Source: Heterotrichella gracilis (Eukaryota > Sar > Xanthophyceae > Tribonematales > Xanthonemataceae). From it: DNA of 64,000 bases. The notes beneath the pieces were generated by a model. That model was given only the letters and a program-made list of their open reading frames with translations. It had not been told where the DNA came from and ran no database searches. The stretch covers positions 1 through 64,000 of the forward strand of contig JAULBX010018414.1 of NCBI GenBank assembly GCA_032358255.1, in the 5' to 3' direction. Both the position numbers and the translations under genes were made by a program. How positions within the stretch are numbered: the stretch's first letter is position 1; each line of letters opens with the position of its first letter. This document shows, one piece after another, positions 1 to 64,000 of the stretch.

Positions 1-14
1 ACCTTATAGCAATT

Positions 15-160
15 TTGGGCTTATACCAAAAATATTGGTTTATATACCAAGCTTGTCCTTTGGTGCAGTGCTTATACTAAATCAAACCCATTTGGGGGGC
101 TTATACCAAAACAAATCCATTTAAGACCCTTATACCAAAACAAATCCATCCCCATACTAT
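15..160. repeat. Degenerate direct repeat around a CTTATACCAAAA core
   Basis: Four loose copies of a unit near 30 bases lie in the first 160 bases. Each holds cttatacc or cttatact followed by an A-rich stretch and a tccat or cccat tail. The last two copies are the closest to each other. The array may continue beyond the left edge. It has no coding character. From here to about 510 I see nothing else I can name. Confidence 0.6.
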
Positions 161-511
161 AAAAAAAACATGACCTTTTGGAACTGCAATGAGGACTTCC
201 AGTCGCATCTTCACTGATCATTTTGGTTACAAAATTCACTGTTCATTTCAATTACAGATTTAATTCCAATATTTGCGCCCTTACTCCCAATTGAGCGTCA
301 CCAACCAGCACAAGTGTCTTACGATGTCGATAGTAAATTAATACTCAGTTCCAGTCGAGACTCTGGCTACAACTTCCATTTGGCAATATCACCTGTGCAA
401 TGGAATTCCAACCCCAAGTCCCAACCCCAGTCAGAAGCGATTTGGGTGGGTGGGCCAGCACTGACTAGGACGTCCAGACCCTAAATCCTAGCATGTGCCC
501 TTTGGCTGCAG

Positions 512-1736
512 GAGGATCACCATCAATTCGATGGGGCATACGCAGTGGGCAACTCCTTGCGTGAGGAGCGACTGATAGTGACTGTTGAGCTGCTGAATGT
601 GCCCCGGTCACCCTTTGGGGTGGATGCCACAGTGGTTCTGGCCTGGCCCTACCTCAAGGGCTCTGACAAGCAGGGCTTGGTGGGTAGCACCAAGTGGATG
701 ACTTTCTACAAGGGTGCGTGCGTCCTCATACACACAAACCCTTAACCTTAAACTTTTAGATGAGTAAATCAGTTGGAGGTTTAAGGCGTGAACCCCAAAT
801 ATTTAACAGGGATGCTCGCTCGGAGCTGTAGTTTGGGTACAGGGCCGACGGCGTTGTCCATGACAGAATTGCCTTTTGACACCAGTGGTTTCGCAAGTCT
901 GTGCCCAGAAGGGGTACTCAATACGATCTATAGTAAATATTTAGCCCCTGGTTCCCTTGGGAGGTATGGCGTGGGTGTAAGGCAGTGGGCGGGCTTGCAT
1001 GCAGCTCAAGTCTAAGCGATATTGCATGTTTATGGTTATGAAATTATAGTTATCATAGTAATAAGATACTTGCATGCAGCCCAGCTACCCCGGCAAACTT
1101 GTAGGTGTCCTTTGGATGTGGATGTGCATTATTTTTAAAGCATAAATGTCCTGTATGTGTGTATGTGCACGCAATCCTCTGTGAGTAATATTGTATTACA
1201 GGACATTCATATATATATATATATCATATTTTGTTTCCAGACGAGTGCGTTGTCACGGGATTGTTGCCATACCCAACTTTGACCCTCACCTCTAATACAC
1301 CATCATTGCAAGGTTATGCAGATTTCCGCTGCCATGCATTGGCAGGGCATGTGCGCTGCACCACAACAGAGATAAAGCCAGGCCATATGCAATGCTGCCT
1401 CAGGATCAGCCCCGCCCTCACATCCAAACCTGGCTGCTGTGTTGCGCAGGCTCCATCCACACGCACAAACTGTCAGCCACCCACGTGTATGACCCTGGCG
1501 AGCTGGATGACAAAGGCTATTCGGAGCTGACAGGTTACTCTTGCCTGCGGGTGGACATCACCGTGAACAGAACAGGCCCGCTGTACGAAAGGGGTCACAT
1601 CCCACAGGCTACTGCCCTGCCCATGGAGGCAATGCTGGAGGACCTTGAGCCCCACACGAGGGCGCCTAACGACATAAATGTGTGCTGGGGCATGCTGGGC
1701 TGCATGGTGGCGCGCACCCCGCAACTTTTTGGTGGG
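512..1736 (+). CDS. Unrecognised gene, three internal exons
   Basis: Three exons fit together in phase: 512-713, 1241-1312 and 1450-1736. The first follows a ctgcag acceptor and ends at gtgcgt; the second follows tttccag; the third ends at gtgcgtgc. Joined they give about 187 residues with no stop, including the stretches ERLIVTVELLNVPRSPFG and TGYSCLRVDITVNRTGPLYE. The alternating hydrophobic pattern of the first exon suggests a beta-rich, perhaps C2-like, fold, but I do not recognise a family. The true start lies upstream, possibly outside the window. The 3' end is unclear: between 1737 and 2180 two frames stay open and I cannot choose between them. It could be the 5' part of the RING gene that follows, which lies on the same strand. 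Confidence 0.45.
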
Positions 1737-2183
1737 GTGCGTGCATTCGCAGGTCTCGTTATTCGCATTTTGGATGTCTTTCAGGGCTCAGCTGCCTTTC
1801 CACTTTTCAGTGCAGTTGTCCGCTACCAGCCGTTTGGAGAGGCTGGAGTGTACCAGCTGTTCATCCCAGCCATGCTGTTGCCTTTACCCTTAGTCTTGGT
1901 TCCTTCCCAGATGGTGAGGTGGAACTTACTGAGATTCACGGCATTTGGTGGCACGCAAGATATTTGGCTCTTTTTATTGTACGGCCTAGCAAAAATTTTG
2001 GCGATTGGCACTCAGCTTTCATGGCTCTACTCATTGTACAGCTCTTATCAGTTAGTAAGCCAGGAGGAGGTCAGTAGGCTAACATTTCAACGCTTTCCAC
2101 CATACCTTCGTCGCCCATTACTGTGCATGCGTTTTGCCCTCAAGTTTGTATTTCTGTAATTTTACCTTTTTCTGAACCATATT

Positions 2184-3838
2184 TTGATGGCGCTTGTTAC
2201 GGCGTCAGAGCTTTTGGTGGTGGGGGGGTACCAATCGTCGCGCCAGGCATTGCATGTGTTAGCCCGTCGCACCCTCCATGCGTATGAGTCCCTAGCTAAG
2301 TGTGTAGCAATTCTCATGAATCCTAGGAAGTGGGGAGCTCTCAGGTGGATTCTCAGCCTCCACCACACCAAGGGAGAGTCATCACCAGCACCCAGCCACA
2401 CCACCAGCCTTCATAGGCGTACACCACAGGCATCAGCTCCAGGTGCCGCACCCCGCCCAGGGCAGCACCGGCCACAAGCCAAGGGCGGGCAGCGCAGGGC
2501 CAAGCCCAGGCCACGTGCCCCACCCACTCCCCCGGAGGAGCCACCACCACCACCCCGCCATGAGGACCAATCGCCACTCCACCCAGCACCTCCTGACCAA
2601 GAGGTGCCAGTACTCCACCAGGAGGGACCACCACCCCTTCACCACCCCATCCCACCCGCACAGGAGTCACCACCCCTCCACCAGCCGGCCCCACCCACGC
2701 CACCCACAGCCACAACACACACAGTTGCTGCAGCACATCCACCCCCTTTGATGCTCCATCACCCACCCGCTGCCGCCCTGTCGGTGCCGACACCAACCTC
2801 CTGCGGAACGATTTCCGCGGTAAAAGCACCCGAGGAGGTACCATCCCTGGGAGCCACAGAGCCCAGGTTGCATCCCGGCATGGCATCGGTGGGATCCATG
2901 TCGCCCAAAGACATCACAGCGCATGCGCCACCACCAGGCCCTCCTGCGCGCCTGGTCACAACCACTGAAGCAGCCGCAGCCCCACCACCCCGCGCACCTG
3001 CTGCGCACGACTTCCCACCACCACCAACCACCACAGCAAAGCCACTGCCACTGCCCTCCACGGCAGCGGCGGCACCCCTCCCGCCCACCTCCCGCCCACC
3101 ACCACCAGCAGCTGCAGGAGAGGCCATGGGCATACCTGTGGCCAGGGGAGCCATGCAGCAATCAGCGGCCAAGCGTCGAGCCAAGCCCACCCGCACGCCA
3201 CCTGCAGCAGCAGCACTCCCCCCGCCACAGCGCATCATGGCAGGCGAGGCCACCCGAGCGCACGATCCAATCCCGGCGCAGCATCCAATCCCGGTGGTAA
3301 AAGATGCGTACCCAAGGGCACCGCCGTCTTCCCAGGCGCCAGCTGCACCCCAGACTACCCCTCCGCCCAAGCCAACAGCATTGCGGCCTGCAAAATCCCG
3401 TCGCAAGGGCATTCCCATGCCGATCCCCATCCCCGTCCCCATCCCAGCGCCTGAGGGGGGTTTTGGCGCACCCGCTGGCGCAGCCGCAGCGGCGCATGGC
3501 GGGCCGCCATTGTCAGATCATATAAGCTATGCTGACATCATCCAAAGCCTGGTGAGCGCACCATATCCTGAGGAGGGCAGAGCACAGTCCAGCGCGGGCA
3601 GCAATTGGGGGGGTAATGGCAGCTGGGAAGGGGGGGGACAGCGGCGTAGCCGGGACATCTGAGAGGCCAGTAGATGGAGAAGATGGGCTGGACGATGCCC
3701 ATGCATGCATCCTGTGCATGGACCAACCCAAGGGGACTGTGTTTGCGCCATATTTACCGCGCACTGTGCCTGGGGTGCACCCAAGAGCTTGTGGCCAAGG
3801 GCTGGGAGGCGAGCTGCCCGGTTTGCAGGCAAAAGGTG
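2184..3838 (+). pseudogene. Proline-rich RING-finger protein with broken reading frame
   Basis: A long frame (2184-3662) encodes about 400 residues rich in Pro, Ala and His, ending in a more ordinary segment (HISYADIIQSLVSAPYP). The frame then moves: residues continue in another frame from about 3616 and run into CILCMDQPKGTVF, the first half of a C3HC4 RING. The second half, HIYRALCLGCTQELVAK followed by CPVCRQK, is in a third frame ending at a gtgag donor at 3839. Read together this is a RING of the plant XBAT34/35 kind. The first switch lies beside two runs of seven G, where an indel is easy. The second falls where the CGH of the RING should be, so several bases seem to be missing. Either the gene is decayed or the assembly has errors here. 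A short open exon may follow from 3892. Confidence 0.6.
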
Positions 3839-4914
3839 AGAAACACACCATAAGACATGCTGCACATGCGTTTCACAACCTGTGTTGCAGATGCGTCTCA
3901 CGATGTTGTGCAGGACCCCAATGTTAATACAGTTCACCCTGAAAAGCCCTAGAGGCAGTTCTTTAACTGTACAGGTACAAGCATTAGCGCCAGAGACTGC
4001 AGCTGTGAGCAGAACATATACCACCAGAATAAACATCACAGTGGCCTGGCATGTCGCAGCACATACATAGTATTCTTTTCATGTTGCTTGTTGTCAGATG
4101 CATTTGTGTTCCAAGGAGTCCTTGCCCTGCAGGTTGCCAGCTACATTCTGAAAGAGTATGACATAAGCCTGTAGCAAGCATGCGGGAGCTGGTGTGGTTC
4201 GTCTCAGAAACGTGTTCCGGACAACACGTTGTGGCGGGAATGGAGCCTCACCTGGAGATGCACCAAGTCATTGTTTGAAACATGATGAATTTGCAGAGCT
4301 CTCTGAACCTACCGTACAGTGAATTTGCAGGCTTGCATAATATATTGTAATCTATGCAAATCACCGCATTCTGCGCATGCTGGCTGCCAGCATTTAACAT
4401 TAGTCTACTGTAGCCAGTGCTCATGCCATTGCCAATCCAGTTTTTTGGTCTGGTGCCTTGTATCACTTGTGCGCTGCTTCCGTTTTTAAAACGACCTTGA
4501 ACGTTAGCATTTTTTATTCTGGATATTTTTCCTATTGCGCACCGCGGCAAGCGGTTCATTTTTGAAAACAATTGTCACAGTGGCGGTCACTTAGTGGAAA
4601 TACAGTGCTTATCATACATGTCCGACGAAGGCTTCCCCACTTTGATGCTCTACCTCTATCCCATCCTAGCGCCACAAGGTGACGGGCCCGTAAACTACTT
4701 AATCTTTTAAATTGTTGAAACCATCAGTCTCCAAAAAAATCACTTGAGCCAGACAGGTTTTTGAAAGATGCATGCACAGGGCTCTGAAAAACATTCGTAA
4801 TCAGGAGTCTTGAACACTGGTTATCAGCTGTGATTGTCACATTGTTTAGATATTCAAGGAACCTGTGGATGGAGTCTCCACATACTATGATTATGTGCGT
4901 AGCGCTATGTGCTG
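3839..4914. other. Non-coding stretch between convergent genes
   Basis: Apart from a possible last RING exon (3892-4068, preceded by ttgcag), I see no supported gene. The rest is presumed 3' flank of the RING gene and, on the other strand, of the NT-C2 gene. Confidence 0.5.
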
Positions 4915-7900
4915 CTATTTCTTAGGCGCGAACATGCTTGCAAATCCCCCCTTTTTATTTTGTGACATTAGCTCTCCCATCCGCGATGCCAGGGAAACGT
5001 TTTGCTTGACATATTCGTTTAGCTGGTGGCGGGTTGACTCGTAGTCATTGCGTAGTAGGGCGTAGTCTGTCTTGTACTTCACAAGATCCTGCACATGGAG
5101 ATAGCAACGTCATGTTGGTGGCTGCTGTGGGAACAATCATTCACGTGCATATGCCCTATTGAAAGTGCCCTCCACAACTCTGATAGTGATTTTTGTGAAA
5201 ATGTTTGTGATCCCACAAGGTGAATCACCAGTGAAATGTGAAGCATGCATGGTCAGAGATGCAATTGCAATCTGATGCATTAAATCACCTCTGCAATTCT
5301 GGTGTTTTCAAGTCTCAGTTGCTCGCACTCAATCTCCGCTGTTTCTGGGTTGGATGCAGGTGTGTCAGATTGTCCAGAGCTCAGCTGCTTGTCCCGCAGG
5401 TTGTCTGCCAGCTGGCCAGTTGTTTCCTGCAATTGCTGCTCCAATGCTAGCTTTTCAGCAAGCAGCTGCTCCCTGCAGTATACAAGAATGTAGAGGCTGA
5501 ATGCTTCAATTCCAAGTCATGCATAGCCAAGAGGTGGTGTCATGGTATATCATACTCAATAGATGTCGTCATGGAGCATGGTATATCCTACTCAACATTG
5601 GCGCACAATTAGCGAGAGAAAGAACTGCAGCTACACCACCGCCGCACCTTCTTGCATCACTTTCTTGCAGAGCGCACTCGAGGCCGGTGCACTGCCGTTG
5701 ACAGTCAAGCAGAGCAGCCTGCAGTTCATCCACATGACCACCTTGTTCCTCCAAATCCCTGGTCTCCTGCCCGCCCCCCAGCTCTGTGCTGACTGATCGT
5801 GGGCTGCAATCATTCTTCAATAGTGCTTCCAGGCGAGTTTCTAGCTCCTGCTTTTGCAATTGCAGCTGCTGAAGCTCATGGTGCAGATCTGCGTTCTGGT
5901 CCTCCTGCGCAATTCATTTGGGTAGTGAGAGTGCTGTCTGTAAAAAAAAGAGCTGGTTGATCTGACTGAAAGAAAGCCAGCCAGAAACAGACTGCTCATA
6001 GGAAGAGGTCCCACTGCAGTCAATCATTCAGACGCACACAAGCCAAAATGTCAACTTTCTTGTCCTGCGTCAATCATACCTTTGTAGTGTCATTTGGCAC
6101 TTGATTGTTTGCATTTGGCATACCAGACTCTTCTTCTTTTGAACCGGGGGCGCCATTGTCTGCTTGATATGCTTGCGCAGATTCCTCTGCAAGCTCCAAC
6201 CTTTCCTTGAAGCTTGCAATTATTTCCTGGTGGTCAGTCACTTGCTGTTCCAACATCTCAATGTAGCATGCCTGTGGGAAGATCGATCAGCGTTTGAATA
6301 AGCAACACGGACCACGTTCACCCTAGGTAATGTCACTCTGGCCCATTTTAGGGGGTCCCCAATACCATGTTAAATACCCCCCCTCCCCTCCGAGGGCAAC
6401 ACTTTTGAGAACATATTTGGAATCAGCACACTCGACTTGATGTAGGAGAGGTGAGCCACTCTTTGCCCTCTGAGCGGAAAATGGCCATATTTAATGGTGA
6501 AATTAATGCAAAACAGCCATAACAGCCAAAAATGGCCAAAATGAGCTCAAAATAGCCCAAAGCAGCCCCAAACAGCCCCCAAAGCGCCCCGGGCTTGTTC
6601 CAAACGGTGTCATGACATGTCGTCAGGCCCTGAGTCAGGGCACAGTGAACCTAGAGCTCGGCAATGTGGTTTTTGCCTTTTACGAGAGGCTCAGAGTGTC
6701 AGTACCTGGACGTTCACCCAAATATATGTGCTTCCTTTGGATCGAATTAAATTAATGAAATTGTGTTTAATTACAACATTTGACAATCACATCCAGGGAG
6801 CCAACCCGGGCTTACAAGACTGTTGCAGCCTGGAAGGTGCTCTAAAATTTTCAACAGATCAGGACTCACAAGCCTCACATTGTCAAGCGGTGCAAAGTAC
6901 TGGGCCTTGCAACCTAGCACAACTGCACCAATGTGTGCCAATTGATGCACATACCAATTCAGCTTTGTCAGTCTTGGCGGCTGCCAGCATTTGCTCTAGA
7001 CCCTGCACCCGCTCTTCGCTTGCCTGCAGGCTTTGGGTCTGTGTCTGTATCTCATCTGACAGGGCTGAGAGCTGAACGCTACGTGATTGGGCCTCCAGAA
7101 ATTGCTGTTCCAGTTCCTCCTGAATAATAGGAGAAAAGACAACATCACATCAAATTGCTGGAATGCAGTCACGCACAAGATTGATCCTCATATATCATCA
7201 TTTAACGCTTTTGCATCCGCATCCGATCTATCTTGTGGTCTGAACTTTCTTCCTGGATAAATAGGATACAAGGAGCAAGGGAGAGCCAGCGCTGTTATTT
7301 TTCCAGTCAGTAACATCACTACATGGTATGAAATGTCACCTTTTTAGCGTAAGCCAGCTCTAATGCACCCTTCAAGCCTACGCACTCCGCAGAAACACGC
7401 TCCACGCTGGATTGCAATTTTGTGCAATGCTCTTCCAGCTGTGCATTTTTGGCTGCCATCTCCGACAGCATCTCCTGCAGGAGGTGCACACAATTTGTGT
7501 AAGGCCATGCATGCGAAGAATTCACAGCTACCCTCGAAGTTGTTGCCAGAAAATTGGCAAAACACACCTTTGACTGCTGCATTTGCTGCATTGCAACATC
7601 TAGCTGCAGGCGCAGCTGGTCTGTCTCAGTATGCAAACTCTCTTGGGCATGGTCCAGCTCTTGCTTGGTCCGCAGCAGCTGATCCTCCAGAAGCTGGCGG
7701 GTGGCTTGCGCTGGCTTGGCGCTGTCCATGAGCTGGAAAATGATCACCCTGTACCGCAAAGTTCTTTTGAATCACGAAAACCACAACAAGGCTAAAAACC
7801 TATTAAATTGATTGTAAAAATAAATTTAATAGGGTCTTTTATTTGTAAAAAAAAGAATCTATTTTAGATTATGGAGAAGAATATATAACAACAACACAAG

Positions 7901-10900
7901 CTGATGGTTCACTGAATTTGCCACAATTTCAGTAGATAATGCATGTAACTGGCAAGGACAGCAACCCATGGTAGAGATAATATTGAGTATACCTTAGCAC
8001 AGAAACGCATGCCTCTGACTTAAGTGCACCATTGCTGTAGCAATCATCCAGCAGGTCAAGGATGGCAGGGTCATTTGTCTGTTGCAATTCGTGGACTAGT
8101 GAGGTGACGGCGTCTGCCAGCAAAGTGCTTCTGCCATTCTGCTGTTCCAGATCTAGCTCAGCCTTTGTGCGAGCTACTCGCTCAAGGTCTAGCGCTTGCA
8201 AAGCTTCATCCAATTGGCCCTGCAATAGATGTGGGTTCATATCATGCCTTCCTTTGAAAGATTTCACAGAGTCAACTTGAGGAAAGTGCACCACCTTATT
8301 GAGATAAAAGATGAGGCAGCTGCTGTCTGACACCATTGTTATGGCTTCAGTGTTTGATATTATTGCCATTACACATGCTAGCATTCCAAATGGCCCCACT
8401 GCAATGCAAAAGCATTGAGCACCTACCTGCAAGGCCACCCGATCTTGATCCACCTCTTGCAGCCTCTTGCACTCCTTGGCGCTGGCTTCCAGCTCCTTTT
8501 CAAGAATTTGCAGCGATTCCTGCAGGCTGTCGTTTTTGCTGTGGAGCGCCTGCGACAAGAATGCTAGAGCTTAGTCCTGGACCAGTATACTTCATAAAAA
8601 GTCAGGAAAAGGAAGGAAGGAAGCATGCAATTGCCAGCTCTTGAGAATTCATTACTACTGTGCAAATCACCGCAATTAAATATTATGTCATCAAGCCACC
8701 CTGCTCTGTTTGGTGACTAGTTTACGGCACCACGTGCATTTTTCTTAGGCATATAATCTATTTGTGGGACAGATTGTGCAGTAGAAGCCAGGGTGCCTCA
8801 ATGCTGTCATACATACTGCCATCTCTGCCTGGTGCACAATTACCCCACTGGATGCATTCCTTGACCATGGCCAAGCATGCATTATGTAATGCAACATGAT
8901 AAATAAAAGAAAAAAACAAGTACGAATTTCGTACTGATCATGGTGGTGGCAGTGGCGTTGGTGTGCAGTGCAGATTGTGCGTGTCCCAATGTCCCGCTGC
9001 CTGACCTAACCTGGACCACTTACCTCTGCAAGCTCCAGCCAGGGTGCGTTTTGAGCACCATCCCCCGCCGTACCCCGCGAGGGTTTGAAGGTATGGCTGA
9101 GCTTGCCATAGAAGCGCGCAGCTGCGGCACCCACCGTCCGCAGTGCGTCACTCTCCTGCTGCAGCGCTGCCAGGGCGGCCTGTGCGGTTTGCAGCTGGTG
9201 GGAAAGGCCTGCAACCTGCTCCTGGAGGTGCTCGTTGGCCTGTTGAGAGGACTGGCGCTGCTCCTTCTCCTGCAAACGGCGATTGTCGGTCAGGATGCAT
9301 GTGGTGTGTACCTCCTCCAAGCTTTCTGCGGGGGAGGATGGATCGGCGCAAGATGGGCTTTCCTACAAAGTGAGATGTCAATAACTGCCATGCCTGGGGT
9401 TGTTCATCTACCTAATGGGACAACTTCAGCCCATCCGCGGGGGCAGAATCGTGGCAACGATTTGGCCTGGCAGACTCAGACACAGGCATGTGGTGCTGTA
9501 CCACAATCAACAACTCGACAGGTTCAATACAGGCAGACCAGGATTGCATGGATCAGACGTCTGCTTACCTGCTCTGCCACAACCACAGCATCTTCAATTG
9601 CCTGGACGCTTGCCCCCAGCCTTGCCTCCCACACTGTCTGCTGCTGATCTGCAGCCAATCCAGCGGCTTCCAATGCAGAGCGTAGCTCACCAACCTACAC
9701 ACACAAATACGACCTCAGTGGGTTGTGAGGTGCATTCCAGGACTATCTGGGCTACCCTTGTCGCAAGCAATCTTGAATCTCTGCTCAAATCAGAAATGGT
9801 ATGGAGATTTGACATGGCAGATGTGGGTTCACCACTTTTGCCCCAATAAAATGAAGAATGTGCTGTTCTGTACCTGCTGCTGGAGGCTCTCAACCCTCAT
9901 GCAGAGCTCTGCGTTTTCCTGCCTGCTTTCTTCCAGAGCTGCCACAGCGTGCTCAGCAACGTCTGCTGCATCCTCGCTCTCCTGGGCTTTCAATTGCAGC
10001 GCTGCCACAACCTCTCCTGCAGCCAGAGGAGGTAGTACCATGACAAGCAGCACATAAAGGGAAATCTGCCTGCAGGACATCGTGCGCACTGCCATGATGG
10101 CACAAACACAGCAACTGTGCAGAACTACAGACCTGGGCGACCCCCTGACAACAGCTGCACCTCCCCTTCTAGCTGCTCAATGCGCTGCTGGGCTGCATGC
10201 CATTGCGCTTGCAGCTGCTCTATCTCAAAACGAAGGTCTTGCACCTGTGCACATAGAAGTATTTAAGTCTTATGAGTTAGCATAGGAGTGGTCTCCATAA
10301 CCCCTTGTGTGTATGGCATTGTACAGATGACTCATGCATCAAAATTCCAGGAAACTTGCACAAAAGATCACACAAAGCCTAGAGTCTTGCGGGAATGGCT
10401 GCTTACATTTGGCTCCATGATCACAGATGTGGATTCATATGGGCTTTCAACGTTGGCTTCACTCGGATCCATGAGGTACCAGGACTTGTTGTTGGTCGAT
10501 GCCTAAAGCCACACACCATCGTAAGCAGCTGAATCAATAGTGAAAGGGGTCAGAATTCCCAGGAAATGTCAACAAGTGCTAACCCATGCTGTGGCATAGC
10601 TTGCGGATCACATGTTGTAAGTTTTAAAGACTGGGGTTCAGCCTCCAGGCGCTAGCAAGCTCTTTTATGTATTACCTGTTGCGGCTGCGTGTCATACACA
10701 TCATTAGCATGCATGTCAAGTGCGGTTGGGACAGTAGAAGCTTCAACACTGTTGGATCTCAATCCCTGCATTGCAAAGGGCGGATATCATTTCATTTGCA
10801 AACACCTGGTGACTCAAAGCACCCTGCTACAGCAATGCACACCTTCGATTGCTCTGTAATTTCCGAGCTTCTGGTGGAGGACAGTTGAGTGGATGGCCTT

Positions 10901-12352
10901 TGAGAACGAATAATAGCTTCATCAGTCACAGACTCAGAAGCAGGTTTGAAATGGTCACCCTTTCCTTTTCCCAAGCCAGGTGCCACAACCTACATTACCA
11001 CAAAAAGATCGTTATGCAGTGGTCCGGCAATATATATGGCCAGGGACATGTGGTGCTACAGGGACAACTGATGGTACCTCAATTGTTGCGGAAGGAATTC
11101 TATACTGCGCAAAGGCTGCCGGAGCCTCCAATTCCTCAACAATCACACATGAAGCTGGCTCATTGTCTTCTTGTGGTTTAAATGGTCTGTCAAGCTGCTG
11201 ATGCTCCTGTGGTATGTCATGGCTACAGGCATCCTCGCAGCACTCTGGCTCAATTTCTGCAGAAAGGCCTGGTTGCTGTCGGCTGTAATGATCATGGCCA
11301 TCTTCCATTACAAAAGAGGTTGGCACAAATGGATCCTCAAGTTTCTGGAGATCATTCCAGTTGTCCAGGGGTTCATTCCCCTCCATGATGCTCTCGTCGA
11401 TGTTCTCAGCAAGGTCTGGTAGGATTGCTGAATGGACACTTCTCTGCTGTGATTTGATTGCCGCCTCCAGTGCCAAAGTCTCCTCTGACATTTCAGGTGC
11501 TACATCGCTGACCGAATCAATCGCATACACTTCGGTCACTGTGTGGCTGTTCTCCAGCTCTGGGATGGATGGAAGGGCGCCATGCACGTCGGTTAACGGC
11601 ACGGATTTTGGTGTCACGTCGAACTCATCCAGATTCTGCTCTTCAAGCAGGTTGCTGGTGACGCTGCCAGTTGAAAAGGAGTCCATGGCGCTCAATTCCC
11701 CAGCAGTTGGCTGCACACAGCAAGCGGTGGTAAGTTGCTAACCCTTACTGTTTATCTTGTGTCCGTAATGAGCACCGCCTCCCAAACATGATTTATAAAA
11801 GCAAGTTGCACAGCTCACCTGCACAGTCCTAATCTGCAGTTGAAGCGTCCCCATGCATTCATCGGTGGCATGCGCGAGCAGGGAGAGGCGCACATCTGAA
11901 GCCTCGTGCGTGCGGTACTGGGCAAGGTCCAGCCGAGCCCGGGCTACCGTGTGTTGCTTTGAACCAGACACTGCTAGCAGCTTGAAGGAAAACTCCTTGG
12001 TGTCAAACTGTCCGTTGCTGTCATAATACAAGGTAGTCAGCTGTGCCAGAGTTTCGTTGACCACTGCTTGCCCTGCAAGCAGACAGTGTGGTTAGGTTGG
12101 GGTCCTCAAAGTGCACCTAGGCAAGCACTCCAGCACTCCTTTCTTGTGCCAGCAGCAGCAGTATTCCACACCTTGTAGCAGCTGCACCACAGAAGAAGCC
12201 TTGACCTTATGGCCGCGGCACAGTACTATGCGGCAGGCCTGAACTTCGCGGCTGGTGCAGCACACCTCCCGCAAAGCCATTTCATAGCGGACAGTCACCC
12301 CCTGCTTGCCATGAGCTTTCCTGTCAATTTGCCTCTGAAGTTTCTTCAACAT
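4915..12352 (-). CDS. NT-C2 domain coiled-coil protein, 1252 residues, 19 exons
   Basis: Exons, 5' to 3': 12352-12172, 12072-11819, 11710-11078, 10989-10843, 10765-10676, 10502-10407, 10244-10133, 10016-9874, 9694-9569, 9362-9024, 8549-8427, 8219-7993, 7748-7568, 7474-7340, 7119-6955, 6271-6080, 5904-5648, 5472-5289, 5088-4915. All phases agree. Residues 1-145 form an N-terminal C2 domain of the EEIG1/EHBP1 type (KKLQRQIDRKAHGKQGVTV near the start, TLQLQIRTVQ at its end). Residues 146-470 are acidic, Ser-rich and probably disordered. Residues 470-1252 are heptad-rich coiled coil ending in KKGGFASMFAPKK. NT-C2 domains are known to bind membranes or Rab-linked partners, and plants have similar NT-C2/coiled-coil proteins. 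A membrane tether or trafficking scaffold is therefore inferred. The start is the first Met ahead of the C2 fold. It is divergent from the WDR20-like gene. Confidence 0.85.
6272..6954 (-). other. Long intron with low-complexity tract
   Basis: This intron of the NT-C2 gene holds a C-run region near 6350-6400. At 6475-6600 it holds a tract built of repeated cagcc, aaaatgg and agccc words. No coding signal on either strand survives inspection. Confidence 0.5.
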
Positions 12353-13413
12353 TGTTCCTGTGCAGGTTGTACGCCAGGAGCTGTTTGGGGCAGGATGTAC
12401 GCCAGCTCAATAAGCTGTTGAGCTCAGGCCTGCCAGAAGTGGTCACAATACTTGTTCAGACTTTTGTACCGTACTCTGTAAGCCTTGGAAGGTACTATGT
12501 CAGCCTTGGAAGACACTGCAAACAGCACACTGCAGGCATGAGTTTGACTTGGGTACCTAACTATGCAGGTAAAAGGCTGTCCCTGCTCGTCAGTTGCCGT
12601 GCCTCATTTTCATTGCGAGCCTTTTAGTGCACATAAAAATTAAACCGTCAGCTGTTGAAGGTGAAAGGTGTAGGGTGTAGGGGTGTACCGTTTCACGACA
12701 TGCCCATTGCACTCGTTCCCAAGAACATGAAACGGACTTTGAGGCTAATATTGTGGGAAGCACCACAAGGAATTACAAGCTGTATTCGTATGTGTCTGGT
12801 AGATCCAGCTGTTTAAAGTTGCTCCAAGGTTGAAGACGACTCCTGAACCCGTTTATAACGTTATAACCGCATGTCTGCATGCATTACGAACGGGAGCTAT
12901 TGGAGGCTAACAGCGTTTAGAATTTTAGAGCTTGCTGGGTTCTGAGTTTTATCCTGGGCAAACCCAACCAGACCAAACCGATGATGGCAACGAAATTGGA
13001 ATGGATTAAAATGTGGAGTTATTTCTGAGTTATTTTGGAAAAGCAAAAACCAACAAATATGGAATTTTGCACCCCCCCCTTATTGCATGCCACTGTATCG
13101 AGGTGTGGGCGAGTGGTGTACGGCACTCAGTGGTGCTTTGAAAGGGTTGGTGATTGCAAGACGGTACTGAACCACTGGTTTCTTTATCTGTGGTGAGCCG
13201 TATTTGCTTGAACAGGGGTGGTGGGTGACCTGGTGAGAACTGTGGCAAGGACCACGAGTCTTACCTGTTCACGTACCACTTTCAGCTGCTGATAGCTGCA
13301 TACTCGACTGTAGGGCGTGCAAAGAGTTTACTGACGTTTGATTGAAGTGGCCTTGCACTTGCCCACCTTCTCTCAGCTAGTAGTTTATTGGTCACAGAGG
13401 GGGGTCGAGAATT
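12353..13413. promoter_or_regulatory. Divergent intergenic region, NT-C2 gene and WDR20-like gene
   Basis: About 1.06 kb separates two start codons on opposite strands, so both promoters must lie here. I see no confident TATA box. A small inverted motif, ttataacgttataa, sits near 12855. No gene is supported in it. Confidence 0.5.
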
Positions 13414-16400
13414 ATGGCGCAGCCACCCATCAGAAAGCAGTTCAAAACACCAGAAGGTCGACACAGCTTGATATCTGAAAGGCTCATAGGGCTCGTGGGG
13501 TTCCTCCCACACAGAAATACAAAGATTACCATTGCGTACATCAAGGACCCAAACAATAAAGACCAGGTCTCAACATACCTGGTATTCAACGTTGGGGAGA
13601 ACTTGCATATATGCTCATACGATGGCACTGACCGGGTAAGCTAATAACTAAGCTTTGCGCATACTTTTGTGGGGCATTGGCACATGCATGGATATGCGTC
13701 AGTTTGGAATCTGACTTGTTGGGAGCATGGCTGAGAAGGAAAGTGCTCAGCACCAACTTGACATTATGGATCCTTGAAATTGCCAGGAACCGGTCCGCAC
13801 AATATGTCCCACTCCACCCAGCGGCCAAGTCTTGTCATACCCAACGTGTCATGACTTTGCGGCGTCAACCGATGACTATGACCTGCTCATTGGGATGTAC
13901 GCAGGAGATGGTAAGATCCTGCCCTTCTTTTGTACTCGCTTGTTGCTGCACACCTGCAACTGCCCCTGACTTACGTAGTGAACGCTGCTCTGCAGTATTG
14001 ATCGTATCACTCAGGCGCCAGGTCATGTCCAACGAAACACACAACCGCGTAGTCTCAGCACTGTGCTTCAACCCTGATGGTGCCCTGGACAACTCCAAGT
14101 GCACGAGCACTGCCTGGGTACCTGGCATAGACGCCAAAATGTTCCTCGCAGCACATGCCAGCGGGTTCATGTACTTGTTTCAGAAGGTGCGCTGCGGAGC
14201 CCTCCATGCCATGCGTGCATGGCATTTACTGTGTTGCATTCCTATGGTTGCCTACTCAGCACCTTCAGTGCAAGCTGCATCTGGCAGATTCAGGGTGCAT
14301 AAAATTGCTCCACTGTGCCTGCCAGGACTGTCATATCTTGGGTACAGCAGATACCCTTGGAAAACCCTAATTTTGGAACCTTAAACCCTAATGTTTTGCT
14401 CCGCTGCGCTGCTAGGACCTGTCATACCTCGGGGACAGCAAGTACTCTGGGAAGAACAGCCTTGCACCAACACCCATCCGCATATTCAATATCGGCTGCG
14501 GGGGCATCACTGCGATTGCGCCGTCTCCCGATGGCATGCAAATCGCTGTGGCAACGCGGGAGGGCTTCTTGGAGGTGTTTGAAATTGGCAACGGCAAGCT
14601 GCTGGCAGGGTTCAAGGTGAGAATGTGGGCGCGTCTGTGCAACTGTCCCCTCCTGCCCAATGGTGGTCGATGCCATGCCATTGCCTAACTTTGTGAGCAT
14701 GTGTGGGTTAGCATCCTGGCAGCTTGGGAACATGCATAGCTCACTTGTAATACATGTAACACTTGCATGCATGAAATGGAACAGTCTGACATGGACCATG
14801 TCGGTCCTAGCCATGGAGTCTGCATGCGCCCGCATGGGAATTCATCCAATCCGGACATGCGTGCAGTTTTGCAATCATAGCTTACGCTTCTAATACTTCC
14901 GCCGCATGCATGCAGAGCTACTACGGCGGTCTGCTGTGCGTGTGCTGGAGCCCTGATGGGCGCTATGTGGCCAGTGGCGGAGAGGATGACATGGTGGCGG
15001 TGTTTGGGACTCAGGAGAAATGCGTGGTGGCGTATGGCGAGGGGCACAACTCGTGGGTCAGCGCAGTAGCCTTTGACCCCTGGTGAGGCGCATGAAAGTT
15101 GCGATTGGCCTCTGGGAGCATACTTCAGCCTGCCTGTGCCACCTGCACCCGCCTGCATGTACTCCTATTGCATATCGTTCCACGGTGCGTTGAGCCCAGC
15201 AGGCAGCTGCCAGCCCTTGTGTCATGCGTCTTCATGTCGGCAGGTTTGTGTCACCTTTTTGCCAGGATAATTGTTATTCATATGCCCTCTTTTGCACCCT
15301 CTGCAGGAACTGCAGCATCCCGGACCAACGCAGCCCTGGCAGCCCCGCCATTGATGGTGAAGCAGAGACTGTGTACCGGTTGGCGTCAGTGGGGCAGGAC
15401 TGCCAAATGTGCATGTGGAGCGTGGTGATATCGGAGGAGACGCTGTCGAACATTCCTGCGCTGGGTGCCCGCCTGGGAGCCCACACGCCGCGGTCCGATC
15501 CATCAGGTGCGTATGTGGACAGGGGCGCACGACCTGGCGGGGTCTTGGCCAACTCTTGCTGCTGCCCTGTACCACCGGGCGGGTTTACAGTGTGCGGGTG
15601 CATACATGGCATGGTGGCGCTCGTGGCAGACACTCCCGGCCCCTTTTGCTGCCAGCAAGGGCTGCCATGCGCCGCTGTTGCGCGTGTCCGGGAGGCAGGA
15701 ATTCCAGCAGGGTCATGCTGCTCGGTGCGTGGATGCATTTGGGAGCAGATGGTGCGCGGCACTGCAGGCTAGTAGGCATGGCTGGCTGGCTGGTCTTTTT
15801 GTATTACATTTGTATATACATTTGTTTTGAAACACATTGGCTACTTTTCTACTCCTGTTGTGGTTGCCCTAGGGTCTCCATTCCGGAGGACCGGGGACAT
15901 GGATCGGTCATCGCAGCCTGGCACACCTGCCTCGGGCAGCCAGGGAAGCAACAGCATGAACGGGATGGGGTCCTCACGGTTAGGGGAGCCCAACTTGGTC
16001 ATCCAGCCATCGCCCTCGCGCTCTGAGATGCCCATCATTCCGCCTTTGGTGCAACACAGGTGAAGCAATGCGCATTGCCCTATAACCTTAAGGGGGCACT
16101 TCATCTCGCCTGATCTACGGTGGTTTGACCTTGCACCTCAACTCTTGTACGTTCCACACCAACCTCTGTACCAGCAGGGAAATGGCATCCATTGGCATTC
16201 CCCTGTGGCACGCTATGCATGTACACAGGTCTAAAATTGACTGCAAAGTTTTGCGCAACCGGTTCTTGAGCAGGCGCGGTCTCAGGCTTGCTGAGAGGCT
16301 GTGCCATTGACTGCCTGCAGGATGCACCTGGAGCCGCTGTCAGACATCAAGTTCAGGGAAGACAGCGTGTTCACGTCGTGTGCCAGTGGGCAGATCAAGC

Positions 16401-16474
16401 GGTGGCGGAGGCCGGAGCACGGGGCACACATCTCGCGCACCGACTCCCTTGCTGCAATGGATGACAGCGACTGA
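13414..16474 (+). CDS. WDR20: WDR20/DMWD/CreC-type WD40 protein
   Basis: Exons 13414-13635, 13787-13910, 13996-14186, 14416-14616, 14916-15082, 15307-15506, 15873-16059 and 16321-16474 give 481 residues in one frame. The order of motifs follows the family: KTPEGRHSLI, TCHDF and DYDLLIGMYAGDG early, then WVPGIDAKMFLAAHASGFMY, then the hallmark GGLLCVCWSPDGRYVASGGE, then NSWVSAVAFDP, YRLASVGQDCQMCMW, a Ser/Gly-rich linker, and a last repeat (DSVFTSCASGQIKRWRRP). In animals WDR20 activates the deubiquitinases USP12 and USP46; in fungi CreC stabilises CreB, also a deubiquitinase. A deubiquitinase cofactor role is inferred here. The linker before the last repeat is short compared with human WDR20. 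A degenerate echo of the exon 4 start lies in intron 3. Confidence 0.93.
14307..14366 (+). repeat. Exon echo: copy of exon 4 start in WDR20-like intron 3
   Basis: This 60-base stretch matches 14398-14455 at roughly 80 percent by eye. It includes the polypyrimidine side, the AG acceptor (cag here, tag in the real exon) and the first 40 bases of exon 4. Between the copies lies aaccctaa and taaaccctaat, both telomere-like. Confidence 0.7.
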
Positions 16475-17038
16475 CAGCGAGGTCCTCTTGAGGAAGCGGC
16501 TATCCCAAAGCTGCCTGGAGGACAGCGACTGACGCCGTCCGCAGCGGGGCGGCTGGGGCACAGGGGCAGGGGTTGCTGTGTTGTGAGCTTGCAATGCTCA
16601 CCAGCAGCGTTGTGGCACTGCCTTTTATTGGTCCACTATCTTTGGTTGAGGAACTGGCAAATTGGGGCAATTGCGCTGCATATTTTGCGTGTGGCACCCA
16701 GCCGCTGGCAAGGGTATTTAGGGCAGTGCCACAACTGATTGAGATAAGCGCCAAAGCACTAGAGTGACGATGTCAAACAAGCATTTTTTGGGGCTGGAAC
16801 GCGTGGCCTCCTGAGGATGGTGCCAAGGTGCCCTTGTACGGGCCCTAGGCCCTAGGCTAGGGTTCTTCAAACCCAAGCTTAGCCCGTGGGCAGTCCAAAC
16901 TTGAAGGTCAGCAGCGTTGAAACTTCGTTGTAACCTTGCCATTTGAAATAACGCGTTGGCTGCTGCTGTCAAGGTTGCACGCGCAAGTTTTCGCAAGAAT
17001 ATTCTTCCGGTAAGGTGCAGCATGCACGCTGTTTAGCG
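16475..17038. other. Intergenic, WDR20-like 3' flank to GPX start
   Basis: No gene is supported. A small palindromic cluster of ccctagg words (ggccctaggccctaggc) lies near 16850. Confidence 0.5.
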
Positions 17039-18124
17039 ATGGGGAACAGCAAGTCGAAATCGGCGCATTCCACCCCTTACAGCAACTTCCACCAGCTTTC
17101 GGCAACGGATATTGACAATAACCCCGTAGACTTCTCGAGCTTGCGTGGAAAGGTGATTTTGTCCATTAGTGGTGGTTGCATGCATTGTGCATGCATTGTG
17201 CCCGGAATCCACGATGTGCATGCACGTCGAGTTTAAAGATGCACTCGGCACAACTACCTTGGTATATCACTGCAGGTTGTTCTTGTGACCAATGTGGCCT
17301 CCAAGTGTGCGCTTACGCCAATCAGCTACAAGGTGGGTGTCAACTGGCTACCTATAGGGTGGGTGCCCACCTCCTAGCCAGCAAGGGCAACCTTGTTTCG
17401 GCAAACGGTTGAAGGGTGGTTGGCAACTGAACGAATAAAAACACTTCTGGTGGGCAGGGTTGCACCTGTTCATACTCTCATGTTTTTTCACAAGCTGACT
17501 CACTTCAGTTTCCTCTGCAGGAGATGGCGGAGTTGGCTGAGCTGTACAAGGACCAGCCATTTGCGATTGTGGCCTTTCCCTGGTGGGTATTTGGTGCAGC
17601 AATAGACTTTCACCTGCCCTGCACTGGCAGCACGGTGCAGGCAGTTCAATGGCCACTGTCCATACCTTCAGTGCAAGCCGGGGCTTGAAGCCCTATTCCC
17701 CCCCCTTCCCCCGGTAGGACCCTACCTGTTTGTCACACCCACTTCCCTTCCTGCAGCGACCAGTTTTTCCAACAAGAGCCCGGAACCAATGAGGAAATAA
17801 AAGCTTTTGCTGCCGGCAAGCAGTACAAGGGGTTGCTGATGGATAAGGTCTGTGTCAATGGGGAAAACTCACATCCTGTGTACAATTTCCTGAAGGTACG
17901 ACACCCGACTGTAGTGAACCAACATAACCCCACATTTGTGTGGTCGGATGCTTCTAACCTCATTTACATTATGGCTGTAGGTCGCTTCGCAGGACGCCGC
18001 AGATATACACTGGAATTTTGAAAAGTTTCTGGTTCGCAAGGACGGCACTGTGTGTGGGCGTTACGCACCAAAGACCAACCCTAAGATGCTGATTCCTTTC
18101 ATCACGGAGCAGCTCAAGCAGTAG
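17039..18124 (+). CDS. GPX: Glutathione peroxidase, Cys type, probably N-myristoylated
   Basis: Exons 17039-17152, 17276-17332, 17521-17582, 17757-17895 and 17981-18124 give 171 residues. The family signature is complete: [10 protein letters not shown] holds the peroxidatic Cys (Cys, not Sec), [12 protein letters not shown] holds the Gln and a second Cys, and [12 protein letters not shown] holds the Trp and Asn of the catalytic tetrad. Plant-lineage enzymes of this kind reduce lipid and hydrogen peroxides with thioredoxin rather than glutathione. The N terminus [11 protein letters not shown] has Gly2 and Ser6 followed by Lys, a good N-myristoylation pattern, so plasma or endomembrane attachment is inferred. 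No transit or signal peptide precedes the domain. The start is the only Met in frame ahead of the fold. Confidence 0.93.
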
Positions 18125-19276
18125 TGTGGTGCATGTGTGTGCACGCAGGCCAGGCACTGTTTGCTGGGTCGTCGTGGTGTCAAATATCTTGCGCCATAGA
18201 CCGACCTCGCTTGCCAGCTAGGTTGTTGCCTCGGCATGAGCATGACGATACTGCCTTTTTGTCAGACCTGCACATCATGACACTTGAATTGCAACACCTC
18301 GAGTTGGCCTCTGGCAGCCACCGAGGTTTTTCTTGCCAACCCTGGTTCCATAGCTAGTGGGACACTCTCACGCGAGAAGGGCGATATTAATTAGTGGATA
18401 CCATGGCCAGTGTGCCGCTTCAGTTTTTTTTGAACTGGCCAACAACAGTGAACTTGTTGGCCACTTTTTGTAAACTTGTGGATGTAAGTTATTCATCTGC
18501 AAGAGTTGCTGCACCTGTCCCTTGTCTGTCATTCTTTTTCGCACTGCCTTTGCACAGTAATTGTAGTGCTGCACTGGGTTTTCAAAATTTTGCCTGACAC
18601 CCACGCTCAAGCATGTCCCATGCCAGGTTGTGGGTACAATATATGATAGAGACTAGGCCATGGTGTCACTAGCAGGTACATTGGTGCACATGCCTCACCT
18701 GACCAACAGCCTGCGTATATGCGCCTGTTGCTGCTGATCTGGAACTTTTCTACCTGGCCTGTAAATAGGCGAGTTGTAATATCATACCATACTTACCTCT
18801 GATACTACTCAGCAGGGCTTGGTGGTCATGCGCAGTTATGCCACCTTCAATTGCAATGCATGCATGGGCGTCCCCCTTTTAAGCTTGCATATTGTTGCTT
18901 CCTTGTACATGCCAATATGATCCAGTGGTTTACTTACTACAAATTCACGATACGGTAGTGAGTGCGCCTTATGACACTTGTGTCAAGCCTAGTTCTGTCT
19001 CGATCTGAGGTTTCGCGGCTGCGCAAACCTACACAGTGATTGGCCATTCAAGCATATGCATGCATGCATGCATGCTAAAGTTCGGGGTTCTTTCAGCACC
19101 CGCGACCGAATACAAACTCAAACTGGGTCACTATTCTGTGGGTACCAGGGCAAACCTGGTACTTTTCAGATTGCTTAGACGCCGTGTATTCCCAGATGGG
19201 GTCGTGACGTGCCCTGACCTGGGCTGCCAACAGTTGGGTTGACTTCCTAGCGTTCTGCTCCGTTCCAAACAGCAAG
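18125..19276. other. Intergenic, with a CATG-repeat palindrome
   Basis: No gene is supported on either strand. Near 19054-19076 there is a run of alternating catg/gcat words (about 20 bases, self-complementary). A tgtaa word, the polyadenylation signal of many green algae, lies near 18483, but this is weak evidence. Confidence 0.4.
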
Positions 19277-20361
19277 ATGTCGAGGTACAATATCTTCAAA
19301 GTCTTCAGAGACATCTTGCGTGAAGCCAAAACGTTCGGCGACCCGGTACGTTCCGCCACGACGCATGCATAGTAATTACCTGCCCATTGCCGGTTACCAG
19401 TGTCCGCTGAACGTCCCCCAGACCGCTTGAGGTACTATAGGAAACAGTGTTGTTATACATACTCCTTTTGGTGACCATACAGGAGTTTGCGCATCTGAGG
19501 AGGGAGGCTGAAACGCTCAAGAAGCAGTTGGAACAGGTCAGTGCCCCCACCAGTTGAGCTGTACAATATCTAGGCTACTGGTACCACAGGTGATCACCCT
19601 TGCCCTGTTGCACTGCAGTTGAAGCAGGTGAAAGCTGAAAGTCGTAAAAGGGAGGAGGCGGTGGCACTAGGGGAGCTCCGCAAGGCCGTGGCTGCACTGC
19701 GCATGATGGACGTTACCCTTCAAGAACAGGAGAAACAGGTAGGGCAAAGCAGGAAACAAACAAGTGTATACAACGTTGAGAACTAAAATTTGGCCGGCTT
19801 GAATAAAATATTCGCATGCGGCCGTCAAATTAGGGTTTCATTGGGCAGCGGAGGGTTGGAACCGCAAGGGGCGAAGCCAACTTTGAGGAAGCTTGCTGCA
19901 CGAGTCTTTCCTGGGTAGAGCTGGTCACTGGCATCATTGTCGGAGGTGGCAGGGGAGGTGACTGAATATTGTGAGTGAAGTATTTGATGGCACTCCGCTT
20001 CGCTGTGCTTCAGGTCAACCACATGCTGGAGAAGTTTGAAGTGGACATGCACACTGCTTTTGAGAAGCAAATCGAGGAGAAAACCCATCAAATACTCGAG
20101 GCTGCCATGAGTGACGAAGTGCTGAAGGCTGAGTTGGAGTTCCTCGAGGGCACTCACCCCACCCCTGCAGACCCTGCTACCACCAAGGTAAACCCCTTTG
20201 AGGCGTCCATGCATGCCACTGCTGCGCCTGCAATGGGTCAATTCAAGTCCTTCACCTAGGCGTTGCAGGAGAGCAAGCACGCAGGGATCGTGGTTCCAAC
20301 ACACTGTTGACTGAAGTTGCTTCCACAGGAACCAAACCCAGAAACTCGGAAAGGGACTTGA
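19277..20361 (+). CDS. Small coiled-coil protein, 149 residues, unrecognised
   Basis: Exons 19277-19345, 19483-19536, 19619-19738, 20014-20187 and 20329-20361 join in frame, with consensus donors and acceptors. The start MSRYNIFKVFRDILREAKTF resembles the opening helix of LYR-motif proteins (aromatic-x-R then LLREAK-like), though the exact LYR tripeptide reads VFR. Residues 24-80 are highly charged heptads; 82-140 continue helical (VNHMLEKFEVDMHTAF). The last ten residues are polar. LYR proteins assist mitochondrial Fe-S and respiratory complex assembly, but the resemblance here is only a pattern. It could equally be a lineage-specific coiled-coil factor. No targeting peptide is evident. Confidence 0.75.
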
Positions 20362-21791
20362 AGGGAGCCTGTCGTTGCATAATTCCCAGTGGGTACTGCC
20401 CGAGATGCTTGGAGCAGCAACAGAAGATGCTTCAAGTACACTGTAGCATTGCAGCAATACTGAGCATTGCCCTGCCACCACACGCGTATACGTAGGTTTG
20501 TAATTGCCATTTTTTCATATCTAGATTTGTAATCATGGGCCACATTGAGACTCTTAGGTATTCACCGCATGGGGAAGCGCTCTTCCTGCTGTGGATGCTG
20601 GTGGATTGATGGCCATTTTGTGGGGCAGTTGCAGTGCTGGGCAGCAACTTAGCATGGCGGCGCTGGCTGTATATTATGCTGATGCAGCACTAGTGATAGA
20701 GTATGGTGTCGTTTGAATGCGAGCAGCCAAGTTGACGTCCTGTGTCGATGAAACTATCCTCTTTGATCCTATATGTGGGACAGAAAATCATACCGCCACA
20801 CCCAGCCCCTCTTGATTATGCTATGCCTCGCAGACCTAGTATGGTAGCCATATTCTTTGTTAAACACCCGCCGATGCGGGTGAAGACTGAAGAGAAGTGA
20901 AGACGGTAGAGATTGGTGCAATGGGTGTCGTACAACTTCACAGGTTGACCTGGGTGGTAAGACTTTGAAGGGGAAACAAGCTATTCATCAAGATATTTGC
21001 AATATTGTAAATGCTTTGATTATTGGATTTATTTAATGTTCATATTATAATATTGCTCTCTGTTTTTGTACTTCCCCGCTTTGGGTTTACGTAATATCTA
21101 CAAAACGGCTTCTACCGCCAACTTTCTGCAGAATGGCCAATGTCTAAACACTGTTTTCCGTGGCCCTGCGTCTGTTCGTTTCACTAGCAACCCAACTATC
21201 TGCGGACTGTGGCTTGTGTGCAAAACCTGTTAGTCCGGACTTTGCGCTGCGTCCTGCCGCCGTGGTTCAATACAACCAATTGGACTTCAGTGCATGCTTG
21301 CATAAGCAGGCCCGCTACTATTAGAAAATCAGTACAACAAGTGTATAGGATTGGAACTTTGGACTTTCGCAGCTGTTGGTTGGAACTGGGGCTTGTGTCC
21401 ATAGTGGGTCATATTGCCACTCTACAGCCTGGGACAACCACAGTTGTGGCGTTTTACCATTGTGACACTGCCGTGCTTTGTGAAGGTTCAGGGAGGTCAA
21501 GACTGGTGTGTACGGCCTTTTCCATAACCGTGTTTGCCAACGTGTTGGCAACAAAGCTGTTGGTGTGCTTGGTGCGAGGGAGTGGGTGGTGATGCAGTAG
21601 TGTGCAGCGTTTCCCATAGTTTTGTGCTGCTCGGTTAAGGTTTCAGCCCGGGAGCTGAAGCCACGCTTTCCTTAACTACAACACTTAGACAAACTCGGAT
21701 CACAGACGCTTTTCTCACATACACTCACCTTGGAGCCGGGAGGCTTGCAGCAACTTCACGTTGCTGTGGCTCACAGCTTCCAGCGTTGAGC
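20362..21791. other. Intergenic between small coiled-coil gene and vasculin-like gene
   Basis: No supported gene. An open frame at 21209-21592 has no family features or splice context and is treated as chance. A small hairpin (cacccgc-cgat-gcgggtg) lies near 20865. Confidence 0.4.
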
Positions 21792-23986
21792 ATGGACAGT
21801 GACCTGCCAAGCTTAGCCCCGCAGTGGTTGAAAGCAGGAAGCAACTCTAGTTCAGGGCAGCAAAGCGGAGTCAAGCCTCTCAGTGGTACGTGCGCCCTTG
21901 TCACCCAACACCCCGCAACTTGCAGCAAATATTCCTTTTCTGCTGGCGTTGGCAAGACATGTGTAAGCCTCTCACCTCCTTTGCCTGTTGGTGTTCAGGT
22001 GGTAGCAGCAAAGCAAAACTTGACCCTCCTAGTGCTTCAAACTACAACAGCAGCAGGGACGTGCAGCACTCACCGCGGGGCAGGCCACCACCAGTGGACA
22101 CCTTTGGCAGGCGGTACCCCAGTAGGGACGAGAAGTGGGGCTCAGTACAGGACGAAAAGTGGGGCCAAGCACCACAGGACTCCTTTGGCGTTGCACGCCG
22201 CAACACTGCGCCTTTCCAGCGCAGCAGCTATGACGGGCAAGAGGTCAGCTCCCCTGTCTTCCGCAATGGGGCCAGCAGCGTGCCTTACCGCTCCCGCAGT
22301 GTGGGCTACCCACAGCTAGGCAGGGATGAGTTCCCGCCTCCCCAGCCGGACTATGGCCGCCATGAGGAGTTCAGGAGGGACAGAGACAGGGCATATCGGG
22401 CCCCGGCGCCCAGGGCAACTGAGCCAGTGAGGTCCAGCGCAAACAACGCTAAGGTGCGGCTCCTGCCGCTTGCACCCGCATGCATGCGGGCACACCGCGT
22501 GAGTTTGCAGTGCTGGCAGCATTCCAGGTTCCTGCAGCACAGTATTTTGCCGACAGAATATGCCTCGTGCCGGTGCTCGGCTTGAAAGCATGTCTGGAGA
22601 GTTGTTGGCATCCTGTTACGGTAATAATTTGACTCTGTTCCAAGAGTGGTACCCTTCAGTTGCATTCCAGGTTGTCGTGGACCCATCCTCTCGTGTTCTT
22701 CCAGGTGCCAACAGGTGTGGTGTGTCCCTCACAGGCCTCCTTTGAGAAGGACTTCCCCTCCCTGGGTGGCCAGCCCAAATCCGCCCCCGACTCCTCCTGG
22801 AAGGCGCCCCTGCTCAACCCCTCTACCCTGCCCGTCCTGGACCAGCAGTGGACCAGCAAGCTCGCCGACCTGCCGCCACCGCAGCCGCAGCCCGCCCCGA
22901 CGCCCGCGCCCGAGCCCCCCGTTCCCGCAGCCGCGCTCAGTGCCTATGCAGCTGCAGCGGGGCCCCGCATGGCGGACGTTGCTGCAGCGGGGGTGAAGGA
23001 TGGCAAGCGGGAGCAGCTTGCGGTGCGCCAGTCCAAGCAGCTGGTGCCCATGGTGGCTGGCGCCAAGGCCAAGCAGGCCAACGTGCTGGGGAGCAAGACC
23101 GAGCTGCTGCCGCGGTCCAAGAGCATGCCGGGCGGGAAGCCGGAGGCTGGTCGCGCGGCTGCGCCGGTAGCGAAGGCTCCTCCTCCACCCCTGGGTGAGT
23201 GGGCAGCGCTCACCTGCACCTGCACCCATCTGCATAGTTGCATACCCCACATCCCACAGTGCACACAGTGGCGCGCACCACGCCACGTGCACTGCCTGCA
23301 TCACAGCATGCTGCATCATGCTTGTAGCATTCATTGCAACCACGAAGGGCCCGCGTTGCTCACAGCGCGTGTGTGCGTGTGTGCGTGCAGTGGTGGGCGC
23401 CTCTGACCCCAAGGGCGGCGGGCGCAACATGTTCTTCATGAGCTTGCGCAAGAAGGCGGTGCCCTCGCCAGCCACGCCCAGCCCCACCGCGCCCAGTGCC
23501 GCAGCCGGTGCTGAGCCCACCACCAATGGCTTCCACGCACCCAGCCCGCCACCGCAGGCCGATGGTGGGCTCACAGCAGCAGACAGCGCTGCAGACCAGC
23601 TGGCAGATGTTGTGCTCCAAGACCCCGGCCACGCCAATGGTGCGCCTGTGCAGCAGCTGGATGCCAAGGACGACAGCCTTCTGCACATCCCCCCTGAGGT
23701 GGCGGCTTCAAATTCAAATTCAAACTCAAATGACGATGGCCTCTTGCACATCCCCCCTGAAGAGGCGGCTTTCCTGCGGTCTTTGGGATGGAGCGAGGCG
23801 GAGGTGGAGGGCGACGCGGAGTTTGGCTTGACCGAGGACGAGATCCGCCAGTTTGAGGAGCAGAAGGACCGGGTGATGCAGCAGCGCGCGTCTGCCTCTA
23901 ACTCGCCGGCGCCTGGCGCGGTGGGCAGCTTCGCCACTGCGTATAGGGCTGGCGGGGCCAATGGGCGGTCCAACCTGTCAACCTAG
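21792..23986 (+). CDS. Vasculin-like protein (GPBP1 family)
   Basis: Exons 21792-21885, 21999-22453, 22705-23194 (or 22735-23194) and 23391-23986 give 544 or 534 residues. Both exon 3 acceptors keep the frame. The N terminus LPSLAPQWLKAG matches the AP.WL opening of vasculin homologues. ASFEKDFPSLGGQ matches the central conserved FPSL box. EEAAFLRSLGWSEAEVE followed by LTEDEIRQFEEQ matches the conserved C-terminal helix pair. The rest is low-complexity Pro/Ala/Ser. In animals vasculin binds GC-rich promoters and acts in transcription; a nuclear regulatory role is inferred. Residues around LLHIPPE occur twice in the last exon (see repeat). Confidence 0.85.
23668..23776 (+). repeat. In-frame duplication inside vasculin-like exon 4
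   Basis: The coding segment DDSLLHIPPEVAA is followed by a short aaattc-type microsatellite (SNSNSNSN) and then DDGLLHIPPEEAA. Only the second copy runs into the conserved FLRSLGW helix, so the first is the added one. It resembles the intronic echoes elsewhere but lies wholly within an exon. Confidence 0.75.
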
Positions 23987-25484
23987 ACTGTTTCCAGCAG
24001 CGCGGGGAGCAAATGAGGCCTAGTGGAGTGGGGTGGGCAAGGATGGGCAGAGTGGGAGCCTCTCTGCCAGTGTGCATGGTGCAGTGGGTGGGCAAGGACG
24101 GGCAGGGTGGAGCCACCAAGTCAGCTTGCATTACATTTGTTTTTTTGCATGGTTTTGTCGATTTATTCAGAGTAGGGCGTAACGCGCAGGGCGCGATAGT
24201 GGCATGAAGATGGGGCTGCAGTGCGCCAACCATGTGCGTTGACTTTGCAGCGACAAGTGCTGCACTTGGAGCTGGTGAATGTGACGGTCTGTTTCCCCCA
24301 AGTTGTTCACAAGTAGCAGTCAAGTAATGCTGCTGGTCACCTGTCTATCTGACTCACGAGAACGTGGTTCTAAATAGCCCTGGGTGTGGGGTGGAATAGT
24401 ATCACCTGTCCGTTTCTCATGCTTGCCTTGTCCAATCATAGGACATATTGTCATGTGTCCTGATCATCAGGCTGTGGTTTAACGCGATTGCGATATAGTA
24501 TTCATCTGCCACGAGCTACTCAATAACGTAGTAGTTGTGACGGTAGTCTGTTTTTTTGGTAGCCTACTAAGATCTTGGGGATCTAGTTCAAGCTGAAACC
24601 GTTTGTGGCACCTGGTCCAACAAGGCTGCCAGTACTTTAAACTTTGTGCTTTTCTGCAATTCGCCGATTGAATCTCAGCCTGGTTGGGCCAAGGCGCCAG
24701 GAGCCCTTGATATATTCAAATTGTCAGGCGATGTTGTCTGCTCACGGAGCAAGCAATGCTCACACAGTTTCCAGTCGGCACTACATGGGTTCCTGGTTTA
24801 AAGGCCCACGCAGTCTTGTATCGCTGTAACCAGGTCCTGAGGCAGTGCCCCGCTTCCTTCGCCACTGTGCGTCCCCTTTCTATCTTTACAAATTGACAAG
24901 GGCAGACTGCACATGCGCACTTGAATGTGTTTTACAGCTGAGCAGCACTGCGGTACATGTTGCAGCTTCATGACAACCATTGGTAAGATCTTGATGATTA
25001 GTGGTGCGAACTGGAGCTCCATGCAAATTACTGTGGGCCACTGATAGCCAGGCCGAGTGAACATGTTCAAATTAATGGAATGTCATGCCCATGAAGGCAA
25101 GTGCGACACACTGTGCGCAGCACCACCGCAGCACCAGCGGCTGGCCGCTCACTAGTGCTCGCCACCCCTGTGCTTACTGGCCATCAGGGCTAGAAGTGGC
25201 CAACACTGAGGCCCTTGCTGACCATGAACATACCATTGCCCAACAAGTTGGCGCACCTCCCTTCGCGCCTCTCAAATTCTAACATCCTGGCCCAGATTTG
25301 AGATAACCACATTCAAATCCCCAGGGCAATGACACCCAAACGTTTAATGCCCTCCTCTCATCCTGCCCCCCACATCATCATATATGGGCATGCCCCACTC
25401 ACTCCCACGCCTGCACCGCGCCTCGCTCCCCCCTCCCCACCTGCGCACCCCCATTCCCTACACGCCGCATCTCCTCCATTCCCT
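23987..25484. other. Convergent intergenic region with a duplicated 3' flank
   Basis: Near 24025-24115 a unit of about 60-70 bases built on gtgggcaagga-gggcag is present twice; this is probably the vasculin-like 3' untranslated region. The remainder up to the MAM33 stop codon holds nothing I can identify. Confidence 0.5.
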
Positions 25485-27846
25485 TCACGCCTTGTCTGTC
25501 ACAAACCCCTTCACCCTGTCCAGCCAGTCCATGTACTCGCGCTGCTCCTTGTCCTCCACCAGGTTCACCAGGTAGCCGCCCAGCTGGGGGCCAATGCCGC
25601 GCTCCTCAAGGAAGTTGACAAACTCGTACTGCAGGTTCTCGTCAAGCTCCTCGTACACCTGCGAGGGGGGCATGATAAATTGAATGTGGCCCATCATCAA
25701 CATCTCAAATCCACACACCATCATCATCATCATTCATCATCATCTCACATCCACACTGCAGTCGGGCATGGACCGTACATGGGAAGCAAGGATGGGAAAC
25801 CACCCCCACCATGCATTATCATGTAATGCTGTACCAATGACATGTGGTCATGAGGTGCATCCCCAGGCTTTAGGTTCACCACAGGCAGGGCAGACAATGG
25901 CATTCTGCCACCAGCAGTATCCTTTCACAGGATAGACAGGCTGAGTCCACCGACGCCATATGTTGGAATGCACAGGCTGGGTCCACGTCTTACCGGTCCT
26001 GTGTAGATGTCATCGTCTGTCTCCTCCCCACAGGGTGTCAGCCTGACATCCCGGATCTGCATGTATGATCCATCACTTTGGCACTCAAACCTGCAGTGGG
26101 AGAGGGCGGGTGAGTGAATAGGCGGGTGCACACGCCGGCAGAGTAAGGGGCAAGGTTCCTCTGCATTGCAATATACATAGGCATATTGTTTGGAATTTGA
26201 TTCTTTGTTGTTGGTCATGATCTATAACCATGTCGCTTGAGTAAGAGCAATGATTACCCATCCAGCGCCTTGTCCTGGTGTACCATGGCACATGCAACCT
26301 CCATGAACATGCGCCCTGGTCTAGACCCATGCTGATCCTCACAAGATCCGTAGCTTGCTCCCGGCACATACAAGCGTATACATCCAAACTGCAAAGGGGC
26401 GCCCTGAACTAGATCCCATGGTGCTTGTTCACCCAGTTCCTAACTTCTTGTGTACTCATGCATGCGGAATTGAGTCAACAGCAGCGCAGAGTACCGTGCC
26501 GCTGGCTGGAGTGCACCCTTGAGAATCTATTTGTGATTAATAGACACTCTTGATACCCCTTCGCAGTTCCGGGGATGACACAGCGACCGCCTGATCAAAG
26601 CGGAGTCTCTGTGTGCGCGCATGACCCTTACCCCAGTGACTGCTCCCCCTTGGTGATCTCCACATTGAACACCACCCCAACATCCACTTCCAGCGGGTCT
26701 GGGTTGTCATCGGCGCCCACTGGCTCCACCTCCGCCTCCTCATCGTCGTCCTGCATGCGCCACATCGGTGTAGTCAGGGCCTGTGGAAGGCGTTGAAAGG
26801 GTCCATGTACAGGAGGGGAACCTGTGTCCAAGTGGACCTAGGAAGCAATGCTGCTGGCAGCAGATTGCCATACACCACTGCTCCTGGCGCTAATTCAATA
26901 CCCGGTGGAAGCGCTATGTATGTATAAAGTAGAGCAGGGCGTGATGATGATAATGATGGGAATGATGCAGGCCATGATGATAAATGATGGAGGTGATGGT
27001 GATATGCTATTGATGTGGTAAAGGTCACCCTCTACAGAGCCGGCAAATGGCGAGGTGCTAAGGCGGGGTGTAGGGCCGACAGTGCAGCACGGCTGCTCCA
27101 GCCCGCACCTGGTCATACACACTTGCAATGACTGTGATCTTCTCCCCCTTGTACTCACGGGTCAGAATCAGCTCGGCGTTGCCTGGTGTTTCCGTCAGGG
27201 TGAAGGGCTTTGGTGGGCCAGTGACCACGTCCTGTGCAAGCCAGGTGGGTGTCAATACAAGGGAGGTGGCCAGCTGGTCTAGAAGTGGGAGTCAATGCAA
27301 ACCCTTATGCAACCGCATCCCATAGGTGTCTTCGGTGAATGCGGCTGTGTCACAACTGTTGCACAGGCTTATGAAAAACCAGGTGCAAAACTAGACGGCT
27401 GTGGTGTAGTAACGCATGCAGTTGGCCCGGTGCCCGAGCCACAATTACTGACTAAAACACGAACTGGCATGAACCCAATGCTGCACATCATGGGCAAAGA
27501 TAGGCGTTGCAGTCCACAGACCACAGCTGGGCTCTCTGGGTGGTGGGCATATGTGATGACTAATACTGGGCAATGTCGCATTGGCGCATTGCTTTACCTC
27601 AGGCCTCTCAAAGTTCTCCTTTTCGTAGTCCAGCTCCTGTTGGAGCACGCCCTCCAAGCTGGCGGTAACAGGCGACGTGAAGAAACACCGTGATGGGGTG
27701 TTTGCCTTAGGCAAGGTGCGTGATGCAACTGGCATCAGGCTCCGGCACGCCAAGCTGAGAGTAGAGCTGCTGCTTATTGTTCGTGCGTTCCCAAAGATAC
27801 CGGTAGCTCTTGGAAGAGCCATCTTGCACAAGTGTCGAAGGGCCAT
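25485..27846 (-). CDS. MAM33: p32/C1QBP (MAM33) family mitochondrial matrix protein
   Basis: Exons 27846-27598, 27231-27109, 26750-26632, 26090-25994 and 25658-25485 give 253 residues. Residues 1-60 are rich in Arg, Ser and Ala with almost no acid (MALRHLCKMALPRATGIFGN), a mitochondrial presequence. SLEGVLQQELDYEKENFE starts the domain, an acidic loop DDDEEAEVEPVGADDNPD sits in the middle, and the C-terminal helices read DENLQYEFVNFLEERGIGP and LVNLVEDKEQREYMDWLDRV, all diagnostic of the family. These proteins form acidic trimers in the matrix and support mitochondrial translation and respiration. Introns hold cat/atg microsatellites. A second partial copy of the last exon lies at 33.0 kb. 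Confidence 0.92.
25680..25755. repeat. CAT trinucleotide microsatellite in MAM33 intron 4
   Basis: Two runs of imperfect cat/atc triplets flank a short break. A related imperfect gat/atg tract lies in another intron of the same gene at about 26938-27010. Confidence 0.8.
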
Positions 27847-28432
27847 TGCTCTGATAAATGAAATGGCAGTTTTGCTTCAGATGCCTTGGCCGCCACGGGT
27901 ATATTCTATTTGCACAATACTATGTGGATAGCTGCACTTTTCATACACCTCCTTTTGCTATTACCCACGTCAGACCAGTACACCACTAACGAGTACACAC
28001 TTTCGGTTCTGGAAACGACCAACGAAGTGGGTGACCTTGTGCTTCTGTCGCTTGATAGCCCGCCACCTGGCGGACAGTTTTGCATGCATGCATGCATGTG
28101 CACTTTGACACACATGCACTGGCCTGTGAACAAAGCGCATTTTTTCCTAGTTGGAGCTTTGTGAACCTACTCTCCACGCCGAGCACGCTCGCCCAGCTGG
28201 ACACTGCTCCGCATGCATGCAGAACCACACAGCCCAAGCACCGTGTGCTGCTGCCCACTGGTGGTATGTGTGCCCCGTGCCTTGCAGTGCTAGCCTGAGA
28301 GTATAACGACTATCGTTTGAAGGGTCGTTTCCTCAGATCCAAATTTCTCCGCGTAACAGACCTCCAGAAGCGGGGCAGCCCCCAGCAGCCAACAACAAAC
28401 GACCCTGCCATCAACAGGGCCAACGTCAGAAG
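27847..28432. promoter_or_regulatory. Divergent region, MAM33 and DUF4864-like gene, with duplicated 5' block
   Basis: This 586-base region lies between opposite start codons. It contains one copy (about 28066-28200) of a block found again at 31946-32115; both lie upstream of a plus-strand gene. Shared words include ggacagttttgcatgcatgc, cactggcctgtgaacaa and gctttgtgaacctac. I take it as a duplicated promoter or 5' leader. Confidence 0.6.
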
Positions 28433-31367
28433 ATGCACTTCAACGTGCAAAACGTGTGTCATATGACTTCAAGCCTGCTGGTTTTGCTACCCAAGGTGCC
28501 AAAACCTTCAGCCAAACAGCGCGCCTGCCCATTCACGTCTAGCAGCAGCAGCCAGACACACCATAGGCTATCCCGTCACGGTCCATCGGGTTCCAGGACA
28601 AACCGTACAGTATGCTACTGTGACAGCAAACAGCAAAGGCACACAGCGGGTGGGAGCAGCCCAATGCCACCCGCAGAAGTTGTGCTTACATGCCTACCAT
28701 TGCTGCGCAAGATGGACGTCCCTACGTGAGTACAGCACCCCCAACGTAGCCTGTACACATGTCACCCAGCATCAGCCACACACTTTTTAAGTTACACCAT
28801 CAAGGCATGACCAGCGTCCTCATAAAATGTCAGCACGCTTTTCTCCTGCATATACCCTCCTGGAGGGCAAAACGACATGCACTGCGGGTCTATATGCACC
28901 AACGGAAGCTATTGGTCAGGGTGTGATGACAAGCCCCAGAGGGTGTTTCTACGCGTTTGCTTCTCTCCTGCACGAGTAATGACCGCATGTGGCGCAGTGA
29001 ATTAAGGCTTGATTAATATTGATTTATGTGGATTAAAGTATAGCAGGGCACCTGCCACCCACAGGTTGCTGGAATATTTTGACCTCCGGCGAGCGCACCA
29101 GCAGCCCAGCCTCCAGGTTGCTATTGGTAGCGCGGTGGTCAGCGAGGAAGGGCCCCTCACCACCTTGGCAGGTCAGGCGCATGTGCAGCACCAGGTTGCA
29201 TCATCGCCGTGCAAGGATTGGCACCCTTGACACCACTCCACTCATCACCTTGTATGCATGTATTGTAGTGTCGGCACACAGTGTTGCAATGTTTGGTAGA
29301 TAGTGCGCATACGCCTGCAGTGTCACACGCCCACCAGGTTGGGATCCGTGACCATTACCACCCACCCACCCACCCACCCACACCACCCACCCACCCCCAG
29401 GGATGGATCCATTTGCATCCCTTTGTGAGCAAGTTGCCGCTGCTTCAGTTGCCGGCTTGTGGACTTTGTTGCCAAGCACTGTGGGTGATGCATCTTTTAT
29501 CGCTCCAACCCAGCCACACATTCACTGCAGGTTCTCTGGATGTGGCTGCGCGCCGCTGCATGCCTGGCCACCTCCTGCGGCGCTGCCAGCTGCTGAGTGC
29601 TGTCCAACTGGCAAACCAGTGGCAGGTCAGGGTGGCGATAACAGCCCGCGCAGGGGAGGAAGCCGTGTTTCTGTGGACCCTAATCAAACCCTGCAGGGCG
29701 CCTGAGAGTCCTGACAGTGAGGAGGGGTGCTGGAGTGTCGAGAGCGTGGTGCGAGATGTGTCGTGTGACTTGCCGCTGCCGACGACGCCTCACCCCAGGC
29801 AAGCAGATATTTCCTGGTGTTGCAATTCGTCCGGCTCGTACTCAGCGCTTTAGTGTGCTGGACTGGTTGGCTGCGCATGCAGATATATCTGCTGTGCAGG
29901 GTGGTGCGGCCGGCAACCCTGCCGGCAACCCGGCAACACTGCCGGCAACCCACGGCCCAGCAAAGGTTGTTTGAATGTGATCCCTCATTGCGTTCATGCT
30001 CGTGGCTGTCGCTAATGCATCCACGCACCCAATGAAACCTCCCCTCACACCTTCTCAGGCATGCAATCCTGAACCACTAAAGCTTGGGAGTGACCTACCC
30101 ATGATGTGATCCCTCATTTGCGCAGCCGGGAGCACCGTGATCGTGCCCTTCTGCAACCCGCCCCAAACTATTTCCCTTCAAGGGTCAATACACCATCCCA
30201 CAATGGTAGCAATCTTTTCAAACAAAATCAGCACCCCATAAGCGTGCTTGAGCAGTACGACATTCCAACGGTGGTGCATGTATTCTCCCTCGCAGGCACT
30301 CCCCCGAGGCAGTTGTGAGGGCACAGCTGCTTGCGCTTCAACAGAACGATGTCCACCTGGCAGCCATCTTCAACAGCTGGCCGCACAGCCTGCCCGGACC
30401 GCAGAGTTGGGGCTACCACCACCACATGCTGCAGCGGCTGCTGGAGCAAGCGCCCTACAGCCTGCTGGTGGGCCACTCACAGGTACCGTAAGGGTACCGT
30501 AAGGGTACAGTTAGGGTACAGTAAGGGGGCAGTAAGGGTGTGTCTGGCACAAGTGGCCACAATTATACGGCGTCGGTCTTGGTTTTCAGGTCTAGGGTTT
30601 AGGGTCTAGGGTTCAGCCCCAGAGCAGTGGCTATCACCACCACATGTTGCAGCGACTGCTGGAGCAAGAGCACTACAGCCTGGTTGCGGGCCATCCAGTG
30701 GTGGGGTGTGACTGGCACAATGGGCCACGATGGAGCATATGCATTGTAAATGTCATTTTGGCCTTGCAGGTGCAGCCAAGCGTGTATAGTGTAAGTGTAA
30801 TGCGCATGTGTCCACCATCTGCTTGCATGAAAAGCCAGCGCATGGCTGTGCATGCCTGTGCATCAGCGCATGCCTTCCCGTCGTGGGAAGCTGTGCAAAT
30901 GAAACTCTGTGCAGGGTATACTCTGACATGAGTTCAGACACGTTAGGCGCGATGGCCTTCAGCAGTGAGTAACTGCATCAATCCACACCAATAAATGTGT
31001 GCCATACACTACAGAATCTGCAGTGGTCCTACATAGCACCCAATGCTATGTGATGTAGTTATCTGGAAGTTGGGGAAAATTTTGATTGGGCGGCACAACC
31101 CTGCCAACACTCACAGGCTGTCCTCATGCCTTATGTTATTTTCATTTTTCATCACATTGGAGCTTCCGATAGCATTGAACGCAGCTGTGTCCTCCCATGC
31201 AGGCCACTCTGAGCGTCGCTGCCCTGCCCAGCCAGAGGCGCTTCCTACAGGAGGTGGTGGTGGGGGGCGGGCAGCCGCCTGTGGCAGCAACATTCGTTTT
31301 CAGCCTAGGCCTGCAGGCCAACGGGTGCTGGATGGTGGAGGAGATCGCCTGCGGCCCTTTGCACTGA
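28433..31367 (+). CDS. Two-domain DUF4864/NTF2-like protein, likely plastid
   Basis: Exons 28433-28725, 29065-29171, 29531-29798, 30296-30482 and 31203-31367 give 339 residues in one frame. The third intron starts with GC (ccag then gcaagc), and only this donor keeps the phase. Residues 1-75 are Ser/Thr/Arg/His-rich and transit-like. Two repeats follow. The first opens MPPAEVVLTCLPLLRKMDVP and closes EGCWSVESV; the second opens SPEAVVRAQLLALQQNDVHL and closes NGCWMVEEI. The P-x-x-V-V-x3-L-x2-L-x3-D-V opening is typical of DUF4864 proteins, relatives of the SnoaL/NTF2 fold, whose function is unknown. Family assignment is by pattern only. An echo of exon 4 lies in intron 4. tgtaa words follow the stop at about 110 and 135 bases. 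Confidence 0.65.
29340..29400. repeat. CCCA-rich microsatellite in DUF4864-like intron 2
   Basis: A run of accc/ccca tetranucleotide units. It lies well upstream of the ctgcag acceptor at 29530. Confidence 0.8.
29907..29953 (+). repeat. Tandem CCGGCAACN repeat in intron
   Basis: About four copies of a unit near nine bases (ccggcaaccc and variants) lie in the GC-AG intron of the DUF4864-like gene, about 110 bases after its donor. Confidence 0.7.
30615..30735 (+). repeat. Exon echo: copy of DUF4864-like exon 4 end and its intron start
   Basis: The first 80 bases match 30398-30480 (ggctaYcaccaccacatg, ctgctggagcaag, ctacagcctg) at about 84 percent by eye. Further on, gtgtgactggcacaa matches gtgtctggcacaa at about 30540, so the copied unit crosses the exon-intron border. 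A tract of tagggtt words (30595-30614) sits immediately before it. The splice donor of the echo is damaged. Confidence 0.8.
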
Positions 31368-32151
31368 TGTTCCCATCAGGCACAATTGATTTGCTTCTGA
31401 TTAATGATTTGTTATGTGCTGTAGCCCCCCGCGCCCGGCCAGACTGCTGCAGCATGTCCAGCAGGAAAAGCCAGATGTAAAGCCTGGAGTGTCACAGCAG
31501 GTGTAAACTCTGCTGGGTCTAGCCGCTACCAGCCGCACGCGCCGCAGACTTGATCAATCCTCCAGCTTCCCCCACCCTCGGGACGCTTATTCTGACTAAC
31601 AATTTATTTTATTAGGCTATGCCTTGTGTTTCTCGTTTTCATATTTGGCATGTGTCGAGGTGGAGCACGCCCTGTTTTGTACACATGTGTGTGTTGTGCC
31701 TGGCTGTCATGTGGGCGTTTCCTTCCTTTCTCCTTTGTTCTGGCCCAGACTTTGGACTGAGGCCTTTGACTGATCCGTGAAGGCGTTCCCCAGAAATGTA
31801 TTTTACATTTAAAACTATATTGGTGCAAAAAGGTGCTGGCCGCAGTGGCACCTTTTTGCAACCAAGGGGCTGATAGGAGGACTTCAATACCGTATTTGTG
31901 GTGTATTCAAATGCCGAGGAAAGGCGCACTTACCCGTTTGAGACTGTGTCAAGGGGCGGACAGTTTTGCATGCATGCATGTGCACGCACATTGACACAGT
32001 TTTGCATGCATGCATGCACGCCTTAATAGCGCACTGGCCTGTGAACAACGCACGTTTTAACGCTCCTTTTAAAGTGGGGCTTTGTGAACCTACACTGCAC
32101 GCCGAGGACGCTCGCCACAAACCTGGTCTTGTCTAGGTTTATTCGACAGCC
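31368..32151. promoter_or_regulatory. Intergenic with second copy of the 5' block
   Basis: After the DUF4864-like 3' flank, 31946-32115 repeats the block at 28066-28200, with an extra internal copy of the gttttgcatgcatgc segment. It ends with cgccgaggacgctcgcc (cgccgagcacgctcgcc in the first copy) shortly before the next start codon. Confidence 0.6.
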
Positions 32152-32762
32152 ATGCAGTTTGTTTTATCAAGTTTATGGCATCAAGCCTGCAAGAGCAGTT
32201 CCAGCACAGGCCAGGTCGGCTGCCTTGCGTGCCCGCAGCTTGCAGGGGTCCTTCAGGTCCTTCCAGGGTGCGGCGCTGCCCAAACCATGCCGTGCTGCTA
32301 AGAGGTTGCGATAGGTTCAGCAGCTGCAAGCCCTGGACCAGTGCCAGCAGGCACACCAGGGACCGACAAGCAGCCAGATGACTCTCCCGACCACAAGGTT
32401 GGCTGTCTAGGACCTATATAAATCAACCAGAAGCTGTCAAGTTTGCTCAATTGTTGGCCACCCCCGGCCCCTGCACACTGCACCCTCTGGTGTAGTGCGT
32501 TGTAGTACTGAACAAAGTTTGTTCACAATGGGCTGCCGAACTGCACCACAAGCGTGTTTAATTCACGACCCAGTTGCTGGATTACGACACTTGTAGTATT
32601 TCAAGTTGGTGATTGAGGGTTTCAATATGGCAGTGGCTGAAGTGGAAGAACCGCGCCGTGTTGTTCTGGGACTGGCTTGCCTACCAGTTCTTCTGGCCGT
32701 TCGTAGCCACCCTTCACTTCTTTGCAATTATTTTCATAACGGTCTTTTTCTTCGGCTACTGA
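32152..32762 (+). CDS. Small single-pass membrane protein, 5' end uncertain
   Basis: The last exon, 32634-32762, follows atggcag and encodes WLKWKNRAVLFWDWLAYQFF, then a hydrophobic span (VATLHFFAIIFITVFFFGY) and a stop. A preceding exon ending at 32397 (aag then gttggc) is open and Pro/Gly/Ala-rich (GSAAASPGPVPAGTPGTDKQ) and joins in phase. The N terminus could be Met at 32152 (MQFVLSSLWHQACKSSSSTG) with a short intron near 32215-32304, but that acceptor is weak. A total near 95 residues is my best guess. I do not recognise the family; an organelle inner-membrane subunit would fit the Trp/Phe-rich tail. The gene follows the second copy of the duplicated 5' block. Confidence 0.5.
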
Positions 32763-33010
32763 GGTGAAGGTAAGTCTCTGCTGTGGGACAAATGTCGATG
32801 CCACGGTGGACGTGCATCTATGGATATGCACACCTATGTTCATGGCGATGACGCCATCTTTACAAGATGCACATATTGTTTTGACAGTAGCATCGAGAGA
32901 GAAGGCATGCCTCACACGACTGCTGGAGGGGCATTGCTTGTGCGTGATGCAACCTCCCTTTCCTTGTAGGTGTAGGAGGTGCTTAGCGGGAACTCTCAGC
33001 AAGTTTCTTG

Positions 33011-33121
33011 TCAAGTTTTCTGGATGAGCGCGGCATCGGCCCCCAGCTGGGGGCGCACCTGGTGAACCTGGTGGAGGATGAGGAGCGGCGCGAGTACATG
33101 GACTGGCTTGCGGGGCAGTAG
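33011..33121 (+). pseudogene. MAM33 C-terminal fragment
   Basis: Thirty-six residues ending in a stop closely match the end of the MAM33 protein coded at 25.5 kb: FLDERGIGPQLGAHLVNLVE against FLEERGIGPQLGGYLVNLVE, then EYMDWL in both. The fragment ends sooner (AGQ, stop). No splice acceptor directly precedes it and the rest of the gene is absent, so it is read as a stray duplicated exon end. It lies on the opposite strand to the full gene. Confidence 0.8.
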
Positions 33122-33713
33122 GCGTGAAAGGGAGGGAGGGAGGGGTTGTGTATGGGAGGGGTGGGGCAGGGGTGCTTGGGAAGGGGAGATGGAGGGGTGG
33201 GTGTTGGAGGTCATGTGAAAAGGGGGAGCTCACGGCGAGGCTTTTGGGCTGTGCATTGCTGGAAGGTGAAAGTGGGTCAGGTCGAGGGTTTGGGAGGTAC
33301 GATGCCATTTTAATTTTAAGGAGACACTTTGCGGATAAGGAGACACTTTGCGGATAGCTTGTTATTGGGATAGCTTGCAAGGTTGCTAGTGAAGAAATAA
33401 ACATCGTAACAGTGGAATATGTCATAGCCTGTAACGCTTACCCCAGCCATATGCTTTACACAGCGGCAAAAATGAGAGGGGCGGTCCCCCCTGATCTGTA
33501 CAGCTTGCAGGAACTGAACCACGAGTTCCATTGTGGGTGTGGAGGACCCACTGGGGGCTGGGACAGGGACACTGGTGCCCAATGCCATGTCGAGCTTGGC
33601 GCATGTCATGTGATTTTATGGACATACCATTTGGTATGGCATATCAGTAGTGTTTATGTGTCATTTGCGTACCGTACTAGTGAGAATGCATTGCTCATAA
33701 ATAATTAAAATGT

Positions 33714-33785
33714 GCCTGCGCAGAGGCCTGCGCAGTATCGAATTTAATTGGTTCACGGCTGCGCAGTAGCCTGCGCAGTGTCGAA
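33714..33785. repeat. TGCGCAG cluster, period near 43 bases
   Basis: Two copies of a unit containing cctgcgcagt-tcgaa followed by AT-rich sequence, with further tgcgcag words between them. Confidence 0.65.
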
Positions 33786-34175
33786 AATAATCCAAAGAGC
33801 TGGAGTGGCCAATATTTAAAGTTTGAAGTAAATTGTGCATAGACACGAAACCCTAAACCCTTTTTGCATGTATACGTAGATCTGCACCTGTTTGTGGCTA
33901 GCCTGTAACTTGGCAGGTAAGCGCATTCTTTCAGAAAGGAAAAGAATCGCTTCTGCAATTGGGTGCATAACTACAAGGCAGCATAGTCCACAGGATACAT
34001 AATATATATATGTTGTCATGCTCTAAGTGATTAGGGTATGAGAGGTGGTATTTATCCCTGGTTGTGCGAAAGAAAAAAAGAAAAGTGTGCGGGGTTGGTG
34101 ATAATCACCTGCATACCTGCGCACCTCATGCTACAGGCTGCAGGGTGGCACTGCAGTTAGTACTACATGCAGTAT

Positions 34176-34335
34176 AGGGTGTGCAATGGGGTACGCAGTG
34201 GCAATATTAATTGCGGTTTTTGGGTGCGCAATGGTGTGCGCAGTGGCAATATTAAATCGGTATGTGGTGCGCAGTAGGGTCGCAGTGGTATTATTAATTA
34301 GGTTTCTTGAGGGTGCGCAATGGGTTCTCACTAGT
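34176..34335. repeat. Tandem array, period about 43-46 bases, 3.5 copies
   Basis: Each unit reads tgYgcaatgg, then cgcagtggcaatattaa or a close variant, then a G/T-rich tail. GC-rich and AT-rich halves alternate. The tgcgca core is shared with the cluster 450 bases upstream. Confidence 0.75.
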
Positions 34336-34779
34336 ACGGTATAGCGTGGTTGAACGCTGGGCAAAATCTTGGTTGAACCGCTGCCCCCGGAACACAGCGC
34401 AGCAACAGGAAATAGAATAGCAACAAACAATTAAGTTATATTGCATCCCATCCTGCCTGACCCCCTGGCTGACGTTTTTCAGTTTCACAAAACCCTTCTT
34501 TAGGGTTTTGAGTCGTGGCAACCCTATCTTTTTATCTGTGCAAGGGGGCGGGCCCTGGAGACACAAGGGTTCGACGGCTGGAAGAAGAAGGTTTGCACAA
34601 CCTGAAGGCGTGTCTTTGCAGCATAGTCCCATTCCTACCCACTTTTGACGCTCTTTGCGCCTGGTATTGTGAGTGGGTGTAGAAACATCGGCGCCCACCA
34701 TTCGCCAGTCTCTGCTGTACACAACGTAGCCCACTGCATGTGACATATCACAGGGCACTTTGCAAAGGCACGAGGCAAG

Positions 34780-37700
34780 ATGCGGGCTTTGCAAAGCCCT
34801 GCGAGTGCCGGAAGAGCGTGCCCGCCCTATCAAACTGCCGAGCAGCCAAGACCGCAGGTCCCTTTCGTGGGTGGGCACCGGCTAGCCCTGGGTGGCACTC
34901 CGTCTGCTGGCGCAGGGTCAAGGAAAGCAGCTCCGCAAGTGGTGTGCCGGTCTTCATATGAGCTCCGCGCTCCTCCAGCCTACACCGCAGGACCTGAAGA
35001 GCCAGAAAGACCAGCCAGAGTACAGCAGGAGTATGTAAGGCGGGAAGACAGGCCTGAGTATGACCGGGCGTACAAGAAGAAGCAAGTTGGTACGCTAAGT
35101 CAGCTGCCTGAAAGTGCTGTAGGCACCAATGTTGTGTTTGCATTATGAAAGTGAGCTGGGTTAAGTATGCAAGGGTGCTGCTTGGCATGACAATGGTAAG
35201 CTGCTTCGACTTGCAGCACAGTTGGCAGCAGTTGCACCAACCCACAACAGCAAACCTTGGGGGAACAGTGGTCATTATCTTCACAAAAACAACTTTTGAG
35301 GGCGCCATTGGTTCTCCACATCCCGCACCAGCATCCCTCCCTCCGTCCAGCACCATCACCCTCCCACCATCCCCCTTGGTCCTGACCCCTTGCCCCCTCA
35401 TGCCCCACCAGAGGCCCTCCCCGAGAGCTGGGAGGCCAGGCAGGTGCTGTCGGTGGATGCCTTCCGATCCTGCCAGTCAGATGAGGAGTGGGCGGCGCTG
35501 GTGTGCGACACATGCATGCGCCTGGCGGCAGACAAGCAAGTTGAGGACTGCAGGCGGCTCCTGGTATTTGCCCAGAGGCAGCACCCGCACATCGAGGTAC
35601 CACAACCACGCCTTGCACCCGCACACCCACACCCACAGTCACCCACACCCGCCCACCTCCACGCTCCACCCCTTGGGATGCTTGGAATCTTGCTTCGAAG
35701 CTGGAATGCACACATACTCTCAGCAGCGCCCGAGTGCCACCAAGCGCAACAGACTGAGCAGCGGAGCCAAGTGCATGGTCTCACAGCTAACCCCAAAACC
35801 CGAACCCCATCGCCCCGTGCGTGCAGGTTGCCACGGGCAAGTTCCCTCGCAAGGTGCTGGCCAAGGCTCTTCAAGGTGAGGGCATCCTGGGCGTGCTGCC
35901 GCTTCTGTGGAGCCTACCGCCAGACATCCGCCTGTATTACCTGCTGCTGGATGCATGTGTGGACCGGAAGAACCTCAAGGTGGGTGGAAACCTGAACCCT
36001 ACTAAAGCCAGCCGGCAGGCATATGGGTGTACTACCTGCTGCTGGATGCGTGTGTGGACCGGAAGGACCTCAAGGTGGGTGGAATCCTGAACCCTAGCTG
36101 TATACCCTAAACCCTGCCGCCAGACATCCGGCTGTACTGCCTGCTGCTGGATGCGTGTGTGGACAGGAAAATCCTGAAGCGGGGGGCGCGTGGAGAAACA
36201 TGATCCTGGGTGTATCCCCTAAACCCTTTGGGGCTGACTTTCGCCTGTGGTACTTGCCATTGGGTGAAATCGTATTACATACCCCGTGCCATCACACCCC
36301 AACCCACCCACCCATCCCCATCCAACCCCCCCCAGGCCATCAAGGCCATCATGAAGGGCATCCGCAACGACCGGCGCCTGGACAACGAGATCTCGCGCGA
36401 GACCTACCTGCAGCTCATAAAGTGCTACGGCAAGCTGCGCAAGGAGGACGAGGTGCACAAGGCGTTCAACTGCGTGCAGCAGATGGCGGGGGCGCGCAGG
36501 ACCGACGTGGTGCTGCTCAATGCCTACCTGAATGCTCTCTGCTGGAACGTGAACCTGCAGTTCAACAGGTGGGCGTGGAGTTGGTGTGGGAATGGGGTGC
36601 TGGGGTGCATGCCTGGATGCGGGGGAGGGTGGTGTGGAGGGGGTAGCACTGCGTTCAGCTGCGCACAGCAGGTGGCGGGGGCGTGGCGGGGGTGCGCAGT
36701 TTGGATGTGGTGCTCCTCAACGCGTACCTTCACGCGCTCTGCTGGAATGTGAACCTTCAGTTCCAACAGCTGGGTGGTTGTTTGGGCCATGGTGCGTTCT
36801 GGGCTGCCGCGCACGGTGCATGCTGGGAGGGGGGGGAGGGCGGTGGTGTGGAGGAGGCTGGCATTGAGAGGTGCAATCCCACCCATCGCAGTCTGCCCAC
36901 TGCCATGTGGAAGGAGAGCAGTGAATCACGTCTCGTCTGCAAGCAGAATACAGTGCAGGCATTGTGTCAAGCAGTGTGCATGTGCCATGGACAACAGTGC
37001 AGTGTGCTCCGCCACTGGCCCCCATCTACCCTCCCCCCCTTGGCACAATTACCGCCATATACATTCTTGTCTCTGACACCCTACCGCAGTCACAAATTGG
37101 GACCCACGTCTCCCCCCCACCCACCCACCCATACCGCACCCCACAGCACCCCCACGCCCGCCACTGGTTTGCCCAGCTGCGCCTCCAGGGCTACGCGGTT
37201 GACCTGGTCACCTACAATACCCTCCTCAAGGGTTGCATACTGGGCTCAATTGCTGCCACCTGGCGCCATGACACACATACATACAACATCTTCCCGGCTT
37301 GCAACTCCACATTCCTCCTTGCACCCGCCTTCGCCCACTGCCCTGGCACACACCCCCCACCCCCCTTGTACCCGCCCTTCAGGTTTGCCCAGCTGCGCCT
37401 CCAGGGCTACGCGGTTGACCTGGTCACCTACAACACCCTCCTCAAGGGTTGCATGCTGAGCGACGATGTGGTGCGGGCAGACAGCGTGTACCAGTGGATG
37501 CAGGAGGACAAGGTTGCAGCTGATGAGTACACCTTCAACACCCTAATCAAGGTGGGCTGGGATAGGTATTACGGTAGGGGCAGCAGGTTAGGATGCGTGG
37601 GCTGGTTCCAGCGCTTTAGGTTGGGATGCTGACATTTGGGGTGGTTGGTTCCAGCAGCGCAGTCAGAGTGACAGTCAGGCTTGACAGGGGTTTGCGCCAC

Positions 37701-40700
37701 TAAGCCCTGTCTCATTCCTGTGGATGAGCACACCTTATTGCAGTGTTAAAAACATTTAAAGCCCTCATCAAGGCCATTTTTTATGGTAAGGGAGAGCTTT
37801 GCCTGCCAGGCTGCCACCCTACACACCTCCAGTACAAGTGTGCTTTTTCATCGCACCTCGTTTGTTTATTTATATCATTCGAGGATGTTAATTGAGTGGC
37901 AATGACCTACCATCCTCCCCAGTGCGTCCCCGCAAGCTTTATTGAGTGCACCTTAAGCACTCCACACACCACCCTCCGACACCCACCACCACCCACACAC
38001 GCATCACTCTCGACATTGGCACTCATCCCCACCCCCAGGTGTACTCCTACGGTGGGGATTTGGAACGGGTGCTCAAGGTGCGCAAGCTCATGGAGGAGCA
38101 GAATTTCGCTCCCAGCCTGCGCGTGTGGGGATCCCTGTTTGCGGCCTGCGGGAAGGCAAACCAGATGGAGACCGCCATGGCCATGTGGACGGAGGCAAAG
38201 GCAGCGGGCATCGAGTTCCAGCTGGACCAATACCATGCGCTGCTGAACGCATGCGTGTGGTCGTTCCAGGTAGGGTTTGGATGATGCAATCAGTTCCTTT
38301 TAAGTTCATTTACCGTCTTCGGCAATTCTCCATTTCTCTGCTGGAACCATCATCAAGTCCCCAGTGCAGACCCCCTGGGTAAAAATTAGGAAAACCTCAC
38401 AGCAAAATCTCTGGGAAAAACTTGAAAGTTCAAAACCTGCCCCGCAGACCGACCGTGCCCTCACCGTACTGCGTGAGCTTATCGCCTCCCCCCTGGATCC
38501 CACCACCCTCACATACAATATCGCCATCAAGGCATGCGGCGCCGCGCCGGGGCTGTCCCTGCGGTCCTGCCAGCTGGAGCAGGCACTGGAGTTGTTTCAG
38601 GAGATGCTGGACAGGGAGCTGGAGCCTGACCTCATCACCTTCAGCACACTGATTGACCTGTGCGCCCAGGTGGGTGTGATAAACCAAGGGCCACAACAGC
38701 ACCTCATAGAATCTGCAATGACCATGGAATTTGATGTAATGATATACAGTATGGCGGTTGCATGTAATGCATTATTGACAGGAACAACGAACGTTTTTAA
38801 TTTTTTTTGTGTATTATTGAAAGACAGCCTGCCCCTTACAAACCATACCAATGCCATAACTAACAGAGTCAGTCAAGCTTCCACCCCTTGTGCGGTACAC
38901 CTCTCAATCCCCTCCCCCTTGGGTCACAGGCCAAGCAGGGCGCGCGTGCCCAGCAGCTGTTTGACGACATGCTTGACCGCAACATCAAGCTGGACATGGT
39001 GGCGTGCAACTCACTCATCGCAGCCTACGCGGCTACAGGTAAAGTACCCTACTTCATGTGGCTCTTTCTCACAGCAAATTCTCAATCTTAATGTATGAAA
39101 TCCGTTTCTTTTATCCTTGCTGGAGAGTGCCGGCGTCGCGCACAGTTGAGTAGGCGTGGTGGATTCCTGCAACACCCCTACGACAGGGTTATGAGCCCGG
39201 GGTGGCTCCCTCATGACTGCCCAAAAATGCCCTGTAAAATCCTGTTGCGCAAACGGCGGGCGGTGCCACAATGTTATCTCCCTCCCTGTGCCTGACACCC
39301 CACCCTTGTCCCCCGCCACAGGCATGGTGGCTGAGGCGCTGGCTGTGTTTGGGCGCATGGTGTGGGGGCCCTCCCGCATGAAGCCCTCCCGCCCCACCTA
39401 CACGTCGCTCATCCGCATGTGCCGGGAGCACGGCGACCTGGAGAGCGCACTCAACCTGTACCAGGGCATGCGCAAAGCAGGTGGGGGGTCGGGCCATGGG
39501 CGCATGCAGAAGTTAGTGAGGTTAAGGCATGGGCGCATGCAGGACTTAATGGGAGCGGGGCCATGGGCTCATGCAGAAATTGGGGATGTGCACCAAAGTA
39601 CGATGGGTTATGCATGGGGTACATGCAGCGGCGAGTGCTGCGTGCTGTGCCCTATTTTTGCGCATGGTCCGATGGATGGGCATGCAAACGAGTACTAGGC
39701 TAGTCGATGTCCCATGGGTACGCAGCTTATAATCTGCTCCACAATGATTCTCTCCTCAGGCTTTGCCCTTGATCACCATCCCTTGGCTTCACACCTTAAC
39801 CCTCTTTGTGTCTGTGCCGTGATGGCTGTGCCGGGACCACACCGCAACCGCCCGTCCCCATTCCTCTGAAGATTTTGACTTAAAACCCTAAACCCTAACC
39901 TCCTGTGCCTTTTCCCAGGCTTTGCCCCTGACAATCAGGAGTTTGAGGAGCTGACCAGCGCGTGTGCAGACACCGCCCTCCACCTAAGCACCGGCACAGC
40001 AGTAACACCCAGGGGCTCGCCGGTGAGTATGATATAATTGGATTGTTTTCCAAGAAGGTAATTTGAACCCCTGTCAAGCCACATTGCCTGTGTGTTTTCA
40101 CATGGTTTTGAACCTGACCCCCCGCCCCCAGTTCCCCTCCTTGCTCGACCCCAAGTCCGCTAACCCTCCCTTGTATATCTGCTTCTTTTTTTCCCTTTAA
40201 ATCTCAATTCCCCCCTGTCCCCAGTTCCCCTCCCTGATCGACCCCCAGTCCCCGGAGCTTGACCTGCACGGCCTATCAGTACTTGAGGCGCGCAGCGCTG
40301 TGTTGTGCACGCTCAGCAAGCTGCAGGCGGCTGCACGGGAGGGGGCGGAGGTGGAGGGTGACCTGGTGTTCATCACAGGCCAAGGGGTGCACAGCGATGG
40401 GAGTCCCAAGCTGCGGGATGCGGTGGTCAGGTGGGTGGGGAGGGGACTTTTGAGTGTAGTACTGGTGTCAAGGGGTGCACAGTACTGGTGTCAAGGGGTG
40501 CGCAGCGATGGGACGCCCAAGCTGAGGGATGCGGTGGTCGGGTGGGTGGGCTGTCGGTGGTGGCGGTGGTGGGCAGGGGGCCAGGAGGGAGGGGGTTTGT
40601 GTACATTACTGGTGTCAAGGGGTGCACAGCGATGGGACTCCTAAGCTGAGGGAAGCGTTGGTCAGGTGGGTGGGCTGTGGGGGGTGGCGGTGCGAGGCAT

Positions 40701-41066
40701 GGGGAGAAGTAAGACTTGTGGACATCACTGGTGTCAAGTGTGCGCGGCGAAGAGCCCGCCATGGTCAGGCTCCTCAATCTCCCCCTAAACCCTAATGCAC
40801 TCCACAGGTTGCTGGATGTCGAGCTCCACCTGCCAGTGGTGCCTGCGCCAGGCGAGGAGCGGGCGCAGGCGGGCACCAGCGGTAGCCAGGAGGGGGCCAG
40901 CACCGCCCGCGCATCGCCAGGCACAGGCGAAACAGCGCACAGAAACGGGGCAGGGATGGAGAAGAACCTTGGGAGGGTGACGGTGCGGCGCGGCGAGCTG
41001 GAGGCGTGGTTGCAGATCCGGTTGAGGCGCAGTGGGACGGGGCAGGCAGCTAAGCAGCCTGCATGA
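34780..41066 (+). CDS. PPR-SMR protein, plastid-type, 779 residues, 12 exons
   Basis: Exons 34780-35089, 35412-35596, 35827-35979, 36336-36568, 37383-37551, 38039-38269, 38448-38669, 38930-39038, 39322-39480, 39919-40022, 40225-40430, 40808-41066. The frame is unbroken across all joints. Residues 1-60 are Ala/Ser/Arg/Pro-rich and transit-like. From about 200 to 625 there are helical repeats of the PPR type, best seen in DLVTYNTLLKGCMLSDDVV, TTLTYNIAIKACGAAPG, EPDLITFSTLIDLCAQ and RPTYTSLIRMCREHGDLESA. From about 626 an SMR domain follows (LDLHGLSVLEARSAV, then GDLVFITGQGVHS). In plants this architecture is shared by GUN1, pTAC2, ATP4 and SOT1, which act on plastid RNA, gene expression or signalling. 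I cannot tell which is the orthologue. Introns hold many exon echoes. Confidence 0.9.
36009..36265 (+). repeat. Three exon echoes of PPR exon 3 end
   Basis: The end of exon 3 (35920-35979) with its donor is repeated at about 36009-36100 (ctgctgctggatgcgtgtgt, then cctcaag and gtgggtgg kept) and at 36116-36215 (same core, donor lost). A much worn copy lies at 36228-36265 (ttcgcctgtggtacttgcc). The units are separated by cctgaaccct, ccctaaaccct and ccctaaaccc, i.e. telomere-like words at each joint. Confidence 0.85.
36653..36855 (+). repeat. Exon echo of PPR exon 4 end and intron start
   Basis: This matches 36464-36640. It carries the last 100 bases of exon 4 (gtggtgct-ctcaa, gctctctgctggaa and related words), a changed donor region, and intron sequence down to gggagggYggtgtggagg. 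The copy is diverged (roughly 75-80 percent by eye) with small indels. Confidence 0.8.
37166..37241 (+). repeat. Near-identical exon echo of PPR exon 5 start
   Basis: The first 74 bases of exon 5 (from 37383) are present upstream with only two differences by eye, so this copy is young. It lacks a proper AG acceptor directly before it (cactg instead of ttcag) and runs into non-matching sequence after ggttgcat. It encodes the same peptide, FAQLRLQGYAVDLVTYNTLL. Confidence 0.9.
39483..39600 (+). repeat. Tandem CATGGGCGCATGCAG repeat in PPR intron 9
   Basis: Three copies of a unit of about 35 bases, each carrying catgggcgcatgcag or catgggctcatgcag, start a few bases after the exon 9 donor. They may have grown from the gggcatgcgcaaagcag end of that exon, but this is uncertain. 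Confidence 0.7.
39750..39790 (+). repeat. Weak exon echo of PPR exon 10 start
   Basis: The stretch caggctttgcccttga matches caggctttgcccctga at the real acceptor (39917). A run of aaccctaaaccctaacc lies between the two, at about 39882-39900. The matched length is short, so this is the least certain echo. Confidence 0.45.
40127..40166 (+). repeat. Exon echo of PPR exon 11 start
   Basis: About 40 bases (ccccagttcccctcc, then tcgacccc-agtcc) repeat the acceptor and start of exon 11 at 40221-40260 with some seven differences. The AG acceptor is kept. Confidence 0.75.
40461..40750 (+). repeat. Array of exon echoes of PPR exon 11 end
   Basis: The exon 11 end (aaggggtgcacagcgatggg through ggatgcggtggtcag and the gtgggtggg donor, 40380-40440) recurs at 40483-40551 and 40607-40680, both with the donor intact or nearly so. 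Partial copies lie at 40461-40482 and 40725-40750. All intronic copies start with actggtgtcaa, which the exon itself lacks, so later copies were made from an echo rather than from the exon. Confidence 0.85.
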
Positions 41067-42130
41067 TAGTCCTCCTCAAGTGGCAGACTCTGAAAGCAGA
41101 CTTTGCCGCGTGTAGATTTGGCTGGCTGCTGTTGGGGGTGGGGATACGTATTGGGTGTGGGGTGTGGGGTGGGTGGGTCGAAGTTTCAGAGAAACAGGTT
41201 AGTTTCTTCTTCAAAAGCAGGTGGGCGCCTGAGGGAGGGTGTAGCCCATGCGGGTTGCTGCAGTTGGCCCTGGGTGAGAGCCAGTAACTGCCCTACGGAG
41301 GTCTCTGGTGTTTGGTTTTGGGCAGCAGGCAGATTATCCACTGTATTGCACGGGCTTGTTGACTCACACACTCGCAATTTTTTCAATCAAAGAGTGTTAC
41401 ACAACGAGTGCCTCGCAGGGTAGCACTGTCGTAATGCTCAACAAGCTCGTGCATGCCAGATGCTTTGCGTTGGGTTGTATGCTTGTACTGTCTCCAACGC
41501 TGATGAAAGCTTGCTCCTCATTTGAAAAAGTCCCAGCATTGTCACAAGACTGTGTATCTGTTTATCTGTTCCTTCTGAAGTTCAAAGAGCCGCAACACCT
41601 CGCTTACCTGTAATGCATGCATAAACCTCGCTAAACCCTAGCAATGCATGCATATGCACACCAGTCATGCAACGCTGCGGCCTTCCAAGGTCGTCGCTAA
41701 CAACCATGCGGCCATCCAAGGTCGTAACTTATAACCATCGGTTCTAAGACAGAACCATTGCAGGACATGAGTCACAAAGGTCGTGGGAACTGTCTTTTGG
41801 CTCGTTGTTATACCCAGTAAGCACATAGGGTAAGCACATTATGTTGGGGGGCTAGCCTGAGGAACGGCAGTATGCACTGTGTTCTTCTGCAGCACAAAAC
41901 TGATTGTCGCCTTCCTATCGACTTGTATCGCTGTTGCAAGCCATCCTGAAAGGCCGGTGAAATGCACCCACCACCCAACACACACTAAACCCTGCACCCT
42001 CTGATCGCTCGTTTCTCCACAACACATCTTGGAGCAAGTCGGTGCATTGTCGAAGGTTCGAACGGCTAGTTGCAGACATGCCTGTCCCAAGCCACCGTGC
42101 GACTTTACACGATCTGTGAGGGAGCTAGCC
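41067..42130. other. Intergenic, PPR-SMR 3' flank to glycosyltransferase
   Basis: No gene is supported. Near 41670-41740 two copies of gcggcc-tccaaggtcgt occur about 36 bases apart. Telomere-like words (ctaaaccct) appear at about 41630 and 41985. Confidence 0.5.
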
Positions 42131-43572
42131 ATGCATATCGCAGCGGTCATCTGGGCACTCAGCGCACTCATTGCGATCAATGCGTTGGTTGTGGCGGAGG
42201 AGCAGTATGTGTGGGCTCCAGTTGTCTCCAGGAAAGCAACGATATACTTCAGCACCGAGCACGGGCTGGGCAACCGGCTTCGCTCGCTGGCGTCAGCAGC
42301 AACGCTGGCCAAGACGCTGAACGCGAACTTTGTGGTGCACTGGCCGACCACCAAGGGCCACTGCAACGCAAAATATGACGAGCTATTCGAGTATCCAGAT
42401 TTCACTCTCGGCAAGCGACCCAAGGGCTGCCGGGTCAACAGCATGGCCTTCCATCCGAAGCCATTCACAGTGGCGGAGTGTCTCTCGCTCTTCAACTGGA
42501 CAGGTACGGTCTGGCGTTTCTCAATGCTGGATAGGCTAGGGACTTGGGTGAGCCATCTCTTTTCAGCTAGCTTCCCAAAGTTGTCAGAGCTCAACATGCA
42601 CCAGTGGGCATGCACATGCACATGCACCAGTGGACGTGCATGTGCATGTGCACAGCTCAACCTGTGGACATTCCCCCCCCACCACCTGCAAGCTTATCAC
42701 CAGTGGACAAGGCTACTGTACCCACTCAAAGCAAACGTGCAAAGCTGGTACACCCTTGCCCCAGGCAGTCTGCATTCACCACAAACAATGCATGGGAGGC
42801 GCCTCTAACCCGCTGTGTGACTTGGGCAGTGATCGACGGCCGTGACGTCCTGTGCATCAATGGCGGGGCAGTTGGGTTCTATCTGGAGCCGTGGCCCACC
42901 TCCTCTCAGTGGTTCTTCCAGGCCCTCACCCCCGCCAACCCAATACAGACGCTCATGGACAGGTTCAAGCTGGAGACAGAGTGGGAGAAGCACGACTGGA
43001 TCGGGGTGCACATACGGGGCGGGGACAGGCTGGAAACATACCTGAAGAAGAAGAAGCTTGCTGGATCGTTGACAAAAAACTCCTCCGACTGGCTCAACGT
43101 GCTGTGGCCAGTCAACAGCTTCATCCCAATCATGCGGTCAGTGGGCCTGCAGCACTGCACCCCGGGCTCCCTATGGATGACCAGCAAGCAAGTGCGCTTC
43201 TATGTGGCCACCGAGTCCCAAGAAGCATTTGACGAGGTGCAGCAGAGCTTCCCCAGGAACGTGGTCCACACCACAAACAAGACCTACCCAGTGGAGGCAT
43301 TGGCAGCCAGGGCAGACCTGCAGAGCTTGTATGGTGCTGTGGCCGATTTCATGTTCCTGTCTAGCACAAGGGTGCTCATTGGCAGCCATGGCAGCAGCTA
43401 CAGTGCGGTTGCGTTTTTGACAAACTACCCGTGGTACATCGGGGTGGACACGGGAGGGAGGCCAATCTCGTGCAACAAGCGGCTCATGGGGGCACCCAAG
43501 CGGCATGGGAAAAGCGGGAGAGCCTTGGCAAAGTGCACCAAGCCTTGGCAGGAGAACTGTATTGCAACGTAA
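42131..43572 (+). CDS. Fucosyltransferase-like glycosyltransferase (POFUT/NodZ superfamily)
   Basis: Exons 42131-42503 and 42830-43572 give 371 residues. The N terminus MHIAAVIWALSALIAINALV is a signal peptide or signal anchor, so it enters the secretory pathway. STEHGLGNRLRSLASAATLA is the donor-side glycine loop seen in this GT-B group. Further on come GVHIRGGDR, the H-x-R-x-G-D-R type sugar-nucleotide motif of fucosyltransferases, and then DFMFLSSTRVLIGSHGSSYS, the conserved late motif. Fucose transfer to protein or glycan in the Golgi or ER is inferred; the acceptor cannot be deduced. Length is close to the minimal size of the family. A perfect hairpin lies in the intron. Confidence 0.75.
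42612..42651. repeat. Perfect 16-bp inverted repeat in glycosyltransferase intron
   Basis: Arms gcacatgcacatgcac (42612-42627) and gtgcatgtgcatgtgc (42636-42651) are exact reverse complements around an 8-base loop. Each arm is itself a catgca microsatellite. Confidence 0.9.
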
Positions 43573-45409
43573 TCATCCCTATGATGCGCTGGTGTCGCCT
43601 TTGTCATAGGAATTTTTCTTTCATTCCAGTTCCTTGCCTAATTGTGGGGATCGTTGATTCACAAGCACGATGGGTGGGCAGAAGCAGGTTAGTTGTAGTG
43701 TCCAGCTGCTTGCTCCGCAGTTTTCTGTACACGCCCTCTGTGGTGTCCCAATTATTGCTATGTCACTGACATATTACACTGCTGGCATCAAGGGTAATAA
43801 GATAATAAATGGTCCTGTTATTATCTCATTACCCTAGTACTGATTTTCTGAGACCGTCATCAGTTGCCCACTGAAATAAAGCCTCATAAGTCTTCCACCC
43901 GCGCTCCTCTTCCCGTCACAACCCCTCGATTTTTTTTCTCACTTAGAGGACAGAAAGGAAACGCCCACGTGTACAACTACTCAAATTTGAAGTCATTTAC
44001 CTCCTCCGCGGCGCGGGCCGCCATTCGCCCGCCAACTTGAAGGTTGTGGGAGCAATTTTCGATCCGAGGCACTCACACGCACTGCCAGTGCGTTCTGTCA
44101 TACGGCACATGTGGTTGATGAGGTTTCTGCCGTGGCAATGGCTGCACGTAATATACTATATGGTTGTATACAATTTTATTACAACGCAACACTGTTTTGA
44201 CATGCCTTGGTTTACCCGTCACGGTTTACCCGTCACGGTTCCCTTGCCATTCAATGCCATTCAATCCAATTTGGTTGCCATATACTGTAGCAGATGCCTA
44301 GGCTGCTTGCAGACTCCACGTTGGTCCTAGGCTTGAACTTCAAGGCAATTTTTGAGGTCAACTTGAAGGACGCATACGTGCACCATGACAGAGCATGCAC
44401 ATGCCGTTATCCACTATCACTTGGAACTTTTAACGGTCCTGCAATGACACAGTGCCATGTCAATGCGCTTGAAGGTTAACCATTGACAAATTTGCTTAGC
44501 CTGCCAGCGGGCAGATTTTGAAATTTCCTAGCTGATATCGTAGTAGAGCACAACCAGCAGCCTCCAAAACCTGACAAAGCTGCACAGCGACATCATTAAT
44601 GTACACTGTACCTGTCAGGCATTGTAAGTGGCCTTTACCCGTCACGGTTCACGAATAAAAAGAGTTCACACCTTTGGCGCCTGGTTTCTTTCGTTTCTTC
44701 ACACTACCGTGCCTCAAGGAAAGCCCCTACAGTACCCATTCGAGGTATCACTATCCATGGAGTTACAAACCACCTGTAGTCCCACCTCTCTGCTGTGAAT
44801 ATCGCAGAATTGTCAATTCAACACCCATCCATGAATACCAAATGCGACAATTTCAATGCATCTAAAAGCTTTTAATGTGCATGTGGATTGCCATTTAAAG
44901 TTGCAGTGCAATAACCACCCTCCCTTACCCCCGGTAGAAAAGAGTGGCATTTGAGATGCAAGCACAAAAGCATGCACTTGCAAAAGAAGTAGCCCGAACT
45001 GATGCAGTAAAGAAATAACGATTCTGGCTATGAAAGGTCAAGAAGTTCACGCCAGAAACTGTGCGCACATTCTTTAAGCTGGCTTTATGCATGCAAAAAC
45101 TACCAACGATTTGTATGAGCAATTAAATCCTTCCCGCCAATGCTCAATTGCACGAATCTAAGCGCCGGCCAGCAGATGCCTCGTTCATTGCATGTCCATG
45201 TCCCATATGAACCCTCCTAGCCCGTCCAACAACATATGCGATATGAACCCCCCTTACCCGCCTCCCATCCCTGCACGCTGCCCTTATCCAACCTGTGCTA
45301 CTCCCCCTGCCCCATCGTGAAGAAACCACCACAGTGGGTAAGCATCGCTGTCACGCTCCAATAAAAAGAAGTTGCTCACAATATTGTACAGTCGCTGGCT
45401 GGTGGTAAC
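43573..45409. other. Intergenic between convergent genes
   Basis: Besides the hairpin at 43791-43835, the 15-base word tttacccgtcacggt occurs twice in tandem (44211-44240) and again almost fully at about 44634. No gene on either strand is supported. Confidence 0.5.
43791..43835. terminator. 18-bp stem-loop downstream of glycosyltransferase
   Basis: Arms agggtaataagataataa (43791-43808) and ttattatctcattaccct (43818-43835) pair at 17 of 18 positions around a 9-base loop. It lies about 220 bases after the stop codon. It might be a 3'-end RNA structure or a short palindromic element; the type given is a guess. Confidence 0.45.
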
Positions 45410-47348
45410 TCACACCGCTGCGTATGGGTCCTGCTGTGTATCCAGCCCTGGGATTGGCTGGGCAAGCCCCGGGAGTGGCTGAACGGGGAGGTGTGCAAAC
45501 TCCTCCAGCGCGCGGATATGGGGGGTGAGCGCAGGGAACTCCCCCAGCACAGGCGACTCCCCCAGGGAGCAGCGAGGTGTGTTGTGCAGCGCAATCGCGT
45601 CCCTGTTGCAAGAACGCTGGGGTCAGCAGACGTACACATGTGCCTGTGCACTTTGCAGGGCCGGCAGGCAGCATTGGACTGCATGGCGTGTGGCGACTGG
45701 TGATGCATGCATCCCGCGGGGGCACGCATGCATATGTAATTGTAACTGTAAGCAGCCTCACTGCAGTGGCATGCATACCAGAGGCCGTGCAGAGAGGTTT
45801 CCTGGTGCAGGTGGCTTATTATGAGTATGCAAACACACATGTGGCACAATTCCGCACCGCAGCCTAGTGACCTTTGACAGGCCTGCTGAGAAGGCGTCCA
45901 CCCTGCCCTCTGCGCCGCGGTAAAAGTGGAAGAAAGGGAGCACCTGCACACGCACGCGTGGTCAGCAACGCAGGCCGGAACGCGAGCACTGATGCCTGCC
46001 ATGCTGTGCAGGCAAAAGCGCTGTCGGCTGACCAGCCAAAACCCTTGGCCCAGAGCCAATGGCTGCCACTTTGTGCCAAGGAAGCGCCCACTGCTGGCCA
46101 GGCAAACATCCCCAAACCCTACCCCGGTGGCTTCACACAGTCAATCACACCTGAGACACTATGTGGCACAATGTTGGGCCGGGTGCTCACCTTGATTCCC
46201 AGCTGCTTGCACAGCTGCCTGTTCTCGTCAAAGTTGACCTTGACAATGACCACATCGGGGTATTGCTCACACAGCTGAACCAGCTGCACACGCAGGATCA
46301 AGGGATCAGATGGGGACATGGTTTCCTTATGAGGGGTGCAATGAGCGAGGGAAGCGTGCACTGGTGATGCAGGCACACAGCTGCCCTCTTTTATGTTCAG
46401 AAGCTGGAGTCAAAAGCTGGAGTCCGATAACCTTTGCACAGGTGCTAGTGTCGTTGAATTTGCACAATAATTGGGCGCCTGCCCCTACCTTGGGGTACAG
46501 TGCTTTGCATGCTCCACACCACGAGGCAAAGAAGTCGATGATCACCAGCTTCTCTGTGTTGCTGGCCTGCACACAGAGCGGACTTGCATGAGATCCGGTA
46601 TCCGATATGCGCTGGTAGCAACAACTGGGCGCCCGGCAGCTAGGGCGCGCTCTTAGGGCTATAACTAGGGTTTATGCCGTAGTGGCACCCCACGCCCATG
46701 CCATGCATTGATACATAGTCATCGACCTGCTACTCCACCACCAGCGGCCATTCACCTGTGCCGCTCTCCATGGGTTTGTGGCACTCACCAGCACGTCAAT
46801 GAAGTCCTGGACGGTGTCACACTCGACCATGTTGGGTGCAGACGCCTTGGTCCACCAGGGCTGCTTGGTGGCGGCCTGCCGCTCCGCAGTGGTGGCGGTG
46901 GTGCTCACCCGCCTGCAACCAGGGTTGCACATATGGTTTGAAAACCTTGAAGCGGGCACCTGTATGCTGACGTGCAAGTAGTGGGTGACCTGTACGCTGA
47001 CGTGCAAGCAAGTACCTAGCCCTGTGCTGGATTGGCTGTCAGCATGATACTGGGGTGCCACAACTGTAAGATTCGCGGTGCACTAGGAAGGTTGCTTCGT
47101 GTGGGAGCTTGTGGCAGGGCAGTGAGTGGCAGGGCGTTGAGTGGGCAAGTGGCGGGGTACGACCCCAAACCCCACCTGGCGCTGAGATGCTGGTGCTGCA
47201 CGCTGCGCAGCGCGCTGGGCAAAAAGTGTACTGCGGGCTGTGGTTGCCTGGCTGGGGCTGTTGGGCAGGGGCTGGCTGAGTGATGGGCGCCTCGGGAGGA
47301 GACCTGCCATCTGCTAGTGAGGCCTGAAGACACCATTGTGGTGGCCAT
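45410..47348 (-). CDS. Atypical Cys/His-rich thioredoxin (ACHT), plastid
   Basis: Exons 47348-47176, 46912-46789, 46566-46489, 46283-46191, 45943-45872 and 45616-45410 give 248 residues. Residues 1-55 are Ser/Ala/Pro/Arg-rich with almost no acid (MATTMVSSGLTSRWQ), a chloroplast transit peptide. The thioredoxin domain reads VIIDFFASWCGACKALYPK, with a C-G-A-C active site. It continues DVVIVKVNFDENRQLCKQLG and VLPFFHFYRGAEGRVDAF, which distinguishes ACHT from ordinary thioredoxins. NRDAIALHNTPRCSLGES matches the ACHT C-terminal box. ACHTs are oxidised through 2-Cys peroxiredoxin and switch off plastid enzymes in low light. The last intron acceptor (45617) was chosen because it alone keeps this box in frame. 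It is divergent from PGDH. Confidence 0.9.
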
Positions 47349-48658
47349 GATGCTTCAACGGGTGAGTGAAGACGTGGAGTGGCTGTCAGCAATATGCAGG
47401 GCTCTTGCCACCTCTGCGACCACGGAGGGGCATCGTCAGCATAGAACTCAGATTATCTTGGTGAGATGTGTTAAAGGAGGATTGGAGCAATCACGTGGGG
47501 TATGGGTCCCTAGTGATGCAGGTTTCTAAAGGGATACTAATGGCACTGCCCATAACGACCCACAAGATTGCAAGAGACAATGTAGCCAAGGTACAGCCCT
47601 CGTTTCAGGACAGCAGTGCTGTCTGCCACAGACAGAGCAGTGCCTACAGTGCACTTAGGAAGGCAACTCCTTGAAACAGAGGCTGAGGAAACAAAATGAA
47701 GTGGTGCGAGGTGGGTGTTTACAGCTACCACAGGTACATAGGCAACGAAGGGATCCACGCTGTGAGTACTGGATTACAGTGGCTGCTATTTGAACCGCCC
47801 AAGATGCCAGACCACAGAGTTGCCCGCATGCGAAGCTGATGCTCATGTGCTTGCTAACAACCCACGTCCACTGCATTGTGGTTTACAACGACCGACTCAA
47901 GTCAGTACGCACCAATCAGTTCAACAAGGCGTGAAGGGGTGGAGATCGTCCGGCGTAAACACCTCTTGGCGGTCAGCCTTGCAGCATCTGTCGTTTGCAG
48001 TGTTCACAGAAATAACAACAGGGCACTATTGTACCCAGCAAGCAGACAATTGCAACGAGTTCAAACAGCACAACGCATGGCAGGGTGGTTTGAGCAAGAT
48101 CTGTTTTCAGAAACTACTGGGCAATATTCTGGCACACACGCAGGTGCTCGGTAGAAGGGTAGGCAGGCCAAACGCTGCAGTCCTTCAATTGTCAATACAG
48201 CAACAGAGCGTCGAGGTGCACTAGCTGTAACAAGTATGGAACTGTTGTTTGGACTTTGTGGGCGTGGACGGTGTTTGCTTGTGTTTGATAAACGCCGGAC
48301 GTGGTGACTCACCGGCAAGAGGGCACGAGTGGCAGGCCGAGTGCGCACGCGACTGGCTGGCTCTTTGAGACTCCGGCTCAGCTCCGGATGAGTGCTGAGC
48401 TGAGGAGATTCTGTCCGAGGCCTTGATCAAAGGGTTGGATCACTGCAGATATATGCAGGCATTCGAGTAATATGGCGGCCAGGCTTTGAAAACGTTTTGC
48501 AGGCACGCACTTTGTGACGAGCACTTTGTGCACAAAGCGAACGCGATCCGCCTTGCACGACATATACCAAGCCCTGCTCATACTGCATCGGTGTTGCTGC
48601 GCTTGTAACTGGTTGTAATATTGCCAATCGGCTTGGACATTAGTAACACGCACCCACC
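47349..48658. promoter_or_regulatory. Divergent intergenic region, ACHT and PGDH
   Basis: About 1.3 kb lies between opposite start codons, so both promoters must be here. No gene or clear promoter motif is visible. Confidence 0.5.
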
Positions 48659-51600
48659 ATGAGGACAGCACATGTTGGCCTTTGCGCCAGCCAGAAAGGT
48701 GCTGTAGCACTGATGCCTGCCACATGCAGAAGCGCAGCTTGCCAAAGAACCAGCCCAGCCAGGCTGAACCAACTAGCAGGCTGCAAGTCCCAGGTAAACC
48801 TTCGATCCAGCGCTCAATGTCTGCCCACGACAATTTGGTTCGACACACTTGCTGGGGGGCGATTTGATACTGCAACCATGCCTGATGCGCGCGATGTGTC
48901 CTGAGTTCTTCTCTAATGCAGCTGTTTGGCAAGAACGTCGCGGTGTGTGGGCAGGCGGCTGTCAGGCCAGTGCCATCCAGGTTCCAAGGTGCGTTTTTTG
49001 CCCCCTGCTGACTGCACCCCTGTGTGCCGAGGAGCACTTTGACTAAGGTGGGATGCCCAATGCAGTGACGGCGGTGGCGAGCAGCGAGGGCAAGCCAACC
49101 ATCTTGGTGGCCGAGAAGCTGGGAGCCGCAGGTAGGGACCAATCCCGCTCCCCGTAACCGCTGATCGGGTTGTGAGCAGACAAGGAATTGACCCCTCCCC
49201 TGTGCCTCTCAGGTATCGAGCTGCTCGAGGAGTTTGGCAACGTGGACTGCAGCTACAACCTCACTCCCGAGCAGCTATGCGCCAAGGTGTCCCTCGTGGA
49301 TGCCCTCATCGTGCGCTCGGCCACCCAGGTAGGCCTGATCTCTACCCCCTGGCGCCACCTGCTGCCCATATGCATGCATTGTGCCATGTTTGATGGCACG
49401 CCATGAAACCCGATGGCAACGGATCCTCCTGTTTGAGATGCCTCGATGTGTATGATAACCTCTTTTATTTACTGGTTGGCTGCCCAACGCCACCATTTTT
49501 GGCTCAATTGCCCCCGATCGTCTTGCTGTTTCACCTACCTGGAGCGCCCCTGAAGGTTGGCAGCTTCTATTATGATATGAGGCATTCACACAATACTAAC
49601 TGCTGATGACCAAGTCAGTACCATTGTACCAGCTCAGCTTTCACCTCCTGCACCTCTCCTCCCCCAAAACCTCCCCAGCACCCACCATTCCACACCCTGC
49701 CCCTCCTGCGCCACCATGCTCCACCCACACCCGCCTGATGCACCCCCACCCCACCCCCGCACAGGTGACCAAGGAGGTGTTTGAGGCCTCCAAGGGCCGC
49801 CTCAAGGTGGTTGGCCGCGCGGGTGTGGGTGTGGATAACGTGGACCTCACCTCGGCAACAGAGGTGCGCTGCACTGAAACCCTAAACCCTAGCTCCTACG
49901 CGAATCCGCAAGGGACTACACCCAACGCTCTGCACACCACCGATGACCAGGATGACACCTTGCTACCCAAGCCTTTGAGCTGCAAATCACCTGTTGCACA
50001 CAAGGCGCACATACCTGATCCATACCGCCAGCCAGGCCGCAGCAACTGGTCACCAGGCCCCTCTTGACCCCACCCCACCACCGCGTGCAGAACGGCTGCC
50101 TGGTGGTGAACGCCCCCACCGCCAACACCGTGGCCGCCGCCGAGCACGGCATCGCCCTGCTCACCGCCCTGGCGCGCAACGTGGCCCAGTCCGACGCCTC
50201 GATGAAGGCCGGGCGCTGGGACAGGAACAAGTACGTGGGCGTGTCGCTGGTGGGCAAGACAGTGGCCATCATGGGCTTTGGCAAGGTGGGTGCAGCAGTT
50301 TGGGTTTTAGGGTGTAGGGTTCACCTCTCCCCGTGTGCATGAGTACACATGCGCGGGAGGTCCCCTGTGGGCTGGAGTGGACCCTTTAACGTATATCCCC
50401 TGTACCACACCTGGTTATGATTACATCATCCTTATAAGTGCATGCCGCATGCCATGCACGCCCTCATCTCCCCGCCACGCTGCACCACCACCACTCTCCC
50501 ATACTTTGGCTCTGGCGTCGCCCGCCGCGCCAAGGGTCTGGGCATGCAACCCACCCAACCCCCTCGCCCACCCACCCACCACACATGCACGCGTCTCCCG
50601 TAGGTCGGCTCCGAGGTGGCCCGCCGCGCCAAGGGCCTGGGCATGTCTGTGGTTGCCCACGACCCCTACGCATCCGAGGAGAAGGCCACCGCCCTGGGCG
50701 TGAAGCTGGTGACCTTTGACGAGGCGCTGGCCACAGCCGACTTCTTCTCGCTGCACATGCCGCTCACGCCGCAGACCAAGGTGCGCTGCCAGGGTGGTGA
50801 AAGTGGGTGGGGGACACATGGCTGAGAGTCACCTGATGTGTGCTGCAATTGTCTTTTAAGTGGGTTGGATCAAGTGGGTGAGGGTTGCCTCACGTGCACT
50901 GCACCATGCGCCGGGATCGTGCGCTGTGCGATTCTGCACATATGGTATCTGCAAGCGCAGCAAGGTGCACCCACGTGGGTCTGGCCAAGGAGTGGCGTAG
51001 CCTAAGCGAGGGCTGTGTGTGGCCCTATGCACTGGGGCCGTGCTGCATGATGCACCAGAATCGTGTGCTGAGGTCATGCATTGTGGGGGTTGCAGCTGTG
51101 TGCACCCCATTGGTGTTTTGCAAGGGGTTGTGCGTCACCAGCGGGCGGCAACGTACTAGCCATATCCATCATGGCACCCTCATGACTGGCCGGCCATGCA
51201 TGGGATCCCCATGCACCGCCCGCATGGGGCATGCCGCATCGGGCGTGCCAGGCAGCCATGCGATGCACATGTACACATCAGCAGACCCAAGCATGCGAAT
51301 CATATACCGTGCACCAACCCCTCCCCTGGCCCACTTTGCCGCCTGTGCTGGGGAAAATCCCACACCATGCTGCCCGGTGCGATACCCCCTGCTCCCCCCT
51401 CCCCAGGGCCTGTTTGGCGCCGAGGCGTTCGCCAAGATCAAGAAGGGGGCGCGCATCATCAACGTGGCGCGCGGGGGGGTCATCGACGACGCGGCGCTGG
51501 CTGCGGCCCTGGATGCGGGCCAGGTGGCGGCGGCCGCCATCGACGTGTTTGTGAAGGAGCCCCCACCAGCGGACCACCCCCTTGTGGGCCGCGCGGACGT

Positions 51601-53959
51601 GATTTGCACGCCCCACCTGGGCGCCAGCACTGAGGAGGCGCAGGAGGAGGTGGCCATTGAGATCGCAGAGGTGGTCATCAAGGCGCTGCAGGTGGGTTTT
51701 GGTTTTAGGGTTTAGGGTTGATGTAGGGTTTTTTGCACGCCCCACCTGGGCGCCAGCACTGAGGAGGCGCAGGAGGAGGTGGCCATCGAGATTGCAGAGG
51801 TGGTCATCAAGGCGCTGCAGGTAGGTGCAGGGTTTAGGGTTTAGGGGTATTGTTGCACGGGCCACCTGGCCGCCAGCACTGAGGAGGATATTGAGATCGC
51901 TGAGATGGTCATCAAGGCGCTGCAGGTGGGTGCGGGGTAACACACAGGCACACCCTCCTCCTACCCCAGACATGCGCATCCATGCACCTGCCTGTGTTAA
52001 CCCCCCTTGTCCCACCTCCCCTGCAGGGTGAGCTTGCAGCCACCGCCGTGAACGCACCCATGTCCTCCCCCCATCCCCCCCACCCCCCGTGCTCACATTC
52101 ACACTCACACTCACCTCTCCCCCCTCCTCTTACAGGGCGAGCTTGCCGCCACCGCCGTGAATGCACCCATGGTCCCGGCTGAGGTTCTCAAGGAGCTGCG
52201 GCCATTTGTCAACCTGGCGCAGGGCCTGGGCAGGGCGGCGGTGCAGCTGGTGGCAGACGCAGGCTTCAGCGACGTGGTGGTCACGTACCACAGGTGGGGC
52301 CGGGGGGGGAAGTGGGGTGTTGCAGTGCATGGTGGCTGGTTGCTTGTGCAGCAGGTGGGTGGTGCCACTTTAGTCCCAGGACATACTGGCCATCCCAGTC
52401 TAGGGTCAAACTGGAAATGTGGATGACCCGCCACTACTCCCTCAAGCATTCCCAACCCCACCAACGTTCCTGCCATCCTCCCACCACCCACCACCCATAT
52501 TTCGGCAATATGACCTACATGGCCCCCGAAATCATGTTCTTTTCCGTATAGCATCCATGACCAGTACGATAGTCAGTAATATAATACCACAGCCAATTAT
52601 AACTACGTGCAAAAAAGAAAGGCTTGTAATTAATTCAATTAGTATCACCGCCACCACCCACCACCCCTCACCCACCCGCCACCGCCCCGCAGCCCCCGCG
52701 GCGACGACCTGGACACCCGCCTGCTGCGCGCCATGGTCATCAAGGGCATCCTGGAGCAGATCACCACCGCCAACGTGAACCTGGTGAACGCCGACCTGCT
52801 GGCCAAGGCGCGCGGCCTGCGCATCATCGAGTCCATCGTGCCCTCCGAGGGCCGCGAGGTGCTGAGCAGCATGACCGTCAGCCTGGGCACCAGCCAGAGC
52901 AAGTTCAGCTCGGCGGTGGACGCCAGCGGCAAGATCAGCGTGGGCGGAACGGTCAAGGGCGTGATGCCGCTCATCACACAGATCGGCACCTTTGACGTGG
53001 AGCTCAGCATGGAGGTGAGCATCTACACCCTGAAATCCTGAATCCAAAGATCCTGAATCCTGAATCCTGAAATCCAAAAGAATCCTGAAACCCTGAATCC
53101 AAGAGACTGTACCAAGTGCACTGTTCAATGAACGCCTGTTGGAGTGGCATGGGCGTACTCCTGGTCTGTGCCTACTGGGTAGCTATTGGTGCAACAGCTG
53201 CGCAATGACTGCGCAGGCGCCCCCTCCCAAGTTCTCAGTCCTTGGGACCAAGGCTGGCATCAATGCGCACGCCATCTGAACCCTATGTCCTGAACAAACC
53301 CTAAACCCTACTCTCAACCCTCCGCAGGGCGACGTCATCCTCGTGTCCCAGACCGACAAGGCCGGCATCATCGCGCGCGTGAGCAGCGTGCTCGCCGAGA
53401 GCGACATCAACATCTCCTTCATGACGGTGTGCCGCACAGGCAGGGGCCAGGAGGCGATCATGGCCATCGGCGTGGATGCGCAGCCAGAGCCCGAGGTAGG
53501 ATGCATGCACATGATTATTTCAGAAGTAGGGAATTGTTTTTAATGAAAAATCCATGTTATTACGATAAATCACATTGTTGATTGTCCTGATATTCTCGCA
53601 CAAATTTGGGTGCTCGCACTGTGCCCTCGCACAGTGTGTGGCTGGCTTGCGCATGCGCATGCGCAGCACGTGGTACAGTGGGTTGGGTGCGCTTGGTTGA
53701 CCTTGCTCTGGCATTTCTTCACACCACCATGTCTATTCATTCATGTTTTTGAACGCATTATTGCATCAGAATACTGGTTGCCCGCCACTGGTGCGCTGCG
53801 CCGGACCAAATGCAGCTCCAGGAAAACTAATCGAACAAATGAGCTACTGCGCTGCAGCATACTCATGTGCCCGTCCATGTGCTGCAGGTGCTGGCCCAGG
53901 TGGCGGCTGTGGACGGCGTCCACGAGTGCAGCAAGATCTCAGAGTCCATGCTGCGATAA
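48659..53959 (+). CDS. PGDH: D-3-phosphoglycerate dehydrogenase, plastid, 625 residues
   Basis: Exons 48659-48793, 48922-48988, 49048-49131, 49213-49328, 49765-49863, 50091-50285, 50604-50780, 51407-51691, 52136-52293, 52693-53014, 53328-53495 and 53888-53959. It oxidises 3-phosphoglycerate with NAD in the first step of the phosphorylated serine pathway. Residues 1-75 form a transit peptide (MRTAHVGLCASQKGAVALM). KPTILVAEKLGAAG starts the substrate domain. VAIMGFGKVGSEVARRAKG is the NAD loop (G-x-G-x2-G). IINVARGG, DVFVKEPP and TPHLGAS supply the catalytic Arg, Glu and His. An intervening domain (52.1-53.0 kb) and a C-terminal ACT domain (DVILVSQTDKAGIIARVSSV) complete the long, regulated form. 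The acceptor of exon 3 (actaag) is not a strong one. Three sets of exon echoes lie in its introns. Confidence 0.96.
50511..50548 (+). repeat. Exon echo of PGDH exon 7 start
   Basis: The core cccgccgcgccaaggg-ctgggcatg repeats 50619-50646 with one difference, in the intron just upstream. The matched stretch encodes ARRAKGLGM in the real exon. The acceptor itself was not copied well. Confidence 0.85.
51733..51937 (+). repeat. Two exon echoes of PGDH exon 8 end
   Basis: The last 88 bases of exon 8 (51604-51691) recur starting near 51733 (only a few changes, donor gtaggt intact) and near 51853 (with an internal deletion, donor gtgggt intact). Each copy ends in aaggcgctgcag followed by a donor. 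The first two are followed by gggtttagggtttagg-type sequence, so unit ends and telomere-like words coincide. Periods are about 129 and 120 bases. Confidence 0.9.
52024..52062 (+). repeat. Exon echo of PGDH exon 9 start
   Basis: The segment cagggtgagcttgcagccac through gcacccatg matches 52133-52171 at 36 of 39 positions, including the AG acceptor. Using this earlier acceptor would run out of frame, so the downstream site is taken as real. Confidence 0.85.
53038..53100 (+). repeat. Minisatellite after PGDH exon 10
   Basis: Repeats of gaatcc, gaaatccaaa and tcctgaa words, in at least six partial copies, lie about 25 bases after the exon 10 donor. Confidence 0.75.
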
Positions 53960-54864
53960 GTTGGGCTGGGCCAGTGGCCACCCTGACGGGGGTCCCCTTC
54001 CACCTCAGCAACATTTCTCGGAGTGGTTGCTGCGATACATTGGGTTAGGCTTGATGGGAAACTGAGGGTTTTCCCCTGAGGGTTTTCAGCTGAGGGTGTT
54101 GCTTCCTTCTCAGCAAGGCCTTCGTGTTCTGGGGGCTCAGCTTCCATCAGCAGGGATGGGCACTGGGGGGGAATGATGGGGACTGGGCTCGTCCCAGGGG
54201 GGGGACAGCACAGCCGGAATCAGCAGGGCAGCATTGGGTGGGAGGCTCCAATGCAGTGGGTGGGCCCGCCCAAACGCTATGCTGGTACGAACCATGCATG
54301 TCAACGGTAGAAACAGCTTGCATATATGGCGTTCTACAGGGGACCTCTGCATTACCAGTCATTGATCCTGGGCCATGCATGCCTTGCACTGCTTGCATGA
54401 TACGCAGCCTACCTTAGTTATGCTGAGCAAGGGGCACTTAGTAGCATCTCGCATGCTTTATCCAGCAGTATTCCCAGTGATACAAGTTTGTTGCCCATAG
54501 AACAGAGCTTTCAGGCCATTGTGGTAATGATCATGCCACCCGCGACGCTGTTGAGCAGCTCAGCTGTCAGGCTGACAGCAACTGTTTGAGTCGGTGCACT
54601 GCATCCTTGAAGTGTCAGTTCTCAGAACTGTGAGTCACTGAACCCTAGACCGTGAGCACAGTTGTCGTCCGCACAAACGACACGGCATTGTGTAACACAG
54701 TCTGCGCGTACTGGGGGAGAATGGTCCCTTCCAGGAGGAATTATATTATTATAAAAAAGTTACACATTCCCGGCTCGTTGCTGCACGGCGTGTACCCTAC
54801 TTCAGAATCTGATGTGCCATTGGCTTGTATCACATAGGAATATTGGAAATTTAATTTCAACTGG
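53960..54864. other. PGDH 3' flank
   Basis: No gene is supported. Short open frames on both strands at 54124-54417 overlap each other and have no family features. Confidence 0.5.
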
Positions 54865-55036
54865 TTACAGTTACATACGCCAAACCCTTTTGCATGCCAT
54901 GCCTGCAGGCATTGGCTAATTAGGCCTCAAGGCCTAACCTTGACCAGCCGTTCTGGCTGGTGTGGTGCCCTGGTGCGAGCCAGTGGCCCCCTAACTACAC
55001 CTCTTTGCGTTCCCTTTCTTTCTTTCTTTTTTACAG
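54865..55036 (+). mobile_element. 5'-truncated LINE 3' end
   Basis: About 160 bases match, in the opposite orientation, the LINE end at the right edge of the window (ccaaaccctttt, gccatgcctgc-ggcattgg, ttgaccagccgttctggctg). The match begins abruptly at about 54871 and ends in ttctttctttc, the same tail as the other copy. The word ttacag lies on both sides (54865-54870 and 55031-55036), a possible 6-base target-site duplication. This is what a severely 5'-truncated non-LTR insertion looks like. Confidence 0.75.
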
Positions 55037-55543
55037 CCGCTAGCATGTGACTTTGACTGATCTCGGCGACAGTTATTGAACAATTCATGAATTCAGCCAT
55101 GTTAAACAAATATCCTTTCAGAATACAGGTCATGACTTGCGCGACCATCAAGCGAGCGTCACAATATTTCCCTGATAATCATTAAGAAGGCATGATTCTA
55201 TATTACTGCCCATTGGGCTCTGAATTAATTGAAAAAAACATGCATGCAACAATACACCCAAGACAAATGCAGAAAAGCCACCCTGGGCAGCTCAATAATA
55301 AAACACACTGTGCAACACAATATTGATGCTGGATCCATCAGGCTGTCAGCTGAGCAGCGAGCGCTATCACATCTGAATCAATGTACGTGATTTAATAAGA
55401 CAACATTATGATAGACTGAATATTAAGTGTTCATTCACACAGTACAGAAAAGTCTGGCCGTACCTGCCTGGATTGTCACATCAGGCAAGCTCACTGCAAA
55501 GAACCCCCGGCGATAAAAAATATCATCCATAAATACACCGCAA
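55037..55543. other. Intergenic, 3' flank of secreted protein gene A
   Basis: AT-rich sequence, presumed 3' untranslated region of the minus-strand gene. Nothing else seen. Confidence 0.45.
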
Positions 55544-57818
55544 CTAGACACCAATAGACATGATTGCCACCCCGTCTGTGCTGCCGGCTGCCGCTGGAGC
55601 AGTTGCTGGCGCCAGGGTGTTGGCGCCAGCAGGGGAGTCAGCATTGTCAGGGGGCAGCGCAAAGCAGAGCAAGTAGGGCGCGCCTCCCGGCCCGTGGGGC
55701 ATCATGCCGGAAGGAAGGGGTCCTGGGGCTGGGAGTGGGGTGGATCCGCCGCCAGGGGCGGCCAGTGGGGCTCCCATGCCAAACTTCCCGCGGCGGGGGC
55801 CAGGGAACCTGGGTCCATCATGTCCACCCATGCCCCTACCCCTGCCGCAGCCAGGCCCTGAGGGACCCTGCGGTGGCGCATCAGCAGGGGGAGCAGGGGG
55901 GATCCACAGGAAGGGGAGGGTGCCGTTCCACTCGCCGTCCACCAGCTCGGGCAGGGAGCCGTTGATGAAGGAGAGGCCGGTGAGGTTGCCGTCAAAGTCC
56001 TTCATGGCCTGGAAAATGGCTGGGTCGGGGCCGGGACCAGGGGCAGCAGCTCCTGGGAAGGGACCCTTGTGGTGGGGACCCTTGTCGCCGCCTGGGAAGC
56101 CCCCACGTGGCAGTGGTCCGGGTGCGCCAGGGAAGGGGTGTGACCCGTTGATGCCGGGGAAGGGGGCTGACTCGTTGAACTTGGGGATGGTGGCGTTGAG
56201 GGTGATGTTGAAGTTGGGGGGGAGGGGGAGGCAGCCAAAGGGGAAGGGGATTGGGCCTGCAAGGGGAGGAACAGCAGCAGGTTAAGGATTGTGGTAGGGT
56301 ATTTAATCCAGCTCACAATGGTGGCAATGTAATTCAAGGGCAGAATGGGTTCTGTCACTGGCCAATGTGAGATAAAAGTGAGTGCATTGTGAAGCTGTCA
56401 GCATGAGTGTGGGGCAAGCTGTGCTGCATGTACTGCATGATGACATTGTGTGCATGCCGAGCTCAGGCACCAACTCCTGCAAACAGGTGGCTATACATAA
56501 GAGGGTATATACGCACCAAAGTCAAAGCCATCTGCAGAGGGGCCCTCAGCAGCGCCGTCGCATGGGCCGCCATGGCCACCGGGACCATCAGCACCGTGGG
56601 GTCCCTTAGGGTCACCACCACGTGGGCCGCCCTGTGGGCCTCCAGCGCCCTGTGGGCTGTCACCGCCACGTGGGCCATGTGGACCGTCGCCGCCGTGGGG
56701 TCCGCCCTGCCCAGCGCCGCCGTGGGGTCCGTCAAAGGCTGCACATGGTGGGTGGGTGTTAGTGGGTGTGGGTACGTGTGTTACAGTGATGGCGGTTGTT
56801 GTGGGTGCTGGTGGTGGTGGTGGTGGTGCTGGTGTGGGGTGACAAATGGTGGAACGAATGGAACAAAGTGCGGCGCAGCTTCATGGCGCCTTGCCATGGT
56901 GAGTGCATCACGGTGAGGTGTCAGGCATCCAGCTCTGGCCATGGCTATCAAGAGCAATGAATTGGCACTGGCGCGCAATGCCGCGCAGGTGCAGTCAAAG
57001 AGACAAATATGCATCAGGGATGCCATTTAGGGGTTTAGGGTTTAGGGTGGTGCAAACCCTAAACCCTAAACCCATTGCATCCCCTGCTTGGGGTGTTTCG
57101 CTCACCTTGCAGCAGGCCGCGGTGGCCATTGGTGTGGTGGTTGCGGCTGCCCTCAGTGCCGGTGGTGGCCATGGGTGCCTTGGGTGGGCGGTTGCCGTGG
57201 GGAGGCCTGGCGGGGTGGGGTGGGCGGAGGGGCGCGGGTGGGCGATCACCTGCAAGGGGTGGAACAGAGTCAGTGTGGGCAAGGGGAGTGAGCATGTGGA
57301 CTATGTACAGGGCAATATGCCGTTGTCATAACTGTAGTTGTATGCATTGGAAGGGCATTAAGGGTGGCATACGGGTGTACAGGGTTGAGCGGTGCAGGAC
57401 ATTTTGGAAGTGCAGCGCAACACCCTAAACACCCTAGGGTGTAGGGCTACATGTGAAATTGCGGTGAAAGTTCAAGGAGGCAGGTGTGCAGTTGACAAGT
57501 CACGGGCTTACCTTTAGGGCCTTCATCACCCTTTGGCTCTGGCTTGGGACCCTTTGGCTCTGGCCTGGGACCCATGTCGCCAGGGCCATGGGGCTTGCCC
57601 CCCTTGCCACCAGGGCCGGGGTGGGGCAGGTCACCATTGGGACCAGCTAGAGGGTGCTCTGGCTCTGTACCAGGAGCTTCAGCAGGCCTTGGGATCTTTG
57701 GTGGCCTTGGTGGGTGGGTGGCAGAGTCCTTGGCTTTGCCCTTGGCTTCGGTGGTGAGGGGGGCACCTATGGCCAGGGCTGCCACGAAGGCGAAGAGGAG
57801 CAGCGAGCGGCGTGCCAT
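55544..57818 (-). CDS. Secreted Pro/Gly-rich glycoprotein A
   Basis: Exons 57818-57512, 57249-57106, 56738-56517 and 56256-55544 give 461 residues. MARRSLLLFAFVAALAIGAP is a signal peptide. Residues 25-105 carry PEPKGPKPEPKG-type repeats, the next exon is basic and His/Pro-rich, and the third is built of GGPHGGDGPHGPRGGD-like units. The last starts GPIPFPFGCLPLPPNFNITL and has several N-x-S/T sites (NIT, NAT, NES, NGS, NLT, NGT), so heavy N-glycosylation is likely. It ends in an Ala/Pro/Thr-rich tail. This looks like an extracellular matrix or cell-wall protein; I do not recognise a named family. Gene B, 4 kb to the right, is its tandem paralogue. Confidence 0.8.
57031..57073. repeat. Head-to-head telomere-like palindrome in gene A intron
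   Basis: Arms gggtttagggtttaggg (57031-57047) and ccctaaaccctaaaccc (57057-57073) are exact reverse complements around a 9-base loop. Less exact pairing (gatgcc against gcatc) extends outward. Two plant-type telomeric runs thus face each other within an intron. Confidence 0.92.
57419..57446. repeat. Small CCCTA/TAGGG palindrome
   Basis: acaccctaaacaccct is followed directly by agggtgtaggg, another short meeting of the two telomere-like orientations, in the first intron of gene A. Confidence 0.6.
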
Positions 57819-60067
57819 GGTGGCTGTAATGCAGTGGTGCCTGTGGGATGGTACACATGCAGGTTAAGAGGGCATATCTGTGTGGTATGCCTGGTTTATC
57901 TGAAGCGGATTGGTCTGGCCTAGGCCGGAATGCGGACCGCATGCACCCATGTGGGTGACAAATTTGCATGGAACTTTTGAAATTGCTGCGTACTATGCAG
58001 ATGCTGAGAAAGTTGATTGTAAAAATGGCGTGCCGCAGACTTGTGATTGGAGGGGTTGGGCGACGCGGTTCGCAATGTTGCGCTAGTGCATGCATGTTGT
58101 TGAACACCCAAGTCATGACACGAACACGCTGTGCATACATACGCGCAGGCAAGTCAACACAGCTTGTAATAAAACCACACCCACATAACCGTCGCAATTT
58201 ACCTTGAATATTTTTATGGGCTCAGGAGAGCTGGGTTCCAAACCACGGTGTGGGAGCGAGGTACTCGAGTGTGGGCTCAGTGTGCCGCGAGGTACCACCT
58301 GCAAAGCCACAAAGTTGCTCAGTGATCTAGACAGAAGGCTTTAAAGGGAGGTGGGGCGCTCGTGCAACACAACGACGCCTGCTCTGCTTGCGCACGCTAG
58401 GCGCGCGCCGAATGGCCTCTCACCCAGCTTCCAATTCGAATGCACAGCCCTACGAAGTGTTGGTGACACAAAGCAGCGAAGGGTGGCAGCAATAGCAAAT
58501 CAGGTGTCGCTGGGACTGCACGGGTGCTCGCTTGCACCCTTAAAAACGCACCAGCAAGGGTTGAAGCATCAGCACTTTTCGCGGGAACTGTACGTCAGCT
58601 GGCAGGGTGGGCATGCATACAGTAGTGCATGGTGGTGGTGCAGACTGTAGTGTGTCCCTGACAGGTACTTAGCTGAAGCAAGATCATACCCGTACTTTGA
58701 AGGTCGTCAGGCGGCGTTGCTGTGTGGGAGAGGTCCGGACCCTGCCCACTGGCGTATGGTGTGTTGCTAAACCCCAGTGTTGCAGTTGCAGAGGGCTACA
58801 GTAGTGTGAGGGGCTGCAGGTAGGCAGTATGATACCAGGCTTTGCAAGTGGGCCACTTATGTAGCAATCGTAAGCTTCTAGGCGTGGAAGTCAGCGCCGG
58901 GCCCAGGTCACCAGCCAGTTTCCTCAACCGGTGCCTGTTGGTATCGGCAGCACTTGGAAGGCGAGCTGGAAGCCAAGGTGGAAAACAGTTATGAACCAGG
59001 GAGTGTCGCACCTGCGACCCCCTGGGGGTCGATCTGACGCTGTTCAAGAAGCCAAGTTTGAGCAAGTGCTGAGGAGCTAAACGCTGTGGAAAAGGACAAG
59101 CTTGCTGCACTTGACGGGCAGCTGCTTCTGAAGCCAGGAGCCTGCACACCCATGGGCCCACGAGGGCTTGCACATATATTGGAAGATGGAGGGCATACAA
59201 GCCACCTGTGTCTCCCTCTGCACACTGTTGTAGCCGCCCATTGCTGTGTTGTTGGGCGTTTTATACCGTGACACGGCGATCCTGTGCAGTACACGCTGCT
59301 CTTACCATCTATCTCTGCACTGATGGCTCCCCGGGCCAAGCCTGCCTGCTGGCATCAGGAGCAACTCAGGATAACGATTGCCAGCGGCTGTCCCAGGCAA
59401 TGGTATGTTCACTAAACACTTGAGCAGGCTTTACCAGGCTTCAGACTGTAAAGTGCACCCATTTATACAACTTCTTCCACCCCATGTGACTCCACCACCA
59501 TCACACCGGCACAATATGGCGCACAATACTTGTCTGTGCATGTCTAGATTTCCTTTCCAGGTTGTGAGACCTATTCAAATACAATTTTTCAAGTACCTTC
59601 TTGGACCCGCAAGGTGACGTGAGGCAACCCATTCATGCCGCGCTGTTGTGGGGCCAGACATGGGCACCCTGACATGCGTGGGCCATGATTGCAAACAGAA
59701 GAGTACGCGTGCTCGAACTTGACTGTATAGGTTTGCATGCCGCAGCATTTCCCATCTTACAATTAGCCAAGTAATACAAAAAATTTCGTCATGGGGTACA
59801 ATAACCCTGTCACACCGTATTGCCCAGAATAAATACTGAAACGACGGTTCCACCATGCTGACCCAACAAACTTGCATGAATTATGAACATTTTCGTAATG
59901 ATTACTATCTCAATTGGAACGTTGATTTTGGATCACATACTTCTAGAAATATTTCAAGGAAATCATACGCTTGCAGCAGCAATGTTAGCGCCACCGGCAA
60001 ATGTAAAAAGGCATTGTGCCTTGGTAGCGCAAGGAATACAAGCGCATGATAATAATCATCAGCGCAA
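57819..60067. other. Upstream region of gene A, duplicated upstream of gene B
   Basis: Parts of this region recur at an offset of about 4.0 kb: gcagtggtgcctg just before the start codon, acaggtact-agct at 58661 against 62689, and gaagccaaggtggaaaaca at about 58970 against 62951. No gene is supported. The stretch 59340-60060 shows no such match and holds nothing I can name. Confidence 0.55.
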
Positions 60068-60228
60068 CTAAGTTCTCAAACAGGCAACACAAAAAAATGT
60101 CTGGCCCACGGTGGCGCCTGTGCGCCAACCAGGGGCATGACTCATTGCACTTGGGAATGGTGGAGTTGAGGAGATGTCGAAGGTGGCTGGCAGTGGGAAG
60201 CAGCCAAAGGGAAAGGGGACGTGACCTG
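60068..60228 (-). pseudogene. Decayed last exon of paralogue B
   Basis: After a conserved acceptor (ctccctttcag) the sequence encodes GHVPFPFGCFPLPATFDI, matching the start of gene A exon 4 (GPIPFPFGCLPLPPNFNI). Further similarity (STIPKCNES against ATIPKFNES) is in another frame, so a frameshift lies between, and homology then stops. In phase it could still be joined to gene B through a weak donor inside its exon 3. Confidence 0.7.
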
Positions 60229-60479
60229 AAAGGGAGGAACAGTACCAGGTTAGGGCATTGTGGCAAGATATTTCAAACAGGTCAGGGTGTTCAGGGCTGA
60301 ATAGTTCATCTAGCAGCACAAACGGGTGCATATGTCCAAAAACATGTGAAGCCAGGAGTGCGCATTAGCTGCTCAACATATGACCGGAGCAACATATGCA
60401 TGCATTGAAGATACCTCTGGAATGCGGTAGTATACAATGAGCAGGTGAGACAAGAACGATGAGTGCACTCACATTGGGC

Positions 60480-61852
60480 CTAGGCAGCAATTGCCGCCGC
60501 CACAGGATCTGCTCCAACCTCGACCACCACACCCTTGTGGCATGGCTCGCCATGTCCACTGTGGCCGTGGGGGCCATGCTCGTGATCACCGCCATGTGGG
60601 CCACCATGTGGACCATCATGTGGTCCGTCGTGGGGGCCATCATGTGGTCCGTCGTGGGCGCCATCATGCGGGCCGTCAAAGCGCCCAACAGCTGCACAGC
60701 AGAATGGGGTGTCAAAGGATGTAGGGTAGGTACAGCAGCGGGTGGTATAGCGACGGTGGCACATGGGGCTTGGTGTCATGCATGGGGTACACATGCACGC
60801 ATTTACGGCTGGCGGTAGGTGCTGCTAGCAGGGGTGCAGCACATGAAAGGGCATCAAATAAGTGGCAGCAGCATGGGCCCCTCCTATGCGGGAATGGTCA
60901 GACACGCCCGCTAGCGGCGGCGGTGGCACAACGCGCTGCTTACTCACCTTTCAGCAGGCCGCGGTGGCCAGTGGAATGGCGGTTGCGGATGCCATCATGG
61001 GCTTCGGTGGTTGCCTCGGGTGCCTTGGGTGGGCGGTTGCCGCGTGGGGGTTTGGAAGGGTGGGGTGGGCGGTCAGCTGCAAGGGGTGTAAGAATGTGAG
61101 TATTGCGGGAGGCGTTGGGGTACATGCATAGGAAATTCTATAAAAAGCAAAAAAAAAGCTGTAATAGGTAGCAAAATTATGTGACTGCCAAATACATATT
61201 TTAAAATACATGTTGTAAATATATATTAACAGTCCAGTTTAACTTTGTAGTTCTGTGACGCCACACTGTGGCTACTGCGGCGACACACCGGGCAAGGAGC
61301 GCAATTGGAATGGCAAATGCAAGCACGTATGTGCGCATGGCTGCTTGTCAATATTGCCTTACCTTTGGGGCTTTCCTTGCCCTTGCCGCCATGGCCCTTG
61401 GGCTCAGGCTTCACACCACCCCTGCCGCCATGGCCCTTAGGCTCGGGATGAACCCCGCCCTTGCCGCCATGACCCTTAGGCTCGGGCTTGTGACCCTTGC
61501 CGCCGTGGCCCTTGGGTTCTGGCTTGTGGCCCTTGTCTCCTGAGCCATGGCCATGGCCGTGGGGCTTGCCCCCCTCCCCGCCGGGGTGGGGGAGGTCCTC
61601 CACGTCCCCAATGGGGCCGGGGGCAGGACCAGGGCCCGCTGCAGGCAAGGGAGTAGGTGCGGGGTGCTCTGACTCCGGACCAGGGGCTTCTACTGGCTTG
61701 GGGCCTGGGCTCATTTTCCTTGGGCGGTTGTCTGGGCCCTCGCCCTCGCCCCCGCCCCTGCCCCTGCCCCTGCCCTTGGCTTGGGTGGCGAGGGGTGCGC
61801 ATATGACCAGGGCTGTCATGAGGGCGAAGAGGAGCAGGGAGCGGCGCGCCAT
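60480..61852 (-). CDS. Secreted Pro/Gly/His-rich protein B, shortened paralogue of A
   Basis: Exons 61852-61363, 61076-60948 and 60691-60480 give 276 residues. The signal peptide MARRSLLLFALMTALVICAP is nearly that of gene A. Exon 1 is expanded with KPEPKGHGGKGH-type units. Exon 2 (NRPPKAPEATTEAHDGIRNR) matches gene A exon 2. Exon 3 is a run of GPHDG units ending HGEPCHKGVVVEVGADPVAA and a stop. In gene A the same exon splices on; here the frame runs through to a stop, and the next exon is decayed (60068-60228). An alternative splice at GEPCHKG would restore a short joined tail. Likely a cell-wall or extracellular protein, like A. Confidence 0.7.
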
Positions 61853-63487
61853 GGTGGATTTCCTGCAGTGGTGCCTGCGGCATCCCAAGAAGGGGTGAGT
61901 GTGGGAGCCAATTGCGTCGCTGTGGGATGTGCTGTGACAGTTGTTGCACAATTGCCGTTGCTATGTATGCACAGAGCAGAAAACAAGCGCATACAGATAT
62001 TCACATGCCGTGTGTTTGGAGGTGCTAGGCGAATTATGGGTGCACATCATGAGTGCGCTGAAGGAGGGGTGTTCCCTTGCAAGGTTTAGGGTTTAGGGTA
62101 GGGTTTATGTTAGTTCAGTACATGGTGCAATGGCCAGGCCAGCCACGCTTTGAAATCCCCACCACAACGCATTTACCTCAAGTATTCGAGCTGGGCAAAG
62201 GCTGGGTTACAACCGACACGTATAGCCTACAGCGCTTACAGGCTAGCCAAGTAGCTAGTCTGGGTAAGTCTAGGAGCGAATTAGGGACAATGTGCCAGAA
62301 TCGAGTTGTTTCGATGCTCCGTACAGGAATTCGGACAATAATCAGGTTTCCCGTGCAGCACAACGAAGTGAAAACGAACGGTAACCTGAAAGTGAGGTTG
62401 CTGGGGGGGCACGTGGCGATTGCGTCAACACTGGCATTGAGCCTGGTTGCAGACCAGCTCCAGACCCAGTTCGTTTCCACACCTCTGTGAAATGCTGGTG
62501 AAAATTTTGCAGAGAAGAGTACAGGCTATTTTGCGTCGTTGTTCCTGGATTGGGGTTTCAGACGCATGGCTTGGTGTGGGGCATGACGTACATTTCCCGC
62601 GAAAAATTATTTTGGTTCGTGCAGCCTGGAAACGTGGGAGTCTCCACGCATATATGCAGGGTGTGATCGTGTATAATTTGGTGCGTTTACAGGTACTCAG
62701 CTCGGTTGGGAGCATGCTCGTACCTGTTGAAAGTAGGTCACGCTGTGGCGAATCAGTGACGCTGCCCAGCGAGGCCGATCGACAGGGGAATACTGGGTCA
62801 CAGGCAGGCAAAGTGTAATAGGCTTTGCTAAGCAGGTGTCTAAGCATGCCCACATATGCAGTTCAGCGCAGACCTCAAGGAAGATACGGAGACACCTGTC
62901 CAAACTTTGTCAACGTGCTTGTACCTCTAGACCCCCAAGGAAGGCGGGCTAGAAGCCAAGGTGGAAAACACCACAGAATTGAGGAAAGGGTGTGCTTGCC
63001 ATTGCAACGTATTTCCTCCAATAACGGCTGCTAAGGAGTGGTTGGGAGAGGTAACTCAGGGCTGACAAACAGCAACTTGCTTATTGCAAGCAGAATCTTG
63101 CAAAGCAGCCATGGCGGCACTGATGGGTTCCCCATGCCCCCATGCACATGCATATAATAGAATAGTAATAGAATAATGATGAAAAGCCCGCCGCATATGC
63201 GGGTGACTCCTGAGGGTGCCAGCCACGGGGAATGATTCCTGCACCTCCGGGTGATGCACAGGCACTTCAGCTGCTATAGTGTTACTAGCGTGCTCAGTAT
63301 ATGTGTTGTGCGGTTCACATGTTCAACAGTGACTGCAACATTGCACCAAACAGCCGGCGATTATGGTACAACAGGGCGCGGAAGCAATGGCTGGTGTGCC
63401 GCATATTTTGCATTGGCAACAGCACTTCATCACGCATGAATGCAGCAACTGCACATATATGTATCAACGACCACTATATCTATCTAA
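61853..63487. other. Upstream region of gene B
   Basis: This carries the right-hand copies of the duplicated flank described for gene A. A telomere-like run (ggtttagggtttagggt) lies at 62083-62099. A hairpin of the cccgc/gcggg type lies near 63186, like one at 20.87 kb. No gene supported. Confidence 0.5.
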
Positions 63488-64000
63488 GAAAGAAAGAAAG
63501 AAAGAAAGGGAACGCCCAGAGGCGTAGTTGGGGGGCAACTGGCTCGCACCAGGGCACCACACCAGCCAGAACGGCTGGTCAAGGGTAGGCCCGGAGGCCT
63601 AGTTAGCCAATGCCCGCAGGCATGGCATGTAAAAGGGTTTGGCATTTAGTGTACACAGCATAGGAGCCTTGAATAGCAAGGAGTTGCAACTCAGGAATAA
63701 GTTTGGTAATCACACGTGGAGCTAAACCTAGAGCAGTCAGGGCTTCAAACGTAGAAACTGGGACAATGCCGGTGGTGTCAATAATTAGTGCATGACAGGT
63801 GACGCTCCAACCATCGTTTCTGAGGTGGGTAGCTAGACCAACGGGTCTGAGATGGGTGGCCTGTCCTGTGTGCTGGTTGAGTGCTGCAAGATGATCCGTA
63901 TGAATAGGAAGTGACTTTGAATCCAGCTATGCAAACTGGAAAGGCTGTATGACGTCAATGTGGTAACTGTTAAAAACAGTAAAAAAATGGCTTATCAAGG
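63488..64000 (-). mobile_element. LINE (non-LTR retrotransposon) 3' end, cut by window edge
   Basis: Read on the minus strand, 63603-63915 encodes a C-terminal segment typical of LINE ORF2 proteins: HTDHLAALNQHTGQATHLR, LRNDGWSVTCHALIIDTTG, ALTALGLAPRVITKLIPEL, then a stop at 63603-63605. A short 3' untranslated part ends in repeated tttc units (63488-63513). Further upstream the frame meets a TAG at about 63930, so the copy may be dead or an intron-like junction may be present. A second 3' end of the same family lies at 54.9 kb on the other strand. The family cannot be named from this part. Confidence 0.75.

What the first reader, a model, noticed from the sequence alone, without database searches (positions are those of the whole stretch)
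14307..52171. Exon echoes: tandem copies of exon ends plus splice sites in neighbouring introns of four genes
In the WDR20-like, DUF4864-like, PPR-SMR and PGDH genes, introns contain one to four copies of the adjacent exon end. Each copy usually crosses the exon-intron border and often keeps a usable splice site. Both 5' ends (14.3, 37.2, 40.1, 50.5, 52.0 kb) and 3' ends (30.6, 36.0-36.3, 36.7, 40.5-40.7, 51.7-51.9 kb) are copied. Divergence ranges from two differences to heavily worn, so the process seems to be continuing. Ordinary slippage does not explain why the borders are favoured. A repair or intron-linked copying process centred on splice sites, and a source of alternative exons, is an inference.
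Basis: partly seen in the sequence, partly recalled or inferred. Interest (0 to 1): 0.85.

Follow-up and report, generated by a model that had tools for sequence, protein, structure and literature searches.

The report
Exon ends duplicated at splice junctions
In this green-alga-like genome, short pieces of exon ends together with their splice sites have repeatedly been duplicated into the neighbouring introns, often with telomere-like repeats between the copies, as if DNA breaks were being made and patched at splice junctions; the pattern is real, far above chance and, as far as I could search, undescribed.

Summary
Self-alignment finds all ten echo sites, and joined exons of three window genes stay open while skipping every copy. 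It is not local. In 264 kb (window plus part of another contig), 72 of 86 local direct-duplication clusters combine exon and non-coding sequence; 6 are intron-only, 5 intergenic, 3 exon-only. Planted test duplications are detected almost as well elsewhere (0.82 borders, 0.67 introns, 0.70 intergenic), so the corrected rate at borders is 14-21 times higher. Decay and purging of exon damage do not explain this.

Copies are same-strand, drift like non-coding DNA, and usually reach further into exon than intron. Telomere-like repeats share the pattern: 67 in introns, 8 intergenic, 0 in exons, 38 of 66 within 30 nt of a border; they sit in 13 of 57 echo spacers and favour the same genes. Whole-genome pattern counts agree.

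Best reading: repair scars of staggered breaks (fill-in duplication plus telomeric filler) concentrated at splice junctions. The scar type is known; the placement appears new; its cause is unknown. Alternative exons are unsupported.

The parts
14305..14362 (+). echo of the 5' end (with 3' splice site) of WDR-like exon 14416-14616; telomere-like CCCTAA spacer 14362-14391
14416..14616 (+). source exon, WD40 gene
30617..30702 (+). echo of the 3' end of exon 30296-30467 (donor side), preceded by telomere-like filler 30593-30613
36006..36079 (+). first echo of the 3' end of PPR exon 35827-35979
36090..36115 (-). telomere-like filler (CCCTAAACCCT) between two echoes
36113..36184 (+). second echo of the 3' end of PPR exon 35827-35979
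36651..36774 (+). echo of the 3' end of PPR exon 36336-36568
37166..37242 (+). echo of the 5' end of PPR exon 37383-37551, 97% over 77 nt, homology stops at or near the exon border
40118..40158 (+). echo of the 5' end of PPR-SMR exon 40225-40430
40492..40769 (+). array of echoes (period 111-124) of the 3' end of exon 40225-40430
50504..50546 (+). echo of the 5' end of PGDH exon 50604-50780
51407..51691 (+). source exon, D-3-phosphoglycerate dehydrogenase
51704..51731 (+). telomeric filler (TTTAGGG) between exon end and first echo
51732..51833 (+). first echo of the PGDH exon 3' end, 2.2% different in its exon part
51829..51846 (+). telomeric filler between first and second echo
51853..51938 (+). 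second, more worn echo of the PGDH exon 3' end
52002..52062 (+). echo of the 5' end of PGDH exon 52136-52293

Best explanation
The echoes are scars of DNA break repair at splice junctions. Shown: a unit made of about 16-90 nt of exon end plus a few to some tens of nt of intron is duplicated in the same orientation 53-225 nt away, nearly always in the neighbouring intron; the stretch between the copies is telomeric (TTTAGGG/CCCTAAA) more often than chance; duplications that include exon are 14-21 times more frequent, per opportunity, than duplications inside introns or between genes; the same genes collect both echoes and telomeric inserts. Inferred: a staggered double-strand break straddles the splice junction, both overhangs are filled in (as CST/Pol alpha-primase does at 3' overhangs elsewhere), telomerase or other filler is added at an end, and end joining seals it, leaving [unit]-filler-[unit]. 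The copy next to the exon keeps the reading frame, so the event only lengthens the intron and then drifts neutrally. Events wholly inside exons are presumably purged. Why breaks favour splice junctions of certain genes (transcription- or splicing-coupled lesions, R-loops, G-rich intron ends) is not shown.
For: 72 of 86 duplication clusters combine exon and non-coding sequence against 6 intron-only, 5 intergenic, 3 exon-only; sensitivity for planted duplications 0.82/0.67/0.70, corrected rates 1.72/0.124/0.082 per kb of opportunity; in 33 better-supported genes 61 border clusters (1.62/kb) against 4 intron-only (0.073/kb) and 1 in 12 kb of assumed 3' flank. Same strand: 105 direct pairs against 4 separated inverted pairs, the other 31 inverted being palindromes; none of the 4 puts an exon-end copy into an intron. 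Telomere-like runs: 67 intron, 8 intergenic, 0 exon; 38 of 66 intronic within 30 nt of a border against 23% expected; in 13 of 57 echo spacers against 4.2-7.7% null. Echo rate per gene correlates with telomeric inserts outside echo zones (rho 0.51, 50 genes; 0.44, p 0.014, 30 better-supported genes) and clusters by gene (p 0.0002 and 0.003). Fragments from 24 of the 30 loci fetched for TTTAGGGTTTAGGG have 0.19 exon-containing clusters per border against 0.10. Whole genome: a donor-like motif 0-20 nt before telomeric runs 480 and 327 times against 148 and 111 at 100-120 nt. Literature (passages read): small tandem duplications from CST/Pol alpha fill-in at 3' overhangs (PMC8355091); telomeric insertion at breaks, sometimes with target duplication (PMC2246262, PMC7215372).
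Against: No empty-site ortholog or second haplotype was available, so the pre-duplication state was never seen (PGDH region only, found just the locus itself). In one of the freshest events (C2:181168-181350, 96%) the upstream copy lacks an AG at its border, which fits insertion of a copy better than a symmetric fill-in. Only 13 of 57 spacers are telomeric. The intron-side boundary is loose: within 13 nt of the border in 5 of the 13 freshest events, 23-61 nt in the other 8. Duplications over annotated CDS ends are fairly frequent too (3 in 5.1 kb), and 6 of the 72 clusters pair exon with sequence called intergenic, so the target may be wider than splice junctions, or the models miss exons. The mirror-sequence control gave 22 hits, so some weak pairs are noise. 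Gene models come from my own self-trained HMM without RNA and call some echoes exons.
Confidence: 0.5

Rival explanations
1. Ordinary random tandem duplication: uniform births, exon-internal ones removed by selection, intron-only ones decaying out of sight because both copies drift.
For: Geometry alone lets many duplications touch a border, and border copies do stay recognisable longer (sensitivity 0.47 against 0.18-0.19 in the oldest age class).
Against: After sensitivity correction the border rate is still 14-21 times higher; among clusters of 85% identity or more, 36 of 48 combine exon and non-coding sequence, against 5 intron-only, 3 intergenic and 4 exon-only; assumed 3' flanks show 1 in 12 kb.
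Confidence: 0.07
2. RNA-templated copying: pre-mRNA or cDNA of the gene is copied into nearby breaks.
For: Sense orientation, mostly in genes and clustered by gene.
Against: Copies carry intron bases at the splice site and seldom cross a spliced exon-exon junction: 2 of 49 hits of spliced CDS to own introns, not followed up singly; assumed 3' flanks are not copied.
Confidence: 0.1
3. Selection keeps exon-end duplications, for example because a spare splice site helps or tunes splicing.
For: 34 of 54 copies keep the splice dinucleotide and 34 of 54 score like real sites; telomeric CCCTAAA sits before acceptors (14 anti, 2 sense within 30 nt), where it could serve as branch-point or pyrimidine sequence (inference).
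Against: The copies diverge like neutral sequence at all codon positions and in the intron part, and 20 of 53 have frame-breaking gaps. Selection at fixation alone is not excluded.
Confidence: 0.13
4. Templated insertion by polymerase theta or replication template switching at G- and C-rich intron ends.
For: Unique spacers between fresh copies and, in some events, a boundary near the splice site; echo borders are richer in GGG (2.85 against 1.46 in 50 nt), though this count includes filler.
Against: No inverted exon-end copies in introns, which such switching is expected to give as well (recalled); GC-rich non-coding sequence away from exons is not hot (4 non-coding-only clusters for 23,296 start positions at 60-70% GC).
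Confidence: 0.15
5. Traces of intron gain by tandem genomic duplication.
For: Known process that duplicates exon sequence to make an intron (PMC4974935, PMC2809761: search listing with start of abstract only).
Against: Direct repeats in register across the two ends of 353 introns are barely above shifted controls (3 against 0.7 expected at score 10; 0 at score 18), and the copies include an already existing splice site of one border.
Confidence: 0.03

Closest known systems
Small tandem duplications from CST/Pol alpha-primase fill-in at breaks with 3' overhangs (PMC8355091, passages read)
   Same: short direct duplications, of the order of 100 bp, explicable by filling both overhangs; the same complex acts at telomeres
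   Different: here they are concentrated at splice junctions and often carry telomeric or other filler; enzymes untested
Short interstitial telomeric sequences inserted during double-strand break repair in mammals (PMC2246262, PMC7215372, passages read)
   Same: telomeric units inside chromosomes, sometimes with duplication of the break site
   Different: in humans their share in introns is reported as compatible with random insertion and duplication is a minor class; here they are about eight times denser in introns than in intergenic DNA and lie near exon borders
Intron gain by tandem genomic duplication
   Same: duplication of exon sequence next to a splice signal
   Different: existing introns are lengthened; no in-register repeats across intron ends
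Direct repeats near intron splice sites (Rogers and Bendich 2025, PMC11782384, abstract read)
   Same: direct repeats near exon-intron borders interpreted through break repair
   Different: those are 4-30 bp repeats found by comparing the two borders of an intron; these are longer copies of one border placed inside the intron

Membership tests
fill-in tandem duplications at staggered breaks | copies in direct orientation | tested here: met
   105 direct pairs, 4 separated inverted pairs, none of them an exon-end copy in an intron
fill-in tandem duplications at staggered breaks | adjacent copies, unit around or below 100 bp | tested here: met
   border-to-copy distance 53-225 nt (58 events), exon part 16-90 nt, intron part median 14 nt in 29 fresh events
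fill-in tandem duplications at staggered breaks | empty site equals left flank + one unit + right flank | not testable with these tools
   no ortholog or second haplotype found; one event argues against
fill-in tandem duplications at staggered breaks | dependence on CST, Pol alpha and Ku | not testable with these tools
   needs mutants
short interstitial telomeric sequences | internal runs of the telomeric unit | tested here: met
   5629 exact double units against 5 for the reversed pattern
short interstitial telomeric sequences | random genomic placement as reported for human | tested here: not met
   0.67/kb in introns, 0.086/kb intergenic, 38 of 66 within 30 nt of a border
intron gain by tandem duplication | in-register direct repeats at the two intron ends | tested here: not met
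introner (mobile intron) elements | near-identical copies dispersed in the genome | tested here: not met
   window 49700-53600 has one match in the genome, itself (one locus tested, and the DNA search skips very common words)
exon duplication / mutually exclusive exons | whole exons copied with frame kept | tested here: not met
   mostly exon ends, 20 of 53 with frame-breaking gaps
polymerase-theta templated insertions | both direct and inverted templated copies (recalled) | tested here: not met
   no inverted exon-end copy in an intron among 35 inverted pairs

The most novel reading that the evidence does not exclude
Splice junctions of certain genes are fragile sites in this alga: something tied to transcription or splicing breaks the DNA at exon-intron borders again and again, and repair with telomeric filler duplicates the exon end with its splice site, so that the splicing map of a gene is written into its mutation map and introns grow from their edges.
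Probability: 0.4. Interest if true: 0.92.

Novelty: new variant of a known kind. Interest (0 to 1): 0.8.

Why it matters
If breaks really concentrate at splice junctions, gene structure itself directs mutation. That would give a testable link between splicing or transcription and DNA breakage, a mechanism by which introns lengthen and spare splice sites appear, and an explanation for many of the thousands of telomeric repeats scattered inside this genome. The pattern is strong enough to be tested at once with RNA reads, several strains and related species.

Tried and rejected
Rejected by test: uniform duplication plus decay plus selection; inverted template switching; copies of spliced mRNA (2 of 49 junction-spanning); intron gain by flanking repeats; GC content alone; conserved coding function of the copies; purely 'mature exon' targeting, since the presumed 3' flank is cold (UTR limits assumed, not known).

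Led nowhere: looking for a second haplotype or paralog; literature searches for duplicated splice sites, exon-junction repeats or telomeric repeats in algal introns listed no report of this pattern, but the library lacks most subscription papers. The first boundary alignment contained 9 self-matches at identity 1.00 that I ignored; redid it. In one search the telomere test matched 7-mers by a coding slip although its output says 12; one search is the corrected count, and one search is cited only for places of telomere-like runs.

Results against my reading: the intron-side extension is not sharply zero (0-98 nt in 29 events; the exon side is longer in 23 of 29; within 13 nt in 5 of the 13 freshest), and at least one of these 29 borders (C2:180427) is a predicted CDS end instead of a splice site; donor-side telomeric inserts show no orientation preference (11 and 11); CDS ends also carry duplications; 6 of the 72 clusters pair exon with sequence called intergenic; the mirror control gave 22 hits; the ITS-picked fragments had 5 intron-only clusters beside 21 exon-containing ones; the GC3 correlation weakens in better-supported genes (0.56 to 0.39). 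The 708 borders include those of echo copies that the HMM called exons, and the 25 exons used to judge the gene finder had also seeded it.
Full report
What was checked. The window lies in an unnamed 68.5-Mb genome of 903 contigs. Self-BLAST of 3-kb tiles (direct strand, distance 20-1000 nt, E up to 1e-3) over the window and 200 kb of contig C2 gave 128 pairs in 86 clusters. A self-trained gene finder, seeded with codon counts from 15 and splice sites from all of 25 exons that I delimited by eye in three window genes, predicted 65 genes and 419 exons and gave back 20 of those 25 exactly. Joined exons of the WD40, PPR-SMR and PGDH genes are open and pass over every echo; domain matches support them. 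The DUF4864 label was not supported.

Is it more than chance? Of 86 clusters, 58 cross a predicted border and 14 more pair exon with non-coding sequence, against 6 intron-only, 5 intergenic and 3 exon-only; 6 of those 72 involve sequence called intergenic. Stricter scans give 36 of 48 (85% identity or more) and 27 of 37 (90% or more) combining exon and non-coding sequence. To separate birth from visibility I planted 250 artificial duplications in each of three zones, ageing real exons slowly and everything else at the neutral rate. Detection was 0.82 at borders, 0.67 in introns, 0.70 between genes; the corrected rates are 1.72, 0.124 and 0.082 per kb of opportunity. In the 33 better-supported genes the rates are 1.62 (61 clusters) against 0.073 (4 intron-only clusters), with 1 cluster in 12 kb of assumed 3' flank, 0 in 7 kb of 5' flank, 2 exon-only in 35 kb and 3 in 5 kb over CDS ends. 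A mirror-sequence control gave 22 hits, so a minority of weak pairs are probably noise.

Anatomy. Copies lie on the same strand: 31 of 35 inverted pairs are palindromes; of the other four, two pair the first exons of two divergently predicted genes, one is telomere-like intron sequence and one intergenic, so none is an exon-end copy inside an intron. For 58 events the distance between the border and its copy is 53-225 nt, median 110. In 29 events whose exon part differs by at most 15%, the copy reaches 16-90 nt into the exon (median 45) and 0-98 nt into the intron (median 14), longer on the exon side in 23 of 29. In 5 of the 13 freshest events homology stops within 13 nt of the border, with a spacer of unrelated sequence in several; others are plain tandem arrays. 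Copies keep the splice dinucleotide in 34 of 54 cases. Mismatches in the copied exon part are 14.5%, 13.9% and 22.8% at codon positions 1, 2 and 3 and 22.7% in the aligned intron part, and 20 of 53 have gaps that break the frame: the copy drifts freely and only the real exon is constrained.

Telomeric link. In the PGDH gene both gaps between copies hold TTTAGGG repeats. Genome-wide the double unit occurs 5629 times against 5 for the reversed pattern. In the 264 kb, telomere-like runs number 67 in introns, 8 in intergenic DNA and 0 in exons; 38 of 66 intronic runs lie within 30 nt of a border against 23% expected. Echo spacers hold one in 13 of 57 cases against 4.2% (random intron) and 7.7% (border-adjacent). 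Whole-genome pattern counts agree: a donor-like motif 0-20 nt before the run occurs 480 (sense) and 327 (antisense) times, against 148 and 111 at 100-120 nt; these are pattern matches, not independent sites. Before acceptor-like TGCAGG the CCCTAAA orientation dominates (819 against 456, no far-distance control run; 14 against 2 in the sample), which fits either priming on the end facing the intron or selection for branch-point-like sequence; on the donor side the sample shows 11 and 11.

Gene clustering. Echoes are unevenly spread over genes (p 0.0002 for 50 genes, 0.003 for 30 better-supported genes), and genes with echoes have more telomeric runs outside the echo zones (31 in 39 kb of intron against 10 in 40 kb; rank correlation 0.51, and 0.44 with p 0.014 in the 30). 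Fragments from 24 of the 30 loci fetched only for a telomeric double unit, all beyond the 200 kb used above, carry 21 exon-containing and 5 intron-only clusters at 110 borders, about twice the general rate per border. Echo-rich genes with Pfam support include PGDH, adenylate kinase, a Sec23/24 protein, a decarboxylase, an RRM protein and a DUF819 protein.

How it may work. Small tandem duplications arise where both overhangs of a staggered break are filled in before end joining; at 3' overhangs this needs CST and Pol alpha-primase, the telomere fill-in machinery (PMC8355091, passages read). Telomeric inserts mark repaired breaks in mammals, sometimes with duplication of the site (PMC2246262 and PMC7215372, passages read). 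One event of this kind straddling a splice junction gives what is seen: unit, filler, unit. The step that is not explained is why junctions of particular genes break. R-loops, nicks tied to splicing or transcription, or G-rich intron ends are candidates; none was tested directly. One fresh event (C2:181168) fits insertion of a copied exon head better than symmetric fill-in, so more than one repair route may contribute.

Verdict. The alternative-exon idea does not gain support. I place it as a new variant of a known kind: break-repair scars with an apparently undescribed placement. No report of this pattern appeared in searches, which cover only open-licence papers.

Noticed in passing
G000 whole genome: 2845 + 2784 internal TTTAGGGTTTAGGG matches, a high load of interstitial telomeric sequence, mostly in introns in the sampled part.
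   Followed up: partly
G000:C23:72994-73242, C64:105329-105478, C76:114112-114805 (pattern hits): Donor-plus-telomere motifs repeated at short spacings (for example 112 nt apart on C23), which look like further multi-copy echo arrays.
   Followed up: no
C2:181115-181747 (L049): One intron of a DUF819 gene carries both a donor-side and an acceptor-side echo.
   Followed up: partly
C2:6539-6743 and 7490-7695: A 206-nt inverted pair at 83% identity between the first exons, donor borders included, of two divergently predicted genes; probably an inverted gene duplication.
   Followed up: partly
window 34177-34324: 45-bp intergenic tandem repeat, 3.3 copies, with a further relative near 33717-33790.
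   Followed up: no
window 33317-33356: A perfect 19-bp tandem duplication, about two copies.
   Followed up: no
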